Source: Tropicimonas marinistellae (lineage in GTDB: Bacteria > Pseudomonadota > Alphaproteobacteria > Rhodobacterales > Rhodobacteraceae). Taken from it: 64,000 nt of DNA. The position numbers and the translations under genes are program-made. Numbering within the stretch: position 1 is the first letter of the stretch; each line of letters starts with the position of its first letter. This document shows, piece by piece, positions 1-64,000 of the stretch. A model generated the notes under the pieces. It searched no databases. It saw only the letters and a list, made by a program, of their open reading frames with translations, and was not told where the DNA came from. The DNA is taken from assembly GCF_001509585.1 (NCBI RefSeq), contig NZ_LNCI01000007.1:124001-188000 (forward strand), written 5' to 3'.

Positions 1-641
1 AAGGTCTGAACCTCGGCAACATCCATCGAGAAAGTCGCTTTCATCTGGATGAAACCATCCACCACAATCATCTGCCGTTCGGACGGATCAATGTGCATCC
101 GGCCGGTTACAACGACTGGTTCGTGGATCATGGGCGGTGTCCAACCGTCGGCGAGTTGCAGGCGCACCATCTGGTTCGGTGGGGGCGGTGGGACGTGGCT
201 GCACATGCCGCGTTCCGGAACAAGATAGGCCGTGGACGTGCCGTCCTCGGTCGGCGGCGCCGGGATGGCAAAGCCGCCAAGCGTGACGGTTTTTCCGTCA
301 TAGGCCTGGTTCCCTGCAATCCTCGCCAGCTCCCGCCGCTCGGCCACGACCCAACGTTGCGATATAAGCCAATCGGAGTCGATCCCTTGCTCGGACAGAA
401 TTGCTTTGATTTCCCCCAGCTGCGCCCCCGCCTCTGGTGAGGGATTCTCGCCAGCCAGTTCGGCATTGAGTTTGACCACCTGGCGCAGGTCATCGATTTG
501 CTCGATGCTGAGGTCGAGAAACGGATCGTCGTAGGACTGTGCGCTCTGGTCGATGAGATCGGACCAATCGATCGGCACCATTTCTGCAAGGAGCGGGTTG
601 ACGCCGGCGATGAGTATCAGGGAGGCAATGAAGGGACGCAT
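1..641 (-). CDS. DUF3299-family exported protein, 3' end outside window
   Basis: About 213 residues are visible; the C-terminus runs off the left edge. It begins with a cleavable signal peptide (MRPFIASLILIAGVNPLLA), so the protein is exported. The middle has the typical DUF3299 pattern: a 'PAPPTEDG' stretch, then 'YLVPERGMCSHVPPPPPNQ', then a beta-rich segment ending in 'VVVTGRMHID'. DUF3299 proteins are small periplasmic proteins of unknown function, often beside ABC exporters. It is the last visible gene of a minus-strand group with the GYD-like protein and two amidohydrolases. Start taken at the ATG before the signal peptide. Family call confident; function unknown. Confidence 0.75.
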   Translation of the reverse strand, partial: MRPFIASLILIAGVNPLLAEMVPIDWSDLIDQSAQSYDDPFLDLSIEQIDDLRQVVKLNAELAGENPSPEAGAQLGEIKAILSEQGIDSDWLISQRWVVAERRELARIAGNQAYDGKTVTLGGFAIPAPPTEDGTSTAYLVPERGMCSHVPPPPPNQMVRLQLADGWTPPMIHEPVVVTGRMHIDPSERQMIVVDGFIQMKATFSMDVAEVQT

Positions 642-682
642 GTCAGGCTCTCAGTGTTCGGTCGGTACGTTGCGCGGGCGGG

Positions 683-1081
683 TTATTCGACCGGCGTGGT
701 GAAGTCCGGTACACGTTTCAGGGCATCAACCATGTCGGCGCTCGTCATGAGTTCAATGAAGGTATAGTCCTTCAGAACCCCCTGGCTCAGGCGTGACACA
801 TACATCGCCTGAACCATGCCCGGATCGTCCGGCAATCGGACCGTGATATAGTTCTTTCCATCCGCCAGCCCCCAGAAGTAGCTGATCATCTCGCCGCCAA
901 TCGTCTCGATGGCGCGCCCCATGTCCTTCTCACGGTCGGTCGGATTTTCGATCATGATCTGCCAGGCGTCAGGGTCAGGCTCGCCAATGCCGAGATAGTA
1001 GCGACTTGCGGTCTCTTCCGCGGCAACGGCAAACGCGCAAAGCGAGGTTGCGACACCCACACAAATGGACGCTTTCACCAT
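683..1081 (-). CDS. GYD-domain-like exported protein
   Basis: 132 aa. The ATG at 1081 follows a GGGAGAG ribosome site and opens a signal peptide (MVKASICVGVATSLCAFAVA); longer in-frame starts upstream are therefore unlikely. The mature part has the ferredoxin-like pattern of GYD/ABM-type small proteins: 'YYLGIGEPD' first strand, a helix with 'MGRAIETIGGEM', a central 'SYFWGLADGKNYITVRLPDD', then a second helix and strand. No catalytic residues are evident. It lies 68 bp downstream of the amidohydrolase at 1150-2541 and 41 bp upstream of the DUF3299 gene, so it is probably co-transcribed. Role unknown; it could bind or transform a product of the amidohydrolases. Confidence 0.6.
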   Translation of the reverse strand: MVKASICVGVATSLCAFAVAAEETASRYYLGIGEPDPDAWQIMIENPTDREKDMGRAIETIGGEMISYFWGLADGKNYITVRLPDDPGMVQAMYVSRLSQGVLKDYTFIELMTSADMVDALKRVPDFTTPVE

Positions 1082-1149
1082 AGGTCTCTCCCTTGACCCA
1101 GCTTGGGAAAATGCGCGGGGCACCGAGGGAGGATCGCCCCGCGCGACAC

Positions 1150-2541
1150 TCACTCGAGCGTGTTCTTGTAAACGACACCATCTTTCATAATGAGCCGGAT
1201 GGTCTCAAATCCGCGGTCTCTGGGGGCAGCGTCGAACCATTCTGGATTGGCACCCAGCACCGAGAGGTCTTCAAGCGGGTTTCCGTCCACGATCAGGATG
1301 TCGGCATAAGCTCCCGCCTCGATCAGCCCGAGCTTGTTCGGATAGGGGTTCCGCTTTCCGGTCAGTTGCGCAAGTTCGCCTCCGGTGGACGTTGCCGCGA
1401 CAAGGAAAGCGTGGTTCCCGAAGAGTTCGGCGAAGTAGAACTTCTCAAAATCCCGATGCGCCCGACCGAAGCCGATTGTCGAGAGAACGGTGTCCACGTT
1501 GTGCACGATCTTCGGCTTGTATTTCTTCACGTAGTCCACGAGGTTCTCGGACCCGTCGAGATAGGCTTCGAGCTTCGGTTTTACCGTCGGTTGGGCGTAG
1601 TTCGGGTGGCTCAGAAGTTGCGGGTCCATCCCCGCCACGTTGATCGCCCAGAATATCCCTTCATCGGCAATGCGCTTCACCGTTTCCTCGGTGACCATCT
1701 GACCGTGCTCGATGGACTTTACACCCGCATCCAGCGCCATGTTCACGGTCTCGTCCGTGTAGGCATGAACGGTCGTATAGGTATCGAAGAACGACGCCGC
1801 CTCGACCGCTGCCGCGATCTCGTCCACCCGGTAGGCGACCGACCAAAGCGGGTCGAGCTCGGAAGAAACGCCTCCCCCAGCCATGAGCTTGAGGAAATGC
1901 GCGCCGTGGGCGAAGTTCAGTCGTGACGCCTTGCGCACCTCTTCAACCCCGTCGGCGACATAGGACAGGTTGAGCGTGTTGCCGACGTCATTGGACCCCA
2001 TGTTAAAGGTGCGCTGTACCGGGTTGCGCCAATCTCCATGGCCGGAAGACGGACCGATGGCTGCACCGGCTGCATAAATCCGCGGGCCTTCAACAGTGCC
2101 CTGGTCGATCAGATCCTTCAGACCTGAACCCATTCCGCCGGTATCCCGCACGGTCGTGTAGCCATCGTAGAGATAGTCGCGCGCATTCTCGGCAGCGACG
2201 GCGCCGATCTGGTCCCATTTCGCCGCCTGCAAGCCAGCAAATGTCTGAAACACACCGGTGGCATACAGGTGCGTGTGGCTGTCGATCAGGCCGGGCATCA
2301 GCGTGCGCCCGCCGCCGTCAACCACCGTAGCACCCGGCGCGTCGATGGCTTCGGTCGAGACTTCCTTGATGAGGTTGCCTTCGACAAGAACGCTTGCATT
2401 CTCGATACGCGCCTCGCCCACACCGTCAAAGACGTGGACATTGGTGATCAGCGTCTGTGGAACGGCATCCTGCGCGTTGGCGAAGCTTGCAGTTAGAGTG
2501 GCGACGACAGCCGCCACGGAGAGTTGCCAGTCATAGGCCAT
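1150..2541 (-). CDS. Secreted metal-dependent amidohydrolase
   Basis: 463 aa with an N-terminal signal peptide ending near 'SFANA'. It belongs to the amidohydrolase superfamily branch that includes Xaa-Pro dipeptidase-like and imidazolonepropionase-like enzymes. Visible signature: 'LMPGLIDSHTHL' with the HxH metal motif near residue 88-90, 'HFLKLMAGGG' (the Lys that bridges metals in this branch), then 'TVHAYTD' and 'KSIEHGQM' supplying His ligands. The C-terminal beta-sandwich closes with 'GAYADILIVDGNPLEDL'. The usual 'GTDA' aspartate block is less canonical (around 'HNVDTV'). It is a paralogue of the next gene upstream, 67 bp away. Substrate unknown, perhaps a cyclic amide or dipeptide in the periplasm. 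Confidence 0.85.
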   Translation of the reverse strand: MAYDWQLSVAAVVATLTASFANAQDAVPQTLITNVHVFDGVGEARIENASVLVEGNLIKEVSTEAIDAPGATVVDGGGRTLMPGLIDSHTHLYATGVFQTFAGLQAAKWDQIGAVAAENARDYLYDGYTTVRDTGGMGSGLKDLIDQGTVEGPRIYAAGAAIGPSSGHGDWRNPVQRTFNMGSNDVGNTLNLSYVADGVEEVRKASRLNFAHGAHFLKLMAGGGVSSELDPLWSVAYRVDEIAAAVEAASFFDTYTTVHAYTDETVNMALDAGVKSIEHGQMVTEETVKRIADEGIFWAINVAGMDPQLLSHPNYAQPTVKPKLEAYLDGSENLVDYVKKYKPKIVHNVDTVLSTIGFGRAHRDFEKFYFAELFGNHAFLVAATSTGGELAQLTGKRNPYPNKLGLIEAGAYADILIVDGNPLEDLSVLGANPEWFDAAPRDRGFETIRLIMKDGVVYKNTLE

Positions 2542-2608
2542 CGGTCTTCCTCCTTACCGAAGCAAATATGATGCGCGGGACGTCGAGGTACGTTCGCCCC
2601 GCCCCCAC

Positions 2609-3949
2609 TCAGTCCAGCGTGCTCTTGTAGATCACGCCGTCCTTCATGATCAGGTCGATGTTGGCTTCATAATCGACGAGCAGTTCCACATCCTCGACCG
2701 GGTTGCCCTCGACCAGCAGAAGGTCCGCATAGGCGCCCGGCTCGATCACGCCGAGGGGGCCGGCGGTATAGGGGTTGAGCTTGCCGGAGAGCGCCAGAAG
2801 CTCGGCTGACTTCGAAGTCGCCTGTTGAAGGATCTCGTGCGACGTCCAGACCTCGAGCCGATACTTGAACTCGTCGTTCTGCTTCGTGAGCGCAACAGGG
2901 TCGCCGATGATGTCGGTCGAAAACGCGACCTTCTCGATCTCGTATTCCTTCAGCATCCGCATCTGGTTGCGCGCGCCCGCCTGCACTTCGAGAAACTTGG
3001 GTGCCGAGAGCGGGCCGAGCGCCTTGGCAACGGTTTCCGCGTCAATGCCCAGAAGGGAATAGAACGGCACAACCCAGACATCGGCATCCTTGATCGCCTG
3101 TGCCGAGACCTCCGTCATCAGCTGGGCGTGCTCGATGCTGATGACACCGGCGTCGATCGATCTCAGGATCGAGTCGTCGTTGTAGACGTGGACCAGGACA
3201 TAGGTTCCCCAGTCTTCGGCAGCTTTGACTGCGGCTTCCAGCTCCTCGGGCAGATATTGCACGGTATGGAGCGGATCGACGGTAGAAGACACGCCCCCAC
3301 CGGCCATGACCTTGATCTGCGTCGCGCCAAGGCGCAGCGCCTCCCGCGTCGCGCGCAGAACCTCCGGCACGCCATCGGCCAGGAACTCGAGGTGCTGGTT
3401 GAAGAAGGAAGGCTGCGCCCCTTCAAAATTCGGATGCGGCTCATTGTAGACCCGGTGCTCGCCATGTCCCGAGGTCTGCGAAATCACCGGTCCGGAGGGA
3501 TAGATCCGCGGTCCAACGGCCTTGCCCCGATCAATCGCCTTCTGAAGCCCGATAGCCGGCCCGCCGGCATCGCGGACAGTTGTGAAGCCACGCAGCAGCA
3601 TCTTCTCGGCCTCGATGGTGGAGACGGCGCCCCAGTACATCCAGTCGTAATTGTCCCGCAGGTCGGCAACGGGTTCGGTCACCGCCATGTGCACATGGGC
3701 GTCGATCAGGCCCGGCATCAGGGTGCGCCCGCCGCCGTCGATGATCCTTGCGTTGGCAGCCGCGAGCGGCTCGCTGGAAACTTCCGCAATCAGGTTGTCC
3801 ACCACCAGCACATTGGCATTCTCGATCCTCTGTTCGTTCACACCATCAAAGACATGCACATTGGTGAACAGGATCGGAAAGCTATCCTCTTGTGCCGTAG
3901 CCGCCGTGGCGATGCTTAGGGAGAGCGCGAACGCGAGTGTTTTCTTCAT
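2609..3949 (-). CDS. Secreted metal-dependent amidohydrolase, paralogue
   Basis: 446 aa. The start is the ATG at 3949, preceded by AAAGG and followed by a signal peptide (MKKTLAFALSLSIATAATA); an upstream in-frame extension would run into the divergent AraC promoter. Motifs: 'LMPGLIDAHVHM' (HxH), 'TQIKVMAGGG' (metal-bridging Lys), 'VLVHVYND', 'ISIEHAQLM', 'VAFSTDI' (catalytic Asp) and the sandwich motif 'GAYADLLLVEGNPVEDV'. All expected metal ligands appear present. It is first in a four-gene minus-strand operon and divergent from an AraC regulator 125 bp away, which probably controls it. It shares length and motifs with the downstream paralogue, pointing to tandem duplication. Confidence 0.85.
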   Translation of the reverse strand: MKKTLAFALSLSIATAATAQEDSFPILFTNVHVFDGVNEQRIENANVLVVDNLIAEVSSEPLAAANARIIDGGGRTLMPGLIDAHVHMAVTEPVADLRDNYDWMYWGAVSTIEAEKMLLRGFTTVRDAGGPAIGLQKAIDRGKAVGPRIYPSGPVISQTSGHGEHRVYNEPHPNFEGAQPSFFNQHLEFLADGVPEVLRATREALRLGATQIKVMAGGGVSSTVDPLHTVQYLPEELEAAVKAAEDWGTYVLVHVYNDDSILRSIDAGVISIEHAQLMTEVSAQAIKDADVWVVPFYSLLGIDAETVAKALGPLSAPKFLEVQAGARNQMRMLKEYEIEKVAFSTDIIGDPVALTKQNDEFKYRLEVWTSHEILQQATSKSAELLALSGKLNPYTAGPLGVIEPGAYADLLLVEGNPVEDVELLVDYEANIDLIMKDGVIYKSTLD

Positions 3950-4074
3950 GCCATCAACCTTTGAGGGGCTTTTTTGGATTAGTGAATGTAGCGGTTTGCG
4001 CGAATGTGTCATTGACATTACGGCCAAACAGGGTCGAATAATTGCACCGTTTTGCACATGCTCCCCGGGGAACC

Positions 4075-5067
4075 ATGCCAAGAAAGAACGCTTCCCGGAC
4101 CTATCTTCCCGTGGTTTCCAGCGCCATGGCACAACCCTTTCTGACAGCACTGCTCGGCAAGGGCATTACAGCGGATGATGCGCTGCATGGAACAGGATTG
4201 TCCCTGGCCGATGTTCAGGAAGGCTCTGCGCCTATGCTGGGACAGGATTGGTACAACCTGGCCGAACGCACGGCGGAAGTGACGAGCGACCCGCATTTCG
4301 GGTTCAGGATCGGCTCGGAGGATGCGATCTACAGCCACCCTAATTTCCGAACCGTCACCCTGACCGATACGGCGCTTGGCGAAGTCCTGACAAAGCTGAT
4401 CGTCGATGCAGCCCAGATCACTTCACTCGCGACCTACGAATTGCGTATCAACGGCAGCCGGGCCGTCCTGAGTTCCGAACGTCAGTTCAAACCAGCCCGC
4501 CGCCCGCGGCAGGTCGACGGGTATTTTGCGGGCTTCATGTGCCGATTGATCCGCGAGGCTTGTGGCGGGGAATGGAAACCGTCCGATCTGACGATACGCG
4601 TCTCCGACCCTGCAGCGATACCGAAGACCTTCGCGCCCGGGCTCGCCGTGCGTCGCGGTGACTCGCGCGGGGCACGTTTCGAGTTTCCCGCGCACTGGCT
4701 CCTGCTGCACATCGGGGGAGCGCCCCGACAGTCGGCTCCTGAGCGTCCGTCCACGCCCGAGGCGTTTCTCTCGGATTTCCGCAGACTGCTGGACCTCCAC
4801 CTGCACAAACCGTCTCTCTCGCTGGAGAATTTCTCGAAGGTCGCCGGCTTGAAGACCCGCCGCATCAAATCCGTGCTCACGGAACATGGAACCAGCTACA
4901 AGGCGGAACTGGATCATCGTCGCGCCGAACGAGCCAAGGCCCTCCTGAAGGACCATCGGCTCGGATACCCTCAGGTCGGAGAACTGGTCGGCTACCCGGA
5001 TCCCTCGTCGTTTTCCCGGGTATTCAAGCGGTGGACGGGTCAAACGCCTGGCACCTACAGGGGGTGA
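4075..5067 (+). CDS. AraC-family transcriptional regulator
   Basis: 330 aa from the ATG at 4075 (a TTG 33 bp upstream is possible but has no better ribosome site). Residues about 20-210 resemble the 'arabinose-binding domain of AraC' type sensor domain found in OruR/ArgR-like AraC proteins. The last 85 residues form the double HTH: 'LSLENFSKVAGLKTRRIKS' and the second helix region 'VGELVGYPDPSSFSRVFKRW' with the typical 'TGQTPGTYR' end. It is divergent from the amidohydrolase operon, its likely target. Effector unknown. Confidence 0.85.
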   Translation: MPRKNASRTYLPVVSSAMAQPFLTALLGKGITADDALHGTGLSLADVQEGSAPMLGQDWYNLAERTAEVTSDPHFGFRIGSEDAIYSHPNFRTVTLTDTALGEVLTKLIVDAAQITSLATYELRINGSRAVLSSERQFKPARRPRQVDGYFAGFMCRLIREACGGEWKPSDLTIRVSDPAAIPKTFAPGLAVRRGDSRGARFEFPAHWLLLHIGGAPRQSAPERPSTPEAFLSDFRRLLDLHLHKPSLSLENFSKVAGLKTRRIKSVLTEHGTSYKAELDHRRAERAKALLKDHRLGYPQVGELVGYPDPSSFSRVFKRWTGQTPGTYRG

Positions 5068-5619
5068 AAAACCGGGAGCGATTGTCTGTTTTCCTCATAC
5101 CGGACATTGGTGCCTAGTGCAGCGAACTCCCGTTCACCGCCCTTCCTACGGAATGCTGCAATTGGCATGGACGGTCGCTTTCGTTCGTAAATCGGTCATC
5201 CGAGCGTTTTCATCATAAGTCAGAAAGGTCGGAAATTCGGACTCGATACCTGGCCGCACCTACTACGCGTGCGTGGGGATAGCGATGTGGGAGGAGGCAG
5301 GATCCGAACATCAGGTCCGGAGTCCACTCCGGGTCCTTCTGGTGCGAGGCGGCCTGACGCGGAGCAGGCGCTGAGCCCGGTATGGGAATCTGACATATGC
5401 GTCGGAAAGTTGTGCAGGAGACACTCAATGGCCGCTGGCGTTAACGCTTCATGGTAGCAGATTCCGCGTGAGCGGCACGCCCAGATCTGACTGCCACTTG
5501 GCGCGTGCAGCGGCCAGCATCGGATGCCCCCCGATAGTTGTCGGCTTCGAGATGTTTTTGGGGTGGACTGGGTAACAACCGAGCAAGGGGCTACGCAACC
5601 GGATGGAGACGGATCACGC
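5068..5619. other. Left flank of the integrated element; gene remnant on minus strand
   Basis: No intact gene is seen in these 550 bp. On the minus strand a reading frame ends at a TGA near 5454 with a protein-like tail (…IGGHPMLAAARAKW…LGVPLTRNLLP). It could be the 3' end of a gene cut by insertion of the element; the family was not recognised. A 14-bp direct repeat (GTGAGCGGCACGCC) occurs here at 5468 and again inside the adjacent recombinase gene at 5816. Confidence 0.25.
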
Positions 5620-6666
5620 TCACGTCCGACCGTCACGGGAGATGCCCTGCAACAACCGTCCGATCTTTCCGCTGGCCTCGAGTTGCGACGCGCGAATGTA
5701 GTGGCGTTCTGTTGTTGTTGTCTGACTGTGGCCGAGCAAGGGACGCGCGTGCAATGCATCAGAGACCGAGGATTCGGAAAGGAAGGTCGCGGCAATCTTT
5801 CGGAAGCAATGCGGAGTGAGCGGCACGCCGAAGAGCTGCTCGGATCTCTTTTGAACCCGCAGGTAGAGAGAATGCCTGGACAGCTGATTTCCTGTGGTCG
5901 TGAGCCAGAGATAGTCTGCCGACGGTTCGTGCCGTATGTGTGGGCGGACCCGGTGGATGTAATGCTCCAATGGCTCGTGAAGCGTTTCGGGGACAAGCAG
6001 CTTCAATGCCTGCCGGGTCTTGGTTTCCTCGGGCTCGAAGGACAGGACCCGGTCGGTACCGGCATAAACCAGATGCGTGCCAAGCCGTATCATGTGCAGG
6101 TTGCGAGCTCGGATCGGGCAGGCTATGAGCAGCGCGACGATCAGCGTGTCGCGGTAGTGGATGTTGCCACGGCGGGTCGCCTCTACCTGGGAGGTTAACC
6201 GGCCCAATTCCAGCACCGCGAGCCGGAACAATTCTCCTGCTGATGGGTAGACCGCCGGCTCCGGCGTTCGTTCGTCTGCCCATACGTCCAGCCGGTTGGT
6301 CAGGTCCTTCAGCCACTGCCAGTCGTGGTCCGGATCCATTCGGCGCAACACGCATTTCAAGCCGATGACGGAGGAGGCAACGGTTCTCGCCGAAACCTCG
6401 GACATCAGGTCGCGTGCAAAAGCTTTTGCGCGTTCCGGCGAGATCCGTTCGGCCGGAGTAGCACTCGGATCGAGCTGATTGGTCCGTTCCAACCAACCAA
6501 GCCAGCGGCCGTAGTGCATTCGATTGGTCTTGCGCGTGGCCACAGACCAATGGACCGCAGGCCCCTGCCCGTCCAACAGATCGCCTTCCACAAACAGATC
6601 CTCCCAAGCGGCGCGGTCTGTGTCTGGCCAGTCCGCGTACGGCAGGGAATTGCGTGCGCGCGTCAT
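5620..6666 (-). CDS. Tyrosine recombinase / site-specific integrase (348 aa)
   Basis: The catalytic domain of a tyrosine recombinase is clear in the second half: Arg in 'CPIRARNLHMIRLG', a Lys in the beta-hairpin near 'EETKTRQALK', the HxxR box in 'TPHCFRKIAA', the second His in 'LLGHSQTTT' and the nucleophile Tyr in 'ERHYIRA'. The N-terminal ~150 residues look like a core-binding SAM-like domain. Its ATG overlaps the stop of the upstream 566-aa recombinase by 4 bp (6663-6666), so the two are translationally coupled and may act together. Probably serves integration or excision of the element spanning about 5.1-11 kb. Confidence 0.85.
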   Translation of the reverse strand: MTRARNSLPYADWPDTDRAAWEDLFVEGDLLDGQGPAVHWSVATRKTNRMHYGRWLGWLERTNQLDPSATPAERISPERAKAFARDLMSEVSARTVASSVIGLKCVLRRMDPDHDWQWLKDLTNRLDVWADERTPEPAVYPSAGELFRLAVLELGRLTSQVEATRRGNIHYRDTLIVALLIACPIRARNLHMIRLGTHLVYAGTDRVLSFEPEETKTRQALKLLVPETLHEPLEHYIHRVRPHIRHEPSADYLWLTTTGNQLSRHSLYLRVQKRSEQLFGVPLTPHCFRKIAATFLSESSVSDALHARPLLGHSQTTTTERHYIRASQLEASGKIGRLLQGISRDGRT

Positions 6667-8363
6667 GTGCCGACCTTCGGAGGTGTCACGCCCGCGGCTT
6701 GCGTGAGAAGCGCATTGACCTTTCGGCTCGCGGCTGGCCCTTCGGTCCCAAGATAGGATTGGTAGGTCGTATTGATAGACTTGTGGCCCAGCATCCGGCT
6801 CACGTTTTGAAGCTGCTCCGGTGCCCGTTCGGCGACGATCTTGGCGATGACGTGACGATAGAGATGCGGCGAGATTTCGATCCCCGCGTGTTTCCGCAGC
6901 GGTTTGCCGACTGCGTCCCGCATGGCCGAGTAGCTGCGCGCACCACCAGTCGCACCCGGAAAGAGATACCTTCCGTCGGAGCCGAGCAAAAGATCACGAT
7001 GTTCCGCCACAAACAGATCCAGCAGGCGGATCGTGGCCGGTGGCAGTTCGAGATCGAGACGGGAACGGGTCTTGGTGTCGTCTTCGGTCAGGGACAGGAA
7101 CACCCGCGTTCCCCGGCGCTGCACATGCTGGTCCAGGTCCAGCGACCGGAGGTTCTTCACCCGTATCCCGGTAAAGACGAGCAGCGAGATCGCGAGCGCG
7201 CGTTCGACACCTTTGGCCCGACGAACCGGGCTCTTCAATCTGAGCGCGCGGGCGAGTTCTTCCTCGGGAAAGCCGATCAATCGGCGCACCACCGCGTCGT
7301 CGTCAAACTGCTGCAGGCGCTGGCGGTTGCGATCTCCCATCCCATGCCCGGCCTCAGGCCTTAATCTGGCAACGATCGTATCGATCGGCGCCAATACCTC
7401 ATCCGACAGGCCCAGAAAATGGCGACCGACGTTTCGCATCTGTACCGCCATCTTGTGCGCATAGTCTTTGGTTCGGACGTGATCACCCGGCAAGAACGGC
7501 TTCAGGGCGATCTTGAAGTTCTCGGGATCAAGCAGGACGTCGATCCCCGTGACATCCCCGATCCGGACCCTTCCGGACCGGACCAGGGCGCTGCCAAGCC
7601 GACGGAAGGTAAACCGGTAGCCTTCGAGGGTCGTCGGGCGCATGGCACGGAGCGGTGCCGATGGATCGAGCGGATCCGGCGACGTCATGCGTGCCTCCCA
7701 GGCCGCAACCTCGGTCTGGAACCCCTCCGGAAAGGCGTCGAGCGGATACATGAACACCTCCGCCTTGTTCGGCGCTTCTAGGCGGGTCTGGGGCCAGCCC
7801 TCCACGCGTTTCATGCACATGTTCCAGAGCGCGATTGTGTGCTTGCGTAGATTGCGTGGGTTCTTCGGTATTTCCTTGCGGTCGAGCGCCGCCTCAAAGC
7901 CGATGAGCGTCTCCGGGCAGACGTGCTCGGGGGCGATCCCCTTGACCGTGCAATAGGCCGCCAGCCGATGCAGCCCCCACCGATGCATTCGATCCTCGAT
8001 TGCATCGAGCAGCTCGGCCCATTCCGGCGCGAATGGGATGTCTTGTGTCACCTGCCGTTTGCGCATGCCATGCTCGGAGACCGCCCGCACCACCAACGAC
8101 CGGACATTCGCCATCCGCTTGGCGCTCACGCCAGCCGCAGCAGGCGACGTAGCTTCGAAAATCCGGCGCACGTCCTTCGGGCAGGCGAGGGTCGCGCTCA
8201 GATCAATGTCGAGGGTGTCTCTGAGAAACCGGAAGGCCGAGCGCGTGTCCCGCAACGCAGACCCACACAATGTGGTGCTACAGGTGTCGGCAACGTCGGC
8301 AAGCGTGATCCGCGGAGACGCGATGAAGACGTGCTCATCGGGAATGGTGATGGTATCTTTCAT
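6663..8363 (-). CDS. Large tyrosine recombinase / integrase (566 aa)
   Basis: This is longer than a typical phage integrase (350-450 aa); the first ~330 residues are an extended N-terminal arm and core-binding region. Catalytic residues lie at the C-terminus: 'FTGIRVKNLRSL' (Arg), 'HLYRHVIAKI' (HxxR), 'MLGHKSINTT' (His) and 'YQSYLG' (Tyr). It is first of a coupled pair with the 348-aa recombinase. Paired or tripled tyrosine recombinases with a small HTH gene are known from RIT and GInt-type elements; only two are adjacent here. Start ATG 8363 lies 168 bp after the small HTH gene. Confidence 0.85.
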   Translation of the reverse strand: MKDTITIPDEHVFIASPRITLADVADTCSTTLCGSALRDTRSAFRFLRDTLDIDLSATLACPKDVRRIFEATSPAAAGVSAKRMANVRSLVVRAVSEHGMRKRQVTQDIPFAPEWAELLDAIEDRMHRWGLHRLAAYCTVKGIAPEHVCPETLIGFEAALDRKEIPKNPRNLRKHTIALWNMCMKRVEGWPQTRLEAPNKAEVFMYPLDAFPEGFQTEVAAWEARMTSPDPLDPSAPLRAMRPTTLEGYRFTFRRLGSALVRSGRVRIGDVTGIDVLLDPENFKIALKPFLPGDHVRTKDYAHKMAVQMRNVGRHFLGLSDEVLAPIDTIVARLRPEAGHGMGDRNRQRLQQFDDDAVVRRLIGFPEEELARALRLKSPVRRAKGVERALAISLLVFTGIRVKNLRSLDLDQHVQRRGTRVFLSLTEDDTKTRSRLDLELPPATIRLLDLFVAEHRDLLLGSDGRYLFPGATGGARSYSAMRDAVGKPLRKHAGIEISPHLYRHVIAKIVAERAPEQLQNVSRMLGHKSINTTYQSYLGTEGPAASRKVNALLTQAAGVTPPKVGT

Positions 8364-8530
8364 GCTCGGGACCTCCTGTTCAGGTCATTGGCGGTCACGG
8401 GAAGACAGGGGCGGACAATCCACGCGACTCGGGAAATCGTAGCACAATGTCTCCCGCTCAGACTGAGAGGGACGTTCTCCCGACATTGCTGAAAGATGCG
8501 CCATAACAAGACATTGAGGGACATATCCGG

Positions 8531-8722
8531 TCATCCCTCCCGCCGAAGGCGAATGAAGCGATCGAGATCGTCCGGGTGTACCCGGACCAGCCGACCGTCA
8601 CGGATAACCGGAAGATCGCCGCTCTCGATCCGGCGTTGTACGGTCTTCAGCGAGCAGTTCAGAATCTCTGCGGCCTGCTCCAAGGTCAGCAGGCAGCCGA
8701 GCTGCTTGGCCGAATTACCCAT
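8531..8722 (-). CDS. Excisionase-like MerR/HTH_17 protein
   Basis: 63 aa, a single small winged-helix DNA-binding domain: 'LTLEQAAEILNCSLKTVQRR' (HTH), then 'IESGDLPVIRDGRLVRVHPDDLDRF' wing. This is the standard 'helix-turn-helix domain, excisionase family' shape. Its start overlaps the stop of the upstream HTH gene by 8 bp. It likely directs excision or regulates the recombinase genes downstream. Confidence 0.75.
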   Translation of the reverse strand: MGNSAKQLGCLLTLEQAAEILNCSLKTVQRRIESGDLPVIRDGRLVRVHPDDLDRFIRLRREG

Positions 8723-8939
8723 GGCAATGACCTTCTTTATGCTGCTCGAGCCAGGTGTCGAGGTCGGCGCGCCGATAGAGGATTATTCCGCCGAGCCGGA
8801 CGAAAGGTGGGCCGTTCTCCGTCGCGTCGCGCATCCGGAGTTTGGCCAGCTTGGACACGGAGATCGAGAGGTAGTCCGCAGCGACCGTGGGCCGCATGAT
8901 CTCCGGCCAGGTCGGGTTGTGATTTTCGTTTGGTTTCAT
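8715..8939 (-). CDS. AlpA/excisionase-like HTH protein
   Basis: 74 aa. 'MRPTVAADYLSISVSKLAKL' gives the recognition helix and 'PPFVRLGGIILYRRADLDTW' the wing, as in AlpA/HTH_17 excisionase-type proteins. It is the first of two overlapping small HTH genes placed upstream of the recombinase pair. It differs in sequence from its neighbour, so this is not a recent duplication. Confidence 0.75.
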   Translation of the reverse strand: MKPNENHNPTWPEIMRPTVAADYLSISVSKLAKLRMRDATENGPPFVRLGGIILYRRADLDTWLEQHKEGHCHG

Positions 8940-9062
8940 GGCACGCCCCCTCCTTTCAGGGCGTGCCCAAGTAGTTCCGGTATTTTCCGCCCGTAGTGCA
9001 TCGGGGGAATAAATAATTCCCCCTCTTGCCCAGCACTAGGAATGGTGCAGTCGGGTCGGCGC

Positions 9063-9734
9063 CTACCGGCCCAGCTTGTTTCGGTATTCACCTACAAACG
9101 AGCGCTCAAAATCCGTTTCTTCGGGAATTTCGAGCTGATGCCGCTCATCACGTATTCGCTGAACAACGTAGCGGGGTACGAACCAGGGATCCCAATCCCC
9201 GAACACGGCCGACTTTGAAACCGCGATCTGTAGGAGTCCCGAGTGGAGCAGCAGGAGTTCAAGATGAGCGGGGTGCCTGACGAAGTCGAAGTCGTCGGTT
9301 TCCTGGCAAATCTGCCAACTGGCCCAGTAGTGGATACTATTCTTTAAATATCTGAATTCTTTCTGAAGCCGAGTTACGTCGGCGGGATACCTCTCGCCCT
9401 TGGTCTCTGAAGCCGCGTAGAATTTCGACACGAAGGATGACGCGAATTCCAAACTTGTGCGACGCTGACGAGCATAGTCGTGGATCATCTTTAGCGCGAC
9501 GTCGCCGGCCATGCGTCCGAGCGTTTTGTGGCTCAGTAACTTCTTCTCCACGACTGCCATGATCTGGCCTTGAGCCGCACCGGGATCCCGGCGACGGCGT
9601 TCTGCTTCTATTGCCATCGTCGCCTGAACCTGGGCCGCTTCGACATCGTCGTCAGGGTAAACCATGCGGGAGACGAGAACCGCCACATTGCGATCGGGTT
9701 GCGCATCCGACGCATCAATTGACATTACTCTCAA
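9063..9734 (-). CDS. Hypothetical element-borne protein (223 aa)
   Basis: No family recognised. The protein is soluble, with no signal or membrane segment; predicted mostly helical, with a central 'HDYARQRRTSLEFASSF' and a C-terminal region rich in aromatic residues ('FGDWDPWFVPRYVVQ'). Its start overlaps the stop of the P4-type integrase by 4 bp (9731-9734), so it is translated as the second gene of that operon. The position suggests an accessory recombination, regulation or cargo role. It has no resemblance that I can see to antitoxins or restriction enzymes. Confidence 0.55.
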   Translation of the reverse strand: MRVMSIDASDAQPDRNVAVLVSRMVYPDDDVEAAQVQATMAIEAERRRRDPGAAQGQIMAVVEKKLLSHKTLGRMAGDVALKMIHDYARQRRTSLEFASSFVSKFYAASETKGERYPADVTRLQKEFRYLKNSIHYWASWQICQETDDFDFVRHPAHLELLLLHSGLLQIAVSKSAVFGDWDPWFVPRYVVQRIRDERHQLEIPEETDFERSFVGEYRNKLGR

Positions 9735-10819
9735 TTCGGAGACTCCCGACCAGTCCTGGACATCAACTCTTCACATACTTTCTCCATCGCCGGTCGCAGT
9801 GCCTCAAGCGAGGGCTTGGTATACCTCTGCCCCGCGATCGACAGGGGCGTGTGGTTGAGCAACCGACCAACGATCTCCTCGAGCACACCGGCCTCCATTG
9901 CCACCGTCGCAAACGTGCGCCGATGGGCATGCGGGCTCCATTTCATCCGCGTCGGGGTGGTGATACGTCCGTCCGGTCCCTTTGGCGAGGGGAAGACCCA
10001 CTTGCGATGAAGGCCTCGAACCGGCGCAAGAATCTCATGGTGCAGCTGCAGGATCGGAAGATCAAAGCTGCGGCCGTTCTTGGTCATCGGCAGGTGGATG
10101 CGATCCTCGTGGACGTTCGTCCACTCCAACGTCAGCGCCTCAGTCTTGCGAAGCCCGGTGAAGAGGAGAAGCTCATAGAAGACCGTGTGGATCGGGTTGA
10201 AGAGATCGTCGATCGTGGATTGCCAGGCTTTCAGATCCTCAATGATCTCGCCCTTCGGCTCCTCGGGATGCCACTCGATTGCCATGGTCGGGCATTCGGG
10301 CAGGTCATAAGTCCGACGGGCATGGTTCCAGACTGTGCGAAAATACTTCAACGTGTGATTTGCTGTGGATGGCGTGGCCACCAATGACCGATGTCGGTCT
10401 ACGACCTGGGACTTCGAAATCTCGTCCAACGGAAGGCGCATCCAGTCCTTGAGGTGGTTTTCGAACTGCTGCCGTAACCCGGACCTGTGCGCCTCGGATC
10501 GCAACTTGGGTCGGGCGAGGTAGGCCTCCATCGCCTGTTCAAGTGTCGGCGCTCCGATCTGAACCTTCTTGCCGGCACCCCTGCCCCACTCCAACGCGAA
10601 GCCCAGCGCGGTCTGACGTGCGGCCTGCGCCGAGATCACAGGGTACCGACCAATTAGAACGCGCCGCGTCTGGCCACCGACGTCCTTCTGGAAGTACCAG
10701 GTCTTCGATCGCTTTCCGACGAACAGAACGAGGCCCTTCACCTCGTTGTCCCAGTGCTTCTCGGTGCCGGATTTTGCAGGCGGCAGCTTGCGGGCGAGGG
10801 TCTCGGTGAGCTTGGGCAT
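9731..10819 (-). CDS. P4-type integrase with N-terminal DUF4102 arm domain
   Basis: 362 aa from ATG 10819 (MPKLTETLARKLPPAKSG); an ATG 42 bp upstream gives an unlikely N-terminus. The N-terminal ~90 residues are the DUF4102 arm-binding domain typical of P4-like island integrases ('KGLVLFVGKRSKTWYFQ', 'LIGRYPVISAQAAR'). Catalytic residues: Arg in 'FTGLRKTEALTL', 'HAHRRTFATVA' (HxxR), 'LLNHTP' (His) and Tyr in 'GQRYTKP'. Such integrases usually target tRNA genes, and a broken tRNA-Gly lies only 127 bp from its start. It probably drove integration of the element here. Confidence 0.88.
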   Translation of the reverse strand: MPKLTETLARKLPPAKSGTEKHWDNEVKGLVLFVGKRSKTWYFQKDVGGQTRRVLIGRYPVISAQAARQTALGFALEWGRGAGKKVQIGAPTLEQAMEAYLARPKLRSEAHRSGLRQQFENHLKDWMRLPLDEISKSQVVDRHRSLVATPSTANHTLKYFRTVWNHARRTYDLPECPTMAIEWHPEEPKGEIIEDLKAWQSTIDDLFNPIHTVFYELLLFTGLRKTEALTLEWTNVHEDRIHLPMTKNGRSFDLPILQLHHEILAPVRGLHRKWVFPSPKGPDGRITTPTRMKWSPHAHRRTFATVAMEAGVLEEIVGRLLNHTPLSIAGQRYTKPSLEALRPAMEKVCEELMSRTGRESPN

Positions 10820-10945
10820 TTTGTCGGCTTTTTGTCTGTATTGGCAGGAAAAAGCATACACCTACCGGAACCGACAGGAAAGATTAAACCATTCAAAATG
10901 AAAGGATTGGAACGGACAGGAAAGCTGCGGAAAAGTACAACTCTT

Positions 10946-10984
10946 GCTTGGAAGGCTAAGGTCTTACCACTACACAACGCCCGC
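10946..10984 (-). tRNA. tRNA-Gly(UCC) 5' fragment; likely attachment-site scar
   Basis: Read on the minus strand from 10984, the sequence gives acceptor strand GCGGGCG, a D-arm with 'AGTGGTAAGAC', and the anticodon arm up to CCTTCCAAGC (anticodon TCC). After that the sequence departs from any tRNA: no anticodon 3' stem closure, no GGTTCGA T-loop, no acceptor 3' strand. So only the first ~39 nt are present. The break just past the anticodon, next to a P4-type integrase, suggests an integration crossover in the anticodon loop. The matching 3' half was not found in the window. Confidence 0.6.
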
Positions 10985-11036
10985 TCAGCAAAGTACCACC
11001 TATTTCATGACCGTTCTGGGGTCAAGCGTTGGCTGA

Positions 11037-11525
11037 GGCTTCCTTCGGGGTGATGGGCTCTCGGCAGCGGTCGCTTGCGCACCGTCCGCTGACCACGAAC
11101 TTACCCTTGCCGCTCGAAGTGGCGAACAGATGCGGCAGGTGGTCGACGAAACGGGCGCCGCTACGATTCTGCTGGACGCCGGTGCGTACCTTTTCCGTGC
11201 GTCGGAGTATCTTGCCGCGACCCCCGGCGCGATGAACGGGTTCGACCGGTTCTACTATCCCCATCTCGAGCGGATTTGCGGTCGGGCTTTTGCCCTGGCG
11301 GTGTCCGCAGGCCCCGGTGGCGAAAATGCCGTGCGCCACACCGCTCGCATCGCCCGAGGGTCGAGACTTCCCGACGTACGGCCGCCGCGCATCACCTGCA
11401 CGTATGCCTGGACACCCGCGGAAATCCGCGTCCCAAAGACCTTCACCGAAAGCACTATCTCGTTGCCGTGAATTGGGCGCAGCGATGGGCCTCGGCCTCA
11501 CCGCGGGCATTATCGTATCAGCGGG
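11037..11525 (+). pseudogene. Decayed flavodoxin-family NAD(P)H oxidoreductase
   Basis: One frame from 11037 to 11471 reads as the middle of a flavodoxin/FMN-reductase family protein: 'ADHELTLAARSGEQM', 'ATPGAMNGFDRFYYPHLERI', 'GRAFALAVSAGPGGENAVRH', 'TCTYAWTPAEIRVPKT'. The family's C-terminal end then continues in another frame ('SRCRELGAAMGLGLTAGII', about 11450-11520), so there is a frameshift. The N-terminal third, including the FMN phosphate loop, is missing; a stop (11034-11036) lies just upstream. The truncated 5' end faces the tRNA scar, consistent with loss during insertion or later deletion. Confidence 0.6.
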
Positions 11526-11526
11526 T

Positions 11527-12210
11527 CTACCACGGCACAGATGTACCGTCGTAATTGATGTGCATTCCGCTTTGCTCCGACGTCGCGTTCTCCACAACCT
11601 GCCGCATCGCCGACACCGACTCCTCGGGTGTGGGGCCTCCTGCATTGTCCAACATGCGCGTCTGCTCCCTCCCGGGACGGAGCGCTAGGCAGATGCAGCC
11701 CCACGGTTTCCACTCCATCGCCAACGACCGCCACAGCTGGTTCAACGCCGCTTTCGAGGCGCGATAGGTGAAGTGGCGTTTGCCGGCGTAGGTGCCATTG
11801 GACGCCGCGAGGCTCGAAATCTCGACAAGCGTCTTCTTCTCGCCGGCCTTGAGATTCTCCTCGATCAGCGTGGCAAGACGGAACGGCGCCCAGGTATTCG
11901 TCAACATCATCCGCTGCCAGTGGGCTTCATCAATCTCTTCCGGTGCAAGCTCCTTGCCGTCGTCAATACCAGCATTCATGATCGCCACGTCGATCGCGTG
12001 CCCCCTGAGCCGGGTCGCGACATCGGCGACGGATGCTTCGTTCAGCCCGTCGTAGCGTAGCTCTCGTGCGCCTGGACCAAGTTCGACGATGTCCATCGGC
12101 TTGAATGGCGTCCGGTTGGCAGCAAGCACTTCCCAGCCATCCGCCGCATATTGACGAGCGAATTCCAGCCCGATGCCACGGTTGGCGCCGGTGATCAGAA
12201 CGGTAGGCAT
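11527..12210 (-). CDS. Short-chain dehydrogenase/reductase
   Basis: 227 aa from ATG 12210 (MPTVLITGANRGIG). Classical SDR: dinucleotide motif 'TGANRGIG', 'NAG' in 'IMNAGIDDG', catalytic Ser in 'VEISSLAASNG', and the Tyr-Lys pair in 'YRASKAALN'. It is the second gene of a tandem pair with the SDR at 12236-12910, 25 bp apart. It ends against the flavodoxin remnant on the other strand. Substrate unknown; being just left of the shared-operator region, it may belong to the catabolic regulon. Confidence 0.85.
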   Translation of the reverse strand: MPTVLITGANRGIGLEFARQYAADGWEVLAANRTPFKPMDIVELGPGARELRYDGLNEASVADVATRLRGHAIDVAIMNAGIDDGKELAPEEIDEAHWQRMMLTNTWAPFRLATLIEENLKAGEKKTLVEISSLAASNGTYAGKRHFTYRASKAALNQLWRSLAMEWKPWGCICLALRPGREQTRMLDNAGGPTPEESVSAMRQVVENATSEQSGMHINYDGTSVPW

Positions 12211-12235
12211 TGGGGCATTCCTTTCACGAGAATGA

Positions 12236-12910
12236 TCACCATGGGACGTCCAGCCCGTCGTAGCCAATGATCCGGCCTGCATCCGCTGGTGTCAGCCCCT
12301 CGACCACGCGTTTCATGCCGGCGACGCTTTCCTCGACGGCCAAACCCTGCCCCCCGGTCATATCCGTCGCAACAAAGCCGGGCCGCAGAAGCACGCAGGT
12401 CAGGCCTTCGGGCTCCCACTCCAGCGTCAGCGCACGCCAGATGGCGTTCAACCCGGTCTTCGAGGCGCGATAGCTGTACTGCGTACCCCAGTCGTTCGCC
12501 TGGATTGAACTCATCAGGCTCGACATCGCCGTGGCGATGCGCTTTTCGCCGGCCAGAAGGTTTGGCTTCAACGCCGTTGCCAGTGCCAGCGGCGCATAAG
12601 TGTTGGTGCCGACGACCTGCAGGAATTCTTCCTTCGTGACCTCGGAGGGTTTCGCTTCGAGGTTGATGGCAATGCCGGCGTTGGCGATCAGAACGTCAAT
12701 TGGCCTTCCGTTCAACGCAGCGACCAGGGCTGCGATCGAATCGGGATCTGTCGCTTCGAGCGGCAGAACCTCGGCGCCGGTGGCGCGAAGGGCGTCGGCC
12801 GCCTCGGGACGACGCGCGGTGCCGATAACCTGCCAGCCGTCATCGGCGAACTGTCGTGCGAGTTCCAGACCGATACCCCGGTTCGCGCCCGAAATGAGGA
12901 TGGTAGCCAT
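12236..12910 (-). CDS. Short-chain dehydrogenase/reductase
   Basis: 224 aa from ATG 12910. SDR signatures: 'SGANRGIG' for NAD(P), 'LIANAGIAI', the catalytic Ser near 'ATAMSSLMSS' and Tyr-Lys in 'YSYRASKTGLN'. A paralogue of the downstream SDR with a shared C-terminal 'YDG(T/L)xVPW' ending, so a tandem duplication. It is divergent from the ABC operon at 13214 and its promoter region carries two GntR-type inverted repeats, suggesting co-regulation with the importer. Confidence 0.85.
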   Translation of the reverse strand: MATILISGANRGIGLELARQFADDGWQVIGTARRPEAADALRATGAEVLPLEATDPDSIAALVAALNGRPIDVLIANAGIAINLEAKPSEVTKEEFLQVVGTNTYAPLALATALKPNLLAGEKRIATAMSSLMSSIQANDWGTQYSYRASKTGLNAIWRALTLEWEPEGLTCVLLRPGFVATDMTGGQGLAVEESVAGMKRVVEGLTPADAGRIIGYDGLDVPW

Positions 12911-12985
12911 CCGGTGCCTTTCATCGTGTTGCGTCATTCCACATGCCGACGGCTGATTCGGCAGCAATCCACACATGGTGTGTCA

Positions 12986-13008
12986 TTGGTATTCCAATGT
13001 CATACCAA
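12986..13008. promoter_or_regulatory. Putative GntR operator, TTGGTAT-N9-ATACCAA
   Basis: Inverted repeat with arms 12986-12992 and 13002-13008; the left part also reads TTGGTATTCCAA. It lies between the divergent SDR (start 12910) and ABC ATPase (start 13214). Same core as sites at 13139, 16179, 20436, 21957, 29351 and 31762. Confidence 0.55.
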
Positions 13009-13138
13009 AGAACAAGAAAGGCCGGTGACACTGAGCCGCCTTCGTCGCGGAAACGCACAATCGCGCAGCAGTTTGGTACGAATGTGGACCGTTGTGCCCC
13101 GAAAACGGGCTGCGATGCCAATCGAGTCGGTGTACAGC

Positions 13139-13152
13139 TGGTATGCCATACC
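13139..13152. promoter_or_regulatory. Putative GntR operator, TGGTATGCCATACC
   Basis: GGTATG-C-CATACC at 13140-13152 is a perfect inverted repeat and includes the 10-mer TGGTATGCCA shared with the site at 16179. It lies 61 bp before the start of the ABC ATPase gene at 13214, a position suited to repression. Confidence 0.6.
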
Positions 13153-13213
13153 GTGTCATCGCAGGTTTGCGGGGTCACAGCCCTTTTCAGACTGACAATG
13201 ATCCGGACAATCA

Positions 13214-14044
13214 ATGGCAACGGTATCCCAGCTAAAATCCGCGCGCCCCTCCCACTCGGGCAAGACACAGACGCTGATCGAACTCGCCCACGCGGGGGTG
13301 ACGTTCCAGAGCCGGACGGGCGACGCGCTCGTGGCCGTCGAGGATTTCAACCTTCGTATCCAAGATGGTGAAATCGTCTCGCTCGTTGGACCGTCGGGCT
13401 GCGGCAAGTCCACAGTCCTGCGGATGCTGGCCGGGCTACAGCAGCCGACGACTGGCGACATCTGGATCGGCGGTGGCAGGCAGCGGCGGGGGTTTTCCGA
13501 GGTGGCCATCGTTTTCCAGCGGCCGACGCTGCTGCCGTGGCTGTCGGTGCTGAAAAACGTGCTCTACCCCGTGCGCGCCTTGCGGCGGACGACCGCGGCC
13601 GACCGCAGCCGCGCACAGGAACTGCTTGAAGTGGTGGGCCTGGGCGACATGGGAGCGCGAATGCCACACGAGCTATCGGGTGGCATGCAGCAGCGCGCGT
13701 CGATCGCTAGGTCGCTGATCCTCGATCCGAAGATATTGCTCATGGACGAACCCTTCGGCGCGCTCGACGCGCTCACGCGCGAAGACCTGCAACTCGACCT
13801 TCTCGACATCCATGCCTCCACCGGCAAGACGATCCTGCTGGTGACCCATTCGATCAACGAGGCGGTCCTGCTGTCGGATCGTGTGGCGGTCATGTCGACC
13901 CGGCCGGGGCGGCTTCAGGAGTTGATCTCCATCGACATCCCGACGCCACGCTCGCACGAGACCCCGGCACATCCTGCCTTTCATCACTACGCCGGCCGGA
14001 TCCGAGACGACATTTTCGGACCGAACGCAAGGAGCCGCGCATGA
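13214..14044 (+). CDS. NitT/TauT-type ABC transporter ATP-binding protein
   Basis: 276 aa. Walker A 'GPSGCGKST', Q-loop 'VFQRPTLLPWLSV', signature 'LSGGMQQRASIARSL', Walker B 'ILLMDEPFGALDA' and H-loop 'LVTHSINEA' are all intact. The 'RxTLLPW' Q-loop and closeness to a SsuC-like permease mark the nitrate/taurine/sulfonate importer family (SsuB/TauB/ThiZ-like). Overlaps the permease by 4 bp. The partner binding protein is probably the gene at 16241. Imports a small organic nitrogen or sulfur compound; the substrate cannot be read from sequence. Confidence 0.92.
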   Translation: MATVSQLKSARPSHSGKTQTLIELAHAGVTFQSRTGDALVAVEDFNLRIQDGEIVSLVGPSGCGKSTVLRMLAGLQQPTTGDIWIGGGRQRRGFSEVAIVFQRPTLLPWLSVLKNVLYPVRALRRTTAADRSRAQELLEVVGLGDMGARMPHELSGGMQQRASIARSLILDPKILLMDEPFGALDALTREDLQLDLLDIHASTGKTILLVTHSINEAVLLSDRVAVMSTRPGRLQELISIDIPTPRSHETPAHPAFHHYAGRIRDDIFGPNARSRA

Positions 14045-14808
14045 GCCCCTCTGCCCGCAAGATCGTTTTACCGATCCTCGCATTCGCCTTGTTCCTCGGC
14101 CTGTGGGAGGCAATCAGCGTCTCGCTGGACATCCCTGTCTACCTCCTGCCCTCGCCGAGCGCGATCTGGGCGGGCGGCGCAAAGTTGGGCATGACGCTGC
14201 TCACCAACACGGCCGTGACGCTGAAGACGATCCTTCTGGGCTTTGCGCTTTCCTGCGCGGTCGGTATTCCATTGGGCGTGCTGGTTTCGGTCAACCGGCT
14301 GACTTCCGAGGCGATCTATCCGCTGATCGTCTTCCTGAACGCGATCCCGATTATCTCCATCGCGCCGATACTCGTGGTGATCTTCGGCACGGATGAGACG
14401 ACGCGGCTGATCATCGTGACGCTGACGGCGTTCTTCCCGATCATGGTGGCCACGGCGACCGGCATCATGGACACACCGCACGAGATGTTGGACCTGTCCC
14501 GCGTCGCCGGGGCTGCTCCGGTGACTGAAATCCTAACCATCCGCCTGCCGCACGCGGTGCCGTTCATCTTCGGCGGGCTCCGGATCGGCGTGACGGTAGC
14601 AGTGATCGGCGCCGTTGTGGCCGAGTTCGTAAATGCGAACCGCGGGCTTGGGTTCCTCGTGACCTCGTCAACCGCACAGTTCGCCATTCCGACCGCGATG
14701 GCCTGCGTGGTCATGCTCGCGGTTGTGTCGGTGATCCTCTACGAGTCGGTCAACTGGATCCACCGGCTTCTGTTTTCCTGGTCGTTGAGGAACGATCCCG
14801 GCAAATAA
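14041..14808 (+). CDS. NitT/TauT-type ABC transporter permease
   Basis: 255 aa with about six membrane segments, starting with 'IVLPILAFALFLGLWEAIS'. The BPD_transp_1 EAA-loop region reads 'ARVAGAAPVTEILTIRLPHA' with an 'RLPHAVPFIFGGLRIG' coupling helix. Start overlaps the ATPase stop (ATGA). It forms the import complex with the preceding ATPase; the divergent M20 hydrolase separates it from the nearest binding protein. Nothing looks broken. Confidence 0.9.
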   Translation: MSPSARKIVLPILAFALFLGLWEAISVSLDIPVYLLPSPSAIWAGGAKLGMTLLTNTAVTLKTILLGFALSCAVGIPLGVLVSVNRLTSEAIYPLIVFLNAIPIISIAPILVVIFGTDETTRLIIVTLTAFFPIMVATATGIMDTPHEMLDLSRVAGAAPVTEILTIRLPHAVPFIFGGLRIGVTVAVIGAVVAEFVNANRGLGFLVTSSTAQFAIPTAMACVVMLAVVSVILYESVNWIHRLLFSWSLRNDPGK

Positions 14809-14858
14809 CAGGATCCGCGCGCCCCGGACGCAGGTTCGCGCCCAGGGCTATGGCCCGC

Positions 14859-16070
14859 TCAGGCGGCTTCGCCCCTGTCGCTACCGGCTTCGGGCGAGTT
14901 CAGCTCCTGGTCCGTAAGCGAAATCCAGTAAGCCGCGCCGTGGCACAATGCCTCATCGTTGAAGTCGTAGTCGGGCCGATGGTTGCTCGTCCACTTCGGG
15001 TCATCGCCATTGCCCATCATCACATTGCACCCCGGCCGCTTGAGCAGCATGAAGGCAAAATCGTCGGCGGCGTTGATCGGCGGGTTGTCCGGATCGACAT
15101 TCTCCGTACCCACCAGCGCCGAGGCGGCAGCGACAGCCTTGTCCCGTTCGGCCAGCGTGTTCACCAGTGCGGGATAGCCGCGCTGATAGTCGATGCTGGC
15201 GGTGCATCCCGACATTGCCGCGGCGCCCTCGGCCACCTCCTTCAGGCGCTTTTCAATCTCGTCCTGCACTGCCGGGTCGTGGATACGCGACGTGCCATGA
15301 ATGCGGATGTCAGAGGGGATCACGTTATTGGCCGAACCCGCTTCGATCATACCGATCGACAGCACTGCCGAATCCTGAGCCGAAACATTGCGGGAGGTGA
15401 TCGCGTGGATACCGAGGATCGTGTGCGCCAGCGGCACCGTCGGATCGGTCCCCTTCTCGGGCGAACCGCCGTGGCCGCCGGTGCCGTGCAACCCGATCAC
15501 CCAGTGGTCGACCGCAGCGAGTTGCGGCCCGACACGGGTGACAAACTTGCCGACCGGGATACCCGGCTTGTTGTGAAGCGAATAGACCGCGTCGCAGGGG
15601 AATCGCTCGAACAGCCCATCGTCGATCATCGCTTGCGCGCCGGCGCCGCCCTCCTCAGCGGGTTGGAAGATGCAATGCACGGTGCCGCCGAAGTCCGGGT
15701 TCTCGGCGAGGTAGCGGGCGGCATAGAGCAACATCACGGTATGCCCGTCATGGCCGCAGCCGTGCATCTTGCCGGAAATCTTCGAGGCATGGGCGAAGGT
15801 GTTGCCCTCGGTCATGTTGAGCGCGTCCATATCGCCCCGGAACCCGATGGCGCGGTTCCCGGGCCGATTGCCCCGGATCGAGGCGACGACGCCGGTGACG
15901 CCCAGACCCGCCTCGAACGGGATACCCCACTCCGTCAGTTTGTCCTGCACAAGTTGCGAGGTCCGAAACTCCTCGTAACTCGTTTCCGGATGCATGTGGA
16001 TGTCGTGGCGCAGGGATGTCATCTCCGCCTCCTGACTTCGAAGGGTTTTCCTAACCTTGTCCAAATCCAT
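14859..16070 (-). CDS. M20-family amidohydrolase (hippurate hydrolase/aminoacylase-like)
   Basis: 403 aa from ATG 16070, with AAAGGAGAAC ahead of it. Motifs of M20D peptidases: 'RHDIHMHPETSYEE', 'GFRGDMDAL', metal site 'MHGCGHDGHTVML', 'IFQPAEEGG' (catalytic Glu) and the dimerisation-domain 'GTGGHGGSPEKGTDP'. The family removes N-acyl or N-carbamoyl groups from amino acids with two metal ions in the cytoplasm. It is divergent from the binding protein at 16241 and shares an intergenic region carrying the regulon operator. In this context it could act on an N-carbamoyl or N-acyl intermediate. Confidence 0.9.
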   Translation of the reverse strand: MDLDKVRKTLRSQEAEMTSLRHDIHMHPETSYEEFRTSQLVQDKLTEWGIPFEAGLGVTGVVASIRGNRPGNRAIGFRGDMDALNMTEGNTFAHASKISGKMHGCGHDGHTVMLLYAARYLAENPDFGGTVHCIFQPAEEGGAGAQAMIDDGLFERFPCDAVYSLHNKPGIPVGKFVTRVGPQLAAVDHWVIGLHGTGGHGGSPEKGTDPTVPLAHTILGIHAITSRNVSAQDSAVLSIGMIEAGSANNVIPSDIRIHGTSRIHDPAVQDEIEKRLKEVAEGAAAMSGCTASIDYQRGYPALVNTLAERDKAVAAASALVGTENVDPDNPPINAADDFAFMLLKRPGCNVMMGNGDDPKWTSNHRPDYDFNDEALCHGAAYWISLTDQELNSPEAGSDRGEAA

Positions 16071-16178
16071 ACCGTTCTCCTTTCGGGACTGTCGCGGGTG
16101 CACTTTTTTTGTGCCGTTCGTCTGGAACGCACCGCGCGGGGGCGTCCTTCAGTGGACGATACACCGTTGGCACTCTAC

Positions 16179-16188
16179 TGGTATGCCA
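16179..16188. promoter_or_regulatory. Putative GntR operator TGGTATGCCA
   Basis: Ten-base near-palindrome in the divergent region between the M20 hydrolase (start 16070) and the binding protein (start 16241). Identical to the core at 13139-13148. Confidence 0.55.
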
Positions 16189-16240
16189 TCGCCACACAAG
16201 TGTTTGCGACGCGGTTTTCGACAACAGGAGAGACGGATTC

Positions 16241-17218
16241 ATGAGACTTCTCACGACGAGCGCACTCTGCGGCCTCGCGATAGGCGCCACTGCCCAGATC
16301 GCAGGTGCTACCGACGAGGTGGATTTCCAGCTCGACTGGACACCGGGCGGCATCTCGGCCGCCTATTACCTCGGCGTCGAGAAGGGATGCTTTACCGATC
16401 AGGACATCGACGTCACCATCTCGCGCGGCTACGGCGCGGCGGACGCGGTGACGAAGGTTGCGACCGGTGTCGCCGATTTCTCGGTGACCGATCTCGGCGT
16501 AATCATCGGCTCGATCGCCGAAAGCGGTGCGCCGGTGAAGGCGATCATGCCCATCGTTGCACAGTCACCCATGGCGATCGCCGTGATGGCCGACAGCGAC
16601 ATCGGTGAGCTGAAGGATCTTGAGGGCCATTCCATCGCCTCGTCGGTCGGTAACGCCGCGATGGCATTCCTTCCGCTTGGGATGGAGGTCGTGGGAGGCG
16701 ACATGTCCAAGGTCGAGATCATCACGGCCGAAGGCTCGGCGCTGACGGGGCTGCTGCTGCAGAAGCGGGTCGACGCGCTGGCCAGCTACATCACCTCGGT
16801 CAAGCGGATCGACGCCATCGCTGCCAAGTCCGGAATGGAGGTGCGGGGCATCCACTACGGTAGCGCGCTCGACATCTACAACGCTTCGATTTTCACGTCC
16901 GACGCGATGATCGCCGAGAACCCGGACCTCGTGAACCGGTTCAAGGCGGCAATCGAATGCACCTACGACGAAGCCCGCGCGGACCCGGCCGCGGCCGTAG
17001 ACGCAATCGTCGCCGGGGTCGAGGGGATGCAGCGCGACACGCAGACCGACATGGTGCCGTTCTCCTTTGGCTTCGCTTTCGACAACCCCGTGTTCGAAGC
17101 GAACGGTTATGCCTTCGATATCGACCGGGTCGCGCACAACATCGCGATCGTCGACAAGGTAACGCCGTTGTCGACGGAGCTGACGCCCGAAGACGTGGTC
17201 TACGTTCCCGCAGAATAA
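16241..17218 (+). CDS. ABC substrate-binding protein, NMT1/THI5-like
   Basis: 325 aa. Start ATG 16241 follows AACAGGAGAGA and opens a signal peptide (MRLLTTSALCGLAIGATAQIAGA); longer in-frame starts lack these. The mature protein has the NMT1/SsuA pattern: 'FQLDWTPGGISAAYYLGVEKG', 'AVTKVATGVADFSVTDLG', 'LEGHSIASSVGN' and 'GLLLQKRVDALASYIT'. Periplasmic partner of a NitT/TauT-type importer, most likely that at 13214-14808. A paralogous but divergent binding protein is at 22033. A strong hairpin follows its stop. Confidence 0.9.
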   Translation: MRLLTTSALCGLAIGATAQIAGATDEVDFQLDWTPGGISAAYYLGVEKGCFTDQDIDVTISRGYGAADAVTKVATGVADFSVTDLGVIIGSIAESGAPVKAIMPIVAQSPMAIAVMADSDIGELKDLEGHSIASSVGNAAMAFLPLGMEVVGGDMSKVEIITAEGSALTGLLLQKRVDALASYITSVKRIDAIAAKSGMEVRGIHYGSALDIYNASIFTSDAMIAENPDLVNRFKAAIECTYDEARADPAAAVDAIVAGVEGMQRDTQTDMVPFSFGFAFDNPVFEANGYAFDIDRVAHNIAIVDKVTPLSTELTPEDVVYVPAE

Positions 17219-17225
17219 GCCCCCC

Positions 17226-17264
17226 CGCCAGCGGCGCGCGACATTGCCGAACGCGCCGCTGGCG
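17226..17264 (+). terminator. 13-bp stem hairpin after binding-protein gene
   Basis: Arms CGCCAGCGGCGCG and its exact complement (17226-17238 and 17252-17264) enclose a 13-nt loop, 8 bp after the stop codon. No T-run follows, and the next gene starts 20 bp later. It may protect the 3' end of the binding-protein mRNA or attenuate readthrough rather than end transcription. Confidence 0.55.
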
Positions 17265-17283
17265 TTCAAGATACGGAGTCTCC

Positions 17284-18213
17284 ATGCCGCTCATCACTGC
17301 CCGCTCCAATGGTGTCTTCACCATCTCGGCCACCCCATTTGCCGAGGACGGATCACTCGACCTCGACAGCACCGACCGCTTGACCGATTTCTACGCTCAG
17401 GAGGGCGCGAGCGGGCTGACGATCCTTGGCATGATGGGCGAGGCACCCAAGCTCACGCAGCCCGAAGCCCGGGCTTTCGTGGAGCGGGTGATCGCCCGCG
17501 CCCCCGACCTGCCGGTGGTCGTTGGGGTTTCGGCGTCCGGGCTCGCCGCGATCTCTGAGTTGACCAAGGCGGTTATGGACCTGGGCGCCGCTGGCGTGAT
17601 GGTCGCGCCGCCCTCGACGCTCACCACAAATGAAACGATCGAGGCCTATTACGCCAATGTCGTCGACGCCATTGGAACCGACGTCCCTCTGGTGTTGCAG
17701 GACTTTCCCCTGTCGACGAAAGTTCCGATCTCGATTCCCACGCTCGGCCGAATATTCGAGGCGCATCCCTCCATCGTCATGCTAAAGCACGAGGACTGGC
17801 CGGGGCTGGCCAAGATATCCGCGCTGCGCGCGGCCGAGGCCGAGGGGCGCCGCCGGACGGCGATCCTATGCGGCAATGGGGGCATGTTCCTACCCGAAGA
17901 GATGGCCCGCGGCGCCGATGGCGCGATGACCGGATTCTGCTTCCCGCAGATGATGGCCGCGGTCTGCAAGCTGATGACCGCGGGCGAGACCGAGTACGCG
18001 CGGGACGTTTTTGACGCCTACATGCCGCTGGTGCGCTACGAGCAGCAACCGGGCGTCGGGCTTGCCGTGCGCAAGTACGTGTTCCATTCGCGCGGCATCA
18101 TTGCCTCGTCGAAGATCCGCTCCCCAGGCGCGCCGCTCGCTCCGGCAGCGGTTAAGGAGGTCGAGACCATCATCCGCCGGCAGGAAGCACGTCTCGCAGA
18201 GCTTTCCGCCTGA
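17284..18213 (+). CDS. Dihydrodipicolinate synthase-family lyase/aldolase
   Basis: 309 aa TIM barrel. 'GLTILGMMGEAPKLTQPE' matches the GTTGE region of the DHDPS/NAL family, and Lys168 in 'IVMLKHEDWPG' is the Schiff-base lysine. The Tyr usually found in the 'YNxP' strand is replaced ('LVLQDFPLSTKV', residues 137-146), so true DHDPS activity is unlikely. It follows the binding protein by 65 bp on the same strand and so is probably co-regulated. It likely cleaves or hydrates a 2-keto acid produced late in the pathway; that is inference. Confidence 0.85.
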   Translation: MPLITARSNGVFTISATPFAEDGSLDLDSTDRLTDFYAQEGASGLTILGMMGEAPKLTQPEARAFVERVIARAPDLPVVVGVSASGLAAISELTKAVMDLGAAGVMVAPPSTLTTNETIEAYYANVVDAIGTDVPLVLQDFPLSTKVPISIPTLGRIFEAHPSIVMLKHEDWPGLAKISALRAAEAEGRRRTAILCGNGGMFLPEEMARGADGAMTGFCFPQMMAAVCKLMTAGETEYARDVFDAYMPLVRYEQQPGVGLAVRKYVFHSRGIIASSKIRSPGAPLAPAAVKEVETIIRRQEARLAELSA

Positions 18214-18219
18214 TACGCA

Positions 18220-19623
18220 TCACGCCCGGCTGGAGTAGCCATCGAGCTCCCGGTCGGGCATCCGGATACAGGCCGCCAATGCGACTATCATCATCAGGAT
18301 CGCCGGCACCACCAGCGTCCAGGCCGGCCAGCCGGCTCCTCCGTTTCCGTCGAGGCCGGCGGCCACCGCGGCAAGCCCAGCGGCAGATGCGCCCACCGTC
18401 GCGCCCATCCCCCGCATGAAACCCATCACACCAAGGGCCGCCCCCATGCTCTCGGGCCGGGCGGCGTTCTGTACCGCGAGCAGGAAGATCGGGTAGAGGA
18501 TGCCGACGCCGATCCCAAGTGAAAACGAGGTCGCTTCGAGCATCACGAAACTGCCGCCGCCGCGGATGACCGCGGCCAGCGCAAAGGAGCCGACCAGCGC
18601 GATGCTCGCGCCTGCTAGCAGGATCGGGCGATATCGCGGGACGCGCAGCAGCAGCCGCGGCGGAAGATACGGGCCCAGCATCACACCACCAAGAAAGCCG
18701 AGGATTGCAAGACCGGCATCGGTCGCCGACAGGCCGAACTCAGAGCGCCAATAGAGCGGCAGGTAAATCGCCAGACCGATGTTTGTGCCCTGTGCGCAGA
18801 ACAGTGCGACCGCGTTCAGGAGGATCGTCCGCTCGGTCAACACGCCCACCGGCACAAGCGGATCTGCGGCGCGCGTCATCCGGTACCCGAAGCTCACCCA
18901 GAACAGCACCGCCGCCGCGAGCAAGGCCGGCGTGGCGGCCGTGTTCGCGGCCTCGCCTGTCGCGGTGTCGAGAGCAAGGATCGTCGCGAACGTCGCCAGC
19001 GACAACAGCGCGGCTCCGAGAACATCGACCCTTCGCGTTCGTCGCGCGGCACCAGTTCTGTCCGCCGTCAGGATCATCGCCGCGACGAGCCCGCCAAGCG
19101 GCAGGTTCAACCAGAACACCGCGCTCCAGTGCAGGCGATCGGCCAGAATACCCCCCGCGACCGGACCGAGGATCGACGACACGGCGTAGATCGTCGAGAT
19201 GCCGGCAGCGAACAAGGCGCGCTTCCGCATCGGCACAAGATCGGCCACCACGACAAAGGGCAGCGCGATCAGCCCCCCTGCCCCGGCGCCCTGCAATGCC
19301 CGTGCCGCGACCAGTACCGCAAGATCGCGGGCCAGTGCCGCGGCAACGGACCCCGCGACGAAAAGGCCTACAGCGATCAGCAGCGCTCGCCGGCGTCCGT
19401 TAATGTCGGCCAGCGCACCGAGGATCGGCGCCGTCGTTGTCGCCGCCATCAGGTAGCCCGTGGCGACCCACGGCAGCAACCGCCCACCGCCCAGGTCCGC
19501 CGCGATGTCTCCCATGACCGGGCCTATGATCGTCTGTTCGAGGGCGGCGAGGAAGAGCGCGAGCAGCGCCGCGACCAACATCAGGCGGCGGCGCTGAGGT
19601 GCCGCCGGGGTGGGATCGTCCAT
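18220..19623 (-). CDS. MFS transporter, DHA2 (14-TM) family
   Basis: 467 aa from ATG 19623; a GTG/ATG further upstream would overlap the GntR gene. Visible features: first helix 'LMLVAALLALFLAALEQTII', the MFS loop 'GALADINGRRRALLIAVG', motif C 'ISTIYAVSSILGPVAGG' and 13-14 hydrophobic helices. DHA2 members are usually drug or metabolite exporters. It is 19 bp after the GntR gene on the same strand, so probably autoregulated with it, and may export a toxic intermediate of the neighbouring pathway. Confidence 0.85.
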   Translation of the reverse strand: MDDPTPAAPQRRRLMLVAALLALFLAALEQTIIGPVMGDIAADLGGGRLLPWVATGYLMAATTTAPILGALADINGRRRALLIAVGLFVAGSVAAALARDLAVLVAARALQGAGAGGLIALPFVVVADLVPMRKRALFAAGISTIYAVSSILGPVAGGILADRLHWSAVFWLNLPLGGLVAAMILTADRTGAARRTRRVDVLGAALLSLATFATILALDTATGEAANTAATPALLAAAVLFWVSFGYRMTRAADPLVPVGVLTERTILLNAVALFCAQGTNIGLAIYLPLYWRSEFGLSATDAGLAILGFLGGVMLGPYLPPRLLLRVPRYRPILLAGASIALVGSFALAAVIRGGGSFVMLEATSFSLGIGVGILYPIFLLAVQNAARPESMGAALGVMGFMRGMGATVGASAAGLAAVAAGLDGNGGAGWPAWTLVVPAILMMIVALAACIRMPDRELDGYSSRA

Positions 19624-19642
19624 CAAGGTGCCAGGGGTCCGT

Positions 19643-20329
19643 TCAGCTTCTGCGGCCGAGGATGTAGTCGATAATCGCGTCGCGCACATGGTCAAGGTGT
19701 GCGCCCATGAGCTGGCGCGACCGTTCGGGGTCGTCGCCCGCCACCGCGCGTATCAACGCAAGGTGCTCTTCGGCACCGGGCTTGCGGCGGTGCGAGATGC
19801 GCGCGGTGTTGAAAAGGTGGGTGCGCCGACGCAGGTCGCGGATCGAGGCCACGATCATCGGGTTACCCGCGGCTTCGGCAATAGTGTTGTGCACCAGATC
19901 GTCGACAGCCCAGTGTTCGGATGTGCTGACATCTGCCGCGTCGCGTAGTGCGATGATAGCTGTCTCGACCTTCTTCAAAGTCTCGGGCGCGATCCTCCCA
20001 GTCGCGCGGCCAGACACCTCGACCTCGAGAATGCGGCGCATGTCCAAAAGGCTGACGTAGCTTTCGACGCTGAGTTCTGCGACGACGAGCATCCGCCCCT
20101 GCCGTCTGGACACCAGCTGCTCGGCTTCCAGCCGGCTCAGCGCCTCGCGAACCGGCGTGCGCGATATCCCCAGCACCTCCGCCAGCCGTCGTTCCTGCAA
20201 GACCTGCCCCGACTTCAATTCGCCCGACAGCATCCGGTCGAGGATGCGCCCATAGGCGAAGTCTGCAAGGCTGATCTCGGCCTCGTCCGTCGGCAGATCT
20301 CGGACAGCGCCCGCATTCACTTCCTCCAT
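19643..20329 (-). CDS. GntR-family regulator with FCD domain
   Basis: 228 aa from ATG 20329 (AGGAAGGA ribosome site). Winged HTH at about 20-85: 'GQVLQERRLAEVLGISRTPVREALSRLEAE'. The C-terminal helical FCD domain carries acidic/His metal-site residues ('VDDLVHNTIAEAAGN', 'GAHLDHVRDAI'). Divergent from the nitrilase gene at 20554 with a TGGTATGCCA-type operator between. Paralogue of the GntR at 29590: both carry 'SRTPVREAL' and 'DLRRRTH(L/V)FN'. One or both likely bind the shared operator set. Confidence 0.9.
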   Translation of the reverse strand: MEEVNAGAVRDLPTDEAEISLADFAYGRILDRMLSGELKSGQVLQERRLAEVLGISRTPVREALSRLEAEQLVSRRQGRMLVVAELSVESYVSLLDMRRILEVEVSGRATGRIAPETLKKVETAIIALRDAADVSTSEHWAVDDLVHNTIAEAAGNPMIVASIRDLRRRTHLFNTARISHRRKPGAEEHLALIRAVAGDDPERSRQLMGAHLDHVRDAIIDYILGRRS

Positions 20330-20435
20330 TCGTCCTTCCTTTCCCGGCCCGCAGCCCTGCCCGCTCAAAAAAGCGGCAAACGCCTACGTGAATCAATTTC
20401 GCACTCTCACCGTGCCTTGACGCCTCGCGTACCAT

Positions 20436-20445
20436 CGGTATGCCA
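20436..20445. promoter_or_regulatory. Putative GntR operator CGGTATGCCA
   Basis: One mismatch from TGGTATGCCA. It sits between the divergent GntR gene (start 20329) and the nitrilase-like gene (start 20554), 108 bp before the latter. Confidence 0.5.
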
Positions 20446-20553
20446 TTGGAGCACCTAATGGAAGATGTTTCGCGTGTGACTCTCTGCGCGCTAGCTTCCT
20501 TGCTTCCCACCGGCCGCCCGACCCCGCGGCCTAACAACGACCGGAGCCTCAAC

Positions 20554-21576
20554 ATGGCCATCACGCCCTGGCGCGCCACCTGCATCCAGATCGACAGCAA
20601 GCTCGCATTTCCCGCCGAGACCAAAGAGGCCGCTTGGGCCGTCATCAACGGTAATATCGACACCGCAATCGCGGCGATCGAAGCCGCCTGCGACAGCGAC
20701 ACCCCGCCCAAGCTCGTGGTGTTGCCCGAGTTCGTGTTCCAGGGTCCGCAGCGCAGCCTGCCTGCCAGCGTCTGGATCGAGCGCGCATGCACGACCATAC
20801 CCGGCGCGATCACTGACCGGCTGGCCGAGGTGGCGAAGAAGCGCGGCATCTACATTGCGGGCAATCACTTCGAAGTCGATCCAAAGTGGCCGGACCGCTA
20901 TTTCAACTCTTCCTTCCTGCTCGACCCTGCCGGAGAAACGATCCTCCGCTATCGCCGGATCAATACCGGCAGCTGGACCTCGCCGCACGACATCCTCGAC
21001 GAATACCGCGAGGCATATGGCGAAGAGGGCATCTTCCCCGTCGTCGACACCGAGTTGGGCCGCCTGGCGATCTTCCCCTGCGGTGAGATTTCGGTTCCCG
21101 AGATCACCCGGTCCTTCATGCTGCGTGGCGCAGAAGTGATCCTGCATCCGGACAACGCGCCGGTCAGCACCCTGGCGGATTGCGCGAAACGCTGCCGTGC
21201 TGCCGAGAACATGGTCTATCTGATATCGTGCAACCTGTCTGGCACCGCGGGTTTCTCGGACACCCTGACCGGCGGTCACTCGATGATCGTCGACTACCGC
21301 GGCGAGCTGATCGCCTTCGAGGAAAGCGACAAGGCGTCGAATACCTGTTCCGCGATGATCGACATCGAGGCGCTGCAGGTGGCGCGCCATGATACAGGTA
21401 TGGCGAACGGCCTAATGCGTTCGCGGTTCGAGATGTACCGCGGATACTATGGTGCCGCCGATTTCTACCCTGCGAATGGCCTCGCCGAAGCTCCGGTCGA
21501 GACCAACGAAGACTTCACTTCGGTCCACCAGAAGGCGCTTGCCAACATGGCGGCGGCTGGCGTGCTTCGCGACTGA
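20554..21576 (+). CDS. Nitrilase-superfamily carbon-nitrogen hydrolase
   Basis: 340 aa from ATG 20554. Nitrilase-fold motifs: Glu59 in 'VVLPEFVFQG' and Cys176 in 'FPCGEISVPE'. The catalytic lysine position ('YRK' in aliphatic amidases) is Arg135 in 'LRYRRIN'. The 'RGAEVILHP' strand and 'CRAAENMVYLISCN' are also typical. It most resembles the amidase/formamidase side of the superfamily rather than true nitrilases. A paralogue with the same key residue numbers is encoded at 28226-29299. It probably hydrolyses an amide or carbamoyl intermediate; loss of Lys needs caution. Confidence 0.85.
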   Translation: MAITPWRATCIQIDSKLAFPAETKEAAWAVINGNIDTAIAAIEAACDSDTPPKLVVLPEFVFQGPQRSLPASVWIERACTTIPGAITDRLAEVAKKRGIYIAGNHFEVDPKWPDRYFNSSFLLDPAGETILRYRRINTGSWTSPHDILDEYREAYGEEGIFPVVDTELGRLAIFPCGEISVPEITRSFMLRGAEVILHPDNAPVSTLADCAKRCRAAENMVYLISCNLSGTAGFSDTLTGGHSMIVDYRGELIAFEESDKASNTCSAMIDIEALQVARHDTGMANGLMRSRFEMYRGYYGAADFYPANGLAEAPVETNEDFTSVHQKALANMAAAGVLRD

Positions 21577-21596
21577 ACGACCTGAGCGGACGATCA

Positions 21597-21629
21597 TCGC
21601 GGGCGCTCTTCGTGAAGCGGCGCCCGCGA
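21597..21629 (+). terminator. 10-bp GC stem hairpin after nitrilase gene
   Basis: TCGCGGGCGC at 21597-21606 pairs exactly with 21620-21629, with a 13-nt loop, 20 bp after the stop. No clear T-run follows, so it is either a weak terminator or an mRNA 3' protection element. Confidence 0.5.
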
Positions 21630-21956
21630 ATCTCCAGACAAGGAATGCCGGTCACTCGTCTGACCACGAACCTGGCTCGAAGCGGTCCGGGCCGCGACTA
21701 TCGCGACGCTGCATTTACATATTTTGATGCGAACGATAGCTACTGGACCGCACCGTGACGTCGCCGCACAATCGTCGCATAGAGACGACGCTGCGCGTGC
21801 CGCAAACCAACTGACTTGGCGCAACGTCGATTCCTTTCCTCCTACGAGCGATTTTAGACATTGGCCGCCCGCTAGCGCCGAAATTTCAGGCAAACCGCGC
21901 CTGCGCCGGGCCACCGAGCCCCCCGGAACGGGTTTCCTTTGTGAGGTGTTTATCGC

Positions 21957-21966
21957 TGGCATACCA
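21957..21966. promoter_or_regulatory. Putative GntR operator TGGCATACCA
   Basis: This is the exact reverse complement form of TGGTATGCCA-type sites (GGCATACC). It lies 66 bp before the start of the binding-protein gene at 22033. Confidence 0.55.
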
Positions 21967-22032
21967 TGTGAATGCCAACTCAACACCGATGAGAAACCGC
22001 CTGTGTTTGGGCGCCAACGAGGGACCAGCCAA

Positions 22033-23034
22033 ATGAAACACTTCTTGTTCCGCACGCTTTCCGGCGTCGCCCTTGCTGCGGGGATGGGCATGACGCCCGC
22101 CTTTGCCGAGGATCTCACGGACGTGAGCCTGCGTCTTGCCTGGGTGACAGGCGGCGTCGACGCTCCGTTCTTCGTCGCGAAGGAGAGCGGCTACTTTGCC
22201 GAGGCAGGCCTCGACGTCGAAATCGTCGACGGCAACGGCTCCACCGGCACGATCAAGGCGGTTGGCAATGGTGACTTCGACATCGGCATCGCAGGCCTTG
22301 GGGCGCTGGCACAAGCACAAACGGCGGCCGGTGCGGAAACCATCATCGCCGTCGCAGGGCTGATCCAAAAAGACCCGACTTCAATCATTTCACTTGAGGG
22401 CTCCGGGATCAGTTCGCCGAAAGACATCGAGGGCAAGCGGCTCGGCACCGACGCCGGCAACTTCGAAGACGGAATGATCAAGGCCTTCGCCGAAGCGAAC
22501 GACATCGACATGGACAAGGTGGACGTGGTCATCATCAACGGCGGCAACGACCGGGTCGCGCTCCTGAAGGGGGACGTCGACTTCATCAACGGCTGGGCAA
22601 ACCCCGACGGCGACAAGGTAGCCGCAATGCACCCGATTGAACCGCCACTGCTGTTTGCAGACTACGGCGTCAACATCCTCGGCTCGTCGGTCATCGTCCG
22701 GAAGGACTATCTCGCTGAGAACCCGGATGTCGTTTCGGGCTTCCTCGAGGCGATCATCAAGGCCAAGGCCGATGTGGTAGCGGAACCGGAAGCCGCGCGC
22801 GACGCGATCATGGCGAACCGGCCGGACGCCGACCCTGAAGCGATCCTGGAACAGATCGTGGTGATGGAGAAATACGAACATACCGCGGCGACTGAGGGCA
22901 TGCCCTATGGCACCGTGGCACCCGAGGACATCGAGCTTACCATCTCGCTCCTCGAAAAATACTCGGCGATGGAGCCGGGCCTGACGCCCGACGACATCTA
23001 TACCGACGCATACCTCCCTGCAGCGATGAACTGA
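22033..23034 (+). CDS. ABC substrate-binding protein, NMT1/THI5-like
   Basis: 333 aa. Signal peptide MKHFLFRTLSGVALAAGMGM then 'PAFAED' cleavage region; GAGGGA precedes the start. NMT1-like core: 'SLRLAWVTGGVDAPFFVAKE', 'GTIKAVGNGDFDIGIAGLG', 'DIEGKRLGTDAGN', 'RVALLKGDVDFINGWAN'. It heads the operon with an SDR-like protein, an ATPase and a permease, so it is the dedicated binding protein of the second NitT/TauT-type system. Many acidic residues suggest a soluble marine or halotolerant periplasmic protein. Substrate unknown. Confidence 0.9.
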   Translation: MKHFLFRTLSGVALAAGMGMTPAFAEDLTDVSLRLAWVTGGVDAPFFVAKESGYFAEAGLDVEIVDGNGSTGTIKAVGNGDFDIGIAGLGALAQAQTAAGAETIIAVAGLIQKDPTSIISLEGSGISSPKDIEGKRLGTDAGNFEDGMIKAFAEANDIDMDKVDVVIINGGNDRVALLKGDVDFINGWANPDGDKVAAMHPIEPPLLFADYGVNILGSSVIVRKDYLAENPDVVSGFLEAIIKAKADVVAEPEAARDAIMANRPDADPEAILEQIVVMEKYEHTAATEGMPYGTVAPEDIELTISLLEKYSAMEPGLTPDDIYTDAYLPAAMN

Positions 23035-23114
23035 TCCGGTTCATCTGCCAACTCGAACCGTGGGGTGGCTTGTCCGCCCTGCGGCCTTTTCTGCAAGTAA
23101 GCACAGAGGCCCCC

Positions 23115-23903
23115 TTGGATCTCGGACTGAAAGACCGCCACGCACTCGTACTCGGCGCCACCGGAGGGCTCGGCAAGGCCACGGCCGTCGCCCTGCTGGC
23201 GGAAGGCGCCAGCGTCACATTCGCGGGCCGCGACGATGCAAAGCTTGCCGCCCTGCTGGGCGAATTGCCCGCCGATCAGGCGGAGCGCGCCGATTTCGTG
23301 GTGGCGGACCTCGGCGACCCGACAGCACCCGCGACACTCGCCGCGGCGGCCCGCATACGTACTGGTCATGTCGACATCGTCGTCAACAATTCCGGTGGCC
23401 CGCCCCCCGGCCCGCCCACCTCGGTCGACCCGCTAGTGATGCAGGAACACTACGCGCGCATGGTCACGCCGCTTGTGACGCTGACGCTGGACCTGCTCGG
23501 CCCGATGCGGGCAAAGGGCTGGGGACGCATCCTGACCATCGCCTCTTCCGGAGTGGTTCAGCCGATCCCGCACCTGCCCGTCTCGAACGCGCTGCGCGCG
23601 TCGCTGGTGGGCTTCATGAAGACCCTTGCCGGCGAAGTCGCAAGCGATGGCGTCACCGTGAACGTCCTCGCTCCCGGTCGCATTCTTACCGACCGCGTGA
23701 TCTCGATTGACACCGGTACGGCCACGAAGACCGGCAATCCGCTGGCGGACGTGCAGGCGGCCTCAGCCGCAACGATCCCTGCGGGCCGCTACGGCAGCCC
23801 GGAAGAATTCGGCGCCGTTGCGGCGTTCCTGGCCTCGGAGCCAGCCTCCTACGTGACCGGAAGTACCATCCGCATCGACGGAGGCATGATCCGCGCGGTC
23901 TGA
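23115..23903 (+). CDS. SDR-like protein with altered catalytic Tyr/Lys
   Basis: 262 aa from the TTG at 23115 (MDLGLKDRHALVLG), preceded by AGAGG; another TTG 45 bp upstream is less likely. The Rossmann part is intact ('GATGGLGKATA', 'VNNSGGPPPGPP') and Ser144/Ser145 are present. The YxxxK pair is replaced by S157-N-A-L-R161. The tail 'VTGSTIRIDGGMIRAV' is normal. SDR-like proteins with a 'SNALR' site form a known atypical group whose chemistry may differ or be lost. Placed between binding protein and ATPase genes, so co-expressed with import. Confidence 0.8.
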   Translation: MDLGLKDRHALVLGATGGLGKATAVALLAEGASVTFAGRDDAKLAALLGELPADQAERADFVVADLGDPTAPATLAAAARIRTGHVDIVVNNSGGPPPGPPTSVDPLVMQEHYARMVTPLVTLTLDLLGPMRAKGWGRILTIASSGVVQPIPHLPVSNALRASLVGFMKTLAGEVASDGVTVNVLAPGRILTDRVISIDTGTATKTGNPLADVQAASAATIPAGRYGSPEEFGAVAAFLASEPASYVTGSTIRIDGGMIRAV

Positions 23904-23972
23904 CCGCGCTCGCAATACAAAGGGTGCCCGCAGGTCGGGCCCCGAAGTCCACTCACAGCAAGGAGCGGCCCC

Positions 23973-23996
23973 ATGGACCCGGACACCCAGCAATGA
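23973..23996 (+). CDS. 7-codon leader ORF coupled to ABC ATPase gene
   Basis: ATG at 23973 has the best ribosome site of this junction (AAGGAG, 8 nt upstream) but encodes only MDPDTQQ before TGA. That TGA overlaps the ATG (23993) of the ABC ATPase. The true ATPase start has no good Shine-Dalgarno of its own, so ribosomes are probably handed over from the leader. Too short for any product function to be claimed. Confidence 0.45.
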   Translation: MDPDTQQ

Positions 23997-24832
23997 ATGC
24001 AATTCCATCGCCCGACAGCCTGTCCACTCCAACTACCGACAGCACACCCTCGCAATGCGCTCCACACGTATCCATCGCGGGCGTCACGAAGGTGTTCAAT
24101 GGCCGCAAGGGCCGGGTCCAGGCGCTGGAGCCGGTCGACCTCGACATCCGCCGGGGCGAGTTCGTCTCGATCCTCGGCCCGTCTGGCTGCGGCAAGTCGA
24201 CCCTGATGATGCTGCTCTCCGGTCTGCTGCCGTCAAGTTCCGGACGGATCACCGTGGACGGAAAGGAGATAACCGCGCCCAATCCGGAAGCGGGCATCGT
24301 GTTTCAGAAAGACGTGCTGTTGGAATGGCGGTCGGCGCTGGAAAACGTGATGATTCAGGCGGAGATCCGCAAGTCCGACAAGGCCGAGGCGAAGTCTCGG
24401 GCGATGGAGCTCTTGTCGATGGTGTCGCTCGACGATTTCCATGACGCCTATCCCAGCGAGCTGTCAGGCGGCATGCGCCAGCGGGTGTCGATCTGCCGGG
24501 CACTGTTGCACAAGCCGCCGCTTATGTTGATGGACGAGCCGTTCGGCGCGCTCGACGCGATGACACGGGACCAGTTGCAGCTGGACCTGCTCAAGCTCTG
24601 CCGCGACGACGACATGACAGTGTTCTTCATCACTCACTCTATCCCTGAGGCGATCTTCCTCAGCGATCGGGTCGTCGTGATGACCCCCAGGCCGGGGCGT
24701 ATCGAGCGCATCGTGAACATCGACCTGCCGCGCCCCCGGCGCCTCGCCATGCGCGAAGATCCCAAATTCATTGAATACGTCCACGAGCTGACCGGCATCT
24801 TCAAGAGCCTCGGCGTTTTCCGGGAGGAATAA
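23993..24832 (+). CDS. NitT/TauT-type ABC transporter ATP-binding protein
   Basis: 279 aa. Walker A 'GPSGCGKST', Q-loop 'GIVFQKDVLLEWRSA', signature 'LSGGMRQRVSICRAL', Walker B 'LMLMDEPFGALDA', H-loop 'FITHSIPEA'. An N-terminal ~25-residue Ser/Thr/Pro-rich stretch precedes the domain; start chosen because it overlaps the leader ORF stop. It is followed directly by the permease (stop 24832, ATG 24833). Second importer of the region; related to but clearly diverged from the ATPase at 13214. Confidence 0.92.
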   Translation: MNAIPSPDSLSTPTTDSTPSQCAPHVSIAGVTKVFNGRKGRVQALEPVDLDIRRGEFVSILGPSGCGKSTLMMLLSGLLPSSSGRITVDGKEITAPNPEAGIVFQKDVLLEWRSALENVMIQAEIRKSDKAEAKSRAMELLSMVSLDDFHDAYPSELSGGMRQRVSICRALLHKPPLMLMDEPFGALDAMTRDQLQLDLLKLCRDDDMTVFFITHSIPEAIFLSDRVVVMTPRPGRIERIVNIDLPRPRRLAMREDPKFIEYVHELTGIFKSLGVFREE

Positions 24833-25663
24833 ATGGCAATGGCATCCGCAACCGAACCGCAACAGGAACGCGACAAGGCATTTGCACCCGTCCTGAAAGT
24901 GCTGAACGGTATCCCGCTCGCCGTCTGGACGCTAATCGGCCTTCTCCTGTTTTGGGAAGCCTACGTGCGCATTGCGAGCGTACCACCGTTCATCCTGCCG
25001 GCGCCCACCGCCATCGCGCAGGAGTTCAGGGACTATGGCCATCGGCTGTTTCCCAACGCTCTGGTGACGATGTTCGAGGTCGTCTTCGGCTTCACCTGCG
25101 CCGTGCTTATCGGCGTGCCGCTGGCCGTCGCAATCGTTTACTCGACGTTCATCCAGAAAGGTGTCTATCCGCTGATCGTGGCGAGCCAGACCATTCCCAA
25201 GGTCGCCATCGCGCCGTTGCTGCTGACCTGGTTCGGCTATGGCATGGCGCCAAAGATCGTCATCGTGATCCTACTGTCGTTCTTCCCGATCGTCATCAAC
25301 TCGGTGATGGGCCTGCGTTCGGCGTCAGAAGAGATGATCCACCTCGCCCGGTCGATGGGTGCGAATTCCTGGCAGACCTTCTGGAAGTTCCGCCTGCCAC
25401 ACGCTCTGCCCTCCATCTTCGCCGGTCTGAAGCTTGCCACTGCCCTGTCGGTGATCGGCGCGATCGTTGCAGAGTTCATCGGTGCGGACCAGGGGCTTGG
25501 CTATCTGATCCTGATTGCAGGCTCCAACTTCGACGTCGCCCGCCAATTCGCCGCGATCATCTGCATCGCGCTGATCGGGATGTGCTTCTTCTTCACCCTG
25601 GAGATGGTGGAACGCCTCGTAATCCCATGGCGCAACAAGGCGGATGTCTCGGGCGACGCGTGA
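24833..25663 (+). CDS. NitT/TauT-type ABC transporter permease
   Basis: 276 aa, about six TM helices, with 'LIGLLLFWEAYVRIASVPPF' at the start and the EAA region 'LARSMGANSWQTFWKFRLPHA'. It directly abuts the ATPase gene and ends the operon; a rho-independent terminator lies 31 bp downstream. Forms the second import complex with the binding protein at 22033. Confidence 0.9.
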   Translation: MAMASATEPQQERDKAFAPVLKVLNGIPLAVWTLIGLLLFWEAYVRIASVPPFILPAPTAIAQEFRDYGHRLFPNALVTMFEVVFGFTCAVLIGVPLAVAIVYSTFIQKGVYPLIVASQTIPKVAIAPLLLTWFGYGMAPKIVIVILLSFFPIVINSVMGLRSASEEMIHLARSMGANSWQTFWKFRLPHALPSIFAGLKLATALSVIGAIVAEFIGADQGLGYLILIAGSNFDVARQFAAIICIALIGMCFFFTLEMVERLVIPWRNKADVSGDA

Positions 25664-25693
25664 GGCAAGCCGAGACCAGCCTTCGGAAAAACG

Positions 25694-25731
25694 AAGGGCC
25701 AGGCAATCCATCGCCCGGCCCTTTCCTTTTT
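25694..25731 (+). terminator. Rho-independent terminator of second ABC operon
   Basis: Stem AAGGGCC (25694-25700) pairs with GGCCCTT (25717-25723); an inner GGC/GCC pair extends it past a one-base mismatch. It is followed by TCCTTTTT. It separates the plus-strand ABC operon from the convergent reductase gene ending at 25873. Confidence 0.8.
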
Positions 25732-25872
25732 GTCCCATGGCACGACTGGCGGCGCCTCCGAAAACCGATAACTGGCCCCTCGCCAACGACGTCGTTCTAT
25801 CGGGGAGGCACTGGGCCGCTCACACTTCGAGTGATCGGAGTTGCGAGACCCTGACCAAATTGACTGGCTGGT

Positions 25873-26877
25873 TCAGATATCCAGGACGAGGCGTCCGGAC
25901 TTGCTGCCGGAGCAGCAGATCAGCATCACCTTGTTCGAAGCCCGCTCGCGCTCACTGAGGATCGTGTCCTTGTGGTCGGGCTCGCCTTCGAGAACCCGCG
26001 TCTCGCAGGTGCCGCAGACGCCCGAGCGGCAGGAATATGCGACACGGATACCGTTCTCCGAGAGGACTTCCATGATCGTGCGGCCAGCCGGAACCTGGAA
26101 TTCCTGACCCCGGCGCTTGAGCACGACGGTGAAGCTCTCGGTCGAGGCTTCAAACTCGTTCTTGAAGTGCTCGACATGAACGGCCTCGGGATCGCGGGCG
26201 GCTGAGGCCTCGGTGAAGGCGGCGATCATCGGCTCCGGGCCACAGCAGTAGAGATGCGCATCTGACGCGGCCGCGGCCACGCGCGGGGCGATTTCCATGA
26301 CGGCACCGGTCAACGCGTCATCGTGTAGGTGCAGCGTACCGGTCGAGGCGGCGGCCAGTGCGCGGACTTCCGGCAGGTAGGCAGCTAGCGCCTCGGCGCG
26401 AAAGGCATAGTGGAGTTCCCACGGCGTGCCGAGCGCAGCGCAGGCCCGGATCATAGAGAGGATCGGCGTTATACCGATGCCGCCTGCGAAGAAGCAGAAG
26501 CGCGGTGCGTCGGCCAGCGGGAAGGTGTTTGTCGGAACCGAGACCTGCAGCGTCGCGCCGACGCGGAGGTCTTCGACGAGGAAGGCCGAGCCGCCGCGGC
26601 TGGCGGGATCCCGGTTGATCGCCACGAGAAAACGCTGATCGTCGCCCGGCTCGTTGACCAATGAATAGCTGTTCGAGACGTCGCCGGGGAGCGCAAGGTC
26701 GATATGGGCGCCGGCCTCCACCCCCTCGAGACGGCCACCATCAGGTCGGCGAAACTCGATCTCGCGGATCGTCTCTGCCAGGTAGCGGATCGCGGTAACG
26801 CGCAACGCCAACGACCCGCCTTCATTGCCCTGTGCCGGCGCTGTCGCGCCGGCACTGATCATTTCCTGCATTGTCAT
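25873..26877 (-). CDS. Rieske-oxygenase reductase (phthalate dioxygenase reductase type)
   Basis: 334 aa. The N-terminal half is a ferredoxin-NADP-reductase-type flavin/NAD module ('NSYSLVNEPGD' for the flavin, 'FFAGGIGITPILSMI' and 'LYCCGPEPMI' for NAD). The last ~90 residues are a plant-type [2Fe-2S] ferredoxin with 'YSCRSGVCGTCETRVL' and the fourth Cys in 'MLICCSGS'. This FMN-NAD-Fd order is that of VanB/OphA1-like reductases. It starts 3 bp after the Rieske oxygenase stop and must pass electrons from NAD(P)H to it. Confidence 0.92.
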   Translation of the reverse strand: MTMQEMISAGATAPAQGNEGGSLALRVTAIRYLAETIREIEFRRPDGGRLEGVEAGAHIDLALPGDVSNSYSLVNEPGDDQRFLVAINRDPASRGGSAFLVEDLRVGATLQVSVPTNTFPLADAPRFCFFAGGIGITPILSMIRACAALGTPWELHYAFRAEALAAYLPEVRALAAASTGTLHLHDDALTGAVMEIAPRVAAAASDAHLYCCGPEPMIAAFTEASAARDPEAVHVEHFKNEFEASTESFTVVLKRRGQEFQVPAGRTIMEVLSENGIRVAYSCRSGVCGTCETRVLEGEPDHKDTILSERERASNKVMLICCSGSKSGRLVLDI

Positions 26878-26880
26878 GCC

Positions 26881-28215
26881 TTACTCGGCCGCTGAGAGGT
26901 CGGGCCGGTAGCCTTTGGCTTCGGCCATCTTCTCCTCGTAGCCGTCCAGCCAGTCGGTGCCCTTCGGCACGATGATGTCGCCACCGCGCGCGTTCTGGGC
27001 GTATTCCGGATGGTCGACGAAGTCGGGCAACTTCTTGTTGTTGCGCCACTCAATTGCGGCGTCGAGCATGACGCGCCGGGTCAGGATGACCATGCGGTCC
27101 GACGCGGCGAGGTGTTCCAATGTGCGGTCCACGACGTGGCCCATGCTTTCCTGGATGGCCTGGTCCTGCAGCGGGACACCGACGATGCCGGTGTAGCTGT
27201 CGCCGTTGCGCTGCCATTCACGATCGATGCCGTAGTCGTTCGAGGCATCCTTGACCGGGCGCCAGCGGCCCTTCCAGTCGGTCGTGGTCGGCAGGTATTC
27301 CAGCGGCCGCTCCAGCCCACCGACGGGCGTGCCGTCCTTGTACTTCAGCTTTTTCTTGCCTCCCCCCTCGGACCGCGAGAGGTCGATGTTGAAGATCATC
27401 GTCGAGTCGTCGTCGATCGGCACCCAGGCGTTCACGGTCTTGCTGGACGCGAGGCCGCCGCCACCGGGGTAGGTGACCCAGAACGGATAGAGGTAGCAGG
27501 CGTAGCGCTGGTGCTCGTGACCTTCCATCGCGTCGCGCTGCGCCGAATACATCGTACCGAAGTTAGTCGTCGTCACGTTGATCTTCGGCGATTTCTCGGT
27601 AACCGTGAACACTTCAGGATCCGACAGATCGAGCTTTTCGCCATCGATACCGCCCACGTGCAGGAAACCAAGGTGCGAGGTGTCGATGTCGCCTTCCAGC
27701 GCTTGCATGTAGTTGCAGTCGCGGTGGGTCAGCGCAATGTTGCGGTCGTCGCCGTCACCCATGATTGCGTCAATCTCGGGCAGAGGCGGTGGGTTGTCCT
27801 GGCGCTCGCCGAAATACGCGAAGACGATTCCGCCGGATTCACAGGTCTTGTAGGCATAGGCCGGGGTGCCGGCAGGATATTTGTTCTTGTCCTCAAGGTT
27901 TGGTTGGTCGAGGCACTTGCCGGTCACGTCGAATTTCCAGCCGTGATAGGCGCAGCGAATGCCGCCCTTCTCGTTCCGACCGAAGAACAGCGAGGCGCAG
28001 CGGTGCGGGCAGCGGTGGTCCATGACGCCGACGCGGCCCTCGGTGTCGCGGAATCCGATCAGCTTCTCGCCTAGGATCATCAGGCGCACCGGGTCGCCGT
28101 CGGCGACCAACTCGGACGACAGGCAGACCGGCGTCCAGAACTGGCGGAAGAACTCTCCCATCAGTGTGCCCTTGCCGACCGAGCAGAGGTCTACGTTTTC
28201 TTCAGCGGTGATCAT
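26881..28215 (-). CDS. Rieske non-heme iron oxygenase, phthalate 4,5-dioxygenase-like
   Basis: 444 aa from ATG 28215. Rieske cluster ligands: Cys69-x-His71 ('DHRCPHRCAS') and Cys88-x2-His91 ('RCAYHGWKF'). The mononuclear iron site is seen in 'EGDIDTSHLGFLHVG' (His181, His186, with Asp176 or Asp178 bridging). Length and motifs fit the one-component-hexamer phthalate/vanillate demethylase branch, which acts on carboxylated or N-substituted rings and demethylates. Start is 11 bp after the nitrilase-like gene stop, and the reductase follows, so a three-gene operon. Probably the ring- or N-methyl-oxidising step. Confidence 0.92.
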   Translation of the reverse strand: MITAEENVDLCSVGKGTLMGEFFRQFWTPVCLSSELVADGDPVRLMILGEKLIGFRDTEGRVGVMDHRCPHRCASLFFGRNEKGGIRCAYHGWKFDVTGKCLDQPNLEDKNKYPAGTPAYAYKTCESGGIVFAYFGERQDNPPPLPEIDAIMGDGDDRNIALTHRDCNYMQALEGDIDTSHLGFLHVGGIDGEKLDLSDPEVFTVTEKSPKINVTTTNFGTMYSAQRDAMEGHEHQRYACYLYPFWVTYPGGGGLASSKTVNAWVPIDDDSTMIFNIDLSRSEGGGKKKLKYKDGTPVGGLERPLEYLPTTTDWKGRWRPVKDASNDYGIDREWQRNGDSYTGIVGVPLQDQAIQESMGHVVDRTLEHLAASDRMVILTRRVMLDAAIEWRNNKKLPDFVDHPEYAQNARGGDIIVPKGTDWLDGYEEKMAEAKGYRPDLSAAE

Positions 28216-28225
28216 GTTGGTTCTC

Positions 28226-29299
28226 CTAGAGTTCGACGGTCGAAGCCGGATCTTCGGCTCCGGCAGAAAGAGGCACGAGCACGCCGGCCGCTTCGAGGTT
28301 GGCCCGCGCCTGCGCAATGGCGCCGTGGGTTTCGCTTGCGTGTTTCATCGGTGAGGCACGGAATTGGTCCGGCGGGTAGAAATGCGCGTCGGCGTAGAAC
28401 GGAACGTACATCTCGTAGCGCGCCCGCAGGTGCGGGTTCGACAAGCCGGTATCATTGCGGCGGTCGGCGCGCAGGCGTTCAATGTCGATCAGGGCCGAGA
28501 CATTGGTGCCTTCGGCGTCGCCCTCCTCGAATGCCAGCGTCTGCCCCCAGTGGTCGAGGATGTGCGAACGGCCGCCGGTGAAGGTGCCGTCCGGCGAGAA
28601 TCCGATTGGCCCGGCGACATTGGCCGAGACCATGTAGATCATGTTCTCGGCGCAACGGGCGAGTTTCGCTGCCTCCTGCGCCGCGGAATAGCGCGAATTC
28701 GTGGGGTGCAGAATGACCTCGGCGCCTCCGAACATCATGCAACGCGCGACCTCGGGCACCGTGATCTCGCCGCAGGCGATGATGCCGATCTTGCCCAGCG
28801 GCGTGTCGGCAACCGGGAAGACCTGGTCCTTCGGCGTCGCCTTCATGTAGTCGGACAGGAAGTCATGCACCGAAGGGAAGGCCGCTACGTTCACTCTCCG
28901 GTAGCGGTAAATCACGTCACCGTCGGGTCCGATCATGATGCAGGTGTTGAAATATCGGCCGGGCCATTCCTCGGGCGCTTCGAACACATTGCCCGCGATG
29001 TATATCCCTTCGCGTTTGGCCAATGCCTGTAGGGGCTCCGTCAGTGGGCCCGGTACGGTCGAACAGGCGCGTCGGATCCAATCCTCGACGGCCATGCCCA
29101 AAGGTGGCCCCTGCATTCCGAACTCGGGAAAAACCACGAGGTCCGGACGTTCGGGCTCGGCCAGCGCTACCTCGATAAGGCCGATCATCCGGGATTGGTT
29201 GCGGGCGATCACCTGCCAGCCGCCGGCATCGTCGGCGGCCTGACAGGCTCGTTCACACTGCATCTGGATGCAGGTCGCGCGCCAGGGCGGCATCGTCAT
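28226..29299 (-). CDS. Nitrilase-superfamily carbon-nitrogen hydrolase, paralogue
   Basis: 357 aa from ATG 29299 (AAGGAGA upstream). Same key positions as the enzyme at 20554: Glu59 ('VFPEFGMQG'), Arg135 ('YRYRRVN') in place of Lys, Cys176 ('IIACGEITVPE'). The opening 'PPWRATCIQM' is shared too. It heads the operon with the Rieske oxygenase and reductase, so amide hydrolysis is tied to the oxidative step. Two copies in two operons of the same regulon suggest two related substrates or successive steps. D-carbamoylase-like activity is possible but unproven. Confidence 0.87.
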   Translation of the reverse strand: MTMPPWRATCIQMQCERACQAADDAGGWQVIARNQSRMIGLIEVALAEPERPDLVVFPEFGMQGPPLGMAVEDWIRRACSTVPGPLTEPLQALAKREGIYIAGNVFEAPEEWPGRYFNTCIMIGPDGDVIYRYRRVNVAAFPSVHDFLSDYMKATPKDQVFPVADTPLGKIGIIACGEITVPEVARCMMFGGAEVILHPTNSRYSAAQEAAKLARCAENMIYMVSANVAGPIGFSPDGTFTGGRSHILDHWGQTLAFEEGDAEGTNVSALIDIERLRADRRNDTGLSNPHLRARYEMYVPFYADAHFYPPDQFRASPMKHASETHGAIAQARANLEAAGVLVPLSAGAEDPASTVEL

Positions 29300-29350
29300 A
29301 GGATCTCCTTCTGACATGAGGCCTGAACTCAGGTGCCAATTGCGCACCGT

Positions 29351-29360
29351 TGGTATACCG
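29351..29360. promoter_or_regulatory. Putative GntR operator TGGTATACCG
   Basis: Near-perfect palindrome TTGGTATACCGA (29350-29361) in the divergent region between the nitrilase-like operon (start 29299) and GntR gene (start 29590), 51 bp before the former. A half-site ATACCAA occurs at 29505. Confidence 0.6.
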
Positions 29361-29589
29361 ACAGTCTGCCGCCATTTCCTGGGGCATTCAAGACCCTCGC
29401 AACACCAGTGTCACGGCTCGGCAGGAATACAGTGCAGTGCCTAAAAAATCCGCACTCCCGACGGCGACGCGCCAAACGCTCAGCGCATGCCGCTTGGGAA
29501 CGGGATACCAAGGGCATTCCGGCGGTTCCAATAGAGGCAAAGGATTGTTAGAACATGCCCCAAGAGGAGAGGCAAAGGACTGCAGGCAA

Positions 29590-30267
29590 ATGGAAACCAA
29601 CGCGACCTTGGACGTGACTGCGCTCCATGACAAACCGACCCGCACCAACGAGGTCTACGAGCAGATTATCGACATCCTGATCCGAGGCGAACTGCGCCCG
29701 GGCGACGTCATTGTGGAACGCCGGATGGCCGAACGTCTAAACGCCTCGCGCACCCCGGTCCGCGAAGCTCTCGGACGGCTGGAGGCCGAGCGGATGGTGC
29801 TGCGACAGCCCGGTCGTGGCGTTATCGTTGCCCCCTTTTCGACCGAAGCCTTCGTCGAGATCCTGAATATCCGCCAGCTTCTGGAGTCAGAGGCGGCCCG
29901 GCTCGCCGCCGGGCAAATCCCTCCCGAGACGATTGCCGAGATCCGCGCAGCGATGAAGGCTCTCTCCGAAGAGCCGGAGCAGACGCCCGCTGAGGTTTGG
30001 AGAACCGACAACCTGCTGCATGGCGCGATTGCCGAAGCCTCTGGAAGCGAGTTGATGGCAGCGATGATCAGCGACCTTCGGCGCCGGACCCACGTGTTCA
30101 ACGCCTTCCGGAACCCAGACAACCATATCTACCAATACGAAGAAAACGCCAAGCTGCTGGACGCGATAGAGAGCGGCGACGGAGAGACCGCGCGCGAGGC
30201 GATGTCGGACCACATCGAGACGGTGAAGGTTGCGATCGTCAACCGGCTTGCGAGGCTTACGCGCTGA
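29590..30267 (+). CDS. GntR-family regulator with FCD domain
   Basis: 225 aa from ATG 29590. Wing-HTH 'GDVIVERRMAERLNASRTPVREALGRLEAE' and an FCD domain with 'TDNLLHGAIAEASGS' and 'SDHIETVKVAIV'. An in-frame extension upstream to 29350 overlaps the operator and was rejected. Paralogue of the regulator at 19643. Divergent from the Rieske operon. The duplicated regulators plus duplicated nitrilases and ABC systems suggest the region grew by duplication or merging of two modules. Confidence 0.9.
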   Translation: METNATLDVTALHDKPTRTNEVYEQIIDILIRGELRPGDVIVERRMAERLNASRTPVREALGRLEAERMVLRQPGRGVIVAPFSTEAFVEILNIRQLLESEAARLAAGQIPPETIAEIRAAMKALSEEPEQTPAEVWRTDNLLHGAIAEASGSELMAAMISDLRRRTHVFNAFRNPDNHIYQYEENAKLLDAIESGDGETAREAMSDHIETVKVAIVNRLARLTR

Positions 30268-30316
30268 AGCCCGACACTCGGCGTCTGCAAACGAAGCGCC
30301 CCGAAGACCACCTTTC

Positions 30317-31666
30317 TCAGGCCGAGCGTCGCGCGTAGGTGCCCGGCGTCTCTTCGGTGACGGCCTTGCCGTTCCACGCAAGCACACCATTCACATAGGT
30401 CGCAACGGTCGTCGCCGCGAAGGTCATGCCATCATAGGCGCTCCATGACGAACCTTCCGGTATGAGGGCCGAATTGTAAACGACCTCGCCCGGCGCCAGC
30501 ACCGCAATGTCGGCGTCGCAACCCGGCTCCAAACGCCCCTTGGTTGCAAGTCCGAAAAAGTCTGCGGGGCCTTCGGCCAGCAGCGCGGCCGTCAGGCAGG
30601 CAGCCATTTCGACCGAACCGGTACGGCGCAACGCTTCGGTGTAGAAGCCCGGCAACAAGGTCTCCAGCCCCGGCATCCCGGCCGCCACCTCGAAGATGTT
30701 GTCGGACGCCTTGCGCTCCAACCCCCAGGCGGAATGGTCGGACGACACGAACGCTGCGCCACCATCCTCGATCACCTGCCAAAGCGCATCGCGCACGCCC
30801 GAACGTATCGGCGGATTCACCTTCAGCTTCGGTCCAAGCTTCGGCATGTGCTCGTCCGCGTCGAACAACAGGTAATGCAGGCACATCTCGGCGCTTGCCT
30901 TCTCACCGCGCGCTGCGTGCTCAGCGACAAGCTCGAACCCCTCCGGGATCGAGATGTGAACGATATGGGCGTGACCGCCAAGCGAAGCGCCAAGCTCGAG
31001 GAAGGTCGCTGTCGCCGACATTTCGGCCACCGGCGGTCGCGAGGGGGAGTGATCCAGCGGCGTCGTCCGGCCCTCGGCGCGGAACTTTGCCTCGGTCGCG
31101 CGGATCACCTCCTGATCTTCGTTGTGCAGCCCGACGGGCAGACCGGTGCCATCCAACGACTCAAACAGCGTCAGGACCGCGTCCGACCCGATGCGGGGAA
31201 AACGGTGGGGATGCGCCTCGAAGGACGAGATCTTGAAAGCCGCCACTCCCGCCTCGACCAGTCCGCGGATATCGGCGGGGTCGGGCTCGGTAGGGATGGT
31301 GGCGTAGAGCGCCACATTGGTGTGGGCCAGTTCCTCGATCGCGGCGACCTTCTGCTCCAGCAAGTCCACTGTCATGATCGGATCGGGATGGTCATACGGC
31401 ATGTCGACGATCGTGGTCACCCCACCGATGGCTGCCGCCTTCGTGGTCGGTGCGATGCCGGCAAAGCCCCACTGGCTGCCGGCATGGGTTTGGCCGTCGA
31501 TCGCCCCGGGCAAGATAAACGACTCGCCGTGATCGATGGTCTTCGATGCTTCCGGCGCTTCGCCTTCCCCCAGCGACACAATGCGGCCACCGGCGATGCC
31601 CAGCCAACCTTCCGTCACGCTGCGACCGGGCAGCACCAGCCGCCCCTTCAAGACGAGATCGAGCAT
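30317..31666 (-). CDS. Hydantoinase/dihydropyrimidinase-like cyclic amidohydrolase
   Basis: 449 aa from ATG 31666 (AAGGAGG). Cyclic amidohydrolase fold of the allantoinase/hydantoinase/dihydroorotase group. Expected residues: Lys145 in 'AAFKISSF' (carboxylated, metal-bridging), His181 in 'GLHNEDQEV', His237 in 'HIVHIS', Asp310 in 'VSSDHSAW'. The first metal motif, normally HxH, reads 'IDGQTHAG', Gln59-x-His61. 'GAIDGQ' type variants are known in some dihydroorotase-like branches. Opens a cyclic imide, ureide or lactam ring; divergent from the NIPSNAP/RidA/racemase operon with an operator between. Confidence 0.88.
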   Translation of the reverse strand: MLDLVLKGRLVLPGRSVTEGWLGIAGGRIVSLGEGEAPEASKTIDHGESFILPGAIDGQTHAGSQWGFAGIAPTTKAAAIGGVTTIVDMPYDHPDPIMTVDLLEQKVAAIEELAHTNVALYATIPTEPDPADIRGLVEAGVAAFKISSFEAHPHRFPRIGSDAVLTLFESLDGTGLPVGLHNEDQEVIRATEAKFRAEGRTTPLDHSPSRPPVAEMSATATFLELGASLGGHAHIVHISIPEGFELVAEHAARGEKASAEMCLHYLLFDADEHMPKLGPKLKVNPPIRSGVRDALWQVIEDGGAAFVSSDHSAWGLERKASDNIFEVAAGMPGLETLLPGFYTEALRRTGSVEMAACLTAALLAEGPADFFGLATKGRLEPGCDADIAVLAPGEVVYNSALIPEGSSWSAYDGMTFAATTVATYVNGVLAWNGKAVTEETPGTYARRSA

Positions 31667-31761
31667 CCATGCCCTCCTTGGTTTCCGTAAGGCGTCTGGC
31701 GTCTTGCGCCTGCGTCCTCGCCCAAGGGGGTTGCCTTGGCTTGGCAAACGTGGAATCCCTT

Positions 31762-31771
31762 TGGCATACCA
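31762..31771. promoter_or_regulatory. Putative GntR operator TGGCATACCA
   Basis: Perfect extended form TTGGCATACCAA at 31761-31772, between the hydantoinase-like gene (start 31666) and the NIPSNAP operon (start 31833). Confidence 0.6.
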
Positions 31772-31832
31772 AATGTGTGCACAGTCCGTGCCATCCCGTC
31801 AACCCGTCCCGGACCACTTCCTGCGAGACCAC

Positions 31833-32447
31833 ATGATCTACGACCTCACCACACTTGCTCTACTGCCGAACACGCTGGGAGCAGTGATGCCTCTGCTGCC
31901 CGAAACCTATTCCAATTTTACCAGCACCGGTCGCATTCTCGGCGCGTTTTCCTGCGATTTCGGCGCGCTGAACCGCTTTCACTTCCTCACAGCCTATGAA
32001 AGCACTGAGGCACTGGCCGCGGAACGCGCGCGCCTGATGGAGACCGAAGATCCATACGGTATCGGCCAATATCTCGGCGGCGTCGACATGACGGCCTACA
32101 AGCCCTTCTCCTTCTGCGACGACATCGAGCCGGATGTGTACGGCCCTTTCTATGAGTTCCGCACCTACACCATGTCGCCCGGCGGCGTGCCGCAGACCGA
32201 CGCGGCCTGGGCGAAGATCATCGAGCGGCGCAACGAGATGTCGAAATTGCTGATGGTCATGGCCTCGATCGAGGAAGGCCCCCAGAAGATGGTTCACATC
32301 TGGCCGTACAAGTCGCTGGACGACCGCGTTGCCGCCCGAGCCCAGGCCGGCAAGGAAGGCATCTGGCCGCCCCCCGGCGGATCGGACTACCTGACTTCGC
32401 TGCAGTCCGAGCTGTTCCTGGCGACCGGGTTCTCGGACCTAAAATGA
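31833..32447 (+). CDS. NIPSNAP-family protein
   Basis: 204 aa starting MIYDLTTLALLPNTLG. It contains two ferredoxin-like repeats: one with 'GRILGAFSCDFGALNRFHFL' and one beginning 'YEFRTYTMSPGGVPQTDAAW' and continuing 'MVHIWPYKSLDDRVAARAQA'. The dimeric alpha-beta-barrel 'YE.R.Y...G' pattern is characteristic. Proteins of this family often accompany aromatic or N-heterocycle catabolism without a settled enzymatic role. First gene of a three-gene operon with 4-bp overlaps to RidA and the racemase. Confidence 0.8.
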   Translation: MIYDLTTLALLPNTLGAVMPLLPETYSNFTSTGRILGAFSCDFGALNRFHFLTAYESTEALAAERARLMETEDPYGIGQYLGGVDMTAYKPFSFCDDIEPDVYGPFYEFRTYTMSPGGVPQTDAAWAKIIERRNEMSKLLMVMASIEEGPQKMVHIWPYKSLDDRVAARAQAGKEGIWPPPGGSDYLTSLQSELFLATGFSDLK

Positions 32448-32923
32448 CGCCCGGCGACGCAGCCGTTCTGGCGCGGGCGGGGGTTGTCCTCCCGCCCGCG
32501 CAACCGCCTGTCGGAACCTTCGTCGCGGTAGTCGAAACCGGCGGCTTGCTGCACGTCTCGGGTCAGGCGCCTCTCGACCCGGCGGGCATCCCGTTACGGG
32601 GCCGCGTCGGGGACGAGGTGGATACCGGGGAAGCCCGCGCCCGGGCGCGCCGAACCGGCCTTGCGCTGCTGGCCGCCGTCGCGAGCGAACCCGGGCGGCT
32701 CTCCCGTGTCACCCGCGTTGTGCGACTTCTAGGCATGGTCAACGCCGTGTCAGACTTCACCGAAATCTCCGAAGTGCTCGACGGTTGCTCCGAACTTTTT
32801 ACCGGCATATTTCCCGGCGGCCATGCGCGTACCGATGTGGGCTTGCCCGCGCTTCCAAGCAACATCACGGTCGAAATCGAGGCAGTCTTCGCCATCGCGC
32901 CCAAGGCATCGGATCCGCAATGA
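32444..32923 (+). CDS. RidA/YjgF/YER057c/UK114-family protein
   Basis: 159 aa. Family features: 'FVAVVETGGLLHVSGQAPLD' N-strand, a central helix region ending 'LSRVTRVVRLLGMVN', and 'GHARTDVGLPALPSNITVEI' (Arg-x-x-x-G-LP, close to the substrate-binding Arg of RidA). RidA proteins hydrolyse reactive imines/enamines; related ones act in catabolic operons (e.g. aminoacrylate peracid reductase-like). ATGA overlaps on both sides tie it tightly to NIPSNAP and racemase. A deaminase step on an enamine intermediate is plausible. Confidence 0.85.
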   Translation: MTPGDAAVLARAGVVLPPAQPPVGTFVAVVETGGLLHVSGQAPLDPAGIPLRGRVGDEVDTGEARARARRTGLALLAAVASEPGRLSRVTRVVRLLGMVNAVSDFTEISEVLDGCSELFTGIFPGGHARTDVGLPALPSNITVEIEAVFAIAPKASDPQ

Positions 32924-33555
32924 CCAACGAGATCGTCGTTATCAATCCAAACAGTTCGACCACCGTGACACAGGTCATCCGCGATACCGTCGCGCCGCTC
33001 GGGCCGCGGTTTCACTGTGTCGACATCCCCGACGGGCCGACCACCATCGTCACGCAGGACGACGTCGACAGCGCTAGCCCGCGCGTTGCGGCCCTCGCCG
33101 CAGCCCAGTCGGAGCCGGCCGCCATCGTGATCGCCTGCTTCTCTGACCCCGGCCTTGCCGAAACCCGTGCCCGGCTGAACTGCCCGGTTGTTGGCATCCA
33201 GGAGGCCTCGGTCGCGGCAGCACTCGCACTCGCGCCCAAATTCGGCATTATCGCCCTATCGGAAGGCCCCATTGAGCGCCACCGCCGTCAGCTCGACGCT
33301 ATGGGTGTTCTGCACCGACTGGCGCTGGAGGTCGGTCTTAGCGGCGTCTCGGCCCAAGACGCGGGCCACGACCCAGCTCTCTACCCCCAGATCCTCGCCG
33401 CCGGCGAACGCCTGAAAGCCGCCGGCGCAGGGACAGTCATCCTGGGCTGCGGAGGATTCGGCCCACGTCGAGCCGTATTGCAGCGCGACCTTGGCCTGCC
33501 GGTCATCGACCCGGTGCTCGCCGCCGCAGCGGTGGCGCTGACGGTCACGGACTGA
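32920..33555 (+). CDS. Asp/Glu/hydantoin racemase-family protein
   Basis: 211 aa from ATG 32920, starting 'EIVVINPNSST' as in hydantoin racemases. The two catalytic cysteines are Cys73 ('IVIACFSDPG') and Cys177 ('VILGCGGF'). This cofactor-independent two-base family interconverts enantiomers of hydantoins, Asp/Glu, or isomerises maleate. With a hydantoinase-like enzyme opposite and nitrilase-type carbamoyl hydrolases nearby, the set resembles a hydantoin pathway. Last gene of the operon; transposase remnants follow. Confidence 0.88.
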   Translation: MTNEIVVINPNSSTTVTQVIRDTVAPLGPRFHCVDIPDGPTTIVTQDDVDSASPRVAALAAAQSEPAAIVIACFSDPGLAETRARLNCPVVGIQEASVAAALALAPKFGIIALSEGPIERHRRQLDAMGVLHRLALEVGLSGVSAQDAGHDPALYPQILAAGERLKAAGAGTVILGCGGFGPRRAVLQRDLGLPVIDPVLAAAAVALTVTD

Positions 33556-33607
33556 CAGGCCAGACCGCTTCACACCGGACAATTTCGACCGGAAACTTCC
33601 ACATGGT

Positions 33608-34165
33608 TTGCGTGCGAGGGTTACCGGAGCCAACGGTGACAGGCCCTTCTTCGCTTTCATCGCCAACTATCTGGTCGATCCAGACAACACGATCATTGTC
33701 GATGTGGCGGCCACCGTTCCGACCCGGCAGGCCAAAGTCGGCGCCGTGCGTGACATGCTGACGAGAACCAAGGAGCGTTTCGACCTGCACTTGGTCATGC
33801 TGGCAGCAGATACAGCCTGCGGCACCGCCGACATGCTCGGCTGGCTTGTCGAGGACTAAAATATCGCCGCCCACATCCCGGTCTTCGACAAATCCGAGCG
33901 CAAGGACGGTGCATATCCAGCCACCGACTTTGTCTACGATGAAGAGGCAGACGAATACTGTTGCCCCGGAGGCCAGGCGCTGAAGTAAAACTGGCTGGAC
34001 ATCTCGAAGGGTCGACCGGAGTTCGGAAAGGACGGTATCGAGAAATACTTCGCCCGGAAACAGGATTGCGCCCTCTGCGCCCTGAAACCCCATGCACACC
34101 CATTCACGCGACACGCGAAATCTCCCGGTCAAGACACGAGCACGCACGCCAGAAGGCACGGGTGA
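33608..34165 (+). pseudogene. Degraded transposase with two in-frame stops (IS1182/DDE-like)
   Basis: One frame reads through two TAA codons (33857-33859 and near 33986). It resembles a DDE transposase C-terminal half: 'FIANYLVDPDNTIIVDVAAT', 'RFDLHLVMLAADTACGTADM', 'LGWLVED', 'VFDKSERKDGAY', 'DEYCCPGGQALK', then 'EKYFARKQDCALCALK'. Both ends are missing, so the element is dead. No terminal repeats were seen. It marks the right-hand edge of the catabolic region. Confidence 0.65.
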
Positions 34166-34289
34166 TCGCGACGACCGACGCCTATGTCGCGTCGGGCTAG
34201 CTCCCCCTTCTTGGCTGGAGTTGCGGCCTAGGCAAACGAGAGATTTCAAACGACACGCGCAATGCCTGCGTTGCACCGGCGAGAGGGTT

Positions 34290-34694
34290 CTATCCGGAAC
34301 GATCAAGTTCGAGTGCGATGGTGCAGTTCATCGAATTGCTGACCGTGCAGATCGACTTCGCCTTCCGCAGCAGTTCGGCCGATTTTTCGGCATCGTCGGT
34401 CAACCGCCCCAGGACGCGGATGTCCACCGAACCAAGCCTGTTCGGCAAATCCGTCGCCTTCTGGCCGGTCACTTCGACGGTAAAGGGGGAGAGGTGCGTC
34501 TGCGGTTGGTCAGCGACGATTTTGAGAGACTTCGCGATACAGGCGCCGAGAGAAAGCAGGAGTAGTTCGACAGGTGTTCCCTGAGGTGGAGCCGTGTCAA
34601 AGGCTTCGCCGTTCCGGGCATATAACAACGTATCGCCGCCTTCGGACCGTACGCGGACCGGGCCGAACGATTTCGGTTTGATCCTGACGACCAT
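34290..34694 (-). CDS. OsmC/Ohr-family thiol peroxidase-like protein
   Basis: 134 aa from ATG 34694 (GGGAGG upstream). OsmC fold with the two redox cysteines: 'LLLSLGACIAKSLKIV' (first Cys) and 'KAKSICTVSNSMNCTI' (second Cys). The expected Arg/Glu network is partly visible ('GTPVELLLLSLGACI'). Such proteins reduce organic hydroperoxides or act as general OsmC-like proteins. It stands alone between the transposase remnant and the TRAP operon. Confidence 0.85.
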   Translation of the reverse strand: MVVRIKPKSFGPVRVRSEGGDTLLYARNGEAFDTAPPQGTPVELLLLSLGACIAKSLKIVADQPQTHLSPFTVEVTGQKATDLPNRLGSVDIRVLGRLTDDAEKSAELLRKAKSICTVSNSMNCTIALELDRSG

Positions 34695-34959
34695 TCTTGA
34701 CCTCCCGGAAAGGGCATCCACCACGGCGCGGATGCTGCGCGCAATTCCCCCGCACGTCAATCAACCAGGGCCTGAGCAACCGTTGAGACAACATGTACCC
34801 TCGCGGCCAGCGCTGGCGAATCCCGGATTAGGTTCTTGCGCTCGTCCTAATTGCGCTTTCGAATCCGGGTTTCGGCCACTAAAACAGTGAATGGAATGAC
34901 AACCGGGCAGAATTCCGGGAAAACCGACAAGACTGAACAATATCAAGGAGGTAATCACG

Positions 34960-35961
34960 ATGAAACGCCTGTTCGGTAGTATTGCCATGGGGTTTGCCCT
35001 CTCCCTGTCGCCCTCCGTGGCCGAAGAGTGGCGCGTTAACAACTTCCTGCCGGAGACCCGCCCTGAATCGGCGGAGCTTGAGCAGTTCGTGGCAGAGGCC
35101 AACGAAGCTCTGGGCGGGGAGCATGAACTGAAGCTCTACAGCGGCGGGTCTCTGGGCCTTCCCAACACCGACACACTTCGCTTCTTGCCGAAGGGGGCCG
35201 TCGAGATGAGCCTGATGTGGGCGAACTACCTCGGCCGCGATGCGCCAGCGCTCAGTTCGGTCGTCGTCCAGGGAACCATCGGCTCGATTGAGGAATTCGA
35301 GAAGGCCATCCCCGTCGTTCAGGAGATCTACCAGGAAGAGTTCGCCGATTGGGGCGTATCTTCGGTGGGATATGTCGCCATCCCGATGCTCATGGTCTCG
35401 GTCTTCTGCGGCGAGGAACCCGTCAGCACGCTCGAAGACTTGAAATCGAAGAAGCTGCGTGTCTGGGCCCGCGACCAGGTGGAGACCTTCACGCGTCTCG
35501 GCGTCTCCGCCCAGATCATCCCGCAGGAGGAACTCTACGTCGCGATGAAGACCGGCGTCGTGGATTGCGCCCTCTACCCGGCGCTGTATGCCCACACGAT
35601 CTCGCTGCAGGAAGTCTCAAAGAACGCTTCCTTCCTCTACCCAATGGCGTCCGGCCCCTACGTGCTCGGCGTTGCGACCGACCGTTGGGAAGCCGCGGAC
35701 GACTCGTTCAAGGCGGCGGTGACAAAAGCCGCGGACGATCTGTGGGACCGCACCAACCAGTATGACGACGATCTGGAACGCGAGATGCAAGCGCGCGAAG
35801 ACCTCGTGGCTCAGGGCATCACCTGGGGCGATGACTTCCCCGAGGCCGACCGTACCCTGTTCGTGGAGGCAGTGACCGAGGTCTGGGCGGAACTGGCTGA
35901 GGAAGCAGGCGGAAACGCCGTCAGCTATCGCGAACGCGTGCTCGAAGCGCTCGGTCGCTAG
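34960..35961 (+). CDS. dctP: TRAP transporter substrate-binding protein (DctP family)
   Basis: 333 aa with signal peptide MKRLFGSIAMGFALSLSPSV. DctP features: 'WRVNNFLPETRPESAELEQF' start, 'SGGSLGLPNTDTLRFLPKGA', 'LKSKKLRVWARDQVETFTRL' (the invariant Arg contacts a carboxylate of the ligand), and 'AMKTGVVDCALYPALYAHTI'. AAGGAGG precedes the start. First gene of a complete TRAP operon with DctQ and DctM. Ligand is likely an organic acid; gene symbol is family-level only. Confidence 0.9.
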   Translation: MKRLFGSIAMGFALSLSPSVAEEWRVNNFLPETRPESAELEQFVAEANEALGGEHELKLYSGGSLGLPNTDTLRFLPKGAVEMSLMWANYLGRDAPALSSVVVQGTIGSIEEFEKAIPVVQEIYQEEFADWGVSSVGYVAIPMLMVSVFCGEEPVSTLEDLKSKKLRVWARDQVETFTRLGVSAQIIPQEELYVAMKTGVVDCALYPALYAHTISLQEVSKNASFLYPMASGPYVLGVATDRWEAADDSFKAAVTKAADDLWDRTNQYDDDLEREMQAREDLVAQGITWGDDFPEADRTLFVEAVTEVWAELAEEAGGNAVSYRERVLEALGR

Positions 35962-35975
35962 GCGGGACGGGAACG

Positions 35976-36515
35976 ATGGCCCGATCCTTCGGTTCCCTCC
36001 TGGCGCGGGTTCTGCGCGGGTTCGCCTTTGCCTGCGCCCTTGCGGGGTCTTTGGGGATCGCGGCCATCGTTTGCATCATCTCGACCAGCGTCGTGATGCG
36101 AAAACTCGGCACGCCGCTGCACGTGACCGAGGAGGTCGTCGGTTTGCTGCTGAGCGTATCGCTGCTGCTGGCCCTTCCGATGGTCACCCTGCGTTCTCAG
36201 CATGTCCGGGTGGCGTTGCTGGTGAACGCGGCGGGCGGCGTCTGGCTTCGGGCGCTTCGGCTTCTGGGACTGGTCCTGAGCCTGGTCTTTTTCGGCTGGC
36301 TGATGCTCGAAATCGTTCCCTGGTTCGAGTTTGCGTATGACCGCAGCCTGAAGACGCAAACCTCGCGGCTTCTGCTCTATCCCTGGATGGCCGTGATGCC
36401 GGTGACCATCGTGCTGACCATAGCGATCCTGTTGGCCAGATTGCTTGGATTTCTCCCGGAAATGGAAGAAGAAACTCGGCGTAGCTTCGCCGACGAAAGC
36501 GAGACGACCACCTGA
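35976..36515 (+). CDS. dctQ: TRAP transporter small membrane subunit (DctQ family)
   Basis: 179 aa, four TM helices, e.g. 'GFAFACALAGSLGIAAIVCI' and 'LLGLVLSLVFFGWLMLEIVP'. 'VTEEVVGLLLSVSLLLALP' and 'RSQHVRVALLV' fit the DctQ core. 14 bp after the DctP stop; its TGA overlaps the ATG of DctM by 1 bp (TGATG). Confidence 0.85.
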   Translation: MARSFGSLLARVLRGFAFACALAGSLGIAAIVCIISTSVVMRKLGTPLHVTEEVVGLLLSVSLLLALPMVTLRSQHVRVALLVNAAGGVWLRALRLLGLVLSLVFFGWLMLEIVPWFEFAYDRSLKTQTSRLLLYPWMAVMPVTIVLTIAILLARLLGFLPEMEEETRRSFADESETTT

Positions 36516-37804
36516 TGTTCTGGACCACCCTGATTGGCGGGCTCGTGGCCACCGCGGGCACGGGGATGGCGCTAGGCGCCGCCCTCGGGCTGACCGGGCT
36601 CGTGATCCTGCATGTCTTCTCCAATGGCGCGACCTCGTTGGCCGTGGACGCGATCTGGAATGTCTTCAACTCCTTCACGCTCAGCGCCGTTCCGGTCTTC
36701 ATCCTGCTGGGCGAAATCCTGCTGCGAAGCGGTGTCAGCGAACGCGCCTACACAGCATTCTCGCCGCTCTTCCGCCGCGTTCCCGGCGGCCTTCTGCACA
36801 CCAACATCGCCGTCTGCACCTTGTTCGGGGCGGTCAGCGGCTCCAGCCTGTCCACAGCTGCGGCGGTGGGGTCCGTTGCCTATCCGGAGATGACTCGCCG
36901 CGCCTACAACAAAGACATGGTGGTCGGCAGCCTTGCCGGCGGCGGCACGCTCGGCCTGCTGATCCCGCCGAGCCTGTCATTTCTCATCTATGGCGCGCTG
37001 ACAGAGACCTCCATCGGTCGGCTCTTTGCGGCCGGCATTGTGCCCGGGCTGATGGTTGGCTGCCTCTTCATGGCCTACATTCTGATCCGCTGCGCCCGTG
37101 ATCCATCGCTTGCACCCCGCGACGAAAGCCAAGGGTCGCTGGTCGAGATCATTATCGGATTCCGGCATATCTGGCCTATTCTCGCGCTCATCGCGGCGGT
37201 CATCGGGAGCATCATTGGCGGTATCGCGACGCCGACGGAATCTGCCGGTCTCGGGGTGATCTTCGCCATCGTGCTGACCTCGATCTGGGGTGATTTCACC
37301 TTCCGCAAGCTGCTCGATGCTGTCTATCATTCCGCGCTACTCTTCGCGTCCGTCGGTTTCCTGGTACTTGGCGCGACGATCCTTGCAAAATCCGTGAGTA
37401 TTCTCGGCGTGCCTCAGCAGATCCTGGAAACCGTCGCGTCGAGCGGTCTGGGCGCCTATACCGTGCTCACGATCGTCGTGCTTATCTATCTGTTGCTGGG
37501 GTGTTTCTTCGACGGCCTTTCGCTGATGATTATGACCCTGCCTGTGGTGTTTCCGTTGCTAACCGGGCTGGGTTTCGATCCGATCTGGATCGGCGTGGTC
37601 ATCACCATCGTCATCGAGATCGGCCAGGTGACCCCTCCGGTCGGTCTGAACCTTTCGGTCCTGACGGCCCTGACGAACAACGAGGTAAGCCTTGGTCGCG
37701 TGGCGATCGCCACCGCACCCTATTGGATGATCCACCTCTTCGCGATCGTGTTGTTGAGCCTGTTTCCGATCCTTGCGCTGTTCCTGCCCAACCTGCTGTT
37801 CTGA
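36515..37804 (+). CDS. dctM: TRAP transporter large membrane subunit (DctM family)
   Basis: 429 aa, about 11-12 TM helices. DctM motifs: 'AVPVFILLGEILLRSGVSER', 'GAVSGSSLSTAAAVGSVAYP', 'GGGTLGLLIPPSLSFLIYG', 'GIATPTESAGLGVIFAIVL' and 'GQVTPPVGLNLSVLTAL'. Couples substrate uptake to the sodium or proton gradient together with DctQ. Ends the TRAP operon; no terminator was seen after it. Confidence 0.9.
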   Translation: MFWTTLIGGLVATAGTGMALGAALGLTGLVILHVFSNGATSLAVDAIWNVFNSFTLSAVPVFILLGEILLRSGVSERAYTAFSPLFRRVPGGLLHTNIAVCTLFGAVSGSSLSTAAAVGSVAYPEMTRRAYNKDMVVGSLAGGGTLGLLIPPSLSFLIYGALTETSIGRLFAAGIVPGLMVGCLFMAYILIRCARDPSLAPRDESQGSLVEIIIGFRHIWPILALIAAVIGSIIGGIATPTESAGLGVIFAIVLTSIWGDFTFRKLLDAVYHSALLFASVGFLVLGATILAKSVSILGVPQQILETVASSGLGAYTVLTIVVLIYLLLGCFFDGLSLMIMTLPVVFPLLTGLGFDPIWIGVVITIVIEIGQVTPPVGLNLSVLTALTNNEVSLGRVAIATAPYWMIHLFAIVLLSLFPILALFLPNLLF

Positions 37805-38106
37805 CGGTAGCCGCTATTCGTGAAATGCTTCGCTCATTGTGGGCAACGGAGCGAACTTTGCCTCTACGACAAATGGCCGTTTCCCAAGCGTCTTGCCAAA
37901 CGCGAAGCCAATAGGCCCTGTGATCTCGCGCGCGCGGCCAAGGTCCGGACAGGTGGCATCTCGGACGTACCAATCGGCCAGATTGAGGTCTGGTTCTCAC
38001 ACAGGTGGCCGACGAGCGTTCAAACCGGTTATTGAATGCGACTGGCCAATTCCGGTACAAGTTTTGCGATGAATGGATGCTTCCGCTGCCGCAGGTGAGA
38101 CCGCGT

Positions 38107-38622
38107 ATGCGCTACAGTCACTTTCTGCCCATCGTGGGTGTACTACTAGGGTTTGCGGCGCTTTCCTCGTGCACGAAACAACCCGCAGACGACGTTGCCG
38201 TCAGCAAGCGCGCGGCGGATTGCATGGCGCGAGCGATGTATTTCGAATCCAACCGATCGAGTCGGGACGGCATGATCGCTGTCGGAAGCGTCGTCATGAA
38301 CAGGGTCGAGTCGGACGCTTACCCAGGCACCGTCTGCGGTGTCGTCTCCCAGCCCGGCCAGTTTGCTCCTGGTGTGATGACTTCTCGGATGAGCAGCAGC
38401 TCCCTTCCGCTGGCCCGAGGGGCCGCCCTATCTGTCCTCTCGGGAGAGCGGCACCCAGAGATTGCCAATGCGCAGTTCTTCCATGCGGCCACCTACCAGG
38501 CGGGCTACAACAACATGCATTATGTACTCGTCGCCGGCGGAAACGCCTTCTACGAGAAACGGCCGCCCGAGTTGGTCACGCAGCCAACACCGCCCAAGCC
38601 AACGGTAGCGCCGACTCGTTGA
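38107..38622 (+). CDS. SleB/CwlJ-type cell wall hydrolase, lipoprotein
   Basis: 171 aa from ATG 38107, with a lipoprotein signal whose lipobox is 'LSSC' near residue 21. The hydrolase core matches the SleB family: 'CMARAMYFESNRSSRDGMIA', 'VGSVVMNRVESDAYPGTVCG', 'VVSQPGQFAPGV' and a late 'NAQFFHAATYQAGY'. The expected catalytic Glu is in 'YFESN'. Alphaproteobacteria use such enzymes in peptidoglycan remodelling without sporulation. A longer frame upstream lacks a signal and was rejected. Confidence 0.85.
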   Translation: MRYSHFLPIVGVLLGFAALSSCTKQPADDVAVSKRAADCMARAMYFESNRSSRDGMIAVGSVVMNRVESDAYPGTVCGVVSQPGQFAPGVMTSRMSSSSLPLARGAALSVLSGERHPEIANAQFFHAATYQAGYNNMHYVLVAGGNAFYEKRPPELVTQPTPPKPTVAPTR

Positions 38623-38799
38623 AGATACGCTGTCACGGACTAAGCCGCTTGATGAGCGGATCAAGTAAACAGGTTATCTGATCTTTGAAGTAGTCTCATT
38701 CGTCCGCTCGCCGACCGTCACCCCGGAATTGATGTGTGTTCGGTTTTGGTTGGAGTGGTCGAGCGCAGGAATCCGAACGAGGTCGATTGGAGAGGTAGA

Positions 38800-39024
38800 A
38801 TGATCCGAGAATGGTTGGTCGTCGTCGGGCTCGTCGCTGGGTTGGCCGGTTGCAGTTCCAGTAAATATCCCACGCCAGCGAGCGATGATGTTCCCGAGTC
38901 CCCGGTCACGTTTTCCGGTACCGCTGTGGCGGGCGTGGCCGGCAGTTCGGGACAACCAACGCGAATGGTCTCAGGGATAAAGGATTTGGAGATGTCTATT
39001 GGGCTGACGCCGGTCGGCCGATGA
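38800..39024 (+). CDS. Small lipoprotein of unknown function
   Basis: 74 aa. Clear lipoprotein signal: 'MIREWLVVVGLVAGLAGCSS' with lipobox LAGC and a good ribosome site (GGAGAGG). The mature part is short and low-complexity ('SGTAVAGVAGSSGQPTRM'), as in many small alphaproteobacterial envelope lipoproteins. No family recognised. It lies alone after the SleB gene. Confidence 0.45.
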   Translation: MIREWLVVVGLVAGLAGCSSSKYPTPASDDVPESPVTFSGTAVAGVAGSSGQPTRMVSGIKDLEMSIGLTPVGR

Positions 39025-39143
39025 CCTTTCGGCGTGGCGTTCGTGTCCAGCCACATTTCCATGGGTCATTTCTGAGAAGAGTTTCAGGTGCGGTGATCCG
39101 CCCCTACGCAGTCTGACCACCCGGCGGGAGGATTGCCGGGAGG

Positions 39144-39296
39144 GTTGAGCTCAGGGCGGTCGGTCGGACCGTCGGTGTCGGCGATGCGAACAATTACAAC
39201 TGGCGCCGCCGCTTCGGTGGCATGGACAAGTCGCTGCTGGCACTGTCACCGGAACACTTGGGGGGCATCAACCGGCTCCCTCCGTCTCGATTCTGA
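39144..39296 (+). pseudogene. IS3-family transposase OrfA fragment
   Basis: A short frame reads 'RTVGVGDANNYNWRRRFGGM' followed by 'DKSLLALS', which matches the HTH end of IS3-family OrfA proteins (usual form '…VSxxTxYxWRxKYGGMD…'). No start, no OrfB, and no inverted repeats remain. It ends at a TGA (39294-39296) inside the 3' end of the convergent channel gene. Confidence 0.5.
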
Positions 39297-40041
39297 GCAT
39301 TTCGCCGCAATGCTTGCAGTGGACGGCGTCCGGATCATGTCGCGTAAGCCCACATCGCGGACATGGATGATGCACTCGCGACCGGGTGAAGACTGCGCCG
39401 GCAAGGCGCAGGAACAGCGAGACCCCGATCACCATGATCGCCACTGCGGCTACCTTCTCCACCGGTGTCTTGGGCGTGAGGTCGCCATACCCCGTCGTCG
39501 TCAGAGTCGTGACCGTGTAGTAGAGCGAGTCCACATAGCCAGAAGCACCTCTCCTCGGCTCTGCAAAGAAAATGAAAACCGCGGATGTCGTGACGAAAAC
39601 GAACACCACGAGGTTTAGGGCCGCAACCAGCGCGTCTTCGTTTTCGCGGAAGAACCTCCAGCCCCGCCGCAGGTCCTGAAGCAGATACTCCGACCGGCCA
39701 AGCCGGACGCCACGCAATATGCGTAAAAAGGTAAGGTCCAGGTGCAGCAACGGATCCAACACCAGCGACAGCAGCACGAGCAGATCAGCAAGCACATAGA
39801 TTTGTCCAAGATGCCGCCAGCGATTGTCCGCGATCCAAAGCCGACAAAGGAAATCGATCGCGATCAATACGGCCAGTGCGAAATTCACAACGCGTATCAG
39901 GGGGGTTGCCGGTAGCGGTACGGTAACGATGAAATAGACAACCGTGGCCAAGTCGAACAGGATCAGCCAATAGCGCAGCCTCCGCGCGGTTGGCGTTTGC
40001 CCGGTGTAGAGTTCGGATACCCGCGCTTTCAGCAGCTCCAT
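39268..40041 (-). CDS. Voltage-gated-like potassium channel with C-terminal zinc ribbon
   Basis: 257 aa. Six TM helices; S4-like arginine-rich segment 'LRILRGVRLGRSEYLLQDLR'; pore helix and selectivity filter 'YYTVTTLTTTGYGDLTPKT'. After the last helix, a cytosolic tail carries two CxxC pairs, 'CPRCGLTRHDPDAVHCKHCG', a zinc ribbon. K+ channels with a terminal zinc ribbon occur in alphaproteobacteria, but the ribbon's role is not defined. It is a single gene, convergent with the IS3 remnant. Confidence 0.85.
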   Translation of the reverse strand: MELLKARVSELYTGQTPTARRLRYWLILFDLATVVYFIVTVPLPATPLIRVVNFALAVLIAIDFLCRLWIADNRWRHLGQIYVLADLLVLLSLVLDPLLHLDLTFLRILRGVRLGRSEYLLQDLRRGWRFFRENEDALVAALNLVVFVFVTTSAVFIFFAEPRRGASGYVDSLYYTVTTLTTTGYGDLTPKTPVEKVAAVAIMVIGVSLFLRLAGAVFTRSRVHHPCPRCGLTRHDPDAVHCKHCGEMLRIETEGAG

Positions 40042-40930
40042 ATTGTTCCCTCTGCCTCAGTGTCACACCAGGCCGATATTCCCGCGCCTGACCAACCCAG
40101 ACCCTTCGTGACCCGCGCCCTGAATGTAAGCAATGACTGGCCCAGTAGGTCTAGTTTCATTGGCGATAACTGCACCGAGCGCCAGCATTCCGACCTTCTC
40201 GCAGGTTCCGCAGTAGTGAAACCGGAAATGCTCTTGCCGCCTACAGGGCCTCCTCGACGATCAGGATCGTCTCGGCAGCAGATCAGACGCGTCGACGCTT
40301 CGCCGTCGGTGGTGATTTCAATACAAGAGAAAATCACGTCTTCAGGGCTATTCCCAAGCCTCCAGGGTCAAGCCCAGGCGACCCGTCATAACAGGTGCCA
40401 GTTCACAGCTTTTGAAGCGAGCCTTGGACCCAAACTACCGGCTGGCCTTGCGGGTTCAATCTCCGATCTGCGAAGATGACTCCTCCCCCATTACAACTCT
40501 TTCCGAGCGCACTTCGTTCGAGGAGTGCGGGCCGGTCCTGAGTTGGGGCGGGTTCTTTCCGGCTGCACCATTTGGTGCGGCGCTAGGTCCGTGGCATCTC
40601 GAACGAGGCGTTCCGGGCGCACGTTGCGGTTATCGAGTGCGAACGCGCGCTATCTTGCCGATTTCGTTCAGGATTGTGAGGAAAGTACCATGCTCTTCGT
40701 GCTAGGCGCGCATACAGGCGTTGGCCATGTACCTCGCCTCAACCCGTTGCGCCGGAGCGCGGGGCGAAGGAACGTTTTGGCCAACGACCACCGTCGACTG
40801 CGCGTCCCGCACAGCCTACTCAACAGCGCCCTCGTTGGTCACCGATTGCGGAAACCTCACGCACAAACTCTCGTTGGTTGGCCGGGAATGCTGGTTCGAT
40901 GAAGATGATGCTCAAGGCGATACTCCCAGG
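40042..40930. other. 889-bp stretch with no supportable gene
   Basis: Several frames stay open here but none shows a recognisable domain, a signal peptide or a convincing ribosome site. Composition is like the surrounding DNA. It may be decayed gene material between the channel gene and the esterase operon. Confidence 0.4.
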
Positions 40931-41662
40931 TCAGGCGACAAGATCGTCGAGGTAGAGCGGCAGCATCTCGCGCCATGTCGGCCAGTCGTGATCGTAGGTC
41001 GCGGCCCAGGGGTCGACGCGATTTGGCACGTCCTTTGCGCCGAGGACACCGGCCATCCGCCAGCTTTCGGACGGATCTTCCCACCGACCCTGGCCAACGG
41101 GCATGACGATGAACCTGCGCCGCAGCGTGTCGAGCGCCGGGCCCTCCAGCCCTGGCACAAAGGACAGCGGCGAGGAATAATAGTAGTCCTGATTGCCCTG
41201 GAATCCCATAAGCCGTTCGAGATCATAGGTTCCGCTCATGCCGAGCGCGGTACGGAACAGATGCGGATACCGGCACGTGACAGCCACGGCGTTGAACGCC
41301 CCGATTGAGGCGCCGGCGGCGACAACTTCGATGCCGCCGTCGCGGCAGTCCGTCCGGATCGCCGGAACCACCTCGTACGCGACGTATTCGTGGAACTGGT
41401 TGAGTATCCAGCAGCGATGTTCAACAGACCCTTCGTTGGACGCGAGCGCGGCGCCGGCGACGCTGTCGCAGGAATAGACCTTGATGCGCCCTGCCGAGAT
41501 GAGGGGATCCAACACACGGATGACATGCATCCTCTCAATCTCTTCCGCATCGCCGCCCGCGGTGGGAAACAGCAGCACAGGCTGGCCGAACGTGCCCCAG
41601 CGGACCAAAGAGATGTCGCGATGGAGCCTGTCCGACCGCCATCTAGAAACCGTCTTTGTCAC
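40931..41662 (-). CDS. COG4947-like putative esterase
   Basis: 243 aa from the GTG at 41662, which follows AAGGGA and overlaps the ATP-grasp stop by 20 bp. Alpha/beta hydrolase fold: nucleophile Ser in 'AAGASIGAFNAVAV', N-terminal 'GQPVLLFPTAGGDAEEIER', late 'YDHDWPTWREMLPLYLDDL' with the catalytic His. It resembles the uncharacterised esterase family often beside ATP-grasp ligases and Fes-like esterases. Third gene of a three-gene operon with those two, so probably acts on the product of the ligase. Confidence 0.7.
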   Translation of the reverse strand: MTKTVSRWRSDRLHRDISLVRWGTFGQPVLLFPTAGGDAEEIERMHVIRVLDPLISAGRIKVYSCDSVAGAALASNEGSVEHRCWILNQFHEYVAYEVVPAIRTDCRDGGIEVVAAGASIGAFNAVAVTCRYPHLFRTALGMSGTYDLERLMGFQGNQDYYYSSPLSFVPGLEGPALDTLRRRFIVMPVGQGRWEDPSESWRMAGVLGAKDVPNRVDPWAATYDHDWPTWREMLPLYLDDLVA

Positions 41663-42902
41663 CGTACTTCCCTTCCTGTTCGCGCCACAGCTGGATCCTG
41701 TCCCAGAAGAGCTGCGTGAATTCCTCGTGCTCATGCTGCGGAAACAGCGCCTCGACCTTCTGCCGGATTGCGTCGTGCAGCTTTTCCGATCCGAAGAAGT
41801 CGTAGGCGAGTTCGTCCAGGTCCTTCAGCTGGTTCTTGCAGAAGCGCCGGAACTTCTCCGTCTCGAACCGCTTGTGGGCGATTTTGGCATACTCGGTCAG
41901 CTTTTCACGCGGAGACCGGTCGCTGTCGGCAACCTTATAGAATGGCGACCAATCCATGTTCTTGCGCATCGGACGGTCCGTCGCCGCGCAGAACAATGAC
42001 CAGCGCAGGTTGGCCTTGATCAACCACGGGAAGTGGTAGTGCAGCGACGTCACCTGGCTGTCGGGGCAGGCGTTGGCAAAGTCGATCGGGTGCCAGTTTC
42101 CGTTCTGACGGAGCGCCTCGCAAGAGTTGAAATCCCAACCAAAGAAGGCGTTGATCGTCAGCGTCATATCCTTGAGCGTCTGCTGGTCTTCCGCGTCCAG
42201 AAAACCGATGTCCTGGCGGTAACGGTCGTGTAAAGGCGCGCCGGGATCATAGTTCACGTGCCGGATTTGCGGGCCAAGCCCAACGTTCCGGACAAAATAA
42301 TCGTGCGGCAGAACCGCTGCCTGCAAATTCATGATTTCGGTGCCGCTGGCATCGTAGGCGCGGTGCAGTTCCTGCGCGTTGTCGATCTTGGCCACCCCCT
42401 TCCATCCACCACCGTGGTAGGGCTTCATGAAGAACGGATAGCCGATCTTGTCGCCGATCTCGTCGAGGTTAAACATCCGCGCATACTTGACCAGCGTCGC
42501 TTCGAGGTCGTCCGAAGGGTCATAGGCCTTGGGCGGCAACATCCATGTTTCGGGTACCGGCAGGCCGAGCCGCAGCATCGCGGCATAGCTGGTGTGTTTT
42601 TCGTTCGATTGAAGCGACCAAGGGTTGTTGTAGACGTAGAGCTCATCCATCAGGATGGCCTTCTTGATCCATTCGCGGCTGGTCGAATACCAATGCGTCA
42701 ACCGGTCGATCACAACGTCGTATTTCACGGGCTGGTGCAGGCTGAAGGGTTCGATCGTCACCCGTTCCACGGCGAAGTCGTAGGTGTTCTTGCCAAGCTT
42801 CAACCCGTCGCGGGTCAGGGCGTCGAACAAGCTTTCGTAGGCAATGGGCCAACAGATATCCGCGCCAAGCGAAAGTCCGATGTTCTTGGTGCTTCTGGCC
42901 AT
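41643..42902 (-). CDS. ATP-grasp ligase (RimK/glutathione synthetase-like)
   Basis: 419 aa from ATG 42902. ATP-grasp signs: the 'IGYPFFMKPYHGGGWKGVAKI' region (Lys and glycine-rich loop binding ATP), and 'GNWHPIDFANACPDS' near the metal-binding end. N-terminal 'YNNPWSLQSNEKHTSYAAML' has the pre-ATP-grasp look. Such enzymes join a carboxylate to an amine, often making peptides. Middle gene of the operon with a Fes-like esterase upstream and a COG4947-like esterase downstream. Substrate unknown. Confidence 0.8.
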   Translation of the reverse strand: MARSTKNIGLSLGADICWPIAYESLFDALTRDGLKLGKNTYDFAVERVTIEPFSLHQPVKYDVVIDRLTHWYSTSREWIKKAILMDELYVYNNPWSLQSNEKHTSYAAMLRLGLPVPETWMLPPKAYDPSDDLEATLVKYARMFNLDEIGDKIGYPFFMKPYHGGGWKGVAKIDNAQELHRAYDASGTEIMNLQAAVLPHDYFVRNVGLGPQIRHVNYDPGAPLHDRYRQDIGFLDAEDQQTLKDMTLTINAFFGWDFNSCEALRQNGNWHPIDFANACPDSQVTSLHYHFPWLIKANLRWSLFCAATDRPMRKNMDWSPFYKVADSDRSPREKLTEYAKIAHKRFETEKFRRFCKNQLKDLDELAYDFFGSEKLHDAIRQKVEALFPQHEHEEFTQLFWDRIQLWREQEGKYGDKDGF

Positions 42903-42951
42903 GGAAATATCCCCCCATTCATTCCGGCATCGCACGCGTATCGAGCGCCAG

Positions 42952-44136
42952 TTATTCTCTCGGTTGCCGCGGCAGGACCCACATCAAGGCGTCCCGCAGC
43001 TGGTCCCGCCAGTTGTGCCAATGATGGCCGTCCCAGGAGCTCTGGAACAAGACATCAATGCCTCGATCCGCGAGGAGTTCGGCCAAAGCCTTGTTTTCCC
43101 CGGCCAAACCCTCAAGCTCACCGGTCGATACAAAGGCTCTTGTGGCCTCGGGCGCCGGTGCGCGGCGGACGACCTCCACCAGGCGAGCAACCCGATGGAA
43201 CACCGGATTCGAACGTTGCTTCAGCTTCTCGGGGTCAAGCACGAAGGATCCGGATTTAAGGATCAGACCACCGAAAACCCCGCGAAACCGGAACGCCGTC
43301 GCCAGTGATGCGACGGCGCCAAGACTTGCACCAAGTAGAACGCGGTCCTGAACCCTCGTCGAGATCGAATATCGGTTGGTCACCGCCGGCAAGAGCTCGC
43401 CCACGACATAGCGCGCATGGCGCCGCCCCTGCGGGTACTCACTCATCCTGTCGTCGGCCTGTATCAGGACCGCGACGAGAGGCGGGATGTCACCGGCATC
43501 GATCAGATTGTCCAGCGATGTGGAAAGGTCCGCGTATTCGTCATAATCTCCGCCGTCGTGGATTACGACCAACGGGAAGTCCTGACCATCATCGTAAGCA
43601 TTGGGCAGATACACCCGCTCGTTTCGGGTATGGCCGAACACGGCGCTGTCGACGGTGATCTCCTCCATGTGTCCGCGTGGAGCGCCGCGGTTCAGGCTCC
43701 ATTCCGGTCGGGCATAGCCGAATGTCATTGCGACGGAGTTCTCGCCGAACGGATCGCCGGCGCGATGCGGATTTGTCGGATCAAGAATCCAGTCGTCGCC
43801 ATGGTCAGCGACCACGTTCAGCTTGTACTCGAACCGACCTCCGTCCTCGACGGGGAGCCTGAGGAACCACAGGTCGCTGTCAGGGAGTCGCTGAAAGCGC
43901 TGCCTGTCCACTCCGGCATTGATCCAACGCAGGATCTCGACCGCATGCGCTTCTCCGCGCCACAAGAACGTCAGTGCACCGGGTTCGACGAGCGGCGACG
44001 AAAGCCCGGACAGGAAACGGTCGACCGCGAGCGCGGACTTGTCAGCGGCGGCAAGGAAAGCCCGCAACTGCGGATGCATCTTGCCCGCCCCGGGATCAGG
44101 GCGATGCGCATCCTCCAGATTGGTCGGTACGTTCAT
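42952..44136 (-). CDS. Enterochelin esterase-like (Fes/COG2382) hydrolase
   Basis: 394 aa from ATG 44136. Residues about 40-140 form an E-set/CBM48-like domain ('FLWRGEAHAVEILRWINAG', 'GRFEYKLNVVADHGDDW'); the rest is an esterase-D/Fes alpha/beta hydrolase: 'VYLPNAYDDGQDFPLVVIHD', nucleophile Ser in 'VLLGASLGAVASL', His in 'SSWDGHHWHNWRD'. The Fes family hydrolyses cyclic siderophore esters, but many members do not. First gene of the operon with ATP-grasp ligase and small esterase, suggesting a small-molecule building or tailoring role. Confidence 0.8.
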   Translation of the reverse strand: MNVPTNLEDAHRPDPGAGKMHPQLRAFLAAADKSALAVDRFLSGLSSPLVEPGALTFLWRGEAHAVEILRWINAGVDRQRFQRLPDSDLWFLRLPVEDGGRFEYKLNVVADHGDDWILDPTNPHRAGDPFGENSVAMTFGYARPEWSLNRGAPRGHMEEITVDSAVFGHTRNERVYLPNAYDDGQDFPLVVIHDGGDYDEYADLSTSLDNLIDAGDIPPLVAVLIQADDRMSEYPQGRRHARYVVGELLPAVTNRYSISTRVQDRVLLGASLGAVASLATAFRFRGVFGGLILKSGSFVLDPEKLKQRSNPVFHRVARLVEVVRRAPAPEATRAFVSTGELEGLAGENKALAELLADRGIDVLFQSSWDGHHWHNWRDQLRDALMWVLPRQPRE

Positions 44137-44501
44137 TCTGTTTCTGACCTGCCGATTTCCCTTTTGTCCGCGCAACCGAGCGGCTCCATGCACTCGACGT
44201 AAGTGGTCTGCCGGTTGCGCACAATGCCGGCGTTGGAGGATGGGGCGGACAGTCATTGACCCGTCCAGGCGCTCTCCTCGATGAGCCAATCCACAACGGC
44301 GGCCTGCGCATCGTGCTCAATCGCGACGCCGCCAGCGCCGCGAGGAAGATACGAAGTTGTTCGTCAGATCTGTTGCCACGACACGCAATTGTCCTGGTAT
44401 GTTCGACCGGTAAAGCGCGGCAATTGTCAGTCCGTCTTCGACCTGAGATTCTCATCGTTGATACCGGGGTGTCCGAAGCGATGGCCGCCGAGCGACGTTG
44501 A
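44137..44501. other. Intergenic region, no gene seen
   Basis: 365 bp between the divergent Fes-like gene and the kinase-like gene. It should hold both promoters; no repeat or operator stands out. Confidence 0.4.
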
Positions 44502-45518
44502 ATGCACGTTATACCTGTGACACAGTTCACGTATTTCCGAACACAAACACCGCTCATCCATGTCGCGGGGTCCGATATTCTAACATTCCCATTCATAGCC
44601 CGCAAAAACCACTCAGTATTCGATCCACGGTTTCGCGAGCATGTATGTCGCACGTTACGCGAGTTAGAGGGATACGCCGGAAACTGGGACGTAAGGCGGG
44701 TATGGAAGCGGGAGCGCCCAAAGTCTGTATGCACTGTGCTGCATTGCCAGAATTCGGACACCGGTCAGAGCGTCGCGGTCAAAGCCAATAGTAGGCGGAA
44801 GTTGAATGAACAGCATTTCATCGCATTTTCCGAATTACGAAGCTTCACGTCGCACTGCGTATCAACGCGCCACATGCCCGAAGATCACAGTTTCTTTGTC
44901 ATGGATTGGATCGATGCGCCCACTCTCAACCGGCGGCTTCGGCCCGCGGAGTTAAAACGCCAAAAGGCGCTAACTATGGCCGGGGCATGGCTCTCAAGGC
45001 TGCAAAAAACTTCACTTGAACGCGCCATACCGGCTTCCAGTGCTCACTTCAGGATACGTCCGCCTCACGTATACCGCGGTATTGTAGGGACCGTCGCCAA
45101 AAGGCTGAGGCGGCGAGTGCGAGCACTTTCTCCGCTCACCGGCCCTGTGGTCTTACTGCACGGTGATTTCCACCCGGGAAATGTCTTCGTCAAAGGCACA
45201 AAGCTATTGGCATTTGATCGCCTGTTCAACAAGCATGGCATCGCGTATTTTGATGCCGCATGGTTCCTCTGCCATTTGGCACTCATGCGGGAACGCGCTC
45301 TGGAAAAAGAACGCCCGTGGTCGGGCGACCATGAAGCGGACCGCCGGTATTTTTTCCAAGGCTACGGAGCAATTGGTGAGAAAGAATTGCCAACTTTCGA
45401 TCTAGTCGAGGACATTGCGCTCATAAAGATGTGGCAATCCCGTATTGTCGCTGGAAATCAGCGCGCTAATGGCCTTGTGAGGTCGTACGGCCTCCTTGAG
45501 GGAGCGGCTCGTAAGTAA
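44502..45518 (+). CDS. APH-type phosphotransferase / kinase-like protein
   Basis: 338 aa. The C-terminal half has the APH/choline-kinase core: catalytic loop 'VVLLHGDFHPGNVFVKG' and a DFD-like 'LLAFDRLFNKHGIAYFDAAW'. 'VAVKANSRRKLNEQHFIAFS' could be the N-lobe lysine/Glu pair. The usual second 'D(x)D' is weaker than in antibiotic kinases, so the target may be a sugar, lipid or other small molecule. Base use is noticeably richer in A/T than neighbours, suggesting acquisition by transfer. It stands alone. Confidence 0.7.
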   Translation: MHVIPVTQFTYFRTQTPLIHVAGSDILTFPFIARKNHSVFDPRFREHVCRTLRELEGYAGNWDVRRVWKRERPKSVCTVLHCQNSDTGQSVAVKANSRRKLNEQHFIAFSELRSFTSHCVSTRHMPEDHSFFVMDWIDAPTLNRRLRPAELKRQKALTMAGAWLSRLQKTSLERAIPASSAHFRIRPPHVYRGIVGTVAKRLRRRVRALSPLTGPVVLLHGDFHPGNVFVKGTKLLAFDRLFNKHGIAYFDAAWFLCHLALMRERALEKERPWSGDHEADRRYFFQGYGAIGEKELPTFDLVEDIALIKMWQSRIVAGNQRANGLVRSYGLLEGAARK

Positions 45519-46180
45519 CGCCCGGGTCGGCTAGTGGCCGACTCCAAAGGCGTTACCGTTTGGACGAACGTTTCGACCACACCACTCGGAAGTCCGGGAT
45601 TCAAATGACCTTGAAACCGTCGGACACAAGACCTGTGCTTGGGCGCTTCACGGTCAAGTACGATCTGCGAAGGCGAGAACCGACCGAACCCATCAAATGA
45701 CCTCTGTGGGTCGCTCCTGCATAGCGGGATGATGTTAAGCGGATCTGCACGATTGTCAGAAGTGGGTCTGTATCCGCCCTGTTCGTACGGAGCAACTTGT
45801 TCGCTGGTCCTGATAGATTCCACGAGTCCGGTCCCATACTGCAAGGCGAACTGAAACGTCATTGATATCTGACGGGGAATCGCGACTGCTACGGCTGACG
45901 CCTCGACAATCGCATTGTTGGTCCAGCTGTCTCGGTATTTTCTCCCTCCCGGTCACACGATGCGCTACTGGAAGCGATTGCTGCGGGCCCACATGCGAAA
46001 TCCACCGGCCCCGAGCGCTGTTCTCACCGAGCGGCGAGGTTTGCTGATTGCACAACACTGCCGTTGAACCATTTTCGGGCAAGGGCCGCTGTAGAGACAA
46101 TCCGGACCTTGCCAAGAAACGTTCGACCGTCGCGAACGGCGGTGAGGAGCCCGAAGTGGAGGTGCCACTCCAAACGAGTT
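45519..46180. other. 662-bp stretch with no intact gene
   Basis: No supportable CDS. A minus-strand frame (about 45460-45860) holds a faintly transposase-like 'GTGLVES' motif but lacks any other support. Likely decayed sequence between the kinase-like gene and the DUF3604 gene. Confidence 0.35.
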
Positions 46181-48055
46181 TCATTCCTTAGGCGTGTACC
46201 AGATGGGCGAGGTATACGCGCGTTCCTGGATTGAGATCGGAGCGCCCTCAGGGATTTCAACGCCAAAGACCTTCGCGTCGTAGGTCGTCCATCGCGGTGT
46301 GGGGATTTCCAACACGCGGACATAGTAGAACGCCCGCTGTGTCGGATCGAAATCCGGGTCTTCCCAAAAGCCAGCAAGGATCGCTTGGCCGATGTCATTG
46401 GTCCAGGTTGCCGCCTGCCGATCTACCGTATCGCCTACGGGACCATCACACCCGTCGGCCAGTAGGTTGCGACCGCCGCAAGCGATGTCGACGACCTTCT
46501 CAGCCGTGGTCCCGTCGGCTCTTAGCCAACCCTTCACAATTTGAATGCGGTCGAGGTTGGCGCCGTCAGGATCACGTAAGGCTCGGACAACGAACCGAGG
46601 CGAAGCGCCGTCGGAAGCTGGTGGCAAGTCCGCCCCCATTGGCACACCGTTGTCGTAACCATAGGCAGCAAAATCGGCACGCGGCAGATCGGCTTCGCCA
46701 AACCCATAGCCGGCGAATACTCGAACTCTCAACCTGGTCCCCGTCGTTGCGTAGACCTCTTTTCTCGCCAAGGCGTCCCAAATGCTCTCCCGCGTGTTCT
46801 CTCGGGACCAGACAGCGGCCAGTCCAGAAGCCGAGGTCTGCCATGCGTACTGCGCGACGATATCGTCACCCCCAATTCCGCCGACTACTTCCCGGAACCG
46901 GATTGGATCGGCTGTCGGTTCCACGGCCGAAACCTTGCCAAAGAAGTTGTTCTCTCCAGTTGTGGATAGCGAAGTGTGCGCGTCCGTTGACCCAACCAAA
47001 CCAAACTTGAAGGGGTTCACGCCCGTCTCGGCTTCGTAGCCAAGCCCCCGGCGCAAAGCCATGCGCGCGTATTCCCGCGGCAGCATCTCCGGGGTCTTCG
47101 GCTCTGGGCCGAGTTGGCCTTTGTCCCAGGTCTCGAAGTCTGCGAACTCATCATCAGGCGACAGCATTGGGTGCGTCTCACCGTCGCCCTTCATCTGTGT
47201 CACCTCGTAGAGCGGCTCCCAGCGGGCGCGACGTGTGAAGTAGTCGACATCAAAGGGTTCGCCCGATAGGCGCACCTCGTCGAACATAAGCCCATTCGAA
47301 AGATTGCCATTGTGCGGAATGGCGAGAAGGCGCTGACCAGTAGTCTCCTCGGCCTGCTCCATCCAGGCCCACAGGTCTTCCGGATCGAAGCTGTCGAAGT
47401 TCGAGAAAGGGACGATATTGTCGGCGCCTTCCTTGCCACCCCGAAAGATCACGTTGCGATGCAGGTTGTTCCGGCCTGGGTTCGACGTCCATTCGAACCC
47501 GATCAACGCGGTGAAGAGACCAGGCTCGTTGTGCGCCTCAGCCGCCTCAGTGATGTTCGCCCAGGCGTTGACATAGATCTCGGGGTGGTCGGCGAGCGGG
47601 TCAACACCTCCTGCCTTGGATTGGCTCCAGATTGACCACGCCCCCGCGGGATCGTCCGCCTCCAGTGCCGCGTCAAGTTGTTGGCCAAACGCGGTCGACA
47701 GGAGCGTCGGGTCCTTCTGTGCAAGAAGCGGGGCAAGTCCGAGGTTCTCGGCGTGGTCAGCCACAACCAAGAAATCAAGGCTCCTCTCGAGCCGCGCCTC
47801 GACGCCCGTGCTGGACGTAACCGTCTCGCCTTTGGCGAAGCGAAACGCGTCATCTGGTCCTAGAACGTTGCCCACCATGCCCGCATCCGCAGAGTACGAG
47901 GTGTGGAGATGGGTGTCGCCGAAGAAGACCTGATTGGGGAAACTCTGCTTCGGATACGGCGAGTATTGTTCAGCAGTGGGTTGCGTGCCCGGAATGTCCT
48001 GTGCAGATGCCATTCCGCCGAATATCATGGCGACAAATAAAGAAAGCCGTTTCAT
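46181..48055 (-). CDS. Secreted DUF3604-family protein (PHP-like)
   Basis: 624 aa with a signal peptide (MKRLSLFVAMIFGGMASA). Metal-site-like motifs of the PHP/DUF3604 fold: 'FFGDTHLHTSYSADAGMVGN', 'DFLVVADHAENLG', 'LIGFEWTSNPGRNNLHRNVI', 'LVGSTDAHTSLSTTGENN'. The family is widespread in marine bacteria and thought to be metal-dependent hydrolases, but substrates are not established. Single gene with a promoter in the 450 bp upstream. All His/Asp ligands look present. Confidence 0.88.
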   Translation of the reverse strand: MKRLSLFVAMIFGGMASAQDIPGTQPTAEQYSPYPKQSFPNQVFFGDTHLHTSYSADAGMVGNVLGPDDAFRFAKGETVTSSTGVEARLERSLDFLVVADHAENLGLAPLLAQKDPTLLSTAFGQQLDAALEADDPAGAWSIWSQSKAGGVDPLADHPEIYVNAWANITEAAEAHNEPGLFTALIGFEWTSNPGRNNLHRNVIFRGGKEGADNIVPFSNFDSFDPEDLWAWMEQAEETTGQRLLAIPHNGNLSNGLMFDEVRLSGEPFDVDYFTRRARWEPLYEVTQMKGDGETHPMLSPDDEFADFETWDKGQLGPEPKTPEMLPREYARMALRRGLGYEAETGVNPFKFGLVGSTDAHTSLSTTGENNFFGKVSAVEPTADPIRFREVVGGIGGDDIVAQYAWQTSASGLAAVWSRENTRESIWDALARKEVYATTGTRLRVRVFAGYGFGEADLPRADFAAYGYDNGVPMGADLPPASDGASPRFVVRALRDPDGANLDRIQIVKGWLRADGTTAEKVVDIACGGRNLLADGCDGPVGDTVDRQAATWTNDIGQAILAGFWEDPDFDPTQRAFYYVRVLEIPTPRWTTYDAKVFGVEIPEGAPISIQERAYTSPIWYTPKE

Positions 48056-48507
48056 AAGTATCCCCTAATTTCGGTGCCTATTCTGTTTATTAGCAAAGGC
48101 CCCTAAACTGAGCGACAAATCTGTATCATTCGCTGAACGGCGGCTCTGCCCGACTGCTCGGACCTTTGTTGAGGCCGCCGCTTACGACGGCTCCCCGCCC
48201 ATTTTGAAGAATACAGCAATCGGCGTGGACGGCCGCATCCAGCCGCGGAGCCATCTTCCGAGCGGTTTCGAGGGCAATGACAGTCGTCTCACGTGACCCA
48301 TAGACTCCACGAGACCACTCTTCCGCACCAACTGGAATCGCTCTGGCACCTCCCGCACACATATTCAAATCCGGTCGCAATCCGCCGATTCCCTCGGCAC
48401 AAGGCGGCCCCGCGCGAAAAGGCGGATGTGCTCGCCGCGCAGGCGGTATATGGCTCGTCTGACATCTGGAGCCGCCAGCAATGGCAGGTACAATACGAGG
48501 GTGCATC
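48056..48507. other. Divergent intergenic region, no gene seen
   Basis: 452 bp between the DUF3604 gene (minus) and the Gfo/Idh gene (plus). Frames open here have no recognisable domain or ribosome site. Confidence 0.4.
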
Positions 48508-49482
48508 ATGGCCAACAAGACAACCGATCACATATGCTGGGGCATCCTCGGTTGCGGCGATGTCTGCGAGGTGAAAAGCGGCCCGGCGTTGCAAAAGGCT
48601 GGCCGCTCCTCGGTCCGGATCGTGATGCGCCGCGACGGCGCCAAGGCCGCGGACTATGCCCGCCGGCACGGCGTCGCCCACTGGACCGACGATGCCGACA
48701 CGCTGTTGACCGATCCCGAGATCGATGCCGTCTATATCGCCACGCCGCCTTCTACCCATGCCGATTACGCCATCCGGGCCGTGCAGGCTGGCAAGCACGT
48801 GCTGCTTGAAAAGCCGATGGCGCTGACGGTGGCCGAATGCGATGCGGTGATTGCCGCCCAGAAATCGACGGGACGCAAGCTCTGTGTCGCCTACTACCGG
48901 CGGGCCTTGCCGCGGTTCGAGCATTTCCGCCAGATCGCACAGTCGGGCGAGATCGGCGCGCTTCGCATGGTCGAGATCCGCCACTTCCTGCCCACGGAAG
49001 CCCGCCCCGACCAGCCCTGGAAGATCGACCCGGCGATTGGCGGTGGCGGTTTCTTCACTGATATGCAGACCCACACGCTCGACTGGCTCGGCCATGCCTT
49101 CGGCGCGCCCGTCGCCGTGCGGGGTCTGCGCAAGTTTCAGGCCGGCGCCTATGCCGCCGAAGACCTCGTTAGCTACATCCTCGATTTCGATGGCTTTCCC
49201 GCCATGGGTCTCTGCGCCTATGCCGTCGATCACCGCGAGGAAGGCGTCACGCTCCACGGCAGCGAAGGCTCCGCGCAGATGGGCTTTTTCCGACCCTCCG
49301 CGATCACCCTGACCCGCGCCGGGGAGACCAAGGAGGTCGAGCTTCCCGACCCGCCCCATGTCCACCAGCCCTTCGTCGAACGCGTGGTCGCACATCTCCT
49401 CGACGACGCGCCAAATCCCTGCAGCGCCGATGCGGGACGACAGGTCAACGCGCTTGTCGAACGCATCTTCGCGGGCATCTGA
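48508..49482 (+). CDS. Gfo/Idh/MocA-family oxidoreductase
   Basis: 324 aa from ATG 48508 (GAGGGTG upstream; an ATG 27 bp earlier is possible). Rossmann motif 'WGILGCGDVCEV', 'DAVYIATPPSTHADYAI', the conserved Lys-Pro in 'HVLLEKPMAL', and a C-terminal half with 'GGGGFFTDMQTHTLDWLG' where His may serve in catalysis. NAD(P)-dependent sugar or polyol dehydrogenases of this family oxidise or reduce ring hydroxyls. Same strand as the TctCBA operon 520 bp downstream but outside it. Followed by a degraded winged-helix remnant on the other strand. Confidence 0.85.
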   Translation: MANKTTDHICWGILGCGDVCEVKSGPALQKAGRSSVRIVMRRDGAKAADYARRHGVAHWTDDADTLLTDPEIDAVYIATPPSTHADYAIRAVQAGKHVLLEKPMALTVAECDAVIAAQKSTGRKLCVAYYRRALPRFEHFRQIAQSGEIGALRMVEIRHFLPTEARPDQPWKIDPAIGGGGFFTDMQTHTLDWLGHAFGAPVAVRGLRKFQAGAYAAEDLVSYILDFDGFPAMGLCAYAVDHREEGVTLHGSEGSAQMGFFRPSAITLTRAGETKEVELPDPPHVHQPFVERVVAHLLDDAPNPCSADAGRQVNALVERIFAGI

Positions 49483-49740
49483 CTACGCGCCCTTGGTCGC
49501 GCGAGCACCGCCGTGAACACGCGGTTGCGTCCGATGCCCATCACTTCGGCAACCTGCCCCTGCCCTTGCAACTGCTTCAGGATCGTCTTCGCCGAGGCTC
49601 GCGACAGCGAGGTTGTGTTGGTGATCCGCCGCGTTGTGACGACCGGATCCCGCAACAGCGCCTTCACCACCAGCGACAAGTCCCTCGCCACCCCGGTCCA
49701 CCGCCTTGGGGCCGGCGCTCCGAGTTGAAGTGGCTTGGGA
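49483..49740 (-). pseudogene. C-terminal winged-helix remnant of a regulator-like gene
   Basis: Minus-strand reading gives 'ARDLSLVVKALLRDPVVTTR', 'TNTTSLSRASAKTILKQLQG', 'VMGIGRNRVFTAVLAR', which is the winged-helix end of a Fic- or DUF1612-like regulator. The N-terminal part is missing and the final residues shift frame ('ARATKGA' in another frame). It appears to be a dead gene fragment. Confidence 0.45.
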
Positions 49741-49955
49741 CCGAGGCATGGACGGCGGCGAACATCTGCGAGGTTCCTCGGCTAGTCTTGAGACAATTGA
49801 ACGGGTCGCGTTTCGTCATTCAAGAACGCTACCGGCGCTCTGCCCCGTTGCAAGCCAAGTTCCCCTGACATGGCCCCGCTGAGCGCTGACGGCAGTCAAA
49901 CACACGTTCCTCTGGCAAGACCACGGAATCACTTGACGACGGAAAGGAACGCACT

Positions 49956-49984
49956 CTACCAATTGGTAGGTTACTAATTGGTAG
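49956..49984. promoter_or_regulatory. Tandem palindromic operators upstream of TctC operon
   Basis: CTACCAATTGGTAG at 49956-49969 is a perfect 14-bp palindrome. A second copy, TTACTAATTGGTAG (49971-49984), differs at two positions, with starts 15 bp apart. They end 17 bp before the TctC start (50002). The TetR gene in the same operon (53109) is the likely binder. Confidence 0.75.
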
Positions 49985-50001
49985 CAAACAGGGAGGATAC
50001 A

Positions 50002-51018
50002 ATGTTTGCCCACAAGGGAACTCTTCTGGCGGCCGCCGCGCTGGCGGCGCTGACGCTTTCCGGCACGTCCGCGGTAGCTGAGTGGAAACCGGACAAGCCG
50101 ATCAACATCATCGTGCCCTGGTCGGCCGGCGGATCGACGGATCAGGTGACGCGCGTGGTCGCGCCGATTCTGGAGGAGGCACTCGGAACGCCAATCGTGA
50201 TCGTCAACCAGCCGGGCGCGTCCGGCTCGATTGGAACGAAGGCAGCCCTCGATGCCCCGCGCGACGGCTATACCTGGACCGCAAACGCGATCGCCAATAA
50301 CGCGACCTATGCCGTGACCGGCATGATCGAGGACACCTCGATTGACGATTACCACATCTACCTGCACGTCGCGAACGTGCCCGTTGTCAGCGTCAACGCC
50401 GACGCACCGTACCAGGATTTCGGGGAACTCCTCGAGGCGATGAAGGCCGATGACGTGACGGTTGGGACCGCCGGCGTGAATTCCTCGGGCGGCATGGCGC
50501 TTGCCGCAATCAAGGAGGCTGCCGGCGAGCTCGGCGCTAGAATGGTGACCTATGACGGCGGCAACCCGGCTGTTCTGGCAGCGGCCTCGGGCGAGGTCAT
50601 TGCGACGACACAGCTTGCAGTCGAGCAGACAGAGATGATCAAGGCCGGCAAGTTGCGTGCACTTACCGTGCTCTCGAACAAGGAGTTGATTGTCGAGGGG
50701 CTCGACCCGATCCCGCCAATCACTAACTGGCTGTCAGATATGCCCGTGGCTCCGGACTACTTCGGTGTCTTCATCCCGACGGGAGCGGACGACGAGGTCT
50801 ACGCAACCGTGGACAAGATCTGGGAAGAGAAAGTCATGAACTCCGAAGCGCTCAAAGCCTACGCCACCGAGCGGGGCGCGGATTTCGACCCGAGCTTTGG
50901 TGACATGGCACGCGAGCGCGCCATGCCGGTCGTGATCGCAGAGGCCTGCGCCCGCGTGACCCGCGGCGAGGCGGTGCTCGACCCGTCCGAGATCGGAATT
51001 ACCTGCCCGGCTGAATAG
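50002..51018 (+). CDS. tctC: Tripartite tricarboxylate transporter binding protein (TctC family)
   Basis: 338 aa with signal peptide (MFAHKGTLLAAAALAALTLS). TctC/Bug features: 'KPDKPINIIVPWSAGGSTDQ', 'IVNQPGASGSIGTKAALDAP', 'GYTWTANAIANNATYA'. AGGGAGG precedes the ATG at 50002. It leads the operon and gets a strong hairpin between it and TctB. Ligand is likely an organic acid or sugar acid; the enzymes downstream point to a sugar-like substrate. Symbol is family-level. Confidence 0.9.
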   Translation: MFAHKGTLLAAAALAALTLSGTSAVAEWKPDKPINIIVPWSAGGSTDQVTRVVAPILEEALGTPIVIVNQPGASGSIGTKAALDAPRDGYTWTANAIANNATYAVTGMIEDTSIDDYHIYLHVANVPVVSVNADAPYQDFGELLEAMKADDVTVGTAGVNSSGGMALAAIKEAAGELGARMVTYDGGNPAVLAAASGEVIATTQLAVEQTEMIKAGKLRALTVLSNKELIVEGLDPIPPITNWLSDMPVAPDYFGVFIPTGADDEVYATVDKIWEEKVMNSEALKAYATERGADFDPSFGDMARERAMPVVIAEACARVTRGEAVLDPSEIGITCPAE

Positions 51019-51036
51019 CCACCACTCACAAGGCCC

Positions 51037-51058
51037 GCGCGGGGCCAAGGCCCCGCGC
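51037..51058 (+). terminator. GC hairpin between binding-protein and TctB genes
   Basis: GCGCGGGGCC at 51037-51046 pairs with 51049-51058; realistically an 8-bp stem with a 6-nt loop. No T-run. Probably stabilises or separates the TctC transcript from the membrane genes. Confidence 0.5.
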
Positions 51059-51106
51059 ATCTTCTACGCCCTGGCCGGTGGCCGGGAACTCCCAGGACCC
51101 GAATTC

Positions 51107-51589
51107 ATGCGTTTCGATTCTGCAACCGCCGACCGCCTGACAGCGGCCGCCTTCTTCGCGCTCGGCGCCGCCATGACGTGGGGCGGATATGAGATGGACC
51201 GGCTGGAGATCCGGCAGATCCACCCCGCCTCCATTCCAGGCCTGGTGCCAATGATCCTCGGCGCCGCGCTGATGCTCTGCGCCTTCCTGCTGGCGCTCAG
51301 CGCCAAGCGGACGCCGCGCGAGGCGGACACCGGGAGCGGATCCTGGAAGGATTTCGGCTTCACCGCGATCTGGAGTTGCGTCTTCGCACTCGGTCTTGTC
51401 AGCCGTATCCCCTTCGTGCTTGCCTCCGGCCTCTATATCGCGGGCTTTGCCGGATGGTTCCTGATCCCCGCTGCAACGGATAGCCGAGGCCGCCTCAGAG
51501 CGGTGCTCTTGGTGCTGCTCTTCGGCGCCGTCACCGCCACCGCCATCTCGGCCCTCTTCCGCTACGGTTTCCTGGTGAGGTTGCCCTGA
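51107..51589 (+). CDS. tctB: TctB-family small membrane subunit
   Basis: 160 aa with four hydrophobic helices ('LTAAAFFALGAAMTWGGYEM', 'IPGLVPMILGAALMLCAFLL'). 'IHPASIPGLVPMILG' matches the TctB family. Overlaps TctA by 1 bp (TGATG), 88 bp after TctC. Confidence 0.85.
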   Translation: MRFDSATADRLTAAAFFALGAAMTWGGYEMDRLEIRQIHPASIPGLVPMILGAALMLCAFLLALSAKRTPREADTGSGSWKDFGFTAIWSCVFALGLVSRIPFVLASGLYIAGFAGWFLIPAATDSRGRLRAVLLVLLFGAVTATAISALFRYGFLVRLP

Positions 51590-53112
51590 TGGACGCCCTG
51601 ACCAGTTTCCTCGCCGCTCTGGCCGCGCTCGCCACGCCGATGTCGGTCTTCCATGTCGCCTGGGCGACGCTGCTGGGCATCTTCGTTGGCTCCCTGCCCG
51701 GGCTGACGGCGACGATGGGCGTCGCGCTGCTGACCACGCTGACCTACACAATGGAACGCGACACCGCGATCCTGGTGCTGATCTGCATGTATGTGGGCGC
51801 GATCTACGGCGGCTCGCGCTCGGCGATCCTGCTCAACATCCCCGGCACCCCGGCCTCTGCGGCCACCTCGCTCGACGGCTATCCTCTCGCGCAGGCCGGC
51901 AAGGCCGGCTACGCCATGGCGCTGGCCACAGCCGGTTCCGCCATGGGCACGCTGGTCGGCATCGTCATGCTGGTGCTGCTGGCGCCGCCGCTGGCGGAAA
52001 TCGCGCTCGATTTCGGCTCCTTCGAATTCTTCTGGCTCGCCGTTTTCGGCATCGTCATCTCCGGCCAGCTGACCGGCGGCGTGACCCCGCTCAAGGGCTA
52101 TATCGCCGGGCTCCTGGGCCTGATGGTGGCGATGATCGGCTCTGAGGGCATCCATGCCCATGTCCGTTTCAATCTCGGTTTCGACCAGATGAATGGCGGC
52201 ATCGGCCTCATCCCGGCCATGGTCGGCGCTTTCGGCTTCGCCGAGGTGCTCACCGTGATGTGGCGCAACAAGCCCGAACTGGTGGAGAAAGAGGCCACGA
52301 ATGACCGCGTGCTGCCACGGATCGCGGACCTGATCCGCTACAAGTTCACCATCCTCCGCTCCGGTGTGATTGGCACGCTGGTGGGCATCATCCCCGGCGT
52401 CGGCGAGGATATCGGCGCCTGGGCCTCCTACGCCGCCGCCAAGCGCACCAGCCCTGAGAAGGAGGAGTTCGGCAAGGGCTCGCAGGAGGGGCTGACCGCC
52501 GCCGAGACAGGAAACTCCGCCGTCGTGCCCGGCTCGCTCATCCCGGCGCTGACGCTGGCCGTGCCCGGCTCGGCACCCGCAGCGGTGCTGATCGCGGCGC
52601 TCTTCATCCACGGCATCCGGCCCGGCCCGATGATCATGGTCGAGCAGCCCACCTTCATCTATTCCATCGCCGCCATGCTGGTCTTTGCCACCATAGCGAT
52701 TGCGATCTATGGGCTCTCGCTCACCCGACTCTTCATCCTGGTGCTCAAGATCCCGCGCGAGATCCTGATGCCGGTGGTCTTCACCCTCTGCGTCATTGGC
52801 CCCTACGCGCTCACCCAACGGGTTTTCGATATCTGGGTGATGGTGGCGTTCGGGTTGATCGGTTTCCTGCTCCGGCAGATGAAATACCCGATGGCGCCGC
52901 TGGTGCTCGGCATCATCCTCGGCGCGCTACTGGACAAAAGCCTGCGCCGCGGGCTGACGCTGTCGGACGGCTCGCTGGAGCCCTTCTTCACCCGCCCGAT
53001 CTCGGCTTTCTTCGTGCTGGTGATCGTGGTGAGCATCGCAATGGGCCTGCCGCCGGTGCGGCGGGCGATAGGGCGGCTGACATCCCGCCGCCAAGGCGAG
53101 AGCAGATCATGA
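51589..53112 (+). CDS. tctA: TctA-family large membrane subunit
   Basis: 507 aa, about 12 TM helices. TctA signatures: 'GIFVGSLPGLTATMGVALLT', 'YVGAIYGGSRSAILLNIPGT', 'GVIGTLVGIIPGVGEDIGAW', 'TGNSAVVPGSLIPALTLAVP'. Forms the transporter with TctB and TctC. Its stop overlaps the TetR start by 4 bp (ATGA). Confidence 0.92.
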   Translation: MDALTSFLAALAALATPMSVFHVAWATLLGIFVGSLPGLTATMGVALLTTLTYTMERDTAILVLICMYVGAIYGGSRSAILLNIPGTPASAATSLDGYPLAQAGKAGYAMALATAGSAMGTLVGIVMLVLLAPPLAEIALDFGSFEFFWLAVFGIVISGQLTGGVTPLKGYIAGLLGLMVAMIGSEGIHAHVRFNLGFDQMNGGIGLIPAMVGAFGFAEVLTVMWRNKPELVEKEATNDRVLPRIADLIRYKFTILRSGVIGTLVGIIPGVGEDIGAWASYAAAKRTSPEKEEFGKGSQEGLTAAETGNSAVVPGSLIPALTLAVPGSAPAAVLIAALFIHGIRPGPMIMVEQPTFIYSIAAMLVFATIAIAIYGLSLTRLFILVLKIPREILMPVVFTLCVIGPYALTQRVFDIWVMVAFGLIGFLLRQMKYPMAPLVLGIILGALLDKSLRRGLTLSDGSLEPFFTRPISAFFVLVIVVSIAMGLPPVRRAIGRLTSRRQGESRS

Positions 53113-53765
53113 GCGATACGGAAAAGACCAAACCCGCCCGCAGGGACGCGGCCGCCACCCAAAGGCGCATCCTGGACGCAGCCCTGACCGAGTTCTCGAC
53201 CCATGGCCATGGCGGCGCCCGGATCGACCGGATCGCCGAGGCCGCCGCCGTCTCCAAGCCGATGATCTACAGCTATTTCGGCGACAAGGAGGAGCTCTAC
53301 AAGGCTGCGCTCAAGGAAAGCTACGTCCAGATCCGGCAGGGCGAGCGTGCCATCGATACAGATCACATGACGCCCGAGGAGGCGATCCGCGAGCTGGTCC
53401 GCTTCACCATGGACCATTTCATCTCCAAGCCCTGGTTCACCTCCATGCTCAACACCGAGAACCTGCGCGGCGGGGTGGCGGTGCGGGAGATCGAGAACCT
53501 CAGCGATATCCAGTCCCCGCTGATCGTCCAGATCGGTGAAATCCTGGATCGCGGCGTGGCCGAGGGCAGCTTCCGCAAAGGGATCGACCCGACGGAGCTC
53601 TATATCACCATCGCCTCGCTCTGCTTCTTCCCGGTCTCCAACAAGCACACCTTGCGCGTCGTCTTCGAGACCCCGATCAACGAGGCCTGGCTAATGCGCC
53701 ACGCGGCCGAGGCCGGCGAGATGGTAATCCGCTATCTCCGCCCCGATGCGGGAGCGGCGTCGTGA
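53109..53765 (+). CDS. TetR-family regulator
   Basis: 218 aa. HTH: 'RRILDAALTEFSTHGHGGAR', 'IDRIAEAAAVSKPMIYSYFG', 'DKEELYKAAL'. C-terminal ligand domain resembles the TetR_C family used by many catabolic regulators. It is fourth in the operon it most likely controls, with start and stop both overlapping neighbours by 4 bp, so it is autoregulated. Predicted to bind the palindromes at 49956-49984. Confidence 0.9.
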   Translation: MSDTEKTKPARRDAAATQRRILDAALTEFSTHGHGGARIDRIAEAAAVSKPMIYSYFGDKEELYKAALKESYVQIRQGERAIDTDHMTPEEAIRELVRFTMDHFISKPWFTSMLNTENLRGGVAVREIENLSDIQSPLIVQIGEILDRGVAEGSFRKGIDPTELYITIASLCFFPVSNKHTLRVVFETPINEAWLMRHAAEAGEMVIRYLRPDAGAAS

Positions 53766-54607
53766 TCGCGTTATCACTTTGCAACGAGTTACTTGCGGAC
53801 GACGGGCTGTCTCTGGACCAGCAATGCGAGATTGCGGCCGCGCTCGGCTACATGGGGCTGGAATTGTCGCTCGGCAGCCTCGCCGCGCAGCCGCACCTTT
53901 TGAGTGACGGCGATGCCGGCGAAATACGACAAACCATCGAGAGTCATGGTCTGCGCGTCACCGGATTGCACTGGCTATTGGCCCCTTATCCCGAACTGTC
54001 GATCACCGATCCTGCCATGCGGCTGGAAACGCAGGCTGTACTCTCCCGACTGGTTAACCTCTGTGCCGCGCTCGGTGGGCGGGTACTTGTCCATGGCTCG
54101 CCCGCGCAGCGAGAACCAGTTTCCTCCGACCCGGCGTCTGGCAGTATCGGACAGCTAGCCGACTTCTTCGCCCCCATCGCAAGGGCAGCCCGAGAAGCCG
54201 ATGTGACCTATTGCATCGAGCCGCTTTCCCGAGCCGAAACCCCGGTCATCAACACGATCGCCGAAGCTGCGCGTCTGGTGGAGGCCATAGGCTCGCCGGC
54301 CTTCCGCACCATGATCGATACCTCCGCTGCCGGGCAGGTCGAGGCGCAACCCGTGGCTGAGTTGCTTCGGGAGTGGCTGCCCACCGGCGTGCTGGCGCAT
54401 GTACAGGTCAACGACACCAACCGTGGCGCGCCCGGAATGGGCAGCGATCCATTCCCCGACATCGTTTCGGCGCTTCGCGAAACCGGCTGGCCGCATCCGG
54501 TCGCTATCGAGCCCTTCCGCACCTGCATTGATGGAACAACAACCGCCGCTATCGGCGCGGCCACAATTCGCGCCTGCTGGTCCGCCGCAGGCCGCGCAGA
54601 GGACTGA
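53762..54607 (+). CDS. TIM-barrel sugar isomerase/epimerase
   Basis: 281 aa with a GTG start that overlaps the TetR stop (GTGA). AP-endonuclease-2/xylose-isomerase-like barrel: 'CNELLADDGLSLDQQCEIAA', 'GLRVTGLHWLLAPYPELSIT', metal-site strands ending in Glu ('YCIEPLSRAETP', 'VAIEPFR') and 'HVQVNDTNRGAPGMG'. Isomerases, epimerases or 3-keto-sugar lyases share this fold. It pairs with the second barrel protein at 56922 and the Gfo/Idh dehydrogenase, so sugar or cyclitol conversion is likely. Confidence 0.85.
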   Translation: MIALSLCNELLADDGLSLDQQCEIAAALGYMGLELSLGSLAAQPHLLSDGDAGEIRQTIESHGLRVTGLHWLLAPYPELSITDPAMRLETQAVLSRLVNLCAALGGRVLVHGSPAQREPVSSDPASGSIGQLADFFAPIARAAREADVTYCIEPLSRAETPVINTIAEAARLVEAIGSPAFRTMIDTSAAGQVEAQPVAELLREWLPTGVLAHVQVNDTNRGAPGMGSDPFPDIVSALRETGWPHPVAIEPFRTCIDGTTTAAIGAATIRACWSAAGRAED

Positions 54608-54623
54608 GAAAGGAAACCGCAAA

Positions 54624-55775
54624 ATGGAACAAAAACGCATCGGGATCATCATGCATGGCGTTACAGGCCGCATGGGGATGAACCAGCACCTCATCCGCTC
54701 GGTTCTGGCCATCCGGAAGCAGGGCGGCGTGGCGCTGGCGGACGGAACCATGCTGATGCCCGACCCCATCATCGTCGGCCGTAACGCCGACAAGGTGGAG
54801 GCGCTCGCCGCCGCCCACGGCATCGCGCGCTGGACCACGGACCTTGACGCGGCGCTGGCCAACCCTGAGGACGAGCTGTTCTTCGATGCCGCCTCAACCC
54901 AGCTTCGCCCGGACCTTCTGCGCAAGGCGATCGACTCGGGCAAGCACGTCTATTGCGAAAAGCCGGTTTCCGAAGGGCTGGACGAGGCATTAGCCATCGC
55001 GCGCTACGCCCGCGAGAAAGGCGTCAAGAACGGCATTGTGCACGACAAGCTGGACCTTCCGGGCTTGCTCAAGCTCAAGCGCCTGCGTGACAGCGGCTTC
55101 TTTGGCCGGATCCTCTCGGTGCGGGGCGAGTTCGGTTACTGGGTGTTCGAGGGAGACTGGATGCCCGCGCAACGGCCGAGCTGGAACTACCGCGCCGCCG
55201 ATGGCGGCGGGATCATCTCCGACATGCTCTGCCACTGGCGCTACGTGCTCGACAACACCATCGCGCCGGTGAAATCGGTCTCCTGCCTCGGCGCGACGCA
55301 TATCCCTAAACGGTGGGACGAACAGGGAGCGGAATACGTGGCGGATGCCGACGACGCGGCTTATGCGACCTTTCTGCTGGAGGGCGATATCGTCGCCCAT
55401 ATCAACTCAAGCTGGTGCACGCGGGTGCGGCGCGACGATCTGGTGACCTTCCATGTGGACGGCACGCATGGATCGGCGGTAGCTGGTCTGCATTCCTGCC
55501 GAAGCCAGGCCCGGGTGAATACGCCCAAGCCGGTGTGGAATCCGGACGAGCCGCAAACGCTCAATTTCTTCGACGGCTGGGAAGAGGTGCCGGACAATCA
55601 GGTCTTCGACAACGGCTTCAAGGTGCAATGGGAGCAGTTCCTGCGCCATGTGGCTGAGGATGCACCGTGGAACTACACGTTGGCCGAGGGCGCCAAGGGC
55701 GTGCAACTGGCCGAGGCCGGGTATCAGAGCTGGCGCGAGCGGCGCTGGATCGACTTGCCCGCGCTGGGGGTCTGA
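54624..55775 (+). CDS. Gfo/Idh/MocA-family oxidoreductase
   Basis: 383 aa from ATG 54624 (AGAAAGGAAA upstream). 'IGIIMHGVTGRMGMNQHLIR' is the nucleotide fold with an unusual 'GVTGRMG' loop; 'LFFDAASTQLRPDLLR', 'VYCEKPVSEG' (Lys-Pro) and 'GGGIISDMLCHWRYVLD' follow family order. The two-domain C-terminal beta-sheet is complete. Probably oxidises a sugar-derived hydroxyl. Sits 16 bp after the first barrel protein and 2 bp before DUF993. Confidence 0.88.
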   Translation: MEQKRIGIIMHGVTGRMGMNQHLIRSVLAIRKQGGVALADGTMLMPDPIIVGRNADKVEALAAAHGIARWTTDLDAALANPEDELFFDAASTQLRPDLLRKAIDSGKHVYCEKPVSEGLDEALAIARYAREKGVKNGIVHDKLDLPGLLKLKRLRDSGFFGRILSVRGEFGYWVFEGDWMPAQRPSWNYRAADGGGIISDMLCHWRYVLDNTIAPVKSVSCLGATHIPKRWDEQGAEYVADADDAAYATFLLEGDIVAHINSSWCTRVRRDDLVTFHVDGTHGSAVAGLHSCRSQARVNTPKPVWNPDEPQTLNFFDGWEEVPDNQVFDNGFKVQWEQFLRHVAEDAPWNYTLAEGAKGVQLAEAGYQSWRERRWIDLPALGV

Positions 55776-55777
55776 AC

Positions 55778-56920
55778 ATGGCGACCCTGAACCTTCCCGG
55801 AGGCGCGGTGACTCTGGTCGCTGGACCGGCGCCCACAGCCGCGACCGGTTGGACCCGGACGGCCTATGCCGCCGCGCACGTGGTGGCAGACCCGTTGGCC
55901 GACAACGACCCGTGGCTCGATTGCGCAGTGGACTGGGAGCGCACGCTGGCCTTCCGCGAGCATCTCTGGTCGCTCGGCTTCGGCGTGGCCGAGGCGATGG
56001 ACACGGCGCAGCGCGGCATGGGGCTGGACTGGCCGACCTCGCTGGAACTGATCCGCCGGTCGACGGCGCTGGCAAAGGCCGGTGGGCACCTGATCGCCTC
56101 CGGTGCGGGCACAGACCACCTCGCGCCTAGTCCGAGCGTCACCGTGGACCATGTAATCCGGGCCTACGAGGAACAGTGCGAAGCGGTAGAAGTCGCCGGA
56201 TCCCGCGTGATCCTGATGGCCTCGCGGGCACTGGTTCAGGCCGCCAAAGGTCCCGACGATTATGCCCGCGTCTACGAGCGGGTGCTCGGTGGGCTGGAGC
56301 AACCGGCCATCCTTCACTGGCTGGGCGAAATGTTCGACCCGGCGCTCGCCGGCTATTGGGGCGCGGCCGACCACATGGAGGCCATGAACTCGGCCGTATC
56401 GGTGATTGCGGCCAATGCCGCAAAGGTGGACGGCATCAAGATTTCGCTGCTATCGGCGGAAAAGGAGATCGCCATGCGCCGCCGCCTGCCCGAAGGGGTG
56501 CGAATGTACACCGGCGACGATTTCAACTATCCCGACCTGATCGCCGGGGATGACCAAGGGTATTCCCACGCCTTGCTCGGGATATTCGATCCGATTGCCG
56601 GTGTCGCTGCGCGCGCTCTCGGGCAGCTTGGGCAGGGCGACGTCGAAGCCTACCACGCGACCTTCGCCCCCAGCGTTCCGCTGTCCCGCCACATCTTCCG
56701 GGCCCCGACCCGGTTCTACAAAACCGGTGTCGTCTTCATGGCGTACCTATGCGGTCATCAGGATCATTTCACGATGATCGGAGGACAGGAGAGCGCGCGC
56801 TCGACCCTGCACCTTGCCGAGATCGTCCGCATGGCGAATGCCTGCGGTCTGTTCACCGATCCGGAACTGACCGCAGCGCGCGCCCGCCCTGTGTTCGCGG
56901 CACGGGGAGTGGAGGTCTGA
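55778..56920 (+). CDS. DUF993 (DHDPS-related) protein
   Basis: 380 aa. Matches the DUF993 family of DHDPS-like TIM barrels: 'WTRTAYAAAHVVADPLADND', 'AFREHLWSLGFGVAEAMDTA', 'HLAPSPSVTVDHVIRAYEEQ', 'DGIKISLLSAEKEIAMRRRL' and 'YTGDDFNYPDLIAGDDQGYS'. The Lys in 'DGIKISLL' is at the place of the Schiff-base lysine. Function unproven; likely an aldol cleavage or dehydration step on a keto-sugar. Only 1-2 bp separate it from neighbours. Confidence 0.85.
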   Translation: MATLNLPGGAVTLVAGPAPTAATGWTRTAYAAAHVVADPLADNDPWLDCAVDWERTLAFREHLWSLGFGVAEAMDTAQRGMGLDWPTSLELIRRSTALAKAGGHLIASGAGTDHLAPSPSVTVDHVIRAYEEQCEAVEVAGSRVILMASRALVQAAKGPDDYARVYERVLGGLEQPAILHWLGEMFDPALAGYWGAADHMEAMNSAVSVIAANAAKVDGIKISLLSAEKEIAMRRRLPEGVRMYTGDDFNYPDLIAGDDQGYSHALLGIFDPIAGVAARALGQLGQGDVEAYHATFAPSVPLSRHIFRAPTRFYKTGVVFMAYLCGHQDHFTMIGGQESARSTLHLAEIVRMANACGLFTDPELTAARARPVFAARGVEV

Positions 56921-56921
56921 C

Positions 56922-57743
56922 ATGCTGACACCTGATCGAATCTCGCTCAACACGGCCACGGTCAAGGAACAGTGGACCCTCGCGCAATGCATCGAGGGAT
57001 GTGCACGCCACGGTCTGGGCGGCATCTCTCCCTGGCGCGACAAATTGCAGGAGATGGGGGTAACGAACGCCGCAAAGGCAATCCGCGACACCGGAATTCG
57101 GGTGTCGGGCCTGTGTCGCGGTGGCTGGTACACCGGGGACGGAGCCCTCACCAACGCGGTGCTCGACGACAACCGCCGCGCCGTGGACGAAGCCGCCGGG
57201 ATTGGGGCGGAATGCCTCGTGATGGTCGTGGGAGGGCTGCTTCCGGGCTCGCGCGATATCGGTGCCGCGCGCGCGATGGTCGAGGAAGGCCTGGCGCATA
57301 CGCTCGACTACGCCCGAACGGCCGGCATAAATGTTGCCATCGAACCGCTGCACCCGATGACAGCCGCCGACCGCGCGGTCGTCAACACACTTCGGCAGGC
57401 TCTGGATATCTGCGACAGGCTCGGCCCCGGGATCGGCGTGGCCGTCGATGTCTACCACGTCTGGTGGGACCCGGAGGTCAAGGCGCAGATCCGCCGCGCC
57501 GGAAAAGACCGGCTGATGGCGTTCCATATCTGCGACTGGCTGGTGCCGACCACCGATCTGCTGAACGACCGGGGCATGATGGGGGATGGAGTGATCGACA
57601 TTCCCGGGCTTAGGGCCGAAGCGGAAAGCGCCGGGTTCGACGGGTTGAACGAGGTGGAGATCTTCTCGACCGGAAACTGGTGGCAACGCGATCCGGACGA
57701 GGTTCTTTCGACGATTGTCGAACGTGGCCGGATAGCCTGCTGA
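56922..57743 (+). CDS. TIM-barrel sugar isomerase/epimerase
   Basis: 273 aa, starts 1 bp after DUF993. Motifs: 'ISLNTATVKEQWTLAQCIEG', 'IRVSGLCRGGWYTGDGALTN', metal ligands in 'VAIEPLHPM', 'GVAVDVYHVWWDP', 'MAFHICDWLVPTTD' and 'EVEIFSTGNWW'. Different from the first barrel protein, so not a simple duplicate. Last gene of the eight-gene operon; a small hairpin follows. Confidence 0.87.
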   Translation: MLTPDRISLNTATVKEQWTLAQCIEGCARHGLGGISPWRDKLQEMGVTNAAKAIRDTGIRVSGLCRGGWYTGDGALTNAVLDDNRRAVDEAAGIGAECLVMVVGGLLPGSRDIGAARAMVEEGLAHTLDYARTAGINVAIEPLHPMTAADRAVVNTLRQALDICDRLGPGIGVAVDVYHVWWDPEVKAQIRRAGKDRLMAFHICDWLVPTTDLLNDRGMMGDGVIDIPGLRAEAESAGFDGLNEVEIFSTGNWWQRDPDEVLSTIVERGRIAC

Positions 57744-57751
57744 CAACGCTC

Positions 57752-57771
57752 ACTCCGGCGTCCACCGGAGT
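57752..57771 (+). terminator. Short hairpin at end of sugar operon
   Basis: ACTCCGG (57752-57758) pairs with CCGGAGT (57765-57771), loop 6 nt, 9 bp after the stop. The T-run is poor; likely a weak terminator. Confidence 0.5.
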
Positions 57772-58028
57772 TGACGCAATCTGCCGAGACTCGAAGTCCA
57801 CCGCGTTTGGAATGCAGCATCGGCAACGAAATTCGGGCCGAAGCCGTTCCACCAGTGCTGGTCCGTCTCATGACTGACATCGACGCCGCGCGCGTGCCGC
57901 TACTTGCAATTCGATACTTAACAACCCTTGCGACAGAACAGCTGCCATGGGCTCGATCTGTGCAACCGATCCGCCTTGTCCAATGCCTGCGGTTCCAGGC
58001 TCTGCAACCGCCGGCACCGTCGGTATGG

Positions 58029-58583
58029 TTATTCGGGTGTCGGCGCTCTCTGATCTTGGTCCACCACATAGTACCGAACGTCGGAAATCGAGAGATCGGC
58101 CTCGAACGCCCGACCGATGGCCACGATCCCGATTCTGCGAAGCCTCTCGAGCCTCAGCGGTCGCTCCGTTCGGTGCGGCGCAAACTCCGAAAACGGAAAA
58201 TGCACCGTCGTCCAGGTGGGCGGTGCGCGGAAGCTCTGACGGTAGGATTCCCACGGGCGCCGAATGTCCGACGTTCGAAGATGCAGATTGTAGGTCTGGT
58301 CATTGCCGAAGACGTCAATCCGGATTCCGGTCCAGCGGCTTGCGTCGACTTCGTCGCCCGCTTCGCCGAGATCGAGAGCCACTTGAAGGAACCCGCCGTT
58401 GTTCTCCAAGCTGACATCGCCACGCATGCGAACAGCGTTACGGCCGGCAACCAGTTCGCGGGACATCGTGCCAGCCGACACGCCACCCATGACGCGATCG
58501 GAAACCAGCACCCAGCCGTTTCCGGTGACAGCCATCGGCGGCGCGAAACGAAGGTCGTCGATCACTTCCAGGGCTTCGGTCAT
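58029..58583 (-). CDS. CIA30-family protein
   Basis: 184 aa. Beta-jelly-roll family named for complex I assembly factor CIA30/NDUFAF1: 'NGWVLVSDRVMGGVSAGTMS', 'FLQVALDLGEAGDEVDASRW', 'IRIDVFGNDQTYNLHLRTSD', 'FPFSEFAP'. Bacterial members are widespread but their partner is unclear. It is the same strand as and 77 bp from the radical SAM gene, so perhaps in one transcript with it. Confidence 0.85.
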   Translation of the reverse strand: MTEALEVIDDLRFAPPMAVTGNGWVLVSDRVMGGVSAGTMSRELVAGRNAVRMRGDVSLENNGGFLQVALDLGEAGDEVDASRWTGIRIDVFGNDQTYNLHLRTSDIRRPWESYRQSFRAPPTWTTVHFPFSEFAPHRTERPLRLERLRRIGIVAIGRAFEADLSISDVRYYVVDQDQRAPTPE

Positions 58584-58660
58584 TTCATATGCACCTCTTC
58601 CACTAGGCGACGATCTAGATGCTTCTGTGCGGCACTCAATACGCCCCCAGCACGGCCCCG

Positions 58661-59725
58661 TCAGGCGATCCGAACTGGCAGCCGCTTCCGCCCCCAGTCG
58701 CCGGGCGGGCCCTCAATGACACCGGGGAAGGCGCCGCCGCAATTCAGGCAATGGCCGTCGTCGGTCAGGCGCCATTCCGAGAGTTGGTACCAGTCACGGC
58801 CGATCACCAGACTGCCGCAATTCGCGCAATAGCTTGAATCCGCGGCCTTGTGATGGGTGTTCCCGACGTAGACGTGGTGCGCGCCGGCGGCCTTGGCGAT
58901 CTCCCGCGCGCGCAGCAGTGTCGCCTGCGGCGTGGGCGGCACGTCGCGCATCCGGTGATCGGGGTGAAAGGCCGAGAAATGCATCGGCACATCCGGCCCC
59001 AACCGGTCAACTACCCATTCGGCCATTTCCGTCACTTCCCGGTCGCTGTCATTCCAGTCCGGGATGAGGAGCGTCGTGAGTTCCACCCAACAGTCGGTCT
59101 CCTTCACAACATACTCGATGGTCTCCAGTACCGGCGCGAGGTGGGAGGCGGTGAGGTCGTGGTAGAACGTCTCGGTGAAGGCCTTCAGGTCGATGTTCGC
59201 CGCATCCATGTTCGCGAAGAACTCAGCACGCGGCTCCGGCGTGATGTAACCCGCAGTCACAGCAACGCTGCGAAGTCCCTTTTCATGGCAGGCATGCGCG
59301 ATGTCGACGGCATACTCGTGGAAGATCACTGGGTCATTGTAGGTAAAGGCAACAGACGCCGCACCCGCCCGCTCCGCCGCGTTGGCGATCATTTCGGGCG
59401 TTGCATAGTCCGAAAGGCTCGCGACCTCGCGGCTCTTTGAGATTTCGTGGTTCTGGCAGAACTTGCACGCAAGGTTGCACCCAGCCGTGCCGAAACTCAG
59501 GACCGGTGTGCCAGGGAGGAAGTGGTTGAGCGGCTTCTTTTCGATCGGATCGATGCAGAAACCGGAAGATCGGTTGTAGGTGTCGAGGACGATCCGGTTA
59601 CCCTCTGACTTGCGCACGAAACACAGCCCCCGTTGGCCCGGCTTCAGCGCGCAGTAGCGTGGGCACAGCTCGCATACGAGCCGCCCATCCTCGGGCTGTA
59701 ATGACCAGAAACGCGCCGTCTCCAA
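58661..59725 (-). CDS. amrS: AmmeMemoRadiSam-system radical SAM enzyme
   Basis: 354 aa from the TTG at 59725, which has AGGAG 5 nt upstream; a GTG at 59752 is the alternative. Radical SAM core 'CNLACKFCQNHEIS' (CxxxCxxC). N-terminal Cys cluster 'CELCPRYC' and 'GLCFVRK', C-terminal zinc-ribbon-like 'SYCANCGSLV' and 'HCLNCGGAF' are family marks. Divergent from the Memo-AMMECR1 fusion gene, 82 bp apart, so one control region serves both. The system is conserved across life but its product is undetermined. Confidence 0.9.
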   Translation of the reverse strand: METARFWSLQPEDGRLVCELCPRYCALKPGQRGLCFVRKSEGNRIVLDTYNRSSGFCIDPIEKKPLNHFLPGTPVLSFGTAGCNLACKFCQNHEISKSREVASLSDYATPEMIANAAERAGAASVAFTYNDPVIFHEYAVDIAHACHEKGLRSVAVTAGYITPEPRAEFFANMDAANIDLKAFTETFYHDLTASHLAPVLETIEYVVKETDCWVELTTLLIPDWNDSDREVTEMAEWVVDRLGPDVPMHFSAFHPDHRMRDVPPTPQATLLRAREIAKAAGAHHVYVGNTHHKAADSSYCANCGSLVIGRDWYQLSEWRLTDDGHCLNCGGAFPGVIEGPPGDWGRKRLPVRIA

Positions 59726-59807
59726 TGTCTCCTCTCCAACTTTTGTGATCACACCCCATATAGGTCGTGAACGCGCCCACAGAAGGGAACGCGTTGCCGA
59801 TAGGAGA

Positions 59808-61259
59808 ATGATAATCGAACGTACCTGCCGTTTTGCCGGCATGTTTTTCCCTGCGGATCGCGCACAGCTTGCCGCCGCAGTGCAGACCCATCTTAAAGCG
59901 GCTGAGGACGCGGGCTCGACCGGGGCGGCCGAGCCGCGCGCCATCGTCTCTGCCCACGCCGGCTATCAGTATTCGGGACGCTTTGCCGGGCTTTCCTTCG
60001 CCTCGGTCACCTGGAAGCCTGCGCGGGTCGTCGTGATCTCTCCCTCGCACAGGCATCGGTTCCGGGGCCTTGCCTATCCGTCGCAAGACGTCTTCTCGAC
60101 CCCAGTGGGCGCCTTGGCCATAGATCGCGCCGCCTGCGCATCGCTCGGCGAAGCCGGTCTGGCGCATGAAGAAGATGCGGCACACGACAATGAGCACGGC
60201 ATCGAGACACAATTGCCTTTCATCCGCACACTATGGCCTGAAGCGCGGATTGTCCCACTGGTTTGCGGCGACGTACCGCCCGAGAAGGTCGCGGCGGCGA
60301 TCGATGCACTCGCCGGACCGGAAACTCTGGTCGTGCTGTCCTCTGATCTCAGTCATTTCCTCACTCATGAGGAGGCCCGTCGGAAGGACTCCGAAACCGC
60401 GTGGTTGATCGAAACGGGTGATGCGGAAGCACTGACTCCATACCATGCCTGTGGCGCATGCGGCATTCAGGGCTGGCTGATGTCGCAATCCGGGCAGGCG
60501 GCGAAGGCCTTGAGGCTTGGAATGGGTGACAGCTCAGCTGTCACCGGAGATCATTCCCAGGTCGTCGGATATGGTTCATGGGCGTTCTATCCGGAAGGTG
60601 CCCCCATTCTAAGCCGCAGATCGCAGGAAGAACTACTTGGGCTTGCGCGGGGCACCATAGCGGGTCGTCTTGCGGAAGGCCGCGGTGCCACGTCTTCCCC
60701 GGAGCACGCGTCCGCGCCGCTACAGACGGTGGCGGCCAGTTTCGTGACGCTGACGCTGGATGGAGACTTGCGTGGTTGCATCGGTTCGCCAACGGCTCGG
60801 AGACCTCTGGCCATGGACGTGGCGGAAAACGCAATCGGCGCAGGGTTCCGCGATCCGCGTTTCGAGCCTTTGACGGCGGCGGAGTTGCCGGACCTGCGCA
60901 TCAAGGTCGCGGTTCTCGGCAAGGCCGTTAAGATGGCCTTCGCCGATGAGGAAGACGCGTTGTCCCGGATAGAACCCGGGCGCGACGGGCTGATCTTGTC
61001 AACGGCGGCGCACCGCGGACTACTGTTACCGGCGGTATGGGAGACCCTTCCGCAGCCACGGGCCTTCCTGGAAGCCCTCAAGCTCAAGGCAGGACTTCCA
61101 AGGCGCTATTGGAGCGAGCACGTGACCTTGCACAGGTTTCGGGTGGAAAGCTTCTCTGAGTCCGTCTCGTCTTCGTTGCGCACGTGTGCACGAACGGGCG
61201 GGGCGCCGGCCTCGAACGCATCTTGGGTCGACTCCACTAGCTCGGAAACTGAGATGTGA
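59808..61259 (+). CDS. amrB-amrA: Memo-AMMECR1 fusion (AmmeMemoRadiSam proteins B and A)
   Basis: 483 aa from ATG 59808. Residues about 1-270 are the Memo domain: 'IVSAHAGYQYSGRFAG', 'VVISPSHRHRF', 'HDNEHGIETQLPFI', 'VVLSSDLSHFLTHEEA', giving the His metal site. Residues about 290-470 are AMMECR1: 'FVTLTLDGDLRGCIGSPTAR', 'RDPRFEPLTAAELPDLRIKV', 'YWSEHVTLHRFRVESF'. The C-terminal tail past residue 460 is extra. Usually Memo and AMMECR1 are separate genes, so this is a fused form. Divergent from the radical SAM gene. Confidence 0.92.
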   Translation: MIIERTCRFAGMFFPADRAQLAAAVQTHLKAAEDAGSTGAAEPRAIVSAHAGYQYSGRFAGLSFASVTWKPARVVVISPSHRHRFRGLAYPSQDVFSTPVGALAIDRAACASLGEAGLAHEEDAAHDNEHGIETQLPFIRTLWPEARIVPLVCGDVPPEKVAAAIDALAGPETLVVLSSDLSHFLTHEEARRKDSETAWLIETGDAEALTPYHACGACGIQGWLMSQSGQAAKALRLGMGDSSAVTGDHSQVVGYGSWAFYPEGAPILSRRSQEELLGLARGTIAGRLAEGRGATSSPEHASAPLQTVAASFVTLTLDGDLRGCIGSPTARRPLAMDVAENAIGAGFRDPRFEPLTAAELPDLRIKVAVLGKAVKMAFADEEDALSRIEPGRDGLILSTAAHRGLLLPAVWETLPQPRAFLEALKLKAGLPRRYWSEHVTLHRFRVESFSESVSSSLRTCARTGGAPASNASWVDSTSSETEM

Positions 61260-61377
61260 ACGTCGGGAGTGTTCGCCTTCGTGGGCAGGCTTCCCGTAAT
61301 CGCAATGCGGATGAAGCAGGGCCTGATCGTGATGGTTGCACGGTCTGGATAGGCCGGCCGCGGTCCGGCCGGTACGG

Positions 61378-61542
61378 TCAAGGGTGCGGCCGAGGGTGTT
61401 CGGCCAGGTCAGGCGACTTGGCGGGACCGTGCATCCACTTCGTGAGCGCCTGACGTTCCTCTTCGGAGAAGAAGAGCCATTTTGCGTCTGCGGGCTTTTG
61501 CTTCTTGCAGCCCGGGCAGGGATTGTCTGAGTTCTTGCACAT
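61378..61542 (-). CDS. 54-aa Cys-rich small protein
   Basis: ATG 61542 follows a strong GGAGGAGGAG ribosome site; the product is MCKNSDNPCPGCKKQKPADA followed by about 34 residues ending PHP. Cysteines at 2, 9 and 12 (CPGC motif) suggest metal binding or a redox role. It is 31 bp downstream of the alpha/beta hydrolase gene and would be the last gene of that operon. No family recognised. It is under the usual length cut-off, but the start context is clear. Confidence 0.6.
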   Translation of the reverse strand: MCKNSDNPCPGCKKQKPADAKWLFFSEEERQALTKWMHGPAKSPDLAEHPRPHP

Positions 61543-61573
61543 GTCTCCTCCTCCAGTGCTGCTGTCCGGAAAT

Positions 61574-62431
61574 TCAGGCCGCCACGGCCGAAGCTGACGG
61601 CATTCGCCCCAGCGCTTCTATGAAGAACGGGCGGAATCCTTCCGGATGTTCGCTCATCGGGAAATGCCCAAGCTCGTCCATCACGGCGAGCGTCGCGCCG
61701 GGAATGGCACTGGCTGTGCGTTCGGCATCTTCGGGCGTGCAGGTCAGGTCATAGGCGCCGACGATGATGTGGACGGGCGCTCGGCTCGTGTCGATCTGGC
61801 CCAGACGCGGGATCAGGCTTTCGTCCCTGGTGTAGAAACTCAGATCTCCGCGGAACACGCCCGGCCCGCTCTGCATGAACATCCAGAGTGTGTTCCAGCG
61901 TTCGGCCTGCGGCGCGTAGGGAGAGATATTGGCGGAGACCAGCGCCGCACCCATCTCGCCGCCATGCGCGTCGGGGCGGTGGAACCAGTCGATATCGTAC
62001 CAGGCGGGCTGGAAATCCGACGCCTCGATGGCGATGAAGCCGGAAAACCGGTCGGCATGTAGTGCGGCCAGTTGCAGCGCGATCCGCCCGCCCATGGAAC
62101 ATCCCGCCAGCACCGGGCGCTCCAGCCCAAGTCCGTCGATCACGGCGAGCACCGTTTCGATGTAAGCTTCGGTTGTCAGAAGGTATTCCTCCGTCTCGAA
62201 GCCTTCGGGAGGCAGCGACTTGCCGTGCCAAGGCATGTCAAAGGCGATCAGGCGATTTGACGCGGTGATCTCGGCGTCGTTCATCAGGTGGCGCCACTGG
62301 CGGGTATCGGCCCCGGCAGTGTGCAGGCAAAGGACCGGACGGCCTTGCCCGGCTTCCTCGAAGTAAATGCGGTGCGGGGTACCAGCCACCTCAACGGTCA
62401 TGTAGCGCCCGGTGATCGGTTCGATACTCAT
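61574..62431 (-). CDS. Alpha/beta hydrolase (C-C bond hydrolase/enol-lactonase-like)
   Basis: 285 aa. 'RPVLCLHTAGADTRQWRHLM' (oxyanion region), nucleophile Ser in 'VLAGCSMGGRIALQLA', acid 'VGAYDLTCTPEDA' and His in 'DELGHFPMSEHPEGF'. This arrangement fits the PcaD/MhpC/DhlA-like family. It overlaps the SCP2-like gene by 4 bp (ATGA). With an intradiol dioxygenase divergent to the operon, it may act on a ring-cleavage product or its ester precursor. Confidence 0.85.
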   Translation of the reverse strand: MSIEPITGRYMTVEVAGTPHRIYFEEAGQGRPVLCLHTAGADTRQWRHLMNDAEITASNRLIAFDMPWHGKSLPPEGFETEEYLLTTEAYIETVLAVIDGLGLERPVLAGCSMGGRIALQLAALHADRFSGFIAIEASDFQPAWYDIDWFHRPDAHGGEMGAALVSANISPYAPQAERWNTLWMFMQSGPGVFRGDLSFYTRDESLIPRLGQIDTSRAPVHIIVGAYDLTCTPEDAERTASAIPGATLAVMDELGHFPMSEHPEGFRPFFIEALGRMPSASAVAA

Positions 62432-62850
62432 GCGACAGCTTCCTCCGCGGTGCGTGGCAACGCCATGACTTCCTTGAAAAAACGAAGGTTTTTGACAAGG
62501 GTGAGTATGTCGCCGTCGATCCGGCCGCGACCGATTTTCACCAATCCAAAGATGTCATGGAAGCCAGGTTCGGGGCGCGCTTTCCAGAACTCTTCCAGTG
62601 CCTCGGCATCGGTTCGCAGGGCAAAGCACCATGGTGTCTTTCGGCTTGGACCATTGACCACGGACAAGAGGCGGCCCTTTTCGAAGGAGAGGTAGAACTC
62701 GTCGCCGTCCACCACGACCAGGACCGTCTCGGAGAAGAGGCGGCCAAGCCGCAGAAGGTGCGGCGCGCCTTCGAGCCGGGATTGGATCTGCCTGAACTTG
62801 TCGAACACCGGGGCCTCCCTTGCGGCTGTCTGCTTGGGACTTGCTGCCAT
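62428..62850 (-). CDS. SCP2-like small protein
   Basis: 140 aa. Features of the SCP2 sterol-transfer fold: 'SETVLVVVDGDEFYLSFEKG', 'LLSVVNGPSRKTPWCFALRT', 'GFHDIFGLVKIGRGRIDGDI', 'LVKNLRFFKEVMALPR'. The family binds hydrophobic ligands. First gene of the operon with the hydrolase; start ATG 62850. Assignment is by shape only and weaker than for the neighbours. Confidence 0.55.
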   Translation of the reverse strand: MAASPKQTAAREAPVFDKFRQIQSRLEGAPHLLRLGRLFSETVLVVVDGDEFYLSFEKGRLLSVVNGPSRKTPWCFALRTDAEALEEFWKARPEPGFHDIFGLVKIGRGRIDGDILTLVKNLRFFKEVMALPRTAEEAVA

Positions 62851-62880
62851 GCCACGGGCCTAAGAGGCCATGCTGCTACG

Positions 62881-62896
62881 GGTATGGGTCGATACT
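62881..62896. promoter_or_regulatory. Putative operator GGTAT-N6-ATACT
   Basis: Inverted repeat GGTAT (62881-62885), 6 nt, ATACT (62892-62896), 31 bp before the SCP2-like gene start. A second copy with ATACC lies 90 bp away. Confidence 0.5.
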
Positions 62897-62970
62897 CTCG
62901 CGCCAAGCGGCGATCAGTTCATGGCCCCAAAAGAGGTGCGACCGCTTCTTCTGCTATACTGCTCTTGGGC

Positions 62971-62986
62971 GGTATTACCCGATACC
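62971..62986. promoter_or_regulatory. Putative operator GGTAT-N6-ATACC
   Basis: GGTAT (62971-62975), 6 nt, ATACC (62982-62986), flanked by C and G so a 6-bp arm each way. It lies 105 bp before the dioxygenase start. Together with 62881 it frames the divergent promoter region; TATACT at 62955-62960 is a possible -10 box. Confidence 0.5.
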
Positions 62987-63091
62987 GTCGCAGGCATTGG
63001 GCAAAGGCGCGGTCTGGGTGAAGGGTGATGGCAGACACGGGGCGGTGGAGCGCCCCCTGCCAGACCCAGAATGCCAGGAGGAGGAAAACCC

Positions 63092-63967
63092 ATGGGCATC
63101 GTCAACAAGGACAACATTACCGACGTCGTGATCGCGAGCCTTGGAAAGCATGGCGAGATCACCGAGCGCCAGCGTGAGATCATGACCTCGCTGATCAAGC
63201 ACATGCACGGTTTCGTCAAAGACGTGAAACTGCAACACAGCGAATTCCTCGAAGCCTGCGCCTATCTCGAGCGCGCGGGAAAGCTCTGCAACGACAACCG
63301 TCAGGAATTCATCCTTCTCGCCGACATCATCGGGGTCGAGGTTCTGGTCGACATGATGACAAACCCGGTCGAAGGAAACGCCAGCGAATCCACGGTGCTC
63401 GGCCCGTTCTACCGTGAGAACCCGCCGGTCCTGCCAAAGGGCGCATCGACTATCCTGAAGCACTTCGAAAACGAAGAAACAGCCTATTACGAAGGCTACA
63501 TTCGTGATCAGGCCGGCAATGGCATTGCCGGCGTAACCATGGATGTCTGGGAAGACGCCCCAAACGGCGTCTACGAGAACCTCGACCCGCATCAGCCCGA
63601 GTACAACCTGCGCGGTCGCTTTGAAACCGACGAGACCGGCCATTACGCCTTCGTCGCCGTACGGCCGGTTCCCTATCCAATTCCGGAAGACGAGACTGCG
63701 GGCGAGCTTCTGCACTTCATGGGGCACCACCCGAACCGCCCCGGCCACATGCACTTCATCATTTCAAAGGAGGGCTACCGCCCGCTGATCAGCCAGATCT
63801 ATGACGCCGATAGCGACTGGCTGAACAACGACAGTGTCTTCGCCGTCAAGGAAAGCCTGATTGGCAAGTTCAAGCCGGCAGCCAAGGATCTTGGTACCGA
63901 CCTGCATTTCGAGTTCGATTTCGTTCTCAAGGAGAACGCCGAAGCGCAGGCCGTGGCTGCCGAGTAA
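63092..63967 (+). CDS. Intradiol ring-cleavage dioxygenase, hydroxyquinol/catechol 1,2-type
   Basis: 291 aa from ATG 63092 (AGGAGGAGG upstream; an in-frame start 21 bp earlier is unlikely). Fe(III) ligands by family alignment: Tyr161 ('NGVYENLDPHQ'), Tyr195 ('RPVPYPIPED'), His219 and His221 ('RPGHMHFIIS'). 'ESTVLGPFYRENPPVLPKGA' is the usual linker region; the first ~100 residues are the helical dimer domain. Cleaves a catechol or hydroxyquinol between the two hydroxyls to a muconate. It probably starts a plus-strand operon running off the right edge. Confidence 0.92.
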   Translation: MGIVNKDNITDVVIASLGKHGEITERQREIMTSLIKHMHGFVKDVKLQHSEFLEACAYLERAGKLCNDNRQEFILLADIIGVEVLVDMMTNPVEGNASESTVLGPFYRENPPVLPKGASTILKHFENEETAYYEGYIRDQAGNGIAGVTMDVWEDAPNGVYENLDPHQPEYNLRGRFETDETGHYAFVAVRPVPYPIPEDETAGELLHFMGHHPNRPGHMHFIISKEGYRPLISQIYDADSDWLNNDSVFAVKESLIGKFKPAAKDLGTDLHFEFDFVLKENAEAQAVAAE

Positions 63968-64000
63968 CTCCCGACACCTCCCTGAATATTGGCCCCTGAA

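Follow-up and report, generated by a model that had tools for sequence, protein, structure and literature searches.

Positions 11527-33555 of the 64,000-nt stretch of Tropicimonas marinistellae DNA analysed here (the window) hold about 20 adjoining genes which, in the reading that we consider reasonably probable, form one GntR-controlled catabolic regulon for an N-heterocycle that is opened by way of a cyclic ureide or imide. At the level of sequence, this reading is supported by gene content, synteny, a palindrome common to the promoters and the exchange of one ring-opening enzyme for another.

Gene content of the block

Every gene named in a first-pass annotation of this DNA was found with Pfam and NCBIfam: three short-chain dehydrogenases (SDRs), two binding proteins of the NMT1/THI5 type and two ATPase-permease pairs; an M20 and a DHDPS-type enzyme, two CN_hydrolase proteins, a Rieske oxygenase (LigXa_C) and its reductase (Fer2 and NAD-binding domains); and Amidohydro_1, NIPSNAP, RidA and Asp/Glu/hydantoin racemase members. 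Its list had left out an MFS transporter (18220-19623) and two regulators, GntR1 (29590-30267) and GntR2 (19643-20329). The features are as follows.

11527..12282, minus: SDR1, short-chain dehydrogenase (PF00106); adjoins SDR2 and ABC1 in relatives
12236..12913, minus: SDR2, short-chain dehydrogenase (PF00106/PF13561), start inferred
12984..12999, no strand: operator-like site TTGGTATTCCAA, one mismatch (pattern match)
13139..13148, no strand: putative operator TGGTATGCCA between SDR2 and ABC1 (exact palindrome; equivalent place in relatives)
13214..14044, plus: ABC1 ATPase, NitT/TauT type (PF00005, ntrCD-like)
14041..14808, plus: ABC1 permease (PF00528)
14859..16103, minus: M20 amidohydrolase (PF01546; TIGR01891 332 bits, cut-off 154)
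16179..16188, no strand: putative operator TGGTATGCCA between M20 and NMT1a (exact palindrome; relatives compared)
16241..17218, plus: NMT1a, ABC1-adjacent binding protein (PF09084), start inferred
17284..18213, plus: DHDPS-family lyase or dehydratase (PF00701), start inferred
18220..19623, minus: MFS transporter (PF07690), start inferred; ortholog group covers 10 of the 33 sets, the window's own among them
19643..20329, minus: GntR2 regulator (frame; ortholog group; 41% identity to GntR1), start inferred
20435..20447, no strand: operator-like site TCGGTATGCCATT between GntR2 and Nit1; exact form there in several relatives
20554..21576, plus: Nit1, nitrilase-fold, Glu-Arg-Cys (PF00795), start inferred
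21957..21966, no strand: putative operator TGGCATACCA 5' of NMT1b (exact palindrome; relatives compared)
22033..23034, plus: NMT1b, ABC2-adjacent binding protein (PF09084), start inferred
23070..23903, plus: SDR3, short-chain dehydrogenase (PF13561; all NCBIfam matches below cut-off)
23924..24832, plus: ABC2 ATPase (PF00005)
24833..25663, plus: ABC2 permease (PF00528)
25873..26877, minus: oxygenase reductase, NAD-binding and C-terminal 2Fe-2S domains (PF00175, PF00111)
26881..28215, minus: Rieske oxygenase, LigXa/phthalate-dioxygenase type (PF00355, PF19301), start inferred
28226..29299, minus: Nit2, nitrilase-fold, Glu-Arg-Cys (PF00795), start inferred
29350..29362, no strand: operator-like site TTGGTATACCGAC between Nit2 and GntR1; exact copy there in 28 of 32 relatives
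29590..30267, plus: GntR1, FCD-domain regulator (PF00392, PF07729), start inferred
30317..31666, minus: Hyd, hydantoinase/allantoinase-like amidohydrolase, Gln-x-His (PF01979), start inferred
31762..31771, no strand: putative operator TTGGCATACCAA between Hyd and NIPSNAP (exact palindrome)
31833..32447, plus: NIPSNAP protein (PF07978; 28 of 33 sets), start inferred
32444..32923, plus: RidA-family protein, probable enamine/imine deaminase (PF01042)
32920..33555, plus: hydantoin-racemase-like protein (PF01177 165 bits, cut-off 31), start inferred

Starts read off ortholog starts and the DNA lie later than those of the longest frames for the Rieske oxygenase (about 28215), Nit1 (about 20554), the DHDPS-type enzyme (about 17284), NIPSNAP (about 31833) and Hyd (about 31666). 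Beyond 33555, the TRAP transporter and OsmC genes were unmatched in the relatives' stretches searched.

A palindrome common to the promoters

The palindrome TGGYATRCCA has four exact copies in the 64-kb window, every one at a promoter within the block. Counted as strand-matches, these four places give 8 against 0.54 expected, a value reached by none of 100 shuffles. The same pattern occurs 63 times in 637 kb from 32 relatives versus 2 times in 772 kb from 48 control loci, and ten permuted palindromes give 0-4 matches each in the same loci. Genome-wide there is no surplus (12 versus 8 for the reversed control), and the longer pattern, when one mismatch is allowed, also matches within coding sequence and beyond the limits of the block. 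The operator-like site shared by these promoters and conserved in relatives supports the block being a single GntR regulon, in which the palindrome would be a putative operator; the common site bears out the earlier suggestion of one probable regulon.

Conservation in relatives

The block recurs, whole or largely, in about 30 named alphaproteobacterial records (32 in the synteny count), which we judge to be beyond chance. Gene order is largely kept in Maritimibacter, Roseisalinus, Pseudooceanicola, Alloyangia, Celeribacter, Oricola, Rhizobium, Devosia, Kaistia and others. Rieske relatives share 63-96% identity in 32 records, and SDR2 homologs 55-94% in 10 extended stretches. M20 orthologs of at least 63% identity are present in 12 of 29 genomes and, by coordinates, are linked to the block in 11.

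Some copies are reduced, which speaks against our reading. Two records with Rieske identity of 63-64% (L096 and L097) have just Nit2 and ABC2 alongside, and the palindrome is absent; no nitrilase, NIPSNAP or RidA was found in the L095 stretch, and no ABC2, NMT1b or Nit1 in the 10 kb flank of L082. The losses in L095 and L082 would suit several short pathways that share a regulator and a place while acting on different substrates, such as an oxygenase for an aromatic acid next to an independent hydantoin route. We regard this arrangement as rather unlikely, since the palindrome is common to the block, the order is conserved, and Hyd is swapped for another ring opener inside one regulon.

Exchange of the ring opener

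Hydantoinases carry a metal site with His-x-His at the first strand, and this motif is also present in the solved chains aligned to Hyd. In Hyd itself the first metal-binding His is replaced, the alignment reading Gln-Thr-His in 24 of 24 Hyd sequences, and Gln occupies that position in 7 of 9 wider relatives. By sequence comparison Hyd resembles allantoinases; it scores 166 bits against the D-hydantoinase/dihydropyrimidinase model TIGR02033, below the cut-off of 393.

Across 30 genomes, a true D-hydantoinase (at least 73%) was found in all 7 that, by our count, have no cluster Hyd, versus 1 of the 23 that have it. This one genome (G553) bears both enzymes, and another Hyd-bearing genome (G532) has a 61% D-hydantoinase copy. 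The replacing enzymes score 485-510 bits against TIGR02033 in six relatives, above cut-off, while the incomplete copy of G554 reaches 370 bits, and racemase homologs follow them in 6 of 7. In two genomes the replacing gene is part of the SDR2-SDR1 transcription unit, which the palindrome precedes, and in one it lies on another contig with the palindrome about 90 bp upstream; no TGGYATRCCA was found close to the other 4 of 7. The exchange tracks clades, so the seven cases represent few independent events. The apparent replacement of Hyd by a true D-hydantoinase, in most cases accompanied by a racemase gene, leads us to propose that the pathway runs through a cyclic ureide or imide, probably a cyclic ureide.

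Hydantoin racemases use two catalytic Cys; the racemase-like protein of the block, whose activity is predicted, contains the motifs CFSDPG and LGCGGFG. A full-scoring dihydropyrimidinase (593 bits) is encoded elsewhere in the window's genome.

In ergothioneine and histidine side routes, an imidazole is oxidised to a 5-substituted hydantoin. The block could serve such a compound: the best-scoring NCBIfam model for Hyd is ErtD of ergothioneine utilisation (NF058538, 464.7 bits), a hydantoin-5-propionate amidohydrolase, 5-substituted hydantoins are substrates of racemase and hydantoinase, and the histamine route, in the part of its description considered here, includes an enamine deaminase and amidases (PMC6467879). 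We find this origin doubtful, as Hyd remains under the ErtD cut-off of 600, the histamine oxygenase is described in the same source as an FAD-monooxygenase, and importers of thiamin type would be unexpected.

Oxygenase, importers and neighbouring genes

The Rieske oxygenase exceeds the Pfam cut-offs (Rieske 68.8 versus 20.3 bits, LigXa_C 106.8 versus 27), and its nearest solved chains are 7fhr (236 bits), 9ina (220) and 7fjl (215). Such enzymes are marked by a Cys-x-His / Cys-x2-His cluster and a His-x4-His iron site; the cluster residues are present in 32 of 33 sequences, the exception being L098, where the frame is broken, and the iron-site His in 33 of 33. Of Arg 207 and Arg 244 in 7fjl, which we take to bind the carboxylate, one is retained in the window's protein, as read from the alignment.

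The modelled NMT1b structure is most similar to ThiY (3ix1, Z 30.5), thiamin-bound 4nmy (Z 30.0) and Thi5 (25-29), followed by CA3427 (Z 24.3) and SsuA (Z 23.1). The fold is common to the whole Pfam family, so the match does not settle the ligand. It would nevertheless agree with a narrower form of our proposal, in which the pyrimidine moiety of thiamin (HMP, formylaminopyrimidine) or some other substituted pyrimidine is imported in ThiY-like fashion, deaminated by a TRZ/ATZ enzyme where present, oxidised and opened. A TRZ/ATZ aminohydrolase (at least 66%) does adjoin the block in 6 relatives' loci, and the exchange with D-hydantoinase/dihydropyrimidinase points the same way. Still, we consider this form unlikely: besides the ligand question, the scheme has no obvious place for a DHDPS-type enzyme that acts on a 2-keto acid, and no thiaminase or HMP-specific family was found in the block by Pfam and NCBIfam.

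Other nucleobase-type genes adjoin some copies of the block, including xanthine dehydrogenase in 5 genomes (two arrangements), a PNP-family gene in L083 and a nucleoside-hydrolase domain in L211. The TRZ/ATZ and xanthine dehydrogenase neighbours also count in favour of the N-heterocycle reading as such. Together with the allantoinase likeness of Hyd, these neighbours would suit a modified purine or nucleoside whose base is freed, deaminated, hydroxylated by xanthine dehydrogenase and Rieske-oxidised before Hyd opens an allantoin-like ureide. This route seems quite improbable, given that both xanthine dehydrogenases of the window's genome lie away from the block, that the palindrome is absent at the xanthine dehydrogenase genes, and that the lyase is left without a role. 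One of the two in the window's genome adjoins frames that probably encode, in our interpretation, a guanine deaminase and a permease.

Nitrilase-fold pair, DHDPS-type and M20 enzymes

Nit1 and Nit2 both have a CN_hydrolase domain by Pfam, and the model of Nit2 resembles formamidase and aliphatic amidase (Z about 32). In all 53 sequences of 53 (and 22 of 22 in another set) Arg stands where the catalytic Lys would be expected, with Glu and Cys retained in 53 of 53, and the proteins so depart from the Glu-Lys-Cys triad of nitrilase superfamily amidases; in 9 of 20 homolog loci Ser also replaces Cys. The DHDPS-type protein matches 3dz1 (329 bits) and L-2-keto-3-deoxyarabonate dehydratase (97 bits), and keeps the Lys of LKHED and the Gln of LQDFP in 23 of 23; this "aldolase" could be a dehydratase. 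The nearest solved structures to the M20 enzyme are IAA-amino acid hydrolase, YxeP and N-acyl-glutamine aminoacylase.

Proposed pathway

In the N-heterocycle pathway that we favour, the two importers, with binding proteins of thiamin-pyrimidine type, would import the compound, free or conjugated, and amide conjugates may be cleaved by the M20 enzyme to release it. The Rieske oxygenase and reductase would oxygenate the ring and the SDRs dehydrogenate it, as their families suggest. Hyd, or the true D-hydantoinase of relatives, would then open the resulting cyclic ureide or imide, a step for which the enzyme exchange and the operator shared in three genomes speak; the racemase would act alongside if chirality demands. 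The open-chain carbamoyl or amide product may pass to the nitrilase-fold pair, RidA may remove enamine or imine nitrogen, and the DHDPS-family enzyme may dehydrate or cleave a 2-keto acid. Of the steps put forward in the first-pass annotation, ring opening gains from the exchange of Hyd, amide hydrolysis is weakened by the missing canonical Lys of Nit1 and Nit2, and keto acid cleavage by the finding that the nearest non-DHDPS relative of named function is a dehydratase.

A conserved regulon in which hydantoinase-type enzymes stand together with importers, an oxygenase and an operator-like site offers a concrete place to seek their substrate. The block is present in genera with cultured members (Devosia, Rhizobium and Celeribacter), and the operator-like site suggests that a reporter fused to any of these promoters should reveal the inducer. 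More tentatively, it is possible that many bacteria themselves produce hydantoins or cyclic ureides with a Rieske oxygenase acting on a common N-heterocycle, that D-hydantoinase and racemase, enzymes for which the role in nature has been called unclear, consume them, and that the Glu-Arg-Cys pair is an amidase of a new type or a partner that does not hydrolyse.

Comparison with known systems

The pyrimidine pathways Rut (oxidative) and Pyd (reductive) include the hydrolysis of amides, a step by a RidA protein (RutC) and ring opening of the dihydropyrimidinase type. The block also has genes of these types, with a Rieske oxygenase in place of RutA or dihydropyrimidine dehydrogenase; the RutA flavin monooxygenase is not among the families that Pfam and NCBIfam found in it.

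Like the hyu systems (hydantoinase, hydantoin racemase, N-carbamoylase), the block brings together a hydantoinase-type opener, a racemase and nitrilase-fold proteins, and relatives have a true D-hydantoinase, followed by a racemase gene in 6 of 7. It differs in its additional Rieske oxygenase, SDRs, RidA, NIPSNAP and DHDPS-type enzyme, and in nitrilase-fold proteins that have no catalytic Lys. That established hydantoin systems have no Rieske step agrees with the excerpt of one hydantoinase paper in which the word Rieske does not occur (PMC3546935), and the claim that the pathway is undescribed is consistent with open-licence papers, where we found no account of such a cluster.

The lumichrome (riboflavin) cluster of Nocardioides simplex, as far as the part of the source considered here describes it (PMC12746152), likewise includes a Rieske enzyme, pyrimidine-ring-opening hydrolases and a xanthine-oxidase-type enzyme, the last being found, for our block, only beside some relatives' copies. 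That cluster has alpha and beta oxygenase subunits, a separate ferredoxin and reductase, and a catechol dioxygenase (same source), whereas the block pairs a LigXa-type oxygenase with a single reductase, and neither an alpha-beta oxygenase nor a catechol dioxygenase is among the families found in it. Phthalate-dioxygenase/LigXa-type oxygenases share the Rieske and LigXa_C domains with the block's enzyme and differ in genomic context.

Gene content of the block

We call the block at window 11527-33555 a putative catabolic regulon: its enzyme families are recognisable, and no description of their combination was found in the open-licence literature, judged from the listed titles and the starts of abstracts. 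The nearest chemistry found is that of the lumichrome paper (PMC12746152), in which the oxygenase and its partners differ from those of the block. Family searches recovered within these borders every family that the first-pass annotation had named, in the following order:

First part: two short-chain dehydrogenases (SDR1, SDR2) and importer ABC1 (ATPase, permease, binding protein NMT1a), with the M20 amidohydrolase inside it
Middle: DHDPS-family protein, MFS transporter, regulator GntR2, nitrilase-fold protein Nit1, and importer ABC2 with its binding protein NMT1b and the short-chain dehydrogenase SDR3
Last part: reductase, Rieske oxygenase, nitrilase-fold protein Nit2, regulator GntR1, the hydantoinase/allantoinase-like amidohydrolase Hyd, NIPSNAP, RidA and a hydantoin-racemase-like protein

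A phage-type integrase is found at window 9731-10861, immediately ahead of the block, whose distribution is itself patchy. After the block comes a TRAP transporter (DctP, DctQ, DctM) at 34960-37804; neither it nor the OsmC gene 3' of the block had a match in the relatives' stretches searched.

A common palindrome at the block promoters

Within the 64 kb, exact copies of the palindrome TGGYATRCCA, a shape that we take to fit GntR/FCD operators, are confined to 13139, 16179, 21957 and 31762. Counted as strand-matches, these amount to 8 against 0.54 expected, a number reached by none of 100 shuffles. The remaining promoters carry one-mismatch forms of a longer pattern (12986, 20435 and 29350), forms which are also present within coding sequence and beyond the block.

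Since the palindrome was picked from the window itself, the proper test lies in the relatives' loci. There, 63 copies were counted in 637 kb (32 loci), versus 2 in 772 kb of control sequence from 48 loci that more distant Rieske matches had supplied; some of the relatives' records are closely related to each other, so that not all copies are independent. Ten permuted palindromes gave 0 to 4 copies in the same 32 loci. By our count the palindrome stands between GntR1 and Nit2 in 28 of the 32, and it recurs in the M20/NMT1a, GntR2/Nit1 and SDR2/ABC1 gaps as well as ahead of NMT1b and NIPSNAP; it is absent from L096 and L097. Taking relatives, extensions and window together, 27 of 82 sites fall inside matched stretches, which we ascribe to over-long query frames.

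Across the whole genome of the window the palindrome is found at 12 places, versus 8 for a reversed control. This is no surplus; what speaks for a regulon is where the copies lie, together with the relatives' loci. On these grounds the single regulon proposed at first pass gains support from a common putative operator, present at the promoters and enriched in the loci of relatives.

Eight of the genomic places lie beyond the block, in 2+1+1+4 contexts. Two copies (C39:402341 and C39:402708; 12342 and 12709 of locus L236) flank another GntR gene, 29% like GntR1, with neighbouring frames that by eye resemble oxalyl-CoA decarboxylase, CoA transferase, formate-THF ligase and an isochorismatase-type hydrolase; these genes may make up a paralogous regulon that serves oxalate or a similar acid. 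One copy precedes a CoA-ligase-like frame and another is internal to a frame (C39:54307). The remaining four are TGGCATGCCA, probably by chance.

Conservation of the block as one unit

Searching species genomes for the Rieske protein gave 32 records at 63-96% identity, in which homologs of the remaining block proteins were found with their order largely kept. The frames of these records and of the window were grouped as 33 sets, the group counts being lower bounds since a good number of the records are truncated, with Nit1 and Nit2 falling in a single group, as did GntR1 and GntR2. The Rieske protein is present in all 33 sets; the reductase, the nitrilase-fold proteins and the GntR regulators in at least 30 each; NIPSNAP and NMT1b in at least 28 each; Hyd and the DHDPS-like protein in at least 23 each; SDR3 in at least 21 and RidA in at least 19. 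Family scans of neighbouring genes in relatives covered chosen frames.

The first part of the block behaves similarly. In longer stretches from Maritimibacter, Alloyangia, Celeribacter, Pseudooceanicola and Devosia, SDR1-SDR2-ABC1-M20-NMT1a are syntenic, joined by the DHDPS gene wherever the stretch extends to it. A close M20 (at least 63%) is carried by 12 of 29 genomes and, by our count, is linked to the block in 11. Taken globally, gene content and order indicate that the block is one unit across relatives.

In a sample of 149 genomes from the window's family, a congener among them, no other Rieske match exceeded 39%, and the block is thus patchy. Rieske proteins of about 44-51% identity occur without its gene set. 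Plasmid searches gave no close relative of the Rieske protein (69 records, all below 60%, E up to 1e-50) or of Nit1 (16 records, all below 60%, E up to 1e-20). In 372 genomes of the class, homologs of Nit2 and NIPSNAP outside the window's genome were 29-41% identical; the 15 neighbourhoods fetched held no close match to the remaining block genes, their weak matches being ABC, SDR, MFS, TRAP or xanthine-dehydrogenase-type proteins.

Proposed exchange of the ring opener

Hyd scores 465 bits against the ErtD profile (cut-off 600), 246 against allantoinase and 166 against D-hydantoinase, and by these profiles it is a predicted member of the hydantoinase/allantoinase/ErtD group. All 24 Hyd sequences carry Gln-Thr-His where hydantoinases have His-x-His. 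The Gln also replaces the first His in 7 of 9 wider relatives (loci L215-L223), which makes it a subfamily trait.

The distribution of Hyd was compared with that of a true D-hydantoinase in 30 genomes, all searched (L076, L096 and L097 lie outside this sample). A genome was scored as having Hyd when a protein at least 55% identical to the Hyd of L083 was located in the block; G536, G537 and G554 (50-52% homologs) and G538 (43%, elsewhere) were accordingly counted as without it. By our count Hyd is absent from 7 of the 30, and all seven carry a second, true D-hydantoinase, 75-82% identical to that of L076, with one copy incomplete. Among the 23 Hyd-bearing genomes, a D-hydantoinase at 73% or more is found in one, and a second one carries a copy at 61%. 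The value from Fisher's exact test, 3.9e-6, overstates the contrast since the seven genomes fall in few clades. The replacing enzyme is distinct from the dihydropyrimidinase (576-605 bits) present in 12 of 13 genomes, and a racemase-like gene lies 3' of it in six of seven cases (L239, L240, L242, L244, L246 and L247).

In Oricola and Celeribacter the replacing gene stands behind SDR2-SDR1 and the palindrome, and in Pseudooceanicola sp. HF7, where it is on another contig, an exact palindrome precedes its reading frame by about 90 bp. The surrounding 10-11.5 kb of the other four hold no palindrome. We read the D-hydantoinase as a putative replacement for Hyd as ring opener; on this reading the pathway would pass through a cyclic ureide or imide.

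Clues to the substrate

Among the Foldseek matches listed, the NMT1b model is closest to ThiY (Z 30.5), whose ligand is N-formylaminopyrimidine, a thiamin-bound protein (30.0) and Thi5 (25-29); further proteins score Z 24.3 or less. Several relatives have additional genes with the block: a TRZ/ATZ aminohydrolase (at least 66% in L070, L083, L084, L086, L089 and L104; 42% in L094), a xanthine dehydrogenase (L086, L088, L104, L208 and L210), whose genes beside the block have no palindrome, and, in single cases, a nucleoside-phosphorylase-family gene (L083) and a nucleoside-hydrolase domain (L211). The predicted fold and these adjoining genes suggest a ring of pyrimidine or purine type; pyrimidine, purine and imidazole sources are all candidates.

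In L211, a single long frame (10845-12467) begins with a stretch similar to the end of a TRZ/ATZ aminohydrolase and continues as the nucleoside-hydrolase domain; the fusion may be genuine or may stem from a sequencing error.

Use of uric acid or plain purines was ranked low, as the window's genome has separate xanthine dehydrogenase loci, where gene names are our reading of the frames. Homarine, histamine and riboflavin routes were weighed from papers and were set aside or kept as rivals. The two separate xanthine dehydrogenases (C12:236735 and C3:128193) both score above the family cut-off.

Other enzymes of the block

By its domains and nearest solved chains, the Rieske protein belongs with the LigXa/phthalate-dioxygenase enzymes; the closest relatives of M20 are hydrolases of amide conjugates. 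For the DHDPS-like protein the nearest match is 3dz1 (deposited as dihydrodipicolinate synthase), followed by L-2-keto-3-deoxyarabonate dehydratase. The block protein keeps the lysine that we take to be the Schiff-base residue, and 23 of 23 sequences have Gln at the position where Tyr is presumably usual; because the lysine is kept but the Tyr is replaced, dehydration would be as likely as cleavage.

Nit1 and Nit2 are 46% identical, and the Nit2 model (pLDDT 89) has a formamidase/aliphatic-amidase fold (Z about 32 among the Foldseek matches listed). The catalytic Lys is Arg in all 53 Nit1/Nit2 proteins, with Glu and Cys kept. The two may be amidases of an unusual sort or have some other function. 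Twenty nitrilase-fold homolog loci comprised nine with Arg and with Ser for Cys, ten with the normal Lys and Cys, and Nit1 itself. The nitrilase-fold group with Glu-Arg-Ser instead of Glu-Lys-Cys, at loci L149-L156 and L166, is perhaps non-hydrolytic.
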